DNA of 27,301 nucleotides. Origin: a virus. The stretch covers positions 1-27,301 of the IMG/VR virus record IMGVR_UViG_3300035670_001059, one strand, 5' to 3'. This document shows, piece after piece, positions 1 to 27,301 of this stretch. Positions within the stretch are counted from its first letter, which is position 1. Each line of letters starts with the position of its first letter. The position numbers were made by a program, and so were the translations under genes. Under the pieces are notes generated by a model that was not told the DNA's origin, searched no databases, and worked only from the letters and a program-made list of their open reading frames with translations.

Positions 1-1194
1 CCCAGCGATAGCAGATTTCGGATGCTCCCTGTCAATGATTTCGTTCGCATATCGACCTTCCCGGTCGAGCATCAGCTTCGGGAGGTTGCCTGCCAGAGCA
101 GACCCGGTGTTGCGGATGAAGGTCCCAAACGGGGTGTTGGCATTCGCCGCTCGTTCCTGCTCATCAGCAGTCAGCGGGATCTGAGCCATTGGGATAGTTG
201 TGTGAGCAAATCCCTTATTATAGGAATCCACCCAAGCGCCCCAAGAATCCGCTGGCGCAGTTGGGTCCGGGGTGAAGCCATACTCCTTCAACAACCCGGT
301 ATACATCTGTTGGTAATCTTCAACCTTCACCGATCCCGGTGGGTGGGCTTGCAGCCAAGCGTCATACTTCGCCTGCATCTCTTCCGGAATAGGGACGGAT
401 TTGAACTTCTCAGCGGGCTTGACCTCCGGGGCATTTTCCTGCCCCCAGATGTTGTTGAAGTTTTGCTTCGAGGCCTCGTTGACGCCGTAGAGCTCAGGCA
501 GCTGCTGCTCCAGTTCCGTTAAGGCCGCTTGTGCCTTAACATCTGCCGGCCCAGCACGAGCTCGAGCCTGCCCGATATAGACCTTGAGCTTGTGCATCTT
601 CAGCTCTCGGGTCGAAGCTTCATCCCCCATTGCTGGAATGATCGTGCTGGCAATGCGCTTGACCTGATCCTCAGGAGCTGCTGCACCAGTGGAGAGGTAG
701 ATCGCGGACTCGACAGCGGTTTTTTGGGCGGTGTCTGCTGCCTGACGATCGGCCGACTGTGCATAGGCCACAAAGTCTGGATCGTTGTTCGTGAGCCACT
801 TGACGCCCTTCTCGGTCCAACCGGGTTGCAGCGCTTCAGGGTTTTTCTTGGCAACACGCTTGAGTGTTGCAAGGCTGTCCCCGAGCATGACGGTGTGGCC
901 AGCGGCCATGTCTTGGCTGGCTGTGGTCTCAACTCCGCCGTTTTCTTCTGCGGCTTTCTTGTCACGGTCAGCTTTTTCTTTCGCAATTCGTATGCGTTCC
1001 CGCTCAATGCGAATACCTTCTTCTGCGCGAGCATCTTGGTTCGCGTCGAAGACGGTCTGCTGAACCGTCCGAGCCTCGGTTGCGGCCTTCGCCGGAGCCT
1101 TACGAATAGGCACAGTCTTCGCCCCCGGGAGAGGTTGCGGCTGCGTTGGAAGCTGGTTATTGGGGCGGAACTCCGCCCAAGGATCTTGTGCCAT
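1..1194 (-). CDS. Putative internal/ejected virion protein (N-terminal part, runs off left edge)
   Basis: 398 codons are open from an ATG at 1194 to the window edge, so the C-terminus is missing. The first ATG shares its A with the TAA of the upstream gene (TAATG), which fixes the start and implies coupled translation. The N-terminus (MAQDPWAEFRP) is followed by a Pro/Gln-rich linker, a charged helical stretch at about residues 55-85 rich in Arg/Glu/Lys, and then an Ala-rich, largely helical-looking region. No signal peptide, membrane segment or enzyme motif is visible in this part. Large helical proteins at the distal end of podovirus tail operons are often internal core or ejection proteins, sometimes with a lytic domain further on. 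The position suggests that role, but the family was not recognised. Confidence 0.75.
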   Translation of the reverse strand, partial: MAQDPWAEFRPNNQLPTQPQPLPGAKTVPIRKAPAKAATEARTVQQTVFDANQDARAEEGIRIERERIRIAKEKADRDKKAAEENGGVETTASQDMAAGHTVMLGDSLATLKRVAKKNPEALQPGWTEKGVKWLTNNDPDFVAYAQSADRQAADTAQKTAVESAIYLSTGAAAPEDQVKRIASTIIPAMGDEASTRELKMHKLKVYIGQARARAGPADVKAQAALTELEQQLPELYGVNEASKQNFNNIWGQENAPEVKPAEKFKSVPIPEEMQAKYDAWLQAHPPGSVKVEDYQQMYTGLLKEYGFTPDPTAPADSWGAWVDSYNKGFAHTTIPMAQIPLTADEQERAANANTPFGTFIRNTGSALAGNLPKLMLDREGRYANEIIDREHPKSAIAG

Positions 1195-2096
1195 TAGGGA
1201 ACAACTCCAGGAGTGCCATCAGGGAGGAGGATTGGAGTGCCGGAAGGAAGCTGGCGGGCCTCTTGTGGAGAGGAGACTTGGATCTTAATCCCGTTGTCCT
1301 GCATCCATTTGAGGAAAGCGCCCTTGCCGTTCGGACCCATGCTTTGAGCCACACGGGCGGCGTCGGTGCCAGAGATGGCACCAGCTTGCTTGGCCGACTG
1401 CAGCATCGGAGCAGCTTGATCCGCCGACATTGGAGCGTGCATTGGGGCCGGACCCTGAGGATTAAGTGGCGGAAGTTCGCTCCCCGGCATCCGGTCAGTC
1501 ACCTGCATATTCGGCAGGGTCTGCATCAGCGGGCTGGAGTCGATGCTGCCGTTGGACATACCTTGGGCGTAGATATAAGGAGCATTCATGGAGAAACTGC
1601 CATCGGCATTGCGCAGAACCGGCTTGTTCGGATCGTTCTCGTATTTACCGACAGCGTCACCCTGCGGCATAATCGTGCCGTTGAACTTGGTGAGCTTCTG
1701 CCGATCTTTCAACGCCGCGCCATAAGCCTCTTGATAAGGCTTAACCTCATTCTGCAGCATGGGATCAGGCCCATACTTCTCCGTCAATTGCTGCGGCGTC
1801 ATGGTCTTGGCGTCTTCAAAGAAGGCCGCTCGCCGGTTAGTGTAGTCTTCCTGCACCCGGCCAGATAGATCTACTTCCATCTTGTCGGCCTTCCGCTCGG
1901 CTTTATGCCCAACCCAAGTCTGAGCAAGGTGCCCAAGCACCTGCGCCCAAGACGTCATATTGCTTTCCGGGGCCAGGCCCAAAGACAGCATTCGCTCAGC
2001 CAATCGCCGCTTTTGGGCAATCGACTGCTGCTCAGTTTCATACCCCGTGGGGATATTGATCTTGGCCATCTGGACATTGGGAGCAGTGACGGGCAT
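1194..2096 (-). CDS. Virion-associated hypothetical protein (300 aa)
   Basis: A 300-residue protein whose ATG overlaps the upstream stop (TAATG) and whose own stop overlaps the next start in the same way, so it is embedded in the late operon. The N-terminal half (about residues 25-150) is charged and helical; the region around residues 195-225 is rich in Pro, Met and Ala and looks like a flexible linker; the C-terminal 30 residues are Pro/Gly-rich. No transmembrane or catalytic motif is seen. Lying between the S74 tail protein and the large putative ejection protein, it is most likely a minor virion or ejection protein. That role is inferred from position only. Confidence 0.75.
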   Translation of the reverse strand: MPVTAPNVQMAKINIPTGYETEQQSIAQKRRLAERMLSLGLAPESNMTSWAQVLGHLAQTWVGHKAERKADKMEVDLSGRVQEDYTNRRAAFFEDAKTMTPQQLTEKYGPDPMLQNEVKPYQEAYGAALKDRQKLTKFNGTIMPQGDAVGKYENDPNKPVLRNADGSFSMNAPYIYAQGMSNGSIDSSPLMQTLPNMQVTDRMPGSELPPLNPQGPAPMHAPMSADQAAPMLQSAKQAGAISGTDAARVAQSMGPNGKGAFLKWMQDNGIKIQVSSPQEARQLPSGTPILLPDGTPGVVP

Positions 2097-3412
2097 TAGA
2101 GAGCTCCGTAGTTGACAGTGTGGAAGCCATTGATCGTCGGGCCGAGAGCTTCGGGCTTGATCTTCAGGACTTCGTCAGCCATGACACCAACCTGTCGCGG
2201 ACCACCCCAGATGTAGTTGTAGACATACACCCCGAGCCCACTGGCCAGCCGCCCGATCCTCTTGATCTTGGTTTTCAGTCTCCTGTCAGACCAGTGGCTA
2301 ATCGCCGCACTGCCCAATGAGGCAATCCCACCGAGCAATCCACCCGAGGCTTGAAGCTGCGCCTGATACCGCTGCAACGCCGACTGATACTGATCGCTCG
2401 TGGCTTGGTAAATCGGCGCCGCTCCGATATTGCTTCCAGCTGTCGCATTCCCAAACGTCGGCATGGAGACCTGGTTCCCCGACCGGAGGGCATTGAGCAT
2501 GTTAAGCGGCTGGTTGTTGAAATAATCCGCTTCCTGGATCGCTTGCTGTCGGGCTTGATTGTTAAACTGCCCACCAGCCAGACCAGCTCGGAACTGAGCA
2601 TCCTGTGCTCGGTTCGTCGCATCCATGCTGGCCAGACCTTGACTAAATTCCTGCCCTTGAGCTTGGTTATGGAAGTTCCCTTGTGCCATGGCTTCATTCG
2701 TGCCCTGTTGCCGAATGCCCATAGCGTTGTTGAAGAGATTCTGTTGCTGCTGATCCCCGGCCAACAGCGCGGCAATCCGCTGATCATTCTGCCCGCGGTT
2801 CAGAGCGTCAACGTCGTATTTCCAAGCCTCGGAGCCAGAGGTAATCCCCTGGTTCGCGAGCTTGGTATCCATCGACTGCCGCTGCTGGTCGAGGTAGGGC
2901 TTCAGCCGCTGCATGTAGGCTTCAGTGATTTGATCCCGCTGGCCTTGGAAATCCTCAGCCCGAGGCATGGCACCAGCGCCGCTGAAGTCATAATTCGACT
3001 GGATTGGTTGGGTTGCCGCCAGCCCGGTCTGATAACTTGGAGTTCCGAGATTGAAAGTCAGGCCCGGCAGTCGCGATTGGTCGATCGGGTTGCGGGAAGC
3101 CTGGTCGACATAGCCAATCCCACGCGAGGCCAGGTCATTCAACGCCCCACTGATCTGGGTGTTCTGATCATACAGCCGTTGCTGCTCAGGGCTCAGAGTC
3201 GTTGTAGCTGTCGTTCGCGGAATGACCCGCCCGGTCTGGGGGTCAGTATACCCACCTGCATAGTCGTAGGTATAATTCAGCGAGCCGTTCGGTCCGACCT
3301 GGTTCGCTTGGTTCAGGAAGTTCGTCGCAATAGCCGAGTTGACATTCGCCTGGCCTTGCTGATTAGCAGCCGCGGCGTAGTCAGGTGCTGGCGGCGGAGA
3401 GGGTTTGCCCAT
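2096..3412 (-). CDS. Tail protein with C-terminal S74 intramolecular chaperone-like domain
   Basis: A 438-residue protein. The N-terminus is Pro/Ala/Gln-rich (MGKPSPPPAPDY) and the middle is Gln/Asn-rich and helical. The last ~65 residues (about 374-438) start with SDRRLKTKIKRIG and continue through YVYNYIWGG and GVMADEV to the end. This matches the Peptidase_S74 chaperone domain found at the end of phage fibres and spikes, which normally trimerises the protein and may cleave itself off. The domain here is short, so self-cleavage is uncertain. The start overlaps the HNH gene stop (TAATG), and its ribosome site (GGAG) lies within the HNH gene end. In relatives this position usually carries a tail fibre or needle-like protein. 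Confidence 0.85.
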   Translation of the reverse strand: MGKPSPPPAPDYAAAANQQGQANVNSAIATNFLNQANQVGPNGSLNYTYDYAGGYTDPQTGRVIPRTTATTTLSPEQQRLYDQNTQISGALNDLASRGIGYVDQASRNPIDQSRLPGLTFNLGTPSYQTGLAATQPIQSNYDFSGAGAMPRAEDFQGQRDQITEAYMQRLKPYLDQQRQSMDTKLANQGITSGSEAWKYDVDALNRGQNDQRIAALLAGDQQQQNLFNNAMGIRQQGTNEAMAQGNFHNQAQGQEFSQGLASMDATNRAQDAQFRAGLAGGQFNNQARQQAIQEADYFNNQPLNMLNALRSGNQVSMPTFGNATAGSNIGAAPIYQATSDQYQSALQRYQAQLQASGGLLGGIASLGSAAISHWSDRRLKTKIKRIGRLASGLGVYVYNYIWGGPRQVGVMADEVLKIKPEALGPTINGFHTVNYGAL

Positions 3413-3894
3413 TAGTTATCTCCGAAATTCAAGCTAGCAAATTCACCGAAATAAGCTTTTGCGGCTTTATCATAAGCTTTAGCTGCACTGAGCTCGTCGG
3501 GGAATCTTCCAAGATATTTTTTGCTCTTTTTGACTCTAATTCTAACTTCCCAGCATTTTCGGGAATTACACCAAGATACGCCAAGATACTGTGAAGAAGA
3601 GTTTTTAGCCGAACGCCGGTTCCTGGAATTATCGGATCGTGTTGCTGGGCGCAAATTTTGTCTAGTGTTATCTAGACCTTCATGATTTCTATGGTCAACA
3701 ACCAAGGGAGAGATGTTAAGTAAAAAGGCTCCCATTTCTACCTGTCGGCGAGTGCCGTCAACAGTAACCATACGGACAGCATAGTCCGTATGTGGGGCTT
3801 CTTTAACATACCAAGAAAACTGATTCAGGTATTCAAAATCACTCTCATCAACGAGAGCGGCTTTACCTTTTGTCAGTGGTATTAATTTGGCCAC
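3412..3894 (-). CDS. HNH homing endonuclease with AP2 DNA-binding domain
   Basis: A 160-residue protein from a GTG start at 3894 (AGGGAA about 9 nt upstream). The N-terminal part resembles the start of HNH-AP2 proteins (MAKLIPLTKGKAALVDESD). The HNH core is at about residues 66-82 (VDHRNHEGLDNTRQNLR, with D67-H68 and the Asn residues). An AP2-like module covers about residues 101-157, including the stretch GVSWCNSRKCWEVRI. It is visibly richer in A+T than the flanking structural genes, the usual mark of a recently acquired selfish gene. It sits inside the late operon, overlaps the GNAT gene by 32 nt and its stop overlaps the start of the S74 gene, so insertion was precise and preserved coupling. 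Confidence 0.93.
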   Translation of the reverse strand: MAKLIPLTKGKAALVDESDFEYLNQFSWYVKEAPHTDYAVRMVTVDGTRRQVEMGAFLLNISPLVVDHRNHEGLDNTRQNLRPATRSDNSRNRRSAKNSSSQYLGVSWCNSRKCWEVRIRVKKSKKYLGRFPDELSAAKAYDKAAKAYFGEFASLNFGDN

Positions 3895-4321
3895 GATAGC
3901 GGTTCCCTAGTGCAAGCCAACGACACTGTTCTCGTGTCATGGTGTAGACCAAAAGATCCCCGCTGGGGGCACAGTTCTTGAGGGTCGCCTCAAGATGGAA
4001 GCCAAGATGCTCGTCGAGCCGGCGGGCTTCCAGATTATCGGACTCGACAAGTCCGAGGATTTTGTTCACTCCAAGCTGTTCGAAGGGGTAGTAGAAACAG
4101 AACCACAGGAACTCCCTGTTCATCCATTTCCGCCCTACGCCCGACAAATGGCCTAGAACACTTGCTCCGTTACAGCTTTCATAAAGACATGCCGCAACTG
4201 GTCCTACGTTGTCTTCCCACAGTCCAATGGTTGATCCGCGTCCAGGTATCCATTTCCCTCCAATCCGATCCATCAGCCAAGGGCCGAAAATGTCATCATG
4301 GTTGGTTATGATCCGCTTCAC
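3863..4321 (-). CDS. GNAT-family N-acetyltransferase
   Basis: A GTG start at 4321 is chosen because it forms a GTGA overlap with the stop of the upstream gene and has GGGG 5-6 nt upstream. An upstream in-frame ATG at 4363 lacks a ribosome site. From GTG the protein has 152 residues. The core looks like GNAT: a central strand region followed by the Asn-Leu-Glu-Ala-Arg-Arg-Leu-x-Glu-x-Leu-Gly-Phe segment, typical of the last helix-strand of the acetyl-CoA fold. GNAT proteins are frequent in the tail region of podovirus genomes; their substrate is usually unknown. The last ~10 codons overlap the HNH gene, so the C-terminus may have been altered by the HNH insertion. Confidence 0.82.
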   Translation of the reverse strand: MKRIITNHDDIFGPWLMDRIGGKWIPGRGSTIGLWEDNVGPVAACLYESCNGASVLGHLSGVGRKWMNREFLWFCFYYPFEQLGVNKILGLVESDNLEARRLDEHLGFHLEATLKNCAPSGDLLVYTMTREQCRWLALGNRYRGQINTTDKR

Positions 4322-5883
4322 AAGATCCCCGCCGGTCGATGGGCAAAGTCGGTTGAGGTCCATGCGAACGTAGATACACTGGTGGAGATTTGCAATCTAA
4401 AAGAATGCAGATAGCCCAATTCGCAAGGAATAGTCAGCCAGCGAGGTTCCATGACAGAAGTTCCGCTGTTCCAGAGTCCACTATCCCACAGACTGGAGTT
4501 CCAAACAGCTGCGCTTGAAACCGGAGCGTAATTGATAAGTGTCTGTCCGGCAAAAGTCCGAAAGTCAGCATCCATAGCCATGACGACCTGAGCTTCTCCG
4601 GATAGGGAGTAATTCGGCCGGGCAAGGGCAATGGCTTTCTGCCGCTTCAGCCCGAGATAGGAATATGCCTGAATAACTGTCCCGACAATCGGTGATCCAG
4701 CATCGCTGAACCCTGTCCAGGCTTTGCTAACCGTCGTTCCACCAGCGTAGTAAATGTCGTCCCCGAGAACAGCCCAACAACTGGCATTCCAATCTGTGAA
4801 CCGGCACCAGGCTTTGGTGATCGTATTCATAACGAACTGATAAGCCAACGTATCGTTGCTTACCGGGACGTTAACGATCAGCAAATTCGCGGTCTTGTGC
4901 ATGGCCATTTGCCAGCCAGTATTCGTCCCATAAGTCGTCGCGGCGTCGAGGAAGGCTCCGTCGATTTGGTAGCTAACCCCTTGTGTTCGATCGAGAAGAG
5001 TGGACTGAGCCAGCTTTGAAATCGGGATCAGGCCATTTTTGCTGAGATAGAGCAGATCCCCACCGTAGTCGAGTAGTGGGCGATTGCCTAGTGGTCTCGG
5101 GGCATCAAAAACCCCGACCAAGGCCCAGGTGGCTGAGCTCGCCGGGTCAGTGCCTTGATAGATGGCAATCTCACCATTAGAAGTCACGATGACGAACAGA
5201 TCATTCATGCCGCTGCCGCTGTCCACGGTCCAGCTACCAATGGCTGTGACCGAGCCCCCACGCTTGAACAGCGCACCGACAGGGAATTTCACAGCCGCAC
5301 CGGCGATGGACTCTGTTGGTAGATACCAGAGACTCATCGAGGAGTTTTCGACGAACCAAAGCCGCTTCTGATGCGCCGTGACGTAGAAGAGGTTTGCCGG
5401 CACAGCAACGGTGATTGCGGGCACAGCCCAGGCAGCCCCGTCGTAGGATTTAACACCATCTGACCCATTCGCAAGGATCAGAAAGTTCCCGCCCGGAGTG
5501 ACGAAGTTGACGTGCGACCACTGCCCATTCGTGCAAGCAACGACCGCTGCACCAATAACCCCACCACCAGTGACATCATAAATCCCGGCGTTGGTCGAGG
5601 CAAAGAGCTTCGACGTCGAGCCTCCATTGTAGGACAGCAGCGTCTTGATATTCGCTGGAGCTCCAGTCGCCCACTTAACCCGGCCTTTCCGGAGCTGAAC
5701 ATCTTGCACCCCAGGAAAGACGTTGTCCATCTGGATCGCGTCGGTGAACTTCATGTTCGCCAAGTTCCCCCGGGCATTCCAGCCACCATACGGAGCTGGA
5801 TGCGAATAGGGAATAGCGTCAGCCTCACTCCGAGGTTGCGGCCGTGAGCCTGCCCGGCGATGGATAGTTGGCAATCCGCGCAT
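4318..5883 (-). CDS. Tail-associated structural protein (521 aa)
   Basis: The start is taken at the ATG at 5883 (MRGLPTIHRRAG), which shares its A with the upstream TGA; a further ATG at 5895 is possible but breaks the coupling pattern. The protein is rich in Gly, Ser, Thr, Trp and aromatic residues, with repeated beta-strand-like segments and no membrane span, as expected of a beta-rich virion component. N-terminal text such as YGGWNARGNLANM is typical of a phage family annotated only as tail or structural protein. It follows the head-tail adaptor and precedes the GNAT gene, so a tail tube/nozzle or hub component is likely. This role is inferred from context. Confidence 0.8.
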   Translation of the reverse strand: MRGLPTIHRRAGSRPQPRSEADAIPYSHPAPYGGWNARGNLANMKFTDAIQMDNVFPGVQDVQLRKGRVKWATGAPANIKTLLSYNGGSTSKLFASTNAGIYDVTGGGVIGAAVVACTNGQWSHVNFVTPGGNFLILANGSDGVKSYDGAAWAVPAITVAVPANLFYVTAHQKRLWFVENSSMSLWYLPTESIAGAAVKFPVGALFKRGGSVTAIGSWTVDSGSGMNDLFVIVTSNGEIAIYQGTDPASSATWALVGVFDAPRPLGNRPLLDYGGDLLYLSKNGLIPISKLAQSTLLDRTQGVSYQIDGAFLDAATTYGTNTGWQMAMHKTANLLIVNVPVSNDTLAYQFVMNTITKAWCRFTDWNASCWAVLGDDIYYAGGTTVSKAWTGFSDAGSPIVGTVIQAYSYLGLKRQKAIALARPNYSLSGEAQVVMAMDADFRTFAGQTLINYAPVSSAAVWNSSLWDSGLWNSGTSVMEPRWLTIPCELGYLHSFRLQISTSVSTFAWTSTDFAHRPAGIL

Positions 5884-6596
5884 CAGGTCATCCAATTGCC
5901 AGAGGGAACGAAGACCCCGGGCTTGATCGAAGGCTGCTGCGGCTCGGCGACATTAACCCGACGTTTGACCTTGTCCCGAGCGATGTAGTTGTTGAGCAGG
6001 TTGTAATACTGTGTCTGATCTTCTTGGTAAGGAAGACCTTTGATATGCTTCCACCGGAAAGCCAAACCCCGCTTGAGGATATTCTCCGGGAAGGCAAAGA
6101 TGTCATCGTCCGCGGTGATTGCTGCTTTCGGAACTCCAGCCGAGCTCCGCACGCACCAGCTGCTGGCGTACTCAAAAGCAATCTTGCTCAGCGGAGCTGT
6201 CGGTGCCGGGTTGATCAGCAAATGGTCTCCGCGAATACGGAACTTGTAAAACGGACCGGGGTTCGGGAGGGCCTTGATCTGCTGCCATTCTGTCTCGTCC
6301 AGCGGGCCGTAGAGTGGCCGACGAAGTGTCCGGTCGAAAAACGTCTCGAAGTATGCGAAGGAATATCCACTCGGAGCAAGGGTCTGCAGCGCCCCCTGAT
6401 CCTCAGCCGCAATCACCGTAAACACCGTCTCCAGGGTAATGACATTAAACTTCGACTCATTCACCATCTCGTCGAGGAGCTCGCTGAGTATCCCCAGCAA
6501 CTGCTGCACCCCCGTGTCCGTGCTGCTCACCACGCTCGACGGCACGTTCAAGGCATGGACGCGACAATGGCTTTGAATGACTGACAGCACGGACAT
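5883..6596 (-). CDS. Head-tail adaptor protein, SU10-adaptor type
   Basis: 237 residues from an ATG at 6596 with AAGGA about 10 nt upstream, 11 nt after the preceding gene. The N-terminal pattern (MSVLSVIQSHC, then NVPSSVVSSTDTGVQQLLGIL) is what I recall from adaptor proteins of podoviruses related to phage SU10, which dock on the portal ring and continue the DNA channel. The middle carries PNPGPFYKFRIRGDHLLINP, a beta-hairpin-like segment common in the family, and the C-terminal part is basic and helical. Its place between the capsid genes and the tail gene supports the role. Its TGA overlaps the next ATG. Confidence 0.8.
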   Translation of the reverse strand: MSVLSVIQSHCRVHALNVPSSVVSSTDTGVQQLLGILSELLDEMVNESKFNVITLETVFTVIAAEDQGALQTLAPSGYSFAYFETFFDRTLRRPLYGPLDETEWQQIKALPNPGPFYKFRIRGDHLLINPAPTAPLSKIAFEYASSWCVRSSAGVPKAAITADDDIFAFPENILKRGLAFRWKHIKGLPYQEDQTQYYNLLNNYIARDKVKRRVNVAEPQQPSIKPGVFVPSGNWMT

Positions 6597-6607
6597 AGGG
6601 ACGATCC

Positions 6608-7204
6608 TTACTTGGTTTCAGCGGATTTCCGCAAGGTCTTATTCTCGGCTTCGAGAGTCTTGAGCTGCTCCTCGCGGTCCTTGTCCCGGGCCAAGAGCTC
6701 GTCGACCTTTTGCCGTAGGCTTTCCAGCTCCGCGGAGGTTTTGCCGACATCAGTCGAAGCATCGAGATAGGCCTGAGCCTTGGCTTTCAACGCCCGACCA
6801 CCCATGCCCATGCGAGAGATGGCTTCTTCGGTCGCTTCAGCCACCTGCTCCACAGTCCGCATATTGAGGTCGAGGAGCATCTTGTGCTGCGCGGGGCTGA
6901 TCCCAGGCCAGCTGCCCACCGGGATGCCGTTTTCGGGGACTTCGCGCGTCTCGCACCAGTGTTTGTAGGCCGACCTGTAAGCATCGAGCCAAGCCTGTGG
7001 AAACCTCTCCTGCCGAACAGCTTCTTCCAGATCGGTCAGCCAATCCGTCGCGATCTTTTCAATCCGATCTTTTGTCCCAGCAGGGGTGATAATGGCGTAG
7101 TGAACGTCTTTGACCGAGTAGTGTCCGAGCTCGATCGTAGCTGCACGGTCTTCCACCGCACGCTCTTCGAAGATTACATAGGGGGGTTTGGCGTCTTGGG
7201 ACAT
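6608..7204 (-). CDS. Virion-associated hypothetical protein with HhH-like and coiled-coil regions
   Basis: The start is the ATG at 7204 (MSQDAKPPYV), preceded by GAGG at proper spacing; the frame stays open further upstream through a terminator hairpin, so longer versions are rejected. The 198-residue protein has a mixed N-terminal domain, a segment at about residues 120-150 (MRTVEQVAEATEEAISRMG) resembling a helix-hairpin-helix, and a C-terminal ~45 residues with clear heptad-like Leu spacing and many Glu/Lys, a coiled coil. It is the first gene after the internal terminator and precedes the adaptor gene. A structural or assembly role is likely; the exact function is unknown. Confidence 0.8.
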   Translation of the reverse strand: MSQDAKPPYVIFEERAVEDRAATIELGHYSVKDVHYAIITPAGTKDRIEKIATDWLTDLEEAVRQERFPQAWLDAYRSAYKHWCETREVPENGIPVGSWPGISPAQHKMLLDLNMRTVEQVAEATEEAISRMGMGGRALKAKAQAYLDASTDVGKTSAELESLRQKVDELLARDKDREEQLKTLEAENKTLRKSAETK

Positions 7205-7223
7205 AGTAACCTCGTTGGCAGGG

Positions 7224-7268
7224 GTTGAAGAAAACCCCCGGGCAGAAGGGGAGGGACCGCCCGGGGGT
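7224..7268 (-). terminator. Intrinsic terminator in the late operon
   Basis: A perfect 10-bp stem (ACCCCCGGGC at 7234-7243 with GCCCGGGGGT at 7259-7268) has a 15-nt loop. On the minus strand it is followed by TTTTCTTC. It lies directly after the decoration-like gene and before the next virion gene. It would lower expression of downstream tail genes relative to capsid genes, as is common in phage late operons. Confidence 0.8.
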
Positions 7269-7280
7269 ATCAGCGTTTGC

Positions 7281-8009
7281 TTAGGTGATAGCACCCTGGG
7301 CAAACGGCCGATCAATATGCGCGACGTTGTAGAAGACCGTCGCGTTGTTGTAGGTCGCAGTGACTGTGCCGTTGACAGCTGCGGTCGTGTTCGCCGACAG
7401 CGTGACGGTGGTGCCGTCAGGGCTGATGTCGGTGACAGTCGTACCCGCCGCGATACCGGTGCCGCTGAGGTAAACCCCGCAGAACCAACCGTCAGCACCG
7501 CTGATCCGCAGCTGGTTCGAACCGGAGTTAGCCACGCAGTTGGCCTTGGCGACGGTCGTCGAACCCGGGGCGATGATGCGGGCGTTGAGGACCTGCTTAC
7601 CCGCAGAGTTCGCGCCACCCTGGCCGGCGGCAGCAATCCCGAAGGTCGTGTCGGCGGCGACGGAAGCCTGACAGTTCACCGGAACAACACCGGCATTGGC
7701 CACCCAGCCGAACTGTCCGCTCGTCATTGCCGTCAGGGCAACGTAAAGCGGACGACCAAGGTTTGCCATATTCGGGACTTCAGTCGCATCCCAACGCCAG
7801 CGGCCGCTGACCAGGGTTGGGGTGAGAACGACAAGCCCGTTCTGGCGGATCGCGCCGTTCGCTCGGACGTAAACGGCTTCGAGTGAACCCCAATAGGGAT
7901 CTTCGAACAGGGTAGTGAACCCAGGAGCCATGCGCTCCGTGGTATCGGGAAGGCCGAAGCCGGCAACCTGCTGGTAGCCGATGGGGCCTGAGACGCTTGC
8001 ATAAGGCAT
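7281..8009 (-). CDS. Putative capsid decoration/structural protein with Ig-like C-terminus
   Basis: 242 residues from an ATG at 8009 with AAGGAAA upstream. The protein is Gly/Ala/Thr/Val-rich and predicted all-beta. Residues about 175-225 contain GTGIAAGTTVTDI and GTTVTLSANTTAAV, a repeat style seen in Ig-like or beta-sandwich modules of phage surface proteins. It directly follows the major capsid gene, is separated from it by a palindrome, and is followed by an intrinsic terminator. Both placement and terminator suit an abundant head protein. No enzyme motif is present. A minor tail or fibre role cannot be excluded. Confidence 0.75.
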   Translation of the reverse strand: MPYASVSGPIGYQQVAGFGLPDTTERMAPGFTTLFEDPYWGSLEAVYVRANGAIRQNGLVVLTPTLVSGRWRWDATEVPNMANLGRPLYVALTAMTSGQFGWVANAGVVPVNCQASVAADTTFGIAAAGQGGANSAGKQVLNARIIAPGSTTVAKANCVANSGSNQLRISGADGWFCGVYLSGTGIAAGTTVTDISPDGTTVTLSANTTAAVNGTVTATYNNATVFYNVAHIDRPFAQGAIT

Positions 8010-8027
8010 TTTGATTTCCTTTCAAAC

Positions 8028-8059
8028 TCCCGGGGATAATAAAACGATTATCCCCGGGA
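8028..8059. repeat. Copy 1 of dispersed palindrome (13-bp arms, 6-nt spacer)
   Basis: TCCCGGGGATAAT, spacer AAAACG, then ATTATCCCCGGGA: a perfect inverted repeat in the gap between the major capsid and decoration genes, 18 nt before the latter's start codon. It is the only intact copy inside the late operon. No T-tract follows on either strand, so a simple terminator is unlikely. It could be an operator/promoter element or a mRNA hairpin just upstream of the ribosome site. Confidence 0.85.
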
Positions 8060-8075
8060 AGATAGTCCGATCGAC

Positions 8076-9050
8076 TTAGGCCTTCGCCACAGCCTGCAGA
8101 CGACGATTGGTGCAGATCATGTTGCCCATCCAGAGCACGGGGATAACCGTCGCGTCCTGGTTGTAGGGCTTCATGTCATCCTGAACTGACAGGTTCGCGT
8201 CTTTGTGGACGACGAGCTCCAGATAGTCAGTGTTCAGGAAATACATGTGCGCCGACGGGATGCCGCTGCCACCGTCGAAGATGACATCGGCGTTCTTGTA
8301 TTTCAGGCTGGTGAAACCGCCAGAGACATCATCCGCCGAGGTGTAGCGCTTGATGCTGACCTGGCTGGACTCGTAGAACGAGAACCAGTCGTTCGACGAG
8401 ATGATGACGTCCGGCTTGTCATCGCCACGGACCTGGTTCAACCACAGCGGGAGCATGATGCTGCCCTCGATGGTCGTTGCAGAGACCGTGACCGCGCCAC
8501 CACCCTGGAGCGGAGCCGCTGCCGACTGCACCGCGTTCTGCCAGAAGGGCCAGGCCGACGAGTCGATCCCGCCGATGGTCCCGGTGCCGGCATCAGCCAC
8601 GAGAGCCTGAAGCCCACCGATCTGGTTCGGAAGCGTCCCATCGGCGTAGAGGTCGTAGCTGAAGTTGTTCTTGAACGTCCGCATGGCGTTCTTGATCCGG
8701 GCCTTGGCAAGCTTGACGATCGCATTCCCGCCGGAGTTGGTGCGGAGTTCAAGCCCCGAAGCAACGACGTTGAGAGCGATCTGACGCCACTGATATTCCG
8801 CCGCGGTGATCACGTCGGACTGCTGGATGTTCAGAACATCGTAGCCGGAGTAGCGCTGATAGGTCCCGTTCGAGTTGTAGTCAAGCGGCTGGGCAATGGT
8901 CAGACCGCCGTCTTCGAGACGGATCTGACCCTTGGTTGCAATGCGGTTGTAAAGCGCATTATGGCGCGAGATGTTGTCCTTGACGTCCTTGGCGTGGTTC
9001 CGCCAGGTCGTTGCCACCAATTCGGTGAAGGTTGAGCTAGGAGTAGCCAT
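8076..9050 (-). CDS. Major capsid protein
   Basis: 324 residues from an ATG at 9050 (AAGGA about 9 nt upstream). The N-terminal helix region, with WRNHAKDVKDNISRHNAL followed by a Gly/Ile strand, is typical of HK97-fold major capsid proteins from podoviruses that use a separate scaffold. The rest is a mixed alpha/beta protein with a C-terminal strand-rich segment ending in MGNMICTNRRLQAVAKA. The order scaffold, capsid, then decoration supports the call. No N-terminal delta domain is apparent, consistent with the separate scaffold gene upstream. Confidence 0.9.
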   Translation of the reverse strand: MATPSSTFTELVATTWRNHAKDVKDNISRHNALYNRIATKGQIRLEDGGLTIAQPLDYNSNGTYQRYSGYDVLNIQQSDVITAAEYQWRQIALNVVASGLELRTNSGGNAIVKLAKARIKNAMRTFKNNFSYDLYADGTLPNQIGGLQALVADAGTGTIGGIDSSAWPFWQNAVQSAAAPLQGGGAVTVSATTIEGSIMLPLWLNQVRGDDKPDVIISSNDWFSFYESSQVSIKRYTSADDVSGGFTSLKYKNADVIFDGGSGIPSAHMYFLNTDYLELVVHKDANLSVQDDMKPYNQDATVIPVLWMGNMICTNRRLQAVAKA

Positions 9051-9065
9051 TGTTCAAATCCTTGA

Positions 9066-10121
9066 TTAAGCCCGAGAGGCAATCTGGGCCATGGTTTCAG
9101 CGAGAGTGTCGTCGATCGAGCCGACAGGAACCGTTCCGTTCCGTGACTTCGGATCAAGCGACAGATGGTCAGCCGTAGACCGGGCAAGCTTGTCTTTCCG
9201 AGCCTGCTCTTCGGCAGCAGCGGTTGTCGACTTGAGGGCTGTCAGCCGGTCGATTTCCTTCTGCCGAGTAGTCGGGTTCAGATAAATGGCCTTGTCGTAA
9301 GCGTCTTGGAGGTTGGTGGCCTGTCCGGCGTCAAAGAGCTTGATGATGTCTTCCACCAGCTCATTGAAATACGGATGGTCGGGACTCTGAGCCATCGACG
9401 AGATTTCGTTGTCGATGTGCTGCTGAGCAGCTCCCAGATCCTGCTGTTGGCGGGACTGGTGGGCGTTCTTGAGTTCGCTGATTTCCCGTTCGAGGGCAGC
9501 GACTCGGGGATCGACAGGTTCGAGGACCTTGTCGCCCATGTGGTTGATGAGCTGGCCGAAGTCGATTCCATAACCGCTAATCATATTCGCGGCGAGTTCG
9601 AGCTTCTGCTCAGGTGTTCCGCGGCTGAGGATGTAATGGTTCGCAGCGAAAGACTGGAACATCTGAACCGGGTCGATGTTCTCGGCTTGGAGGATCGGAG
9701 CGTAAGGGGTCACGACCTGGGAATAGCGATCCCCGATCTCAGCGCGTTCCTTGTATTGAGAAATCCCCCGGAAGTAATCCTCTTCACGTTTGAGGACTTC
9801 CTGCTGTGCTCGAGGGGTCAGTGTAGCCCATTCGGCGAGGGCTTCCTTGGACCAGGTCTTCGGTGCACCGGTGTCCTGCACCGCTTCGGTGTTCTCAGCC
9901 GCGGGCTCCTTGCCTTCCACAGCGGGTTGCTGGGGTGGATCAGCCGCAGCAGCGCTCGGATCGCTGGCCGCCAGGTCCACCCCAGCGTCAGCCCCCTTGA
10001 CCCCGGCATCGCCGCCTTCTCCCCCCTGCCGAAAGAGATCGGCGGAGATGTCAGCAAGAGCTGTTTCGGTGTCGAAGTCAGGCTGACTTTCGGTGGTGGG
10101 AGTTTCGATGTCTTTGGGCAT
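9066..10121 (-). CDS. Scaffolding protein
   Basis: 351 residues, ATG at 10121 with AAGGA upstream. The first ~90 residues are acidic and disordered, rich in Ala, Asp, Glu, Gly and Pro. The remainder is strongly helical and charged, with a likely coiled coil around residues 205-245 (ALEREISELKNAHQSRQQQ) and a Lys/Arg-rich C-terminal part. These are general properties of phage scaffolds, which bind the capsid protein through a basic helical C-terminus and leave the procapsid. It lies immediately before the major capsid gene, the canonical place. Confidence 0.85.
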   Translation of the reverse strand: MPKDIETPTTESQPDFDTETALADISADLFRQGGEGGDAGVKGADAGVDLAASDPSAAAADPPQQPAVEGKEPAAENTEAVQDTGAPKTWSKEALAEWATLTPRAQQEVLKREEDYFRGISQYKERAEIGDRYSQVVTPYAPILQAENIDPVQMFQSFAANHYILSRGTPEQKLELAANMISGYGIDFGQLINHMGDKVLEPVDPRVAALEREISELKNAHQSRQQQDLGAAQQHIDNEISSMAQSPDHPYFNELVEDIIKLFDAGQATNLQDAYDKAIYLNPTTRQKEIDRLTALKSTTAAAEEQARKDKLARSTADHLSLDPKSRNGTVPVGSIDDTLAETMAQIASRA

Positions 10122-10132
10122 GGGCAGGGTCC

Positions 10133-10558
10133 TTAGATGGGCGGCGTTGACCGGTCGACGGAAAGATCCAAGCCTCCATTGACCAGCTCGTTATGGAGCT
10201 GTTCCTTTTTGTCCGAGGAGAAGGCTTCGAACTCTCTTTCCACGTGGTCCTCGATTATCTTGTCGAGCTTGGCATCGTCTTGTGCCCGACGGGTAGCTGC
10301 GGCTTCGGTTTCACCCGTTTCCAGAACGCGACAGCCGTGTTTGGCCAGATTGTTCCGGTGGGCGTGCGCCGAGCCGATGTAATCCCCGGTGACTGGACAG
10401 GTGTAGTCTGTCTGATCCACCGAGAACATGGGGGCAGAAATGAGACGTTTTGCCGGAGCGGAGCAAGCGCAAATTTGAGGCTCTGAGAACTTTTCGAGAG
10501 GGACGAAACGTTCGAAGCGGTGGGAGGTGGCAGAGCACTGGAAGTCGTAGAGGGGCAT
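10133..10558 (-). CDS. FmdB-like zinc-ribbon protein
   Basis: The start is the ATG at 10558, which overlaps the portal stop (TGATG); a TTG one codon earlier is possible. The 141-residue protein opens with MPLYDFQC, then HRFERFVPLEKF, and QICACSAPAKRLISAP. This is the layout of the FmdB regulatory/zinc-ribbon family, with cysteines at 8, 30 and 32. The second CxxC pair typical of the family is altered (C8-x4-H13 and CAC), so metal binding may be weaker. The C-terminal half is charged and helical. Small FmdB-like proteins between portal and scaffold genes are common in this phage type, but their role is unknown. Confidence 0.82.
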   Translation of the reverse strand: MPLYDFQCSATSHRFERFVPLEKFSEPQICACSAPAKRLISAPMFSVDQTDYTCPVTGDYIGSAHAHRNNLAKHGCRVLETGETEAAATRRAQDDAKLDKIIEDHVEREFEAFSSDKKEQLHNELVNGGLDLSVDRSTPPI

Positions 10559-12663
10559 CAAGCAGGTTCCTTTTCAGCTTTTTCCGAGGCAGCGGATTGG
10601 GTGGCGATTTGTTCCAGCTTTTGCCTATGCTGAGCTTCCTGAATGCGGAGCTTTTGGTCCGCCGCCCGCATCTGGAGATTGAGCTCCCGCTCTCGGAGTT
10701 GAAGCTCCATTTGTGCGATCTGGGCTTCGAGCTCCATGAGCTTGACTTTTTGCTGAAACTCCATCTGGGACAGCTGCATATCGAGCTGAGTTTGTTGGGC
10801 CTTAGCCTGAGCTTCGATCTTTGCCGTCTCGGCCTTTATCTGCATTGCCGGATCAGGCCCGGCGGCTTGCGGAGCCTTCATGGCTTGGATTGCATCTTCC
10901 AAGTGCATGCCGAAGTTATACCGCCGGCTAATGGTCAGGAGCATTTCCTTGGCGATTTCGAAAGGCATGGTGCCGTCTTTGACCAGTGGCCCGAGACCGT
11001 TGAGGAACTGGGACAAGGCGTTGAGGAGCTCGGCGATGTCTTGCTTGTCTTGGGCAGCTTCTGCGTCGATCGTGGAGTTTGTCTCGATGTCAGTCTTGTA
11101 GTGGACGGCGACGGAATTCTGCATCAGGCCGTAGATCGCCTCCCACGAAGGCTGCTGCAGCATGTTGAGGATTTCCGGCGGGACTTCGGGGGCAGGAGGT
11201 GGGGCGGGAGGTTGCTGCTGCATCGGCGGGCCTCCCGGAGGGGCCTGCATCGGAGGCTGTTGCTGGGCCGCCATTTGCGCCTGCATCTGTTGCTGTTGCA
11301 GCCCCATTTGCACCTGCTGCTTCTCAGCCTCCGTCATATATGGCGCGCCGGTCATCTGCTTGAACGTGTCCATTTCAAACCGGTTGCAGGCAATTTCCAG
11401 CATGATGGCCAGAGCATCGCGGCAGTAGCGTTGGACTTCCTTCTGCATCCGCTTGAGCCGCAGAGACCCCCACTGGTTCTTGATGTTCTGAGCCGTGGCG
11501 GTTTCGGAAGCAACCGAGGCCCCGCGGAGAATGTCACTGATGCCAGTGATTTCGTAGATGACTTGCTTGATCCCCTCACGCTGTTGGTAGAGGGACTGAG
11601 CAGTGGCCGCAAGCTCTTGGATCGGCACCACCCACAGGAGCTTATCCATCCCGGTGCCGTCAGGCATAGACTGGACATTCTCGACCGGGACCATTTCGTT
11701 GTCTTCCGCGTTGAGCATCTTTTCAATGCCTTCGACAGCGGAGTTATACGCCCCCCGGAAGCGGATGGCTTTGATGATGGCTTTGAGCCGCAGGGTGATT
11801 GTGTTGAGCTCCTGGGCCTGCTGCTTGTAGTGCATGTAAAGTGGCGTTGGGACCAAGGTCGTGACCTTGCGCATGAAGTTCAGTGGCTTCGGGATCGGGA
11901 AGAAATTGAGCAACCCGAGAGGGTCTTCCGCCATGCGAAGCGGGCCTTTAGTATGACAGGCTGAGAAGAAATAGACCTTCCTTGTCCGCTTGTCCCAGAC
12001 CTCGTAGACCTTGGCGAGCTTGACACCTTTGAGCTGGTCCTTCGGCTCGGGCTCTTTCGAGTCGTCGGAAAGATCCATCATGTTGCGGAAATCGACAGCA
12101 ACATCGGGGAAATTGCTCCGGATTTCTGCTTCCGTCATGTCCCATTCGAAGCCGATCCAAGGGACCTTTTTCCAAGTCCGGGCATAGCCGTGGAAGAACT
12201 TGTCCCAGCGAACGGCTTCGCCATAGACGCATTCTGACATCGGGCCTTCCTGGCCAACGAACTTGAACCGGGTCAAGCCGCGGTTGGTGAGAAGCCCATC
12301 GAGGACAGCGGGCTGCATCAGATCGTCGAAGCCGTCGTAATTCGCGCTTTCCGTGTCGATAAGGTATTTCAACGACCGGGTGGAAACATCAGCCACGGCC
12401 TTGCCGAGGGGGTCAGAGTCCTTATACCGGCGCTGAACGACAGGGACTGGCCGGGCGTTGTAAACCGCTGGGGCCAGAACCTCGACATTCGAGTAGAGAA
12501 TCGCAAAGGGCGTGTCATCCGGGTTCTTGGCCTCGTAGAGGTCCACGCACATCTGCCCTGTCTGCCGGTATTTCTTCTCGCGTTCAAGGGCGTTTTGGAT
12601 TTCCGACATCCAAGATTTATAGAGCCCTTCGAGCTTTTTCTCGGAGATCTGAGCCTCAGCCAT
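10558..12663 (-). CDS. Portal protein
   Basis: 701 residues, ATG at 12663 with AAGGAA about 9 nt upstream, overlapping the terminase gene by 8 nt. The N-terminal region (helical, with EREKKYRQTGQMCVDLYE) and a central region with PVPVVQRRYKDSDPLGKA resemble podovirus portals. A Pro/Gln/Met-rich stretch lies at about residues 455-500, and the last ~90 residues form a long Gln/Glu-rich coiled coil, which fits the helical barrel at the portal's top. The protein forms the dodecameric DNA gate at one capsid vertex and is the docking partner of the terminase. Size and neighbours (terminase upstream, scaffold downstream) agree. Confidence 0.92.
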   Translation of the reverse strand: MAEAQISEKKLEGLYKSWMSEIQNALEREKKYRQTGQMCVDLYEAKNPDDTPFAILYSNVEVLAPAVYNARPVPVVQRRYKDSDPLGKAVADVSTRSLKYLIDTESANYDGFDDLMQPAVLDGLLTNRGLTRFKFVGQEGPMSECVYGEAVRWDKFFHGYARTWKKVPWIGFEWDMTEAEIRSNFPDVAVDFRNMMDLSDDSKEPEPKDQLKGVKLAKVYEVWDKRTRKVYFFSACHTKGPLRMAEDPLGLLNFFPIPKPLNFMRKVTTLVPTPLYMHYKQQAQELNTITLRLKAIIKAIRFRGAYNSAVEGIEKMLNAEDNEMVPVENVQSMPDGTGMDKLLWVVPIQELAATAQSLYQQREGIKQVIYEITGISDILRGASVASETATAQNIKNQWGSLRLKRMQKEVQRYCRDALAIMLEIACNRFEMDTFKQMTGAPYMTEAEKQQVQMGLQQQQMQAQMAAQQQPPMQAPPGGPPMQQQPPAPPPAPEVPPEILNMLQQPSWEAIYGLMQNSVAVHYKTDIETNSTIDAEAAQDKQDIAELLNALSQFLNGLGPLVKDGTMPFEIAKEMLLTISRRYNFGMHLEDAIQAMKAPQAAGPDPAMQIKAETAKIEAQAKAQQTQLDMQLSQMEFQQKVKLMELEAQIAQMELQLRERELNLQMRAADQKLRIQEAQHRQKLEQIATQSAASEKAEKEPA

Positions 12664-14158
12664 AGAGAAGTTCCTTTTGAATGCGTTCGCGGCGGTTTCT
12701 GTCCACGAGTTGGTTGAAAGTCATCTGCCCGGGGAGTTGCGGAAGCTGCAAGCCGATGGGCGGTTGAATGAGCTTAGGTTTCCATGGCCGCGACATGCAA
12801 GCATAACGGACTTCATCTGCCACGTGGTCCTCGCCGTCAGTGTCGAGGTCTTCGGGGTTCTTTTCGTCGTGCTGAAGTGTCGGCATTGTGCGCCAGAAGT
12901 CTTCGCACTCGTGAGCAGCGTAGAGCATCGGGACGTTGACGATGGTTTCCTGACCCTCAATCTCTTTGACTACTTGCTCCCCGACGATCCTTTGCCGGAC
13001 AGCTTCCCAGCCAGGTAGTCGCTTATTGTCCGCGCGCCGCCACCGACACTGAGCCATAGACTCAGCAATAGAAGGCCCCCCGTTGCGAATAAAGATAGCA
13101 GGATCAGCAACTGCGAAACGAATCCGGTCACCGGCTTCAAATTCGAGGATTTGTTTGGCGACAAGGTCGGCGGTTGAGCCAAGGCCTTTGTTGATGCCTG
13201 AGGCGCCATACCACTCGCGGTAGCGGAAGATGGCTCCGAATGGGAGCGGGTTGTCTTTGGGCCAGGTGCCGTCGCAGATCGCCCACCAGCCGACTGAGAA
13301 AGGCTTCGCAGAACCCCAGTCAAAGGAACGGAAGCAGATAGTTGAAGGCGGGGCCCATCGGAGGAGGTCTGCAGGCCGACCGTGTAGCTGCTCGTCGAGC
13401 TCGGTGAAGTAAGCTCCGTCGACGATGTCCCAGTTTCCTTCGAGCCAGGCTTTGACGAGAGCTTCGGAGCCAGACTGACGGAGACGCAAGACGTAAGTAG
13501 GATCATTCCGGAGAAGGAGCATATTATCGCCGAGCTTCGACGGAATGAAAACACGCTCGAGCTCGACAGTCTGGGTGACGCCGTCAATTTCAACATCGCA
13601 GGACTCCTTGACGATTTTGTAACCAGCTGGATCTGGGTCGATATAACGCTTTTTTACCCAGTTGTGTCCGGGGCCCCCAGGATTGCCAGTAAGCCGCATA
13701 GCAACAGGCACGCCAGCGCCACTTCTGAGCGTCGCACGGAGCTTGTCGATAGGCCCGGGGGAAGGGAAGTTCGTGACTTCCTCGACGTAGACGCGGGTGT
13801 AGTTGTGGCCTTGGTATTCTTCGGCATCGGAATCTCTTTCAAGGTAGACGAACTTAAGCCGAGCGCCACCGGGCATGAGCCATTCGGCTTTCTGCTCGTT
13901 GTATTTGGCCCCGATCTTGGGGAAGAGTTGCTTGGTCCGAGCGATGACCTCAGCGAGCTGTTTGAATTTCCGTCGGACGAAGATGCCGACGGCGTTTTCA
14001 CCGTAAGTGGCAGCGTGCTGGAGCCAGTCGCCGATTGAGGATTCAGTCTTGCCCCCGCCACGAGCTCCGCCGTAGAAGACTTCGAAAACCGGACACTGGA
14101 GAAGGGCGGTTTGAGGGCCTTCTTGGGGTGACCAGATGACGGTTTGGGGCTGGGACAT
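12656..14158 (-). CDS. terL: Terminase large subunit (packaging ATPase/nuclease)
   Basis: 500 residues, ATG at 14158. Walker A is GGARGGGKT at residues 30-38. Walker B is VYVEE at about 123-127, followed by the motif III region LTGNPGGPGHNW at about 156-167. The C-terminal RNase H-like nuclease contributes acidic residues at D280 (in SFDWGSAKPFS), D352 (VADPAIF) and D448 (HVADEVRY). The protein pumps DNA into the procapsid through the portal and cuts concatemers. Full length for the family, with all expected motifs, so probably functional. The ribosome site is weak, which fits coupling to the preceding small gene (3-nt gap). Confidence 0.96.
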   Translation of the reverse strand: MSQPQTVIWSPQEGPQTALLQCPVFEVFYGGARGGGKTESSIGDWLQHAATYGENAVGIFVRRKFKQLAEVIARTKQLFPKIGAKYNEQKAEWLMPGGARLKFVYLERDSDAEEYQGHNYTRVYVEEVTNFPSPGPIDKLRATLRSGAGVPVAMRLTGNPGGPGHNWVKKRYIDPDPAGYKIVKESCDVEIDGVTQTVELERVFIPSKLGDNMLLLRNDPTYVLRLRQSGSEALVKAWLEGNWDIVDGAYFTELDEQLHGRPADLLRWAPPSTICFRSFDWGSAKPFSVGWWAICDGTWPKDNPLPFGAIFRYREWYGASGINKGLGSTADLVAKQILEFEAGDRIRFAVADPAIFIRNGGPSIAESMAQCRWRRADNKRLPGWEAVRQRIVGEQVVKEIEGQETIVNVPMLYAAHECEDFWRTMPTLQHDEKNPEDLDTDGEDHVADEVRYACMSRPWKPKLIQPPIGLQLPQLPGQMTFNQLVDRNRRERIQKELLYG

Positions 14159-14161
14159 GGG

Positions 14162-14356
14162 TTAGACTAAGCCATTAAAAAGCTTCGGCGGGCCTTTTCG
14201 ATATGAGCGGGCTAAGCGGACCTGTTTCATGCGGAAGAGGAACTTTTCTCGAGAATTGATGACAGTTGGAGTGCCAGCCTCAATCAATTCAATGCGAAGG
14301 GCTTCCGGAAGGGCCCTCATGGCCTTGGCTGCAGCAGATTTGTCTGAGCTGTTCAC
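14162..14356 (-). CDS. Small hypothetical protein between the terminase subunits
   Basis: 64 residues from a GTG at 14356 (MNSSDKSAAAKAMRALPEAL), three bases after the upstream stop, with GAGGG about 10 nt upstream. It is basic overall (C-terminal Arg/Lys cluster, RMKQVRLARSYRKG) and mostly helical. Tight spacing on both sides indicates translation within the packaging module. No family was recognised; a packaging accessory or DNA-binding role is possible but unproven. Confidence 0.7.
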   Translation of the reverse strand: MNSSDKSAAAKAMRALPEALRIELIEAGTPTVINSREKFLFRMKQVRLARSYRKGPPKLFNGLV

Positions 14357-14359
14357 GAG

Positions 14360-15034
14360 TTAGCCCTCAAGTACCGGTCCGCCAGAGTGGGCTTTCGCCC
14401 ACTCGGAAGAGCTGTCAATTTTCGGAGGTAGTTGCACGACGAAGTTGTTTTGAACCGTCGCGCCTTGGGAGTTTCGAGCCCCGAAGCCAAGGGCCTTGGT
14501 TGAGATGTCAAGGGCCTTGAGAGCGAGATCGACGTTTTTGCTGCTTTCGAGCTTTTCCGCGATGACTTGGAGCGACTGGTCAGCCAGGCCACGGAGGCGC
14601 TCTTCAACCGTGGCGATTAGAAAAGGGTCGGTGACATCATCCCGGCGCTTGGCAAGAGCAGCTTGGAAAGCATCAGAGCCGATGACGATGGAAATCCAGG
14701 ACTGGCTGCGGTTGAAGCGTTTCGCGAGGTCGCCTTGGGAAATCGTCGGCTCGGCAAGGATGACGTCGATCATGGCTTCGTGGGAGTAGCGGACGCGCTG
14801 GAGACGGTTGCCAGAGAAATCCTCCCCCTGCTTGTAGCCTTTGTCCGCAGCGATGCCTTGGTATTTCTCGTGAGAAGCCGGGAGGTAGATGTGGTTCGCG
14901 CGGGCTTGGGCGACAGAGGGATCTTCCGTCGAGCCGGTGGGCGGGAAGATGGTTGAAGCGTCGAATTGTGGGCCCGCCGACCTGGCTTCCCCAGGGATTG
15001 GGATTTCCTCAGCAATCTTCTCGTAGTCAATCAT
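14360..15034 (-). CDS. terS: Putative terminase small subunit
   Basis: 224 residues, ATG at 15034 with GAGGA 8 nt upstream, first gene of the late operon. Residues about 95-130 (TISQGDLAKRFNRSQSWISIV) form a clear helix-turn-helix of the type used by small terminases to recognise the packaging site. This is followed by a helical, coiled-coil-like region around 150-185 suited to oligomerisation, and a disordered Gly/Ser/Pro-rich end. The N-terminal ~70 residues look disordered. It precedes the large subunit with one small gene between. A transcription regulator with the same HTH is the main alternative, but the position argues for terminase. Confidence 0.8.
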   Translation of the reverse strand: MIDYEKIAEEIPIPGEARSAGPQFDASTIFPPTGSTEDPSVAQARANHIYLPASHEKYQGIAADKGYKQGEDFSGNRLQRVRYSHEAMIDVILAEPTISQGDLAKRFNRSQSWISIVIGSDAFQAALAKRRDDVTDPFLIATVEERLRGLADQSLQVIAEKLESSKNVDLALKALDISTKALGFGARNSQGATVQNNFVVQLPPKIDSSSEWAKAHSGGPVLEG

Positions 15035-15058
15035 GGCAGGTTCCTCGTGATTGCCCTG

Positions 15059-15087
15059 ACGATGGCGGCTGGCGGGCCGTTTGTCAA
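15059..15087 (-). promoter_or_regulatory. Late operon promoter
   Basis: On the minus strand TTGACA (15087-15082), 17 nt, then CATCGT (15064-15059), ending 24 bases before the first late ATG. The spacing is ideal for a sigma-70 type promoter and the -10 box is shared with a second promoter at 17654. The leader would be only about 18 nt, carrying just the GAGGA site. Confidence 0.6.
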
Positions 15088-15122
15088 TGGGCTTTCCCCC
15101 GGCCTGATCGAATGCCTTTCTT

Positions 15123-15152
15123 CCCGGGGATTATCATCTCCAAATTCCCGGG
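15123..15152. repeat. Degenerate copy of dispersed palindrome, upstream of late promoter
   Basis: Two CCCGGG cores (15123-15128 and 15147-15152) are separated by exactly the 24-bp repeat distance of the intact copies. The inner parts are altered: GATTAT instead of GATAAT and CAAATT instead of ATTATC. A second ATTATC follows at 15155-15159 in an overlapping AATTCCCGGGAATT palindrome. The element sits about 35-65 bp upstream of the late -35 box, where an activator or repressor could act. Confidence 0.55.
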
Positions 15153-15190
15153 AATTATCCCGATTTGCTGAATTTTTGGGAGTATTGGCA

Positions 15191-15223
15191 GGGGACATTG
15201 GAAAGGGGACATGCACGGGGACA
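15191..15223. repeat. Three GGGGACA direct repeats (iteron-like)
   Basis: GGGGACA starts at 15191, 15205 and 15217 (spacings 14 and 12 nt), with a fourth copy at 15398. They lie in the G-rich non-coding stretch upstream of the terminase genes. Regular short repeats there could be binding sites for a terminase or replication protein, although the motif is short and the region is G-rich, so chance cannot be excluded. Confidence 0.4.
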
Positions 15224-15448
15224 GGGATATAGCCTAAACACCTCCCTTAGCTACCCCCGCCTTCGGGTCAGCCACCCCCCGGTCGAGCATGGGGAGGGGA
15301 AGAGGGGGAGCAATGAGTAAAGGGATTGTGGAGCGGGTGGCTGGGGAGAGACGGGCTAGGGCCGAGAGGCAACGGGCTGCGGGCATGGTCGGGGGTAGGG
15401 GACAGCGGCAATGGGACGCGCGGATGCCGGGGAGACCGGGGAGGTCGT

Positions 15449-15746
15449 CGGAGAGGTGTGGAGTTACTATGGTCAATCATTCCCCATTGGATAGTTGCAC
15501 AGGGGGACGAGGGCAGCAGGTGGTTATGCAACTCTGCCCATTCCCCTCTCCATCTCCTTCTGTCCCCAGACTCTCCGAATGGTCGGATAACAATCGTTCA
15601 AGAGATCTATTTTTTTTGTAATAAAATTATGCTCTGAGGGATGGGAGAGACTAGCGGAGAGGGCAGGGGGGATGAGGACTAGGTGAGAGTTCCCCCGGGA
15701 GAGGGGACGGGGAATGATTGGACATAGTAACTCGGAGCCTCTCCGA
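15449..15746. repeat. Imperfect inverted repeat with ~37-bp arms
   Basis: The left arm 15449-15485 and right arm 15709-15746 are inverted copies. The core 25 bp (15461-15485 against 15709-15733) match at 23 positions, and the outer CGGAGAGG / CCTCTCCG segments extend the match after a small gap. Each arm carries a GAG-TTACT-ATG motif facing inward, as if the leader of a small gene had been duplicated in inverted orientation. About 220 bp lie between the arms. Confidence 0.7.
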
Positions 15747-15779
15747 GCACCCATCCGGCCACCCCTAGGGGAGCGGAGC

Positions 15780-15815
15780 GGGGGGCAATGGGACGGGGAG
15801 CGGGGGAGCGGTGGG
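15780..15815 (+). other. G-quadruplex-prone G-run cluster
   Basis: Five runs of 3-6 G (15780-15785, 15790-15792, 15795-15798, 15802-15806, 15813-15815) are separated by loops of 2-6 nt on the plus strand, with another run at 15768. This fits the usual four-tract quadruplex rule. Whether it forms in vivo or matters to replication or packaging is unknown. Confidence 0.5.
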
Positions 15816-15942
15816 CCAATGGGCCAAATTTGGCACGGAAACCGGGGCTAGGGCGAGAAGAGGGGCGCGGGGCGGGGATAGTAGCGGAAATGGGGCAACG
15901 CGCTCTACGGGCCGTTTCCGGGGCAAATCCGGGGAACGATAG

Positions 15943-15977
15943 CACAAACAAAAAGCCCCAGCACAATGGCCGGGGCT
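15943..15977 (-). terminator. Intrinsic terminator of the short minus-strand operon
   Basis: On the minus strand AGCCCC and GGGGCT (15977-15972 and 15959-15954) form a stem around a 12-nt loop that itself allows GC pairs. It is followed directly by TTTTTGTTTGT. It lies 31 bp after the stop of the 52-aa membrane protein gene. Confidence 0.85.
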
Positions 15978-16007
15978 AGTTAGGGGGGAGAGAGGCTGGG
16001 CTAGAGG

Positions 16008-16166
16008 TTAGACCGGCAACGGGGCGGTCATGATAGCAATGGCGAGGATCACGATTAGCCAGAGGCAACCAATCGCAACGGCATTGGCTTCACGGTTGGC
16101 CCGGTGGATCGCGGCTAACCGTTCGCGGTGACGGTTAGGATAGCGGTTGGAGAGGGGCTGACGCAT
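16008..16166 (-). CDS. Small single-span membrane protein (52 aa)
   Basis: The start is the ATG at 16166 with GGAG 8 nt upstream; a longer frame from 16232 would run through a hairpin and lacks a ribosome site. The N-terminal ~28 residues are strongly basic (many Arg and His). Residues about 29-48 (AVAIGCLWLIVILAIAIMTA) form a clear transmembrane helix near the C-terminus. The topology suggests a cytoplasmic basic domain with a C-terminal anchor. Small phage membrane proteins of this size can be holin-like, superinfection-exclusion or host-takeover proteins; nothing here decides. It lies after the 179-aa gene and before a terminator. Confidence 0.75.
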   Translation of the reverse strand: MRQPLSNRYPNRHRERLAAIHRANREANAVAIGCLWLIVILAIAIMTAPLPV

Positions 16167-16186
16167 GGTAATAACTCCAAAGCTAA

Positions 16187-16220
16187 ATCGGGCGGGACAG
16201 CCGAAACCGTCCCGCCCGAT
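16187..16220 (-). terminator. Intercistronic hairpin (attenuator or weak terminator)
   Basis: A perfect 12-bp stem, ATCGGGCGGGAC (16187-16198) with GTCCCGCCCGAT (16209-16220), and a 10-nt loop. On the minus strand it is followed by TTTAGCTTT. It lies between the 179-aa gene and the membrane protein gene, so it may reduce read-through or stabilise the upstream mRNA. Confidence 0.65.
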
Positions 16221-16232
16221 TGATTGATCCAA

Positions 16233-16772
16233 TTACAGCCCAAGCTCACCGAGCAGTGCCGCGCTATCGACAGCCTTGGCCGCCGTTGCGCCACGTTCCG
16301 ACTTCATGCGCTCGATGATCGCCGCGATTTCGGGAACGTTGCGAAGGGCCAATTGTCCGGCCCGGTCCTTTGCATCATAGACCGCACGAAGCTCGGCTTC
16401 GGTAATGGTCTTTTTCGCGGCGGTTGCCTTGGCCGTGGCCCATTCGGCAAATGCCCGGAAAATGATCCCGGCGACAGGCCCGGCACCTTCACCTGCCCGC
16501 TTGGACCAGTCACCTTCGAGCAATCGCGTTGCCACGGATTGCATGGCTTCGAGCTTGGTCTTCGCGGCGTCGGTCGGATCAACCGGCAGGTCAGCCTTGG
16601 CAATCGCGGCGGCGTCGGAGATTTTTTGCACAATGCCATGCACCATTGCACGAGCGCGGACATCTTCCGAGAGAGCCGAGAGGCTAACCACAAATTCCCC
16701 GGCATTGGCCACGGTGAAGGTCAGCTCGCCATTGTCATTGCTAACCGAGATGATCGAATTTTTCTTTGCCAT
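16233..16772 (-). CDS. Phage hypothetical protein with C-terminal LLGELGL motif (paralogue of 19113-19709)
   Basis: 179 residues, ATG at 16772 with AAGGAA about 8 nt upstream. A beta-strand-like N-terminus (ISVSNDNGELTFTV) is followed by a helical body. Clear similarity to the 198-aa plus-strand protein: MVHGIVQKISDA against AAHGVEQKLGDA, RLLEGDWSKRAG against RLEAGEWNITRAA, and LALRNVPEIAAIIERM against LALRRSDKLRPIIERL. Both then run through a Lys/Ala linker to a VDxxALLGELGL end. Here the motif is the extreme C-terminus. No catalytic motif is visible. I recognise this as a widespread phage protein of unknown function. It heads its own two-gene operon on the minus strand. Confidence 0.85.
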   Translation of the reverse strand: MAKKNSIISVSNDNGELTFTVANAGEFVVSLSALSEDVRARAMVHGIVQKISDAAAIAKADLPVDPTDAAKTKLEAMQSVATRLLEGDWSKRAGEGAGPVAGIIFRAFAEWATAKATAAKKTITEAELRAVYDAKDRAGQLALRNVPEIAAIIERMKSERGATAAKAVDSAALLGELGL

Positions 16773-17145
16773 GTTACTATTCCTTTTCAGGTCGTCCTAT
16801 CGGGGACCATTCCCCGGGGACAATCCCCCCCTCTATAGCCATCTGGCCGATTGTCGCATGAAAAAAATTTACCGGTCTGTCGGATAGCCCAGCCTCTATC
16901 CCCGCTCCTCTCTATCGGCCCGCCGATGTCCTCGCCCAGGCTCTCTCCCCCCGGTCAAATCGGCTATCCACTTGCCCCGTTTTCTCGCTTCTACCCTCAT
17001 ATCTGATTTGAAGTAGCCAAAACTCAGCGGACAATATCCCCGGGGATAATGACTTGATTATCCCCGGGGAAGTCCCTTTAGAAAAGACTTGCTGTAATTC
17101 CCGGGTATTAGGCATAGTGCTCTTAGTAACAACTGGAGATTTACT
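16773..17145. other. Divergent intergenic regulatory region
   Basis: 373 bp between the minus-strand 179-aa gene and the plus-strand HNH gene, with no gene seen. It holds a small GGGGA/TCCCC hairpin and a palindrome half-site (CCCGGGGACAAT, 16813-16824), a complete palindrome copy at 17037-17070 and another CCCGGG half-site with flanking TAAT and ATTA at 17096-17110. A weak promoter candidate on the plus strand is TTGCTG (17089), 18 nt, CATAGT (17113). The density of half-sites suggests the transcription control point for both operons. Confidence 0.5.
17037..17070. repeat. Copy 2 of dispersed palindrome (14-bp arms, 6-nt spacer)
   Basis: TCCCCGGGGATAAT, spacer GACTTG, then ATTATCCCCGGGGA: the longest perfect copy. 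It lies 75 bp upstream of the HNH gene in the divergent region, and GACAAT just to its left resembles a further half-site. Confidence 0.88.
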
Positions 17146-17514
17146 ATGACACTTCCAATGCCTTTTCCAGATGAATACAGCAATAAGCGTTTCTGGCAAA
17201 AAGTTAATATCCAAGGTCCCGAAGATTGTTGGGAATGGCTTAGCAGCTTTAGTGGAGGTTACGGTATTATGATCGTGGCTGGTAGAAGGCTAAGAGCCTC
17301 AAGAATAGTTCTTTTTGGGGCTCTTGGGCAAAATGAGCTATTAGCCCTCCATCGTTGTGACAACCCTGCCTGCGTGAACCCAAATCACCTATTCGCTGGA
17401 ACGCATAAGGAGAACTCTCAAGATATGGCTGTTAAGGGCCGGGCCAGGAAATCCGAAAAATATTACAACACTTTGGACACAACTGCTATGTTTCAAGAGC
17501 TGGAAATTTTCTAA
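17146..17514 (+). CDS. HNH endonuclease (free-standing, likely homing type)
   Basis: 122 residues, ATG at 17146 with GGAG about 8 nt upstream. [16 protein letters not shown] at the N-terminus and [19 protein letters not shown] at about residues 68-86 define the HNH_3-like fold: H69 with C71 and C76, then N78/H81, and a downstream THKENSQDM segment. It lacks an AP2 domain, unlike the other two HNH proteins in the window. Codon use is more A+T-rich than in the genes around it, a sign of independent acquisition. It stands alone between the regulatory region and the early promoter. No interrupted gene was seen nearby. Confidence 0.92.
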
Positions 17515-17630
17515 ACGGCATTATATACTTCGCGCCTGCCCGCGTGCGCGCGTAGCAAAATTCCTCGGATGGTCAATCCCCCATCACTCGCTGAGAGGGG
17601 ACTTTATTCCATTCAGCGACCATTAGGGGG

Positions 17631-17659
17631 TTGATCGGAATTATCCGTTGATCCATCGT
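17631..17659 (+). promoter_or_regulatory. Early operon promoter
   Basis: TTGATC (17631-17636), 17 nt, CATCGT (17654-17659), about 41 bp before the ATG at 17701. The -10 box is identical to that of the late operon promoter. A second TTGATC at 17648 forms a direct repeat within the spacer. The preceding ~115 bp after the HNH gene contain only a CG-rich alternating stretch and no gene. Confidence 0.5.
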
Positions 17660-17700
17660 TCCCTCGGGGCAATCAAGCCCTCTTTGCAAAGGAACTACCA

Positions 17701-17928
17701 ATGGCCAAGACCGAAGTCGAAACCGAAGTCGTCGAAGAAGTCGCTGCGGCGGAAGCCACTGCCGAAGTCGTGGATTACACCACCGTCCCTGGCACCCATG
17801 TCCTCAGCACTGACGGCCAGCTCCTCGGCACCTATGCTGACGCCGAAGCCGCTCAGGCCTTCATCGACGGGCATGTGACGCCGCAGGGCCTGACCGCCAC
17901 GATCGTCGAAGGCCCGGCGGCCGAGTGA
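17701..17928 (+). CDS. Small acidic hypothetical protein (75 aa)
   Basis: 75 residues, ATG at 17701 with AAGGAA upstream. The first ~25 residues are almost entirely Glu, Val, Ala and Thr. The rest (GTHVLSTDGQLLGTYADAE and the Ala/Gly/Thr-rich end) could fold as a small beta-containing domain. It is the first gene of the plus-strand operon and is followed by a hairpin, which suggests higher expression than the downstream genes. Strongly acidic early phage proteins can act as DNA mimics or host inhibitors. That is a possibility only; no family was recognised. Confidence 0.8.
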   Translation: MAKTEVETEVVEEVAAAEATAEVVDYTTVPGTHVLSTDGQLLGTYADAEAAQAFIDGHVTPQGLTATIVEGPAAE

Positions 17929-17935
17929 TCGCATC

Positions 17936-17972
17936 TGACCCGGGGGAAGGACGGCTCTCCCGGGTCACTTTT
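17936..17972 (+). terminator. Partial intrinsic terminator after first early gene
   Basis: TGACCCGGG (17936-17944) pairs with CCCGGGTCA (17959-17967), extended by three further pairs including a wobble, and is followed by CTTTTC. The short T-tract suggests incomplete termination, allowing read-through to the next gene. Confidence 0.65.
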
Positions 17973-17989
17973 CAAGGGGAGGTACTTTA

Positions 17990-18190
17990 ATGACCATCCA
18001 ACGCTCTTACGGCGAGGTTGAGTTCCACTGCGATGGAACCGGCTGCCACGAAGTCTTCGAAACCGAGACAAGGGATTGGGAAACTGCCCTAGAGCTCTAT
18101 CGGGCCTCTGACTGGACAACCCGGCGGGTGGGTGAGGACTTTCTCCACATCTGCCCCGACTGCCTCCAAGCCGAAGCTCCGATCCTATGA
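17990..18190 (+). CDS. Small zinc-ribbon-like hypothetical protein (66 aa)
   Basis: 66 residues, ATG at 17990 with a strong GGAGG 8 nt upstream. Cysteines at 14, 19, 55 and 58 (HCDGTGCHEVF and HICPDC) form a two-knuckle pattern likely to bind zinc. The linker is helical and carries DWETALELYRASDW. The stop overlaps the next start (ATGA). Function unknown; one of several small Cys-pair proteins in this arm. Confidence 0.82.
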   Translation: MTIQRSYGEVEFHCDGTGCHEVFETETRDWETALELYRASDWTTRRVGEDFLHICPDCLQAEAPIL

Positions 18191-18639
18191 CCGGCAGGAC
18201 CGAGCGCGTCTCCCGCGAACATCGGATTTACCTTGCCGTCTGGCGCAAGGCCTTCACTGATCAGCCGAAGATCATCAAGCTCAAGGCCTCGAGCTTCTCC
18301 GCTGCTCTTGTCATGCGGACAGGGCTTTATCGCGCTATCCGACCCTACCGCTTCGGTGAGCTCCATGATGAGGAGCTGTTCCAAGCCGCTGAGGGCTTCG
18401 TCGTCTCGGTGGTTAAGCTCAAGAACCCCAAGGCCCAGCACGAGGTCGTTCTCAAGCCCCGAGCGACGCTGACTGAACTCGAAGCCGAGCTCGAAGCTCT
18501 CGGGATCACAGAAGCCGATCTAGCCCTGCCGGAAGAGATCGAACTCCACGGAAAGCTGGTGGAACTCCTGCCCACCAGCACGAACCAAACAACCAAGCAA
18601 CCAATCGGGAATAAATTCTACAACCGCCAGGAGGACTAG
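18187..18639 (+). CDS. Hypothetical protein (150 aa)
   Basis: 150 residues starting at the ATG of an ATGA overlap with the upstream gene. The N-terminal ~75 residues are basic (RTERVSREHRIYLAVWRKA, then KIIKLKASSFSAALVM) and may bind nucleic acid. The region around 92-110 (TLTELEAELEALGITEADL) is a leucine-rich helical segment. The C-terminus is polar and likely disordered. No family was recognised. Confidence 0.8.
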   Translation: MTGRTERVSREHRIYLAVWRKAFTDQPKIIKLKASSFSAALVMRTGLYRAIRPYRFGELHDEELFQAAEGFVVSVVKLKNPKAQHEVVLKPRATLTELEAELEALGITEADLALPEEIELHGKLVELLPTSTNQTTKQPIGNKFYNRQED

Positions 18640-18641
18640 CC

Positions 18642-18992
18642 ATGACTTGGACGAACCAAGACTTTCGAGCCTATCCGGCTAAGTGCTTCTCTCTCCATCG
18701 AGAAGCCGCGATCAAGCCCCATGTCCCGATCAACCTCGGGGCTTGGAAGTCCCAAGCTGCCGCGGATACCGAAGTCCTACTCTTCCGTAAATTCCGCTTC
18801 CTCGTCCGATCAAACCCGGGGGTTGATCTTTCCCTAGACAAGCTCTTCTCCGAAAACAACTTCCGAACCCGGAGATTCGTCAATGCCCTTGGGGATTGGT
18901 CTGTCACCCTAACTGCCCGACCGAACTTTGACACCGAGCTTCTCAGGCTTAATCCCGACCTAGCCCGGTTGCTCCCCGAGGGGTGTCAATAG
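18642..18992 (+). CDS. Hypothetical protein (116 aa)
   Basis: 116 residues, ATG at 18642 with AGGAGG about 7 nt upstream, which overlaps the end of the preceding gene. It is basic with several aromatic residues (FLVRSNPGVDLSLDKLF, then NALGDWSVTLTARPNF) and no cysteine motif or membrane span. It is followed by 120 bp with a promoter candidate. Function unknown. Confidence 0.78.
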   Translation: MTWTNQDFRAYPAKCFSLHREAAIKPHVPINLGAWKSQAAADTEVLLFRKFRFLVRSNPGVDLSLDKLFSENNFRTRRFVNALGDWSVTLTARPNFDTELLRLNPDLARLLPEGCQ

Positions 18993-19023
18993 AAAAAATT
19001 TCCGCCTCAGACCACGATGCCTA

Positions 19024-19052
19024 TTGACCCGGGCCACCGTCCTAATCCATAT
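19024..19052 (+). promoter_or_regulatory. Putative promoter for the 198-aa gene
   Basis: TTGACC (19024-19029), 17 nt, CCATAT (19047-19052), 60 bp before the ATG at 19113. The spacing is ideal; the -10 box is only partly consensus. It lies in the 120-bp gap after the previous gene and would give the 198-aa gene independent expression. Confidence 0.4.
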
Positions 19053-19112
19053 CTGTCCGTGGCAACCGGGAAACACTCTTCCCACCAATCCCTGCCACGA
19101 AAGGAATTTCCA

Positions 19113-19709
19113 ATGACCGAAGTCTCCACTGCCCCCAAGACCGAAAAGATCCCTGTCACCATGACTGACGGCCGGGTGGTCGAATTCAACAAGAAGCAGA
19201 AGCTCGTCAAGACCTCGACCTTCGACAATGGCGTTGTCACCACCCGCCTGGACTTCGTCAACGGTGAAACCCGGGATTTCACTGTCCCCGAGAGCCTCGT
19301 CCTCCGCTTCGCCGCTCATGGCGTCGAGCAGAAGCTCGGCGATGCGATCGCGGGTGAAAGCGACATGGGCGATGCCGTCCTCTCGGTCGATGACCTGATC
19401 AAGCGCCTCGAAGCCGGCGAATGGAACATCACCCGTGCGGCTGGTGGTTTTGCCGGAACCTCGATCCTGATCCAGGCGCTGGTCGAAGCCTCGGGCAAGC
19501 CGGTGGAAGACATCAAGGGCTTCCTGGCCAACAAGACCCAGGCCGAGAAGCTGGCCCTCCGCCGTTCGGACAAGCTCCGTCCGATCATCGAGCGGCTGGA
19601 AGCAGCCAAGGCCTCGAAGTCGAAGTCGACTGTCGACACCGGCGCGCTGCTCGGCGAACTCGGTCTGGGCGATGCCCCGGCCAAGGGCAAGAAGGACGCC
19701 GAAGGCTAA
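19113..19709 (+). CDS. Phage hypothetical protein with LLGELGL motif (paralogue of 16233-16772)
   Basis: 198 residues from the ATG at 19113, chosen for its AAGGAA site about 7 nt upstream; an in-frame ATG at 19017 has no such site and would add a Pro/His-rich leader. The N-terminal domain has beta-strand-like segments (EKIPVTMTDGRVVEF). The helical body aligns with the 179-aa minus-strand protein (AAHGVEQKLGDA, RLEAGEWNITRAA, LALRRSDKLRPIIERL). It ends with STVDTGALLGELGL plus a further 15-residue Lys/Ala/Gly tail. Function unknown. It is followed by a strong terminator, implying substantial expression. Confidence 0.87.
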   Translation: MTEVSTAPKTEKIPVTMTDGRVVEFNKKQKLVKTSTFDNGVVTTRLDFVNGETRDFTVPESLVLRFAAHGVEQKLGDAIAGESDMGDAVLSVDDLIKRLEAGEWNITRAAGGFAGTSILIQALVEASGKPVEDIKGFLANKTQAEKLALRRSDKLRPIIERLEAAKASKSKSTVDTGALLGELGLGDAPAKGKKDAEG

Positions 19710-19756
19710 CCCTTTCCCTCCCCCAGCGGGCAACTCCCCTCCCGCCCGCTGAAACG

Positions 19757-19794
19757 ATCCCCCAGCAGCGCCATGCTGCTGGGGGATTTTCTTT
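19757..19794 (+). terminator. Strong intrinsic terminator closing the early operon
   Basis: A perfect 13-bp stem (19757-19769 with 19775-19787; core CCCCCAGCAGC / GCTGCTGGGGG), a 5-nt loop, and then TTTCTTT. It lies 47 bp after the 198-aa gene. Confidence 0.92.
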
Positions 19795-19816
19795 GGCCGT
19801 TCGCTGTGGACGGGAA

Positions 19817-19845
19817 TTGACAATTCCCGGGGATAATGGTTTTAT
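19817..19845 (+). promoter_or_regulatory. Promoter overlapped by palindrome copy 3
   Basis: TTGACA (19817-19822, consensus), 17 nt, TTTTAT (19840-19845). The spacer and -10 box lie within the palindrome 19826-19855, so a protein bound there would block RNA polymerase. It comes directly after the strong terminator and 38 bp before the next start codon. Confidence 0.5.
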
Positions 19846-19855
19846 TATCCCCGGC
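19826..19855. repeat. Copy 3 of dispersed palindrome
   Basis: CCCGGGGATAAT, spacer GGTTTT, then ATTATCCCCGGC: 11 of 12 pairs, with only the outermost pair broken. It lies 27 bp before the ATG at 19883. Confidence 0.85.
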
Positions 19856-19882
19856 GATTATGCCAAGTGGAGGGAACCACTG

Positions 19883-20155
19883 ATGAAAAAGCAACTAACC
19901 AAGCTCCCCGTCCGACCGATCAGGGAGATAACTAAGGACATCGAAGCCGATATTGCCGCAGGGAATTGGTCCCGCTCGGCCTCGGCTTACGCCCGGCCGT
20001 ATCTCAGAGCTATGAAAGAGCTCGGCTCGGTCTCCGACAAGTATCTTCTCGATTCCGGTCGCAGCGTCGTGCTGTATTTCCTCTCTAACGCCAGCACCTG
20101 GCGCGGGGATGTCGCCAGAAAGATCAAGAACGAACTGCGGAGTATCTTGGCATGA
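19883..20155 (+). CDS. Small basic hypothetical protein (90 aa)
   Basis: 90 residues from the ATG at 19883 with GGAGGG about 9 nt upstream; the frame is open further upstream through the terminator, but those starts are not credible. The protein is basic and helical (MKKQLTKLPVRPIREITKD, then ARPYLRAMKELGSVSDKY), with no cysteine motif or membrane span. First gene of the second plus-strand operon, behind a palindrome-covered promoter. Its stop overlaps the next start (ATGA). Function unknown. Confidence 0.8.
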   Translation: MKKQLTKLPVRPIREITKDIEADIAAGNWSRSASAYARPYLRAMKELGSVSDKYLLDSGRSVVLYFLSNASTWRGDVARKIKNELRSILA

Positions 20156-20463
20156 ACCTCAAGGACTTCAACCTCGATGGGACAGAAGCAACCAAGCTCC
20201 TCGAAATCGACAGCCTAGTCCACTACGGACTTCCCCGCGATCGGGCTGAGAAGCTCGTCGGTCAGCTCTATGACCTTATCGACGGACCTTGGCAGGACAT
20301 CCTCACGCCGCTGGCAGACAGTGTGCAGGACGATGACGTGGCACTGCTCTCTACGTTCTTTGTCTCGTTTGTTTATTCCTGGGCTCAGGATCGGGCTCTC
20401 GTGGCTTCTCTAGTCCAGAACCGGATACTCGACAAGGTTCGCAGGGAGAACGGTCATGGATGA
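20152..20463 (+). CDS. Hypothetical protein (103 aa)
   Basis: 103 residues starting in an ATGA overlap. Acidic and helical in the first two thirds (DGTEATKLLEIDSLVHYGL, then LVGQLYDLIDGPWQDIL). A hydrophobic segment at about 67-83 (LSTFFVSFVYSWAQDRA) is too polar for a confident membrane span. The end overlaps the next gene by 8 nt. No family was recognised. Confidence 0.8.
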   Translation: MNLKDFNLDGTEATKLLEIDSLVHYGLPRDRAEKLVGQLYDLIDGPWQDILTPLADSVQDDDVALLSTFFVSFVYSWAQDRALVASLVQNRILDKVRRENGHG

Positions 20464-20968
20464 TTTCTTCGCCGAGCTCGAAGCCGAAATTGCCAAGTCT
20501 GTCAAATCCGATCAGCTGAAAAAGGATCGCGATGCCCTGAGAAAGCGCGCGAACACCATGACGCTGTCGGCTGAGACAAGAGCCCGAGCGGCTGAGGAAT
20601 ACCGCCAGATCAACGCGGTGCTTGCAGCTCAGGAATATCAAGCCATCAAGACAGTGGCGCTGTTCACTGAACAAACCTGCGACGGTTGTGGCTCAGTCCA
20701 TCGGATCTTTCTCCAATACATGGAGCTGCAGCAGCTGGTCCGCCGACCCTCGACCCAGCAATGGGTTCGGGTTACTGCCCCGAAGCCCGAAGCTGTCCTC
20801 CCCCGGGAGACACTTCTCCAGCCCATGACCACACATCTATGCGCGAACTGCTGTGAGGATCACGGGTTCGCGCTGCTGACGGCAAATAGGCTGCCGTCGA
20901 GAAAGGACACGCTTGTCCCGTCGTTTACTTATGAGCAAGCGGATATCAACGCAGCAGAAGCTGCCTAA
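20456..20968 (+). CDS. Hypothetical zinc-ribbon protein with N-terminal coiled coil (170 aa)
   Basis: 170 residues, ATG at 20456 with GGGAGA upstream. Residues 1-60 are a charged helix with coiled-coil character (FFAELEAEIAKSVKSDQLKK). Cys pairs at 75/78 (TCDGCGSVHRIF) and 129/132 (LCANCCEDH) form a probable zinc ribbon. The arrangement suggests an oligomeric adaptor or a nucleic-acid-binding protein. Overlapping starts and stops tie it to the same transcript as its neighbours. No named family was recognised. Confidence 0.83.
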   Translation: MDDFFAELEAEIAKSVKSDQLKKDRDALRKRANTMTLSAETRARAAEEYRQINAVLAAQEYQAIKTVALFTEQTCDGCGSVHRIFLQYMELQQLVRRPSTQQWVRVTAPKPEAVLPRETLLQPMTTHLCANCCEDHGFALLTANRLPSRKDTLVPSFTYEQADINAAEAA

Positions 20969-20983
20969 CCGAGGATCATCCCA

Positions 20984-21169
20984 ATGGCTAGAACTGCCAA
21001 AATCGACCGGCCCAGGCCGACAGAAATCCAGCTCCCAGCTTCGATCCGGGCCAAGATCGACTCGGAGCTTTATTCAGAAATCGAAGGCCGGGTGCCGCAT
21101 GGTGCCCTGTCCGAGCTCTTTGTGGGTCTGGCGGCGGATTGGCTTAAGGCTCGGGGGGTTGTCGTATGA
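20984..21169 (+). CDS. Small ribbon-helix-helix-like protein (61 aa)
   Basis: 61 residues, ATG at 20984, preceded by GAGGAT about 8 nt upstream. A basic N-terminus is followed by a short strand (TEIQLPASIR) and two helices (AKIDSELYSEIEGRV, then GALSELFVGLAADWL), the layout of small MetJ/Arc-type ribbon-helix-helix DNA-binding proteins. It could be a regulator, for example of the palindromes in this genome, but no direct evidence links them. The stop overlaps the next ATG. Confidence 0.75.
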   Translation: MARTAKIDRPRPTEIQLPASIRAKIDSELYSEIEGRVPHGALSELFVGLAADWLKARGVVV

Positions 21170-21432
21170 GCAAGCCGGACTTCATCGTCCAGCCCCAGCG
21201 TTCCGACGGTCGAGGCTTCGTCCCTTGTGAGCTTCACCGGGCGACCAACTTCGCCGTCATCCGGGTTGAGAACTTCACCCGAAAGGGCCGGCGTTTCACA
21301 GCTTCTCGGACTATTGCACGCTTCGCGACGAAGAGCCAAGCCGAGGGGCTGGCTGAGAGCAACCGGAAGCTCCATACCCCAACAGCGAAGCATTTAATTA
21401 GGAAGCTTGGGCAGAGGATTGTAAAACCATGA
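21166..21432 (+). CDS. Small basic hypothetical protein (88 aa)
   Basis: 88 residues starting in an ATGA overlap with the previous gene. It is strongly basic, with strand-like segments (NFAVIRVENFTRKGRRFTA) and a helical Lys/Arg-rich C-terminus (KHLIRKLGQRIVKP). A nucleic-acid-binding role would fit the charge. No family was recognised. Its stop overlaps the next start. Confidence 0.78.
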   Translation: MSKPDFIVQPQRSDGRGFVPCELHRATNFAVIRVENFTRKGRRFTASRTIARFATKSQAEGLAESNRKLHTPTAKHLIRKLGQRIVKP

Positions 21433-21779
21433 CCGACCTGGCACAACAGATCAAAGCACTGGCTGAGAAGGCGACGGTTGAGGCTGGGGAGGTGTGGACC
21501 GAAGCTTATGAAGCCGCGATGCTCGATAAATACGCAATACACATGCAATCGTCGAAGGCCGCAACCGCCATAATCTCCGCCGCTATCACCGCAGCAGAAC
21601 AGCGCGGGGCGGAGAGGGAGCGGGGGAAGGTGGTGGCTTGGATCAAAGCCGAAAACGAGCTTTGTGACTGCTACGCCCACAGCGCAGGTGAATGTGCCTG
21701 TGGGGCTTGGTATGGCAACAAAAGTTGGCCGTTTGATCGCTTCGCCGACGCAATCGAAACAGGAGCGCATGATGTTTGA
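21429..21779 (+). CDS. Hypothetical protein (116 aa)
   Basis: 116 residues beginning in an ATGA overlap. The first ~85 residues are Ala/Glu-rich and helical; a Cys-rich segment near residues 79-92 (LCDCYAHSAGECACGAWYG) could bind a metal. The gene ends inside the ribosome site region of the next gene, overlapping it by 8 nt. Function unknown. Confidence 0.78.
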   Translation: MTDLAQQIKALAEKATVEAGEVWTEAYEAAMLDKYAIHMQSSKAATAIISAAITAAEQRGAERERGKVVAWIKAENELCDCYAHSAGECACGAWYGNKSWPFDRFADAIETGAHDV

Positions 21780-22104
21780 GACAGTTAGCCTTAAGGCTTG
21801 CCGGAAATGCGGCTGCGACAAAGCTGACACCGATATGCGGCGCAAATACTGGTTCGCTGAGTGCTTGCACTGCGGCTATCACACCGAAGCGGCGGATACC
21901 GAAGCCCAAGCAATCACCGCATGGAACGCTCGCGCATCCGAAGCACATACTCTGCGTGTGGCTGAGGCTGTGAGGGCAGCTTGTGCAGCGGTTGCCTATA
22001 CCGAATGTGCCAAGACCCGCCATGTGACTTTGGGTGAAAAAGCAGAACAAGCCATCCGCGCCCTCGATATTGGGCGGATTATTGAGGAGGTGGGGCGTGA
22101 CTAA
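21772..22104 (+). CDS. Lar-like (restriction alleviation family) zinc-ribbon protein
   Basis: 110 residues from the ATG at 21772, chosen over the adjacent ATG at 21769 because AGGAG then has a 6-nt spacer. SLKACRKCGC (C10, C13), AECLHCGYHT (C31, C34) and the EAQAITAWNARA segment at about 44-55 match the compact Lar-type zinc ribbon, in which a W-N-x-R motif follows the second knuckle. In Rac prophage, Lar modulates host type I restriction, but most phage homologues are untested, so the activity is uncertain. A C-terminal helical extension of ~55 residues is extra. Confidence 0.75.
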   Translation: MFETVSLKACRKCGCDKADTDMRRKYWFAECLHCGYHTEAADTEAQAITAWNARASEAHTLRVAEAVRAACAAVAYTECAKTRHVTLGEKAEQAIRALDIGRIIEEVGRD

Positions 22105-22267
22105 CCTGATCGAACAAGCGAAGGCGATGGCTGAGAGGCTGGAGAATTTCAGCGCGGGGCCTGCCGCCAGATTAACTGGCGTTTCAATCGGCACGGAAAC
22201 TTTCAGCTTTGTCGAATACGCCGCCCTTATCCGCCAACTCATTGCACAAATTGAAAGGACCTCTTAA
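22097..22267 (+). CDS. Small hypothetical protein (56 aa, GTG start)
   Basis: The GTG at 22097 has GAGGAGG 6 nt upstream, a strong site, and overlaps the previous stop; the earlier in-frame ATG at 22034 has none. The 56-residue protein is helical at both ends (TNLIEQAKAMAERLENF, then EYAALIRQLIAQIERTS) with a Gly/Thr-rich centre. Function unknown. Confidence 0.72.
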   Translation: MTNLIEQAKAMAERLENFSAGPAARLTGVSIGTETFSFVEYAALIRQLIAQIERTS

Positions 22268-22269
22268 CC

Positions 22270-22467
22270 ATGTGTCATCTCGTCTCTTGGCTCGAACCCC
22301 CAGCCAAAACCTCCGCCGGGCTTAACCTCCCACAGATGAAGGTCTTCCCCGACATCGAAGAGGCCAAGCCCTTTGCCGAAATCCTTCTCCTCTCCGGCTG
22401 CACGGAAGTGCAAGTCTGGAAGCGGGTTCTCAATCCGACTGTCATTCAAAGCGTGAAATGGAATTAA
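22270..22467 (+). CDS. Small hypothetical protein (65 aa)
   Basis: 65 residues, ATG at 22270, two bases after the previous stop, with AAAGGA about 10 nt upstream. Short strand/helix segments (LPQMKVFPDIEEAKPFAEIL) and no cysteine pair motif. It precedes the helicase gene by 39 bp, a gap holding a 5-bp hairpin (TGGGC/GCCCA at 22472-22486) and the helicase ribosome site. Function unknown. Confidence 0.72.
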   Translation: MCHLVSWLEPPAKTSAGLNLPQMKVFPDIEEAKPFAEILLLSGCTEVQVWKRVLNPTVIQSVKWN

Positions 22468-22506
22468 CCCTTGGGCGATAAGCCCACCAATCCGAAAGGA
22501 AGTTAA

Positions 22507-23928
22507 ATGCGTGAACTTAAAAACGACGGCGATCAAGACTACGTAGATTGCCCGAAGTGTGCTGCTGGCCGTATCTACTCTCTCGAATGTGATTGCTGCG
22601 GTTACACCGAACCCCCACCGGAAGAGGAAGCCCCTCCCGAGATGACACCTACCCCCGAGCAATCCCTTGCCCTCTCGGAGATGCTCTCCTTCCTCGACGA
22701 CTTCACCGTCTCCCCAGCTACTCCCTTCTTCTGCCTCTCAGGCTATGCCGGCACCGGCAAGTCCTACTCCATCACCCTCTTGGCAAAGAGTAAACTCGAT
22801 GATGACAGCCCCAGGTTCAAACCCTCCGAAATCTGCTTCACCGCTCCGACCAACAAAGCCGTTAAAGTTCTGCGGAACTACCTCGATGATGCCGGCTTGT
22901 CTTCTTCCCCATCGAAGACGATTTATTCCCTGCTCGGGTTGTCCCTTCAAGCAAGCGGAGAGGTCAAAACCCTGACCAAGCCTGAGGAACCTGTCGATCT
23001 TTCTGGGTTTAAGGTCATCGTCGTGGACGAGGCTTCAATGGTCAATCGCTTCCTCATGGATGCTATCCGCGAGGCGTCTGCCGATTGGAACGTCCCGTTC
23101 ATCTTCATGGGTGACCCAGCGCAGCTACCGCCTGTCGGGGAAATAACCTCCCCTGTCTGGAAGGTCGCCCGCGGGGCTCAGCTCGTGACTGTCATGCGTT
23201 ATGGCAACTCCATGCTCGACCTGGCCACGGCCATCCGCAACGTCGTGGATCATCCAGCCCCGTCGGTCAAAATCGAAACCAAGGCCCCGGTTTATCGCTG
23301 GGGGAAAGCCGACTGGCTCAATCAGATCGAAGCCAATCTCGAGCTCTTCAAGTCCGGCGACGCCAAGGCCATTGCTTGGCGGAACGTGACTGTCGATGGG
23401 CATAATGCCTATATCCGCAAGCTCATTTTCGGCCCGATCGCCAAGACCTCGGCCTGGCTTCCCGACGATCAAATCGTTGCCAGAGCTCCGCTTAAGGACC
23501 TCGAAGGCTTTACCTTCATGCAGAACGCTGAAGAAGCCCGTGTCCTCGAAGTCGTCATTGGCAACCACCCTCGGCACAGTGAGTTCGAAATCTTCAACCT
23601 CCTGGTCGAACATGAAACCGGCCGGAAGTTCACGATCCGAACCCTCACCCAAACCGGGAGCTTCCATCTCAGCAACCGGCTCAACGAGCTGTCCATGGAA
23701 GCCAAGAACGGAAAGAAGTGGAAATGGCGGGAGTTCTGGGAGCTGAAGGAAGCGTTCCATGAGGTTCGGCATTCCTATGCTTGGACCAGCCACATGTCCC
23801 AGGGATCATCGGTGAAAAAGGTTTTCGTCGATCTCGAAGACATCATGCTGAACCGTAACCGGGGTGAGGCGTTCCGCTCTCTCTATGTCGCGTGCACCCG
23901 GCAACGCGAGGAATTGCACGTTGCCTAG
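22507..23928 (+). CDS. Dda/RecD-like SF1 helicase with N-terminal zinc ribbon
   Basis: 473 residues, ATG at 22507 with AAGGAAG upstream. Residues 1-33 carry a zinc ribbon (CPKC at 15-18 and CDCC at 28-31), unusual for this helicase family. The helicase motifs follow: Walker A GYAGTGKS at 79-86, motif Ia TAPTNKA at 112-118, Walker B VVDEAS at 172-177, motif III GDPAQLPPV at 202-210, a motif V region around 425-445 (SHMSQGSSVKKVFVD) and motif VI YVACTRQREEL at 460-470. The order and the 5'-to-3' SF1B signature fit Dda-type helicases, which act in phage replication initiation and recombination. All motifs are intact. Followed by a promoter/palindrome gap. Confidence 0.95.
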   Translation: MRELKNDGDQDYVDCPKCAAGRIYSLECDCCGYTEPPPEEEAPPEMTPTPEQSLALSEMLSFLDDFTVSPATPFFCLSGYAGTGKSYSITLLAKSKLDDDSPRFKPSEICFTAPTNKAVKVLRNYLDDAGLSSSPSKTIYSLLGLSLQASGEVKTLTKPEEPVDLSGFKVIVVDEASMVNRFLMDAIREASADWNVPFIFMGDPAQLPPVGEITSPVWKVARGAQLVTVMRYGNSMLDLATAIRNVVDHPAPSVKIETKAPVYRWGKADWLNQIEANLELFKSGDAKAIAWRNVTVDGHNAYIRKLIFGPIAKTSAWLPDDQIVARAPLKDLEGFTFMQNAEEARVLEVVIGNHPRHSEFEIFNLLVEHETGRKFTIRTLTQTGSFHLSNRLNELSMEAKNGKKWKWREFWELKEAFHEVRHSYAWTSHMSQGSSVKKVFVDLEDIMLNRNRGEAFRSLYVACTRQREELHVA

Positions 23929-23946
23929 GGCAGCGAGCGTTGCCAA

Positions 23947-23974
23947 TTGACCCGGCCATCTCCCCGGGGATAAT
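23947..23974 (+). promoter_or_regulatory. Promoter whose -10 box lies in palindrome copy 4
   Basis: TTGACC (23947-23952), 16 nt, GATAAT (23969-23974). The -10 box is the inner part of the left arm of the palindrome 23963-23992, so the start site would fall near its centre or right arm. This is the best evidence that the repeat is an operator. It drives the cassette from 24025. Confidence 0.6.
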
Positions 23975-23992
23975 ATCCGCATTATCCCCGGG
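23963..23992. repeat. Copy 4 of dispersed palindrome
   Basis: CCCGGGGATAAT, spacer ATCCGC, then ATTATCCCCGGG: a perfect 12-bp inverted repeat with the same 6-nt spacer as the other copies, 32 bp before the TTG start at 24025. Confidence 0.9.
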
Positions 23993-24024
23993 AATTTCGG
24001 ACCCCATAACCAAGGACCAGACCA

Positions 24025-24231
24025 TTGACCGTTTCCCTCGAAACCCAAACCCGTATCGCTGAGCTCCGGCTCAAAGCCCAATCCCCTGAAGGCCTCACTC
24101 TCGATGAGGTCAAGGAAGGCATTCGGTTCCTACGTGCCGACCGGCTGAACATGGCTCCGAGCAAGGCGACTTCTCGGACCAAGGCACCAACACCGAATGC
24201 AGATGATCTGCTCGGGGAGCTTGGGCTGTGA
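24025..24231 (+). CDS. Small phage protein ending in LLGELGL (68 aa, TTG start)
   Basis: A TTG at 24025 with AAGGA 8 nt upstream is the only credible start. The 68-residue protein has a helical N-terminal part (TQTRIAELRLKAQ, then LTLDEVKEGIRFLRADR), a Ser/Thr/Lys/Ala/Pro linker and the end NADDLLGELGL. The same terminal heptapeptide occurs in the two paralogous proteins of 179 and 198 residues. Short phage proteins of this layout are common and uncharacterised. It leads the recombination cassette and overlaps the next gene (GTGA). Confidence 0.78.
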   Translation: MTVSLETQTRIAELRLKAQSPEGLTLDEVKEGIRFLRADRLNMAPSKATSRTKAPTPNADDLLGELGL

Positions 24232-24407
24232 GCGGTCACATGTTCGCCCACGGGCTGACCAACGTCAAGCTCAACCTCGACCCCCCCCCAGCCAAGATCC
24301 CGAACATCGTCTTCTCCGATGACAGCTTCTCCACTCATATCACCGTCTGGCTCACCCCTTCCCTAATCACCCAGCTCAAAGCTCTAGTCAAGGACCTGCC
24401 CGAATGA
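24228..24407 (+). CDS. Small hypothetical protein (59 aa, GTG start)
   Basis: The GTG at 24228 overlaps the previous stop (GTGA), with GGGGAG 9 nt upstream; the stop at 24405-24407 overlaps the nuclease ATG (ATGA). The 59 residues read smoothly as a beta-rich small protein (KIPNIVFSDDSFSTHITVWL) with a helical end (LITQLKALVKDLPE). The double overlap and codon use like its neighbours support a real gene, although it is short and has a GTG start. Function unknown. Confidence 0.78.
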   Translation: MSGHMFAHGLTNVKLNLDPPPAKIPNIVFSDDSFSTHITVWLTPSLITQLKALVKDLPE

Positions 24408-25357
24408 CCAAGCTCCACTTCCCCATCGCCATCGACTCGACAACCCTTGGAACCTTCCGCTCCTGTCCGCAGAAGATGTTCCGCCAATACATGCAGCACT
24501 GGAAGCCTGCTGCCGAGTCGGTCCACCTAATCGCAGGAGGTGCATTTGCAGACGGAGTTGAAAAGGCTAGAGTTGCTTTTTACCAAGATGGCGCCACTGC
24601 CGAAGACGCGGTTGGCCTCGGACTGGCAGCGCTTATCCGAAAGTATGGCGACTTTGAATGCCCGCCCGACAGTGCAAAATCACTGGAGCGCACTGCAGGC
24701 GCTCTCGAATTTTACTTCGAACAGTATCCATTGGGAGCTGATGGCGCAACCCCGTGCCAGTTCGCCGACGGTGTGCACGGAATTGAGTTCAGCTTCGCTC
24801 AGCCTCTGCCAATCAATCACCCGGTCACTGGTGACCCACTACTCTACACCGGGCGAAGTGACATGATCGCCGAAGCCTACGGCGGCATCTACATCTACGA
24901 TGAAAAGACCACAACCTCTCTCGGGCCGTCCTGGGCCCGGCAGTGGGAAATGCGGAGTCAGTTCACCGGCTATTGCTGGGCTGCCCGCGAGTTCGGCCTC
25001 AACCCTCAGGGTGTCTGCGTCCGCGGCGTTTCGATCCTCAAGACCAAATACGACACGCAGCAGGTGCTGACCTATCGTTCTCCTTACGAAATCGATCGAT
25101 GGCTGGACCAGACCTGCCGCGACATTGAACGCATGATCGAAGCCTGGAAGGCCGGGCATTGGGACTACAACCTCGATCATGCTTGCAGCGAATACGGCGG
25201 CTGTGCACTTCAGACCGTCTGCAAGTCCTCCGATCCTGATGCTTGGCTCAAGACTTATTTCACCCAGCGGGTTTGGGATCCTCTTGCCCGGGAGGAAGTG
25301 ACGTTGGAGCAATATCAAGCCAAGCTGGAGGCCTATATCAATGGAGCTTCGTCGTGA
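24404..25357 (+). CDS. RecB/Cas4-like PD-(D/E)XK nuclease with Fe-S cysteine set
   Basis: 317 residues from the ATG of an ATGA overlap. Active-site pieces: E128 (HGIEFSF), D153 (TGRSDMIAE), D166-E167-K168 (YDEKTTT) and Q187 (RSQFTGYCWA), the motif series of RecB-type exonucleases. Four cysteines, C21 in the first helix (FRSCPQKMF) and C261-x5-C267-x5-C273 near the end, match the iron-sulphur clamp of AddB and Cas4. The protein probably resects DNA ends to give single strands for the nearby RecA-fold ATPase. All residues appear intact. Distinguishing exonuclease from endonuclease activity is not possible from sequence. Confidence 0.9.
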   Translation: MTKLHFPIAIDSTTLGTFRSCPQKMFRQYMQHWKPAAESVHLIAGGAFADGVEKARVAFYQDGATAEDAVGLGLAALIRKYGDFECPPDSAKSLERTAGALEFYFEQYPLGADGATPCQFADGVHGIEFSFAQPLPINHPVTGDPLLYTGRSDMIAEAYGGIYIYDEKTTTSLGPSWARQWEMRSQFTGYCWAAREFGLNPQGVCVRGVSILKTKYDTQQVLTYRSPYEIDRWLDQTCRDIERMIEAWKAGHWDYNLDHACSEYGGCALQTVCKSSDPDAWLKTYFTQRVWDPLAREEVTLEQYQAKLEAYINGASS

Positions 25358-25697
25358 TTGGTGGTTGCCAGGAGGACTCCGTTACACCAACCATGTTCAG
25401 GCAGAACGGTCTTGTGGAACCTCAATCTGCTGGCTTTGCACAGCTTGTGGGGAGAAGTATGCCCAGATGCATGCTTGGAAGGGCTCGCAACTATCTCCCT
25501 TCTCCTTCATCCACGGAACCTGCGGGACATGTCATGGCAATCGGTTCACCCTGCCCGGTAGCCTCGAATGCATGTCCCTGATCGGTTGGCCGGAAGTCCC
25601 CCTCCCGATCCTGCTCTACCAGCTCGACATCGAACTCAACTTCGCTGAAAAGGAAATCTCCCAATGTCATCCAGCCTCCTATCCACAACAGCCCTGA
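25341..25697 (+). CDS. Zinc-ribbon hypothetical protein (118 aa)
   Basis: 118 residues from the ATG at 25341, overlapping the nuclease end by 17 nt, with GGAGG about 10 nt upstream. Cys pairs C33/C36 (CTAC) and C61/C64 (CGTC), with additional cysteines at 25 and 30, form a probable zinc ribbon. The C-terminal ~45 residues are hydrophobic/helical (LPILLYQLDIELNFAEKEI). It overlaps the ATPase gene by 34 nt, so its last residues are under double constraint. Location between nuclease and ATPase suggests a partner in recombination; this is inferred. Confidence 0.8.
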   Translation: MELRRDWWLPGGLRYTNHVQAERSCGTSICWLCTACGEKYAQMHAWKGSQLSPFSFIHGTCGTCHGNRFTLPGSLECMSLIGWPEVPLPILLYQLDIELNFAEKEISQCHPASYPQQP

Positions 25698-26542
25698 CCC
25701 CACCCTTCTCCCTCCCTGGGGTGAATGTGTTGCTCATGGGCCCTTCCGGCACCGGCAAGACCCACTCCATCGGCACCCTTGTCGACACCGGCATTGATGT
25801 CTTCTACCTCGCCCTTGAGTCCGGCATGGAGTCCCTTCTCGGCTACTGGACCGACCGTGGGCTCGAAGTCCCAAAGAACCTCCATTGGCACAAGCTCACT
25901 GCCCCGGCTGCTGACTTCACGCAGATGATCGCGAATGCCAAGAACATCAACACCCTCAATCTCGACTCCTTGGCCAAGATGACTGATCCAAACAAGTCCA
26001 AGCACAACCAGTTCATCTCCCTGCTCGAAGCCCTTAACAATTTCCCCGATGACCGGACCGGGGAGAAGTTCGGTCCGGTCAATCTCTGGGATCAGTCCAA
26101 AGCCCTCGTCATCGACGGAGCGACGGGTATTTCCAACTGCGCCATGTCCCTCGTCATCGGCGGGAAGGCAGTCAAAAACCAATCCGATTGGGGCATCGCC
26201 CAGGACCAGGTGATCAAGATTGTCCAGATGCTCTGCGACAACTGCGCCTGCCACTTCATCCTCCTCGCCCACGTCGAGCGAGAGACTGACGCCGTCCTCG
26301 GTGGGGTGAAGCTCATGGTCTCAACCCTTGGCAAGGCCATTGCCCCGAAGTTCCCGGCTCTCTTCTCCGATGTCATTCTCACCGAACGGAATGGAACAGA
26401 CTTCAATTGGAACACAGCGTCCGCTATGGCAGATGTTAAATGTCGCAATTTGCCAATTGCCGCGAAACATTTACCCTCGTTTGCTCCAATCATGGAAAAG
26501 TGGATTAGTAGGAACAAAACTGATGGTAACTCCAACTTATAA
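25664..26542 (+). CDS. Sak4-like RecA-fold ATPase, 3' end altered by HNH insertion
   Basis: 292 residues, ATG at 25664 with AAGGAAA about 8 nt upstream. Walker A GPSGTGKT is at 26-33; a Walker B-like ALVIDGATG is around 147; HFILLAHVERETD follows, as in phage single-domain RecA/AAA_24 recombinases (Sak4). These promote annealing or strand exchange with an SSB. The final ~40 codons are conspicuously A+T-rich and end in EKWISRNKTDGNSNL, while a near duplicate (DKWISRNAAS) lies downstream of the HNH gene. The C-terminus has therefore been replaced during insertion; the catalytic core is intact. Confidence 0.88.
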   Translation: MSSSLLSTTALTPPFSLPGVNVLLMGPSGTGKTHSIGTLVDTGIDVFYLALESGMESLLGYWTDRGLEVPKNLHWHKLTAPAADFTQMIANAKNINTLNLDSLAKMTDPNKSKHNQFISLLEALNNFPDDRTGEKFGPVNLWDQSKALVIDGATGISNCAMSLVIGGKAVKNQSDWGIAQDQVIKIVQMLCDNCACHFILLAHVERETDAVLGGVKLMVSTLGKAIAPKFPALFSDVILTERNGTDFNWNTASAMADVKCRNLPIAAKHLPSFAPIMEKWISRNKTDGNSNL

Positions 26543-26987
26543 GTCCTGGGCGGAAATGAAAGCTCGCTGTAACAATTCAAATCGAAAAGATTGGCAGAAT
26601 TACGGCGGGCGGGGAATTACCTATGACCCTCGCTGGGAAGACTATTCAGCCTTCCGAGCTGATATGGGATCAAGGCCCGAAGGCCTCAGCTTAGACCGTA
26701 TAAACAATTCCGGTCATTACACAAAGACTAATTGTCGTTGGGCCACTAAGACGGAACAGAACAATAAGCGACGTGAACGTGCTCGAGGAGTTCAGAGAAA
26801 AGATAATACATCAGGAGTTCCAGGAGTTTTCCAAGATAAACGCCGAGGAACTTGGTATGCGAGAGTCTACGAGCACGGAGTTGTTGTTAATCTTTACTCT
26901 GGCCCCTCTTACGAAGAAGCTGTTGCGCGAAGAGAGTATTACGAAAGTGAACAGAATAGTAAGATCATTTCCGATCAAATCGGATAA
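26523..26987 (+). CDS. HNH homing endonuclease with AP2-like domain
   Basis: 154 residues from the ATG at 26523 (AGGAA about 9 nt upstream), overlapping the ATPase end by 20 nt. Features: SWAEMKARCNN and NYGGRGITYDPRW at the N-terminus, the HNH core SLDRINNSGHYTKTNCRW at about 56-73, and an AP2-like domain from SGVPGVFQDKRRGTWYARV at about 97 to 140. A+T-rich codon use contrasts with the cassette. It belongs to a different subfamily from the HNH-AP2 protein at 3412-3894. It sits exactly at the boundary between the new and displaced 3' ends of the ATPase gene, the typical position of a homing gene. Confidence 0.94.
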   Translation: MVTPTYKSWAEMKARCNNSNRKDWQNYGGRGITYDPRWEDYSAFRADMGSRPEGLSLDRINNSGHYTKTNCRWATKTEQNNKRRERARGVQRKDNTSGVPGVFQDKRRGTWYARVYEHGVVVNLYSGPSYEEAVARREYYESEQNSKIISDQIG

Positions 26988-27045
26988 CCAACCGGATTTC
27001 AAACTGATCATTGACAAGTGGATCAGTCGGAATGCGGCATCATAA
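26986..27045 (+). pseudogene. Displaced original 3' end of the Sak4-like ATPase gene
   Basis: A 19-codon remnant followed by TAA reads NQPDFKLIIDKWISRNAAS. It matches the current end of the ATPase (LPSFAPIMEKWISRN) at P, F, I, K and WISRN, but with G+C-rich codons like the rest of the cassette. It has no start of its own. The natural explanation is that the HNH gene arrived with a recoded copy of the ATPase 3' end and pushed the old one downstream. Confidence 0.75.
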
Positions 27046-27056
27046 GGAGAAGTGAA

Positions 27057-27301
27057 ATGGACAATCAATATAATCTACAGGGCGACATGGCTATGGAAAT
27101 GACATCTAACCGGGGTCGTGTGAGTCATGCCTCTGAGACCGTCGGCCCAATCGAAGTGGCCAAGGAGCTCATTCAGGACTGTATGGCTACGGTTATTCGG
27201 TCCAGGCTACTGTTGTCCGTCAAGATCGATGCTCTTGTCGGCGCTCAGCCTGAAGGTCCTGATGCTCCGAAGTGCAGCCCACCAGCCGACAGCCTCCTCA
27301 G
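27057..27301 (+). CDS. Hypothetical protein (N-terminal part, runs off right edge)
   Basis: ATG at 27057 with AAGGAG 7 nt upstream, 11 bp after the ATPase remnant; 81 complete codons are open to the edge. The protein starts MDNQYNLQGDMAMEMTSNRG, contains a helical segment (IEVAKELIQDCMATVIRSRL) and a Pro/Ala-rich stretch near the edge. By position it belongs to the recombination cassette, but the visible part shows no recognisable domain. Confidence 0.75.
   Translation, partial: MDNQYNLQGDMAMEMTSNRGRVSHASETVGPIEVAKELIQDCMATVIRSRLLLSVKIDALVGAQPEGPDAPKCSPPADSLL

Follow-up and report, generated by a model that had tools for sequence, protein, structure and literature searches.

The palindromes dispersed along this phage genome are probably double operators of a small ribbon-helix-helix (RHH)-like protein that the phage itself encodes (20984-21169) and that would control its own synthesis, and they are a new form of dispersed phage operator. 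The stretch analyzed, here called the window, is the 27,301-nt sequence of virus record IMGVR_UViG_3300035670_001059. Across related phages, changes in how the sites are spelled follow changes in those residues of this small protein that are predicted to touch DNA, and thus the sites, judged by sequence comparison, are most likely control switches that it reads.

Four copies of CCCGGGGATAAT-N6-ATTATCCCCGGG were located in the window, three of them free of mismatches (8029-8058, 17039-17068 and 23963-23992) and one carrying a single mismatch (19826-19855), and no copy was obtained in 100 dinucleotide shuffles of the window. A sequence-only reading of this DNA had reported four copies whose 6-nt spacer differs each time, and this was borne out against a chance expectation that the shuffles place at zero. 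The intergenic placement claimed for them was also confirmed, as conserved genes exclude all four, and so was the claim that three end shortly before a start codon, the gaps being 19 bp (start at 8009, minus strand), 27 bp (19883, plus strand) and 32 bp (24025, plus strand). A fifth, degenerate copy of the same geometry, CCCGGGGATTAT-CATCTC-CAAATTCCCGGG at 15123-15152, had been absent from that reading. Numbered from the left, site 1 (CCCGGGGATAAT-AAAACG-ATTATCCCCGGG) lies between the MCP gene and the next late gene, in a conserved slot; site 2, the degenerate copy, lies 88 bp 5' of a TerS-like gene, in a slot kept in most relatives; site 3 occupies the divergent region between the f7a gene (16233-16772, minus strand) and an HNH endonuclease gene (17146, plus strand), 77 bp from the next conserved gene; site 4, the copy with one mismatch, overlaps a forward sigma70-like promoter that serves the operon with the candidate regulator's gene; and site 5, between a Dda-like helicase gene and f18, also overlaps a forward sigma70-like promoter.

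An exact search of IMG/VR with the 30-mer returned no match, and the motif of each relative was subsequently found de novo. In 30 related phages carrying about 190 sites, the same gene junctions again hold sites of 12-6-12 geometry, with about 4 to 13 phage-specific copies per near-complete genome and a site spelling private to each phage (i.e., CCCGGG, CGACCG, CGCCGG, TGCGCG and others). Geometry and conservation were computed directly: a spacer of 6 was found for 185 half-site pairs, and any other spacing for at most two. The slot after MCP is filled in 29 of 31 phages, and other slots common to the relatives lie before TerS, between Dda and f18, between f7 and f17, and after primase, the last being a junction between convergent genes. 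Many sites lie 10-40 bp ahead of a start codon. The sequence-only reading would have been contradicted by random scatter, by copies inside genes or by absence from the same junctions in relatives; the sites were instead found at the same junctions and are strongly intergenic; ten phages carry a site inside the DNA polymerase coding sequence. These are multiple copies of one motif, above chance and mostly at junctions, as in an operator set. Additionally, conservation reaches about 5 bp past each end of the 30-mer, and each arm is itself pseudo-palindromic, so that a site amounts to two dimer sites 24 bp apart within a symmetric double site of 30-40 bp.

The proposed reader of these sites is a 61-aa protein encoded on the plus strand at 20984-21169 and in every near-complete relative. 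Its predicted strand spans residues 11-17 (RPTEIQL), with residues 12 and 14 as the putative specificity residues. In the predicted model (pLDDT 87.6), an extended segment is followed by helices 19-29 and 39-56; the short chain and the strand-then-two-helices order agree with an RHH protein in this monomer model, in which strand pairing is not visible. By sequence, membership of the RHH family is weak: the best Pfam RHH_1 match had E=0.034 in one of 26 members, NikR matched with E=0.17, and a profile comparison with five RHH proteins gave E=0.015 for a single pair at a probability of 3%. A Foldseek fold search of the PDB gave no match, and one of BFVD gave one good match (E 7.5e-4), to an entry with no name in the tables consulted.

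The covariation between the predicted strand and the sites, also computed directly, singles out a short part of this protein. The strand, mainly residues 12 and 14, covaried with the outer hexamer of the sites (partial r=0.49, p=0.0002, from permutations that take related phages as exchangeable) after control for phage phylogeny, for which structural genes, replication genes and the remainder of this protein were used. These two residues were the top two of all residues, and for the hexamer the strand window ranked first of 6159 windows from all core proteins. The signal was repeated in 26 newly fetched loci (outward residues, r=0.40, p=0.0003). Among residues 11 to 17, the observed alternation, with 12 and 14 outward over 11, 13, 15 and 17, is consistent with the way in which RHH proteins such as AmrZ read DNA with their strand, so that alternate strand residues appear as specificity determinants, here by covariation. 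Under a stricter approach, the hexamers of 18 new phages were predicted from the nearest strand, and the outcome was no more than suggestive (p=0.067). When the full 17-bp half-site is taken instead of the hexamer, two methyltransferase windows score as high as the RHH strand or higher; the whole DNA polymerase keeps an r of about 0.4 with the hexamer under the same control, and in Mantel tests on whole proteins the RHH-like protein did not stand out, the signal being that of the strand only. Covariation is not proof of contact.

Overlap with promoters, likewise a direct computation, was confined to the early slots. At early sites, the sigma70-like promoter score was 7.42 in the forward direction, 5.29 in the reverse direction and 5.39 for shuffled sequence (forward versus reverse, p=8e-5). 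The window holds two cases, both on the plus strand: TTGACA (19817-19822) and TTTTAT (19840-19845) separated by 17 bp, with the second hexamer within site 4, and TTGACC (23947-23952) and GATAAT (23969-23974) separated by 16 bp, with the second hexamer within site 5. Just before site 4, an intrinsic-terminator-like hairpin on the plus strand (19756-19788, 15-bp stem and T-rich tail) closes the upstream operon. No recognizable sigma70 promoter was seen at late sites, and blocked initiation therefore cannot account for all sites. Promoters of a phage RNA polymerase were also considered as a candidate and set aside; a search for PF00940, run without a positive control, gave no match, and no large core family was found beyond the structural genes and DNA polymerase.

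From these observations we infer direct binding of the RHH-like protein. Each half of about 17 bp, a pseudo-dyad of the AATCC-N4-GGATT type centered on the outer hexamer, would seat one dimer, and two inverted dimers 24 bp apart, together a tetramer over an unread 6-bp center, would account for the fixed 12-6-12 geometry. Strand residues 12 and 14 would read the hexamer, so that the spelling could shift from phage to phage while the geometry stays. Since early sites overlap host-type promoters, binding should shut these promoters off, including that of the regulator's own operon, and the protein would be autoregulated. At the late junctions and the convergent junction after primase, where no promoter was seen, the more likely role of bound dimers is that of a symmetric roadblock or insulator. 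A wider picture is possible and is offered tentatively: apparently lytic phages may use one RHH regulator throughout the genome, with an operator geometry that stays frozen and an operator spelling that changes in nearly every lineage by way of two strand residues. The result would be a natural series of regulator-operator pairs, probably orthogonal to one another, that serve to shut off early promoters and, at late and convergent junctions, to block elongation symmetrically or to insulate.

The sequence-only reading had left a choice between a phage-wide operator, bound by a dimeric protein, and a selected RNA hairpin. Inverted repeats acting in mRNA, as terminators, RNase processing sites or translational operators 5' of the ribosome-binding site, would suit the perfect 12-bp stems and 6-nt loops in the window, the many sites lying shortly before start codons and the palindromy retained while the sequence drifts. 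However, arm pairing was 73.1% versus 74.6% for arms re-dealt within a phage and G-U pairs were not enriched, and arms that pair only as well as if each had been drawn independently from the same half-site indicate a DNA site rather than an RNA hairpin. The sites also lack a T-tract, none was among the terminator-like matches, some lie inside the DNA polymerase gene or between convergent genes, and their hexamer covaries with strand residues of a protein. The hairpin was thus not borne out and is very unlikely, and the protein-binding operator set is supported by the shared junctions and intergenic placement, with binding itself an inference. Recombinase core sites such as dif-like modules have a similar arm-center-arm geometry with a variable center. 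Core sites of a tyrosine-type recombinase, with 12-bp arms and a 6-bp center, would explain the unconserved spacer, and dispersed sites are also bound by a protein of recombinase fold in the case of the SPbeta repressor MrpR (PMC10516654); this explanation is nevertheless scarcely credible, as none of 25 phages had a Phage_integrase match versus 14 of 14 control genomes, relatives keep the sites at the same junctions, and the hexamer covaries with the RHH-like strand. Neither a tyrosine integrase (PF00589) nor an HTH_3 repressor was found in the 25 phages by searches whose controls were positive and which did not extend to serine integrases, and the phages are apparently lytic.

If the sites are real operators, their reader could be another phage protein, either of the f7 family (16233-16772 and 19017-19709) or the ParB-domain methyltransferase, with the RHH-like protein a bystander linked by descent. 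The f7a protein has a partial r of 0.37 with the hexamer and some methyltransferase windows reach 0.5-0.6, whereas the whole methyltransferase falls to -0.01 under the same control. We consider such a reader distinctly improbable, as the RHH-like signal resides in the strand and is lost (r=-0.09) in the remainder of a protein of identical descent, and spacer-6 sites are present in loci retrieved with the RHH-like protein as the only query, most of these loci having no detectable MCP or TerL of these phages in the fetched stretch. When a second phage protein was used for scanning, the one contig returned was already in the set. Somewhat less improbable, and still unlikely, is that the RHH-like protein is an activator of middle or late genes at promoters without a -35 box. 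Late sites lie 16-37 bp 5' of late genes despite having no recognizable sigma70 promoter, and activation by RHH proteins is known for AmrZ and NikR (PMC3325190); against this, a downstream promoter would hardly fit in the gap between site and start, a conserved -10 was seen at no fixed place outside the site, and activation does not suit sites between convergent genes or inside DNA polymerase.

As double operators of an RHH-like protein, the palindromes resemble several known systems in part. The ESAS of cluster K mycobacteriophages are dispersed, imperfect 17-bp inverted repeats 5' of start codons with an unknown reader, conserved at the same genes and with a consensus specific to each subcluster; their spacer is not constant (4-13 bp in most sites) and they adjoin a 13-bp SAS, whereas the spacer here is always 6 (PMC3203893). 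The palindromes also differ in occurring at late and convergent junctions and in having a candidate reader, and no SAS-like 13-mer stood out among the window repeats. In cluster O mycobacteriophages (Corndog group), likewise not known as temperate, 34 copies of a symmetric 17-bp dyad repeat with a 3-bp center are spread genome-wide and a dimeric regulator is suspected; those are single dyads of one sequence for all five phages and with no assigned binder (PMC4351075), in contrast to two dyads at a fixed 24-bp spacing with phage-specific spelling. The suggested likeness to stoperators holds as an analogy and fails as an identity. Cluster A stoperators (L5) also serve one phage regulator through promoter operators and extra sites in short intergenic gaps, and their specificity diversifies along with the repressor; they are, however, 13-bp, asymmetric, transcription-oriented sites of a monomeric HTH immunity repressor in temperate phages (PMC9283540), and here the sites are symmetric and long, the candidate reader is RHH-like, and the 25 phages gave neither a tyrosine integrase nor HTH_3. 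SPBRE of SPbeta is similarly an intergenic element repeated over a phage genome, and subsequent work established that the phage's master repressor MrpR binds it at promoters, but it is a 15-bp motif read by a recombinase-fold repressor in a temperate phage (PMC10516654).

On the protein side, the RHH repressors Arc and Mnt (P22), CopG and AmrZ are short strand-helix-helix proteins whose alternate strand residues (18, 20 and 22 contact DNA in AmrZ) read the major groove and which bind operators as dimers of dimers, with few known operators per genome (PMC3325190). The 61-aa protein differs in its longer inter-helix loop, in a similarity to them below significance and in the 24 bp at which its dimers would sit.

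Dispersed dyad repeats of phage clusters such as K and O have been known for more than a decade without an assigned binding protein. Comparing dozens of uncultured phages pointed to one specific protein and two specific residues, which makes the question of the reader directly testable. If the proposal is true, these phages would offer dozens of natural small regulators with matched operators in one geometry, useful as orthogonal switches, and a worked-out code by which a DNA-binding protein recognizes its site through a strand. They would also present a case in which regulatory specificity diversifies with no evident lysogeny, so that immunity, the usual reason, could not apply.

A search of GTDB with the MCP of these phages returned only three MAG contigs, which belong to different phyla and are probably phage contigs binned by chance.

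Four copies of CCCGGGGATAAT-N6-ATTATCCCCGGG were found in the window, three of them perfect (sites 1, 3 and 5, at 8029-8058, 17039-17068 and 23963-23992) and one with a single mismatch (site 4, 19826-19855), and dinucleotide shuffles of the window contained 0 copies, which bears out the palindrome family of four members proposed by the sequence-only reading. At 15123-15152 there is one more site of this 30-bp geometry, the fifth, whose right arm matches less well. The phage is podovirus-like, with a record size of 27.3 kb; leftward genes include terminase, portal, MCP and tail, and rightward genes include families f7 and f17, a Dda-like helicase, PD-(D/E)XK and AAA. Gene calls followed simple conservation rules, and some start positions may be off. 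An HNH endonuclease-like gene (17146-17514, Pfam) starts 77 bp from site 3, and two genes at 3412-3894 and 26328-26987 resemble AP2/HNH homing endonucleases by eye.

Relatives (80, with 29 records read complete or almost complete) were collected from IMG/VR by TerL; the closest annotated one is MW202489.1, from Manatee Spring (TerL identity 65%). The window 30-mer itself had no other occurrence in IMG/VR, and in 29 of 31 phages the MCP stop codon is directly followed by an inverted repeat that shares the shape of the window palindrome but not its sequence. With these post-MCP repeats as the starting point, each relative yielded several copies of its own version: 13 sites of CGACCG..TAC in G018, 11 of CGCCGG..TAA in G023, 8 of TGCGCG..TAA in G020, 8 of CGcCgG..TAC in MW202489.1, and at least 7 of type CGCACACAAAAT in G019, which at first seemed to be without sites. 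The more distant relative Pseudanabaena phage Pam5 was without a comparable site set. Motif discovery at first assumed a spacer of 6, an assumption checked in newly found loci and by searching half-sites singly, where 185 facing pairs had spacer 6 and at most 2 pairs had any other spacing.

The sequence-only reading had proposed either a dimeric protein-binding site or a selected RNA hairpin. Selection for a hairpin predicts that arms match better within a site than when drawn from different sites of one phage, yet arm pairing was 73.1% within sites and 74.6% after re-dealing, which speaks against the hairpin and for a DNA site; the G-U share of mispairs was 16%, versus 19% when re-dealt. Each half merely tracks the half-site consensus of its phage. 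Because conservation (information per position) runs from 5 bp outside the 30-mer up to its inner edge, and each half is a pseudo-dyad centered between positions 3 and 4, the full element is two inverted dyads, about AATCC-N4-GGATT, 24 bp apart.

Sites recur after MCP, upstream of TerS, immediately past the primase stop at operon convergence, and at the junctions f7>f17, Dda>f18, portal>f6, PDDEXK>f27 and f31>collagen-like. A Shine-Dalgarno-preceded start lies at most 50 bp away for 56% of co-directional sites, compared with 17% of random coding positions. In 10 phages a site falls within the DNA polymerase gene, ~600 nt from the gene start; in MW202489.1 it sits, by Pfam coordinates, between the UDG and exonuclease domains, in the linker that joins them. 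The relative L005 (22210-24588, minus strand) and equivalents in 9 other relatives encode a family A DNA polymerase with a fused N-terminal uracil-DNA glycosylase domain, and the L005 site is encoded in the linker joining the two enzyme parts.

Sites in early-region slots overlap a host-type promoter directed into the next gene (mean score 7.4 forward, 5.3 reverse and 5.4 for shuffled flanks; p=8e-5). A perfect-consensus promoter, TTGACA-17-TATAAT, lies at an early-region site of G024, and promoter-like sequences lie at window sites 4 (TTGACA-17-TTTTAT) and 5 (TTGACC-16-GATAAT). Promoter scoring of late slots gave no such promoter. Repression through the sites would be the simplest reading at early promoters, and at late and convergent junctions the sites may act as a symmetric roadblock or insulator. 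Since site 4 follows an intrinsic-terminator-like hairpin and heads the operon containing the gene for a ribbon-helix-helix (RHH)-like protein, autoregulation by this protein is likely.

The nearest known kinds are cluster K ESAS, the 17-bp repeats of cluster O mycobacteriophages, stoperators and SPBRE/MrpR. Stoperators are asymmetric and belong to a temperate immunity system, whereas the sites here are symmetric and no such system was evident in 25 compared phages, and ESAS have a variable spacer, which is likewise absent here; for these reasons we file the set as a putative distinct dispersed phage operator, in a form not described before. Of the earlier "operator or stoperator set", the dispersed operator is retained and the stoperator fits as an analogy only. 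An immunity role is not evident, since neither a tyrosine integrase nor an HTH_3 repressor was found in 25 of the compared phages. The novel features are a double-dyad geometry that stays frozen while each phage spells its sites differently, and a candidate reader whose code can be seen.

This candidate, the RHH-like protein (20984-21169, plus strand), belongs to a family of ~61 residues present in every near-complete relative (MPRPKKxDRPxxxxxxLPESLxxxVxLELYSELEGKVPxGAxSxL...). In the predicted structure, an extended segment is followed by helices at 19-29 and 39-56, an element order and strand pattern that are those of RHH proteins; database matches to known members were below significance. 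Alternate strand residues of RHH proteins read the major groove, as do 18/20/22 in AmrZ (PMC3325190), and it was therefore predicted, and then tested, that the strand (residues 11-17) covaries with the outer 6 bp of the site (the hexamer).

Between-phage strand distances were compared with hexamer distances, with structural genes controlled. A window on the strand ranked first for the hexamer among 6159 windows across all core families (r=0.53, best elsewhere 0.50). When structural genes, replication genes and all other parts of the protein were controlled for, the strand kept r=0.49 with p=0.0002, the test floor, in permutations that leave some relatedness between phages in the p values; the rest of the protein gave -0.09. 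Sliding windows along the protein peaked at the strand and were near zero over most of the remainder, apart from a single small rise around residues 38-41. Residues 12 and 14, which relate to hexamer columns 1-6, led all single residues (0.44 each, against 0.29 for the next). For example, E14 accompanies CCG at hexamer positions 2-4 (7 phages), K14 CGnCCG, CGCCGG or CGGCCG (5), T14 or V14 CCGCGG (3), and R14 GGCAT (2).

An independent set came from scanning IMG/VR by RHH-like alignment alone, which gave loci of further phages of up to 75 kb. Spacer-6 sites were found de novo in most of the loci whose length allowed a judgment; in most cases spacers 5 and 7 gave far lower scores. Across the 26 loci that had both a new RHH protein and a confident motif, covariation of the outward strand residues with the hexamer was seen again (r=0.40, p=0.0003, rest of protein controlled). 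Stricter nearest-neighbor hexamer prediction on 18 of these was suggestive only (p=0.067), perhaps due to residues 12 and 14 acting jointly.

Some covariation was also seen elsewhere. Some windows of the f12 DNA methyltransferase (N6_N4_Mtase with an N-terminal ParB-like domain; L005 24906-26297, minus strand; conserved in 27 compared phages) covary with the full half-site, and one member of f7, a family with no confident Pfam or PHROG match, retains some covariation with the hexamer. The window's f7 paralogues (16233-16772, minus; 19017-19709, plus) and the 68-aa f18 protein (24025-24231, plus) share the C-terminal tail LLGELGL, which is LLxELxx in most relatives and may dock a common partner. 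A 59-aa reading frame at L005 39992-40171 is annotated as class D beta-lactamase OXA-58, likely a misannotation because it is far too short. An array of CCTGGGGCCC-type short repeats occupies positions 1-520 of L147, the terminal stretch of a MAG contig with a related MCP.

Follow-up and report, generated by a model that had tools for sequence, protein, structure and literature searches.

Homing elements that carry one end of the gene they invade have been described in yeast nuclei and in fungal mitochondria. The yeasts Torulaspora and Lachancea harbor WHO elements at FBA1; their cutting was demonstrated to be allele-specific and their architecture was named a third structural class (PMC7282813). 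In fungal mitochondria, mORFs with a foreign C-terminal were reported at atp6 of Allomyces and at atp6, atp9, cox2 and nad3 of Glomus (PMC3630166, accessible part). The free-standing homing endonucleases of T4 were described as cutting genes next to their own, which is accompanied by co-conversion and marker exclusion (PMC2988022).

The locus analysed here lies in a 27,301-base viral record, the whole of which is referred to as the window. In this locus, a free-standing HNH-AP2 homing endonuclease gene and the 3' end, in diverged form, of the Sak4-like ATPase gene that it targets very probably make up one mobile unit (Table 1). The presence of a foreign tail and of a native remnant at the ATPase 3' end was confirmed. 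The ATPase ORF terminated in PSFAPIMEKWISRNKTDGNSNL with its stop codon at 26540-26542, and the HNH ORF, whose ATG and stop delimit the interval given in the table, overlapped this end by 20 nt. The remnant read PIKSDNQPDFKLIIDKWISRNAAS (24 codons plus a stop) in a frame different from those of both the ATPase and the HNH genes, and its DNA, from about 26971, also encoded the five C-terminal HNH residues and the HNH stop codon. The next ATG was found 11 nt downstream of the remnant stop, and a gene likewise lay 15 nt downstream of the intact ATPase of a relative (L007).

Table 1. Position of the ATPase, endonuclease and remnant features in the window
Feature	Position	Strand	Description or basis
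Sak4-like AAA ATPase gene	25664..26542	+	Native body and foreign tail; PF13479 (AAA_24), Pfam 2.1e-9; phrog_124, PHROG 1.3e-20
Foreign 3' end of the ATPase, diverged, AT-rich	26387..26542	+	GC3 drop, identity profile, alignment with L001
HNH-AP2 endonuclease gene	26523..26987	+	phrog_374, 5.4e-37; AlphaFold2 model
Remnant, native ATPase 3' end	26971..27045	+	79-81% nucleotide identity to L005, L006, L007, L009
Next gene, running off the window	27057..27299	+	ORF

Near 26,400, the G+C content dropped from 0.60 to 0.43. ORFs, G+C and GC3 together bore out the first-pass annotation in its description of an ATPase gene ending in an AT-rich segment that runs into the HNH-AP2 gene, with a second ATPase end after it. 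The foreign segment was present as described, but its start, given as 26410, lay further upstream, at about 26387 or a little later (approximately residues 242-250, from the identity profile), and the G+C richness ascribed to the remnant was real but mild (GC3 of 0.62 vs 0.48 in the 21 homologous tail codons). The two window C-termini, tail and remnant, aligned with a score of 66 for a maximum of 52 in 861 cross-locus pairings, so their likeness was not due to chance. Two more HNH genes were present in the window, at 3412-3894 (minus strand) and 17146-17514 (plus strand), the first of which overlapped the ends of both its neighbours.

Relatives of the ATPase displayed a single 3' end, which resembled the remnant rather than the tail. 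A search of viral contigs returned 146 relatives among 151 matching stretches, and the best 80 were used; 28 of these 80 loci entered the codon comparisons (24 rows after removal of five near-duplicates). One ATPase end only was found in the best 80 of the 146 relatives, the closest ones typically ending in RNLPIKSDN.PDFKLI.DKW.SRNAA and a stop, and a second ATPase end was detected in none of these 80 loci. The single end proposed for relatives without the HNH gene was thus recovered, and none of the 80 loci was an HNH-less relative carrying both WISRN-encoding segments. Over 21 codons, the remnant shared 79-81% of its nucleotides with relatives HNH-less at this site (L005, L006, L007 and L009) vs 57% with the window's own ATPase tail, while the tail shared 79% with L001 over the same codons. 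At residues 249-283 the tail shared 82% with L001, and no more than 68% with any of the other 27 loci compared. In the ATPase body (residues 15-230), window and L001 shared 79%, no closer than the window to L005 or L010 (79%). The tail-minus-body identity of the window-L001 pair ranked ninth of 276 pairs, and this pair was the sole one above zero among the 23 involving the window. GC3 was about 0.80 in the body, 0.46 (window) and 0.37 (L001) in tail residues 249-283, and 0.71-0.83 over the same stretch in L005, L006, L007, L009 and L010.

Related C-termini on both sides of the HNH gene would also result if the ATPase 3' end had been duplicated locally, the copies then diverging and the HNH gene being inserted between them. 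This scenario was nevertheless rejected and is extremely improbable, the two copies being 57% identical to each other and each having a closer partner elsewhere, the remnant in HNH-less relatives and the tail in L001.

Among the best 80, L001 was the sole locus with a closely related HNH gene (68-70% identical) directly after the ATPase, and no closer relative of the window HNH gene was found in viral contigs among the matches listed. It carried the same foreign tail as the window, in agreement with the proposal that the endonuclease travelled with the 3' end of its target. L001 had no remnant and its next gene differed from that of the window, which suggests that its right junction arose or decayed in a different way. 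L007 encoded, at 690-1097, an HNH gene related to that of the window, which overlaps the Sak4 gene on one side and the gene before it on the other; no duplicated end was seen around it.

Codon usage was used to examine the divergence of the foreign ends. For each phage, codon identity to HNH-less relatives was computed at equal residues only, in the gene body and in the gene end, and the phages were ranked by the end relative to the body. HNH carriers displayed the lowest tail-vs-body codon identities, with ranks 1-2 of 24 for Sak4 and ranks 1-3 of 19 for a helicase gene described below (19 of 25 rows used in the rank test), L002 and L003 being related so that the carriers do not represent five independent events. 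AT-rich HNH-less phages, e.g., L019, came near the HNH carriers in tail codon divergence, so that a foreign origin would be enough to produce it. The term "recoded", applied to the 3' end in the first-pass annotation, is best taken in the sense of a diverged foreign copy, since the divergence was like that between distant relatives. Selection for recoding itself was left unsupported, as the carriers were extreme within the set with L019-like HNH-less phages close to them. No recoded target end was seen in L007, where the HNH gene is next to Sak4, or in L011, where it is at the helicase end.

The same 3' anatomy was found in other target genes. In L001, an HNH gene of another type followed a helicase gene ending in LYVACTRQREELHVA and a stop, and the same residues were encoded again behind the HNH gene; between gene end and remnant, the last 15 residues were all identical (15/15), whereas the codons agreed at 4 of 15 positions. 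Two further loci with the same HNH gene and tail, L002 and L003, which came from two metagenomes, harbored an HNH relative at the same helicase site (49% HNH identity between L001 and L002) and helicase remnants of 16 and 7 codons, respectively. The helicase end in question falls within UvrD_C_2. HNH-less phages mostly had RSLYV in this end, as in the L001 remnant, while RALYV was found in the helicase gene of the three HNH carriers (L001, L002, L003) and also in L004. In L004 the RALYV tail (about 480-554) had no HNH gene behind it, possibly reflecting a lost element. L011 carried a window-type HNH gene (898-1314) directly after the helicase 3' end that is invaded by the other HNH type in L001-L003, with a normal helicase tail, and this helicase end seems to be a hot spot at which different HNH types insert. 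L093 displayed the same pattern at a DUF2201 metallopeptidase/VWA gene; the HNH-less relatives of this gene consisted of a distant one in viral contigs (35%) and of phage records below 60% identity, and its native end was left unassigned.

A mirrored form was encountered at the 5' end of genes. In the phage of L010 (G007, locus L185), the HNH gene was located upstream of the terminase gene, with MTTSPQSVLWSPQEGPQTALLQCPVY and a stop before the HNH gene and a terminase starting with GTG-PEPTVIWSPQEGPQTALLACPVF after it. The two terminase starts shared 16 of 20 residues and 3 of 16 codons. The terminase remnant was 78-87% identical in nucleotides to the window, L356, L357, L360 and L364, while the new start was 57-70% identical to every correctly aligned relative, L362 being left out on account of a misalignment caused by an N-terminal insertion. 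Among the 18 terminase-positive records of the 34 searched, a second N-terminal terminase match was obtained in G007 only, and no scar was accepted in L387, where an HNH gene directly precedes the terminase. Mirror forms were also found at ninB (PF05772) in a Methylobacillus MAG and at an AAA_24 ATPase in Pseudomonas sp. JUb42, whose HNH gene has an ATPase-like start.

Cultured mycobacteriophages provided both empty and occupied alleles of one such site. An HNH gene was present upstream of dnaQ in Mycobacterium phages Squint (L386), Courthouse and Schatzie (4 of the 48 matching records had at least 80% query coverage, the Courthouse genome being counted twice), while in LittleE, MiaZeal, Baka, Wanda and Optimus the protease gene was directly followed by dnaQ. 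The Squint scar scored 42, level with the null 99th percentile, and its acceptance awaited the dnaQ comparison with the other mycobacteriophages. Upstream, Courthouse was 93-100% identical to LittleE in 10 of 12 windows (88% and 55% in the remaining two). The two genomes were the same for 22 nt from the dnaQ ATG, where the HNH reading frame departs, having taken the dnaQ start codon. Behind the HNH gene, successive windows of the dnaQ restart were 63, 75, 67, 72, 87, 87, 88 and 100% identical to LittleE; past this tract, identity was 98-100% for about 240 nt, and the sequences differed further downstream. This is the profile of a conversion tract lying next to an insertion.

These comparisons bear on two further explanations. 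Ordinary modular phage recombination could have brought in the ATPase end together with the HNH block, the HNH gene being a passenger and its nuclease uninvolved. Phage genomes are mosaic, the window and L001 have the block in common despite different next genes, and the role of the nuclease at these sites is argued from analogy. This explanation is nonetheless unlikely: in nine loci and several target genes the HNH gene always lay exactly between the foreign and the native ends (in a scan confined to the surroundings of HNH genes), and the tract exchanged between LittleE and Courthouse adjoins the HNH gene, with near-identical flanks beyond. As for a chimeric assembly at the HNH-remnant junction, the data are metagenomic and the right junction of the window is known from this record only. 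However, the left junction recurs in L001, and the same architecture was found in L002 and L003 and in the named phage genomes of Courthouse, Squint and Schatzie, which makes an artefact highly improbable.

Scars of this kind were rare among HNH genes. The scan took in the surroundings of 300 HNH places, spread over 265 loci after removal of duplicate loci; of these places, 289 were testable on the 3' side and 282 on the 5' side. On the 3' side, four cases were accepted by score (88, 86, 70 and 66, for a null maximum of 52 in 861 pairings) and L003 by eye; on the 5' side, three cases were accepted (96, 82 and 55, for a null 99th percentile of 42, with one null pairing at 100). A scar was thus found at 8 of the 300 HNH places (about 2.7%, leaving about 97% without), in a sample selected for similarity to a small number of HNH proteins, which is not representative. 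The 19 loci from phage records (18 and L086) included one with a scar, Squint. Low-complexity alignments were dropped (e.g., L308, score 60; L277, 54; L252, 43). HNH genes arranged in tandem pairs in L091, L105, L160, L169, L276 and L278 were dropped as scars too, being paralogues; such pairs are possibly successive insertions at one site. On a Microvirga lupini scaffold (L336, 2295-3999), two HNH ORFs were located between similar small-protein C-termini (score 70), either a footprint or tandem paralogues. In Acinetobacter phage Phab24 (L392, 710-2586), a small ORF and an HNH gene separated the two annotated pieces of thymidylate synthase; a duplication was rejected there in favour of a split gene or an intron. 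In phage APSE-1 (L086, 735-3716), an HNH gene was annotated within the DNA polymerase ORF, in another frame.

The protein encoded by the window HNH gene is predicted, by analogy, to be a site-specific homing nuclease. It matched phage HNH families (Table 1), had no match to the Pfam HNH family, and the canonical DH motif reads DR in it. Its AlphaFold2 model (six sequences, mean pLDDT 78, pTM 0.51) displayed a beta-beta-alpha pattern and then, resembling an AP2-like C-terminal domain, three strands with a long helix. Plant AP2 domains were the closest PDB neighbours of the model in Foldseek (probability 1.0, E 0.08), which is suggestive of an AP2-like fold, and the Pfam AP2 match was weak (E 0.022, below the cut-off). 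The order of an N-terminal HNH and a C-terminal AP2 domain is that of IPA-HNH-like enzymes. No intein or zinc-finger family was detected in the enzyme (Pfam, E<=1). With its HNH family matches and AP2-like C-terminus, it does not belong to the HO/VDE-like WHO protein family, the likeness being in layout only.

HNH genes are often housed in introns, and the segment downstream of the HNH gene could be taken for the 3' exon of a group I or II intron, or of an intein. Such a reading has a negligible probability, for the HNH gene is preceded by a homologous end that is complete, stop codon included, which would make splicing to the remnant redundant, and no intron family of Rfam was matched in the nine loci (gathering scores) or in the window region (E<=1). 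The earlier view of a footprint left with neither intron nor intein therefore stands.

The anatomy and the empty-site comparison, both observed directly, are consistent with the following course of homing into a coding 3' end. The HNH enzyme would cut an uninterrupted ATPase gene in its conserved 3' coding region, near the RNL/PIK codons. Repair off the donor phage, probably by homologous recombination, would then copy the donor ATPase 3' end and the HNH gene, with a left tract of about 130-155 nt. The ATPase would stay complete with a foreign end, presumably uncut thereafter, and the last 24 codons of the recipient would persist, untranslated, downstream of the HNH gene. Cutting, resistance and repair route at the phage sites are proposed by analogy with WHO elements and with T4 homing with co-conversion. 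In WHO elements the remnant has been proposed to act as a homology arm; the same role is possible in the phages, though doubtful, because downstream genes could serve and L001 has no remnant.

On balance, we favour the view that these loci represent a general, unnamed phage class of homing element, in which an HNH gene is joined to a diverged end-copy of the conserved gene it invades. It would comprise a 3' form, with the foreign end before and a native scrap after the HNH gene, and a mirrored 5' form, with the native start before, sometimes fused to the HNH gene, and the foreign start after. If so, supplying a spare end allows a selfish nuclease to enter a conserved gene in its middle with no need of an intron or intein, which would account for phage genes of hybrid type, with a different history at each end, and for short puzzling gene scraps beside HNH genes. 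The class would be the equivalent of WHO elements in viruses of prokaryotes and would amount to a natural homing gene drive with its own recoded rescue; synthetic homing drives that carry such a rescue copy are a parallel to it. The near-identical surroundings of the empty and occupied dnaQ alleles in cultured mycobacteriophages offer a direct laboratory test system.

Compared with the described systems, the phage form is closest in layout to WHO elements and mORFs. In WHO elements too, the endonuclease gene moves with the 3' end of an essential gene (a resistant one in WHO), the old 3' end is displaced downstream and no splicing is involved; they differ by their HO/VDE-like intein-zinc finger enzymes, their occurrence in yeast nuclei, mainly at one host gene and in clusters, and their demonstrated cleavage (PMC7282813, sections available). 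The phage form involves HNH enzymes that are predicted to cut, several target genes and 5' mirror forms. Like the phage 3' form, mORFs consist of a foreign C-terminal, an endonuclease ORF and the native C-terminal, and the divergence pattern is alike (Glomus atp6: native copy 91%, duplicate pair 63.5%), but the enzymes are of LAGLIDADG or GIY-YIG type and mitochondrial (PMC3630166, accessible part). The seg and mob genes of T4 are similarly free-standing, overlap the upstream ORF and include several HNH genes, whereas intergenic insertion or split genes are described for them and a displaced duplicate end is absent from the portion at hand of PMC2988022. IPA-HNH homing endonucleases of ICP1-like phages have the HNH and AP2 order of the window enzyme and lie near essential phage genes, whereas a foreign or duplicated target end is absent from the description in the part available of PMC10448857. 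No phage example of the architecture was found in the parts available of the open-licence PMC literature. Within that literature, the 3' architecture is already described (mORFs, WHO elements), whereas the HNH-based phage form, its several targets and its 5' mirror image are new, and would extend a structural class of yeast and fungal mitochondria to phages.
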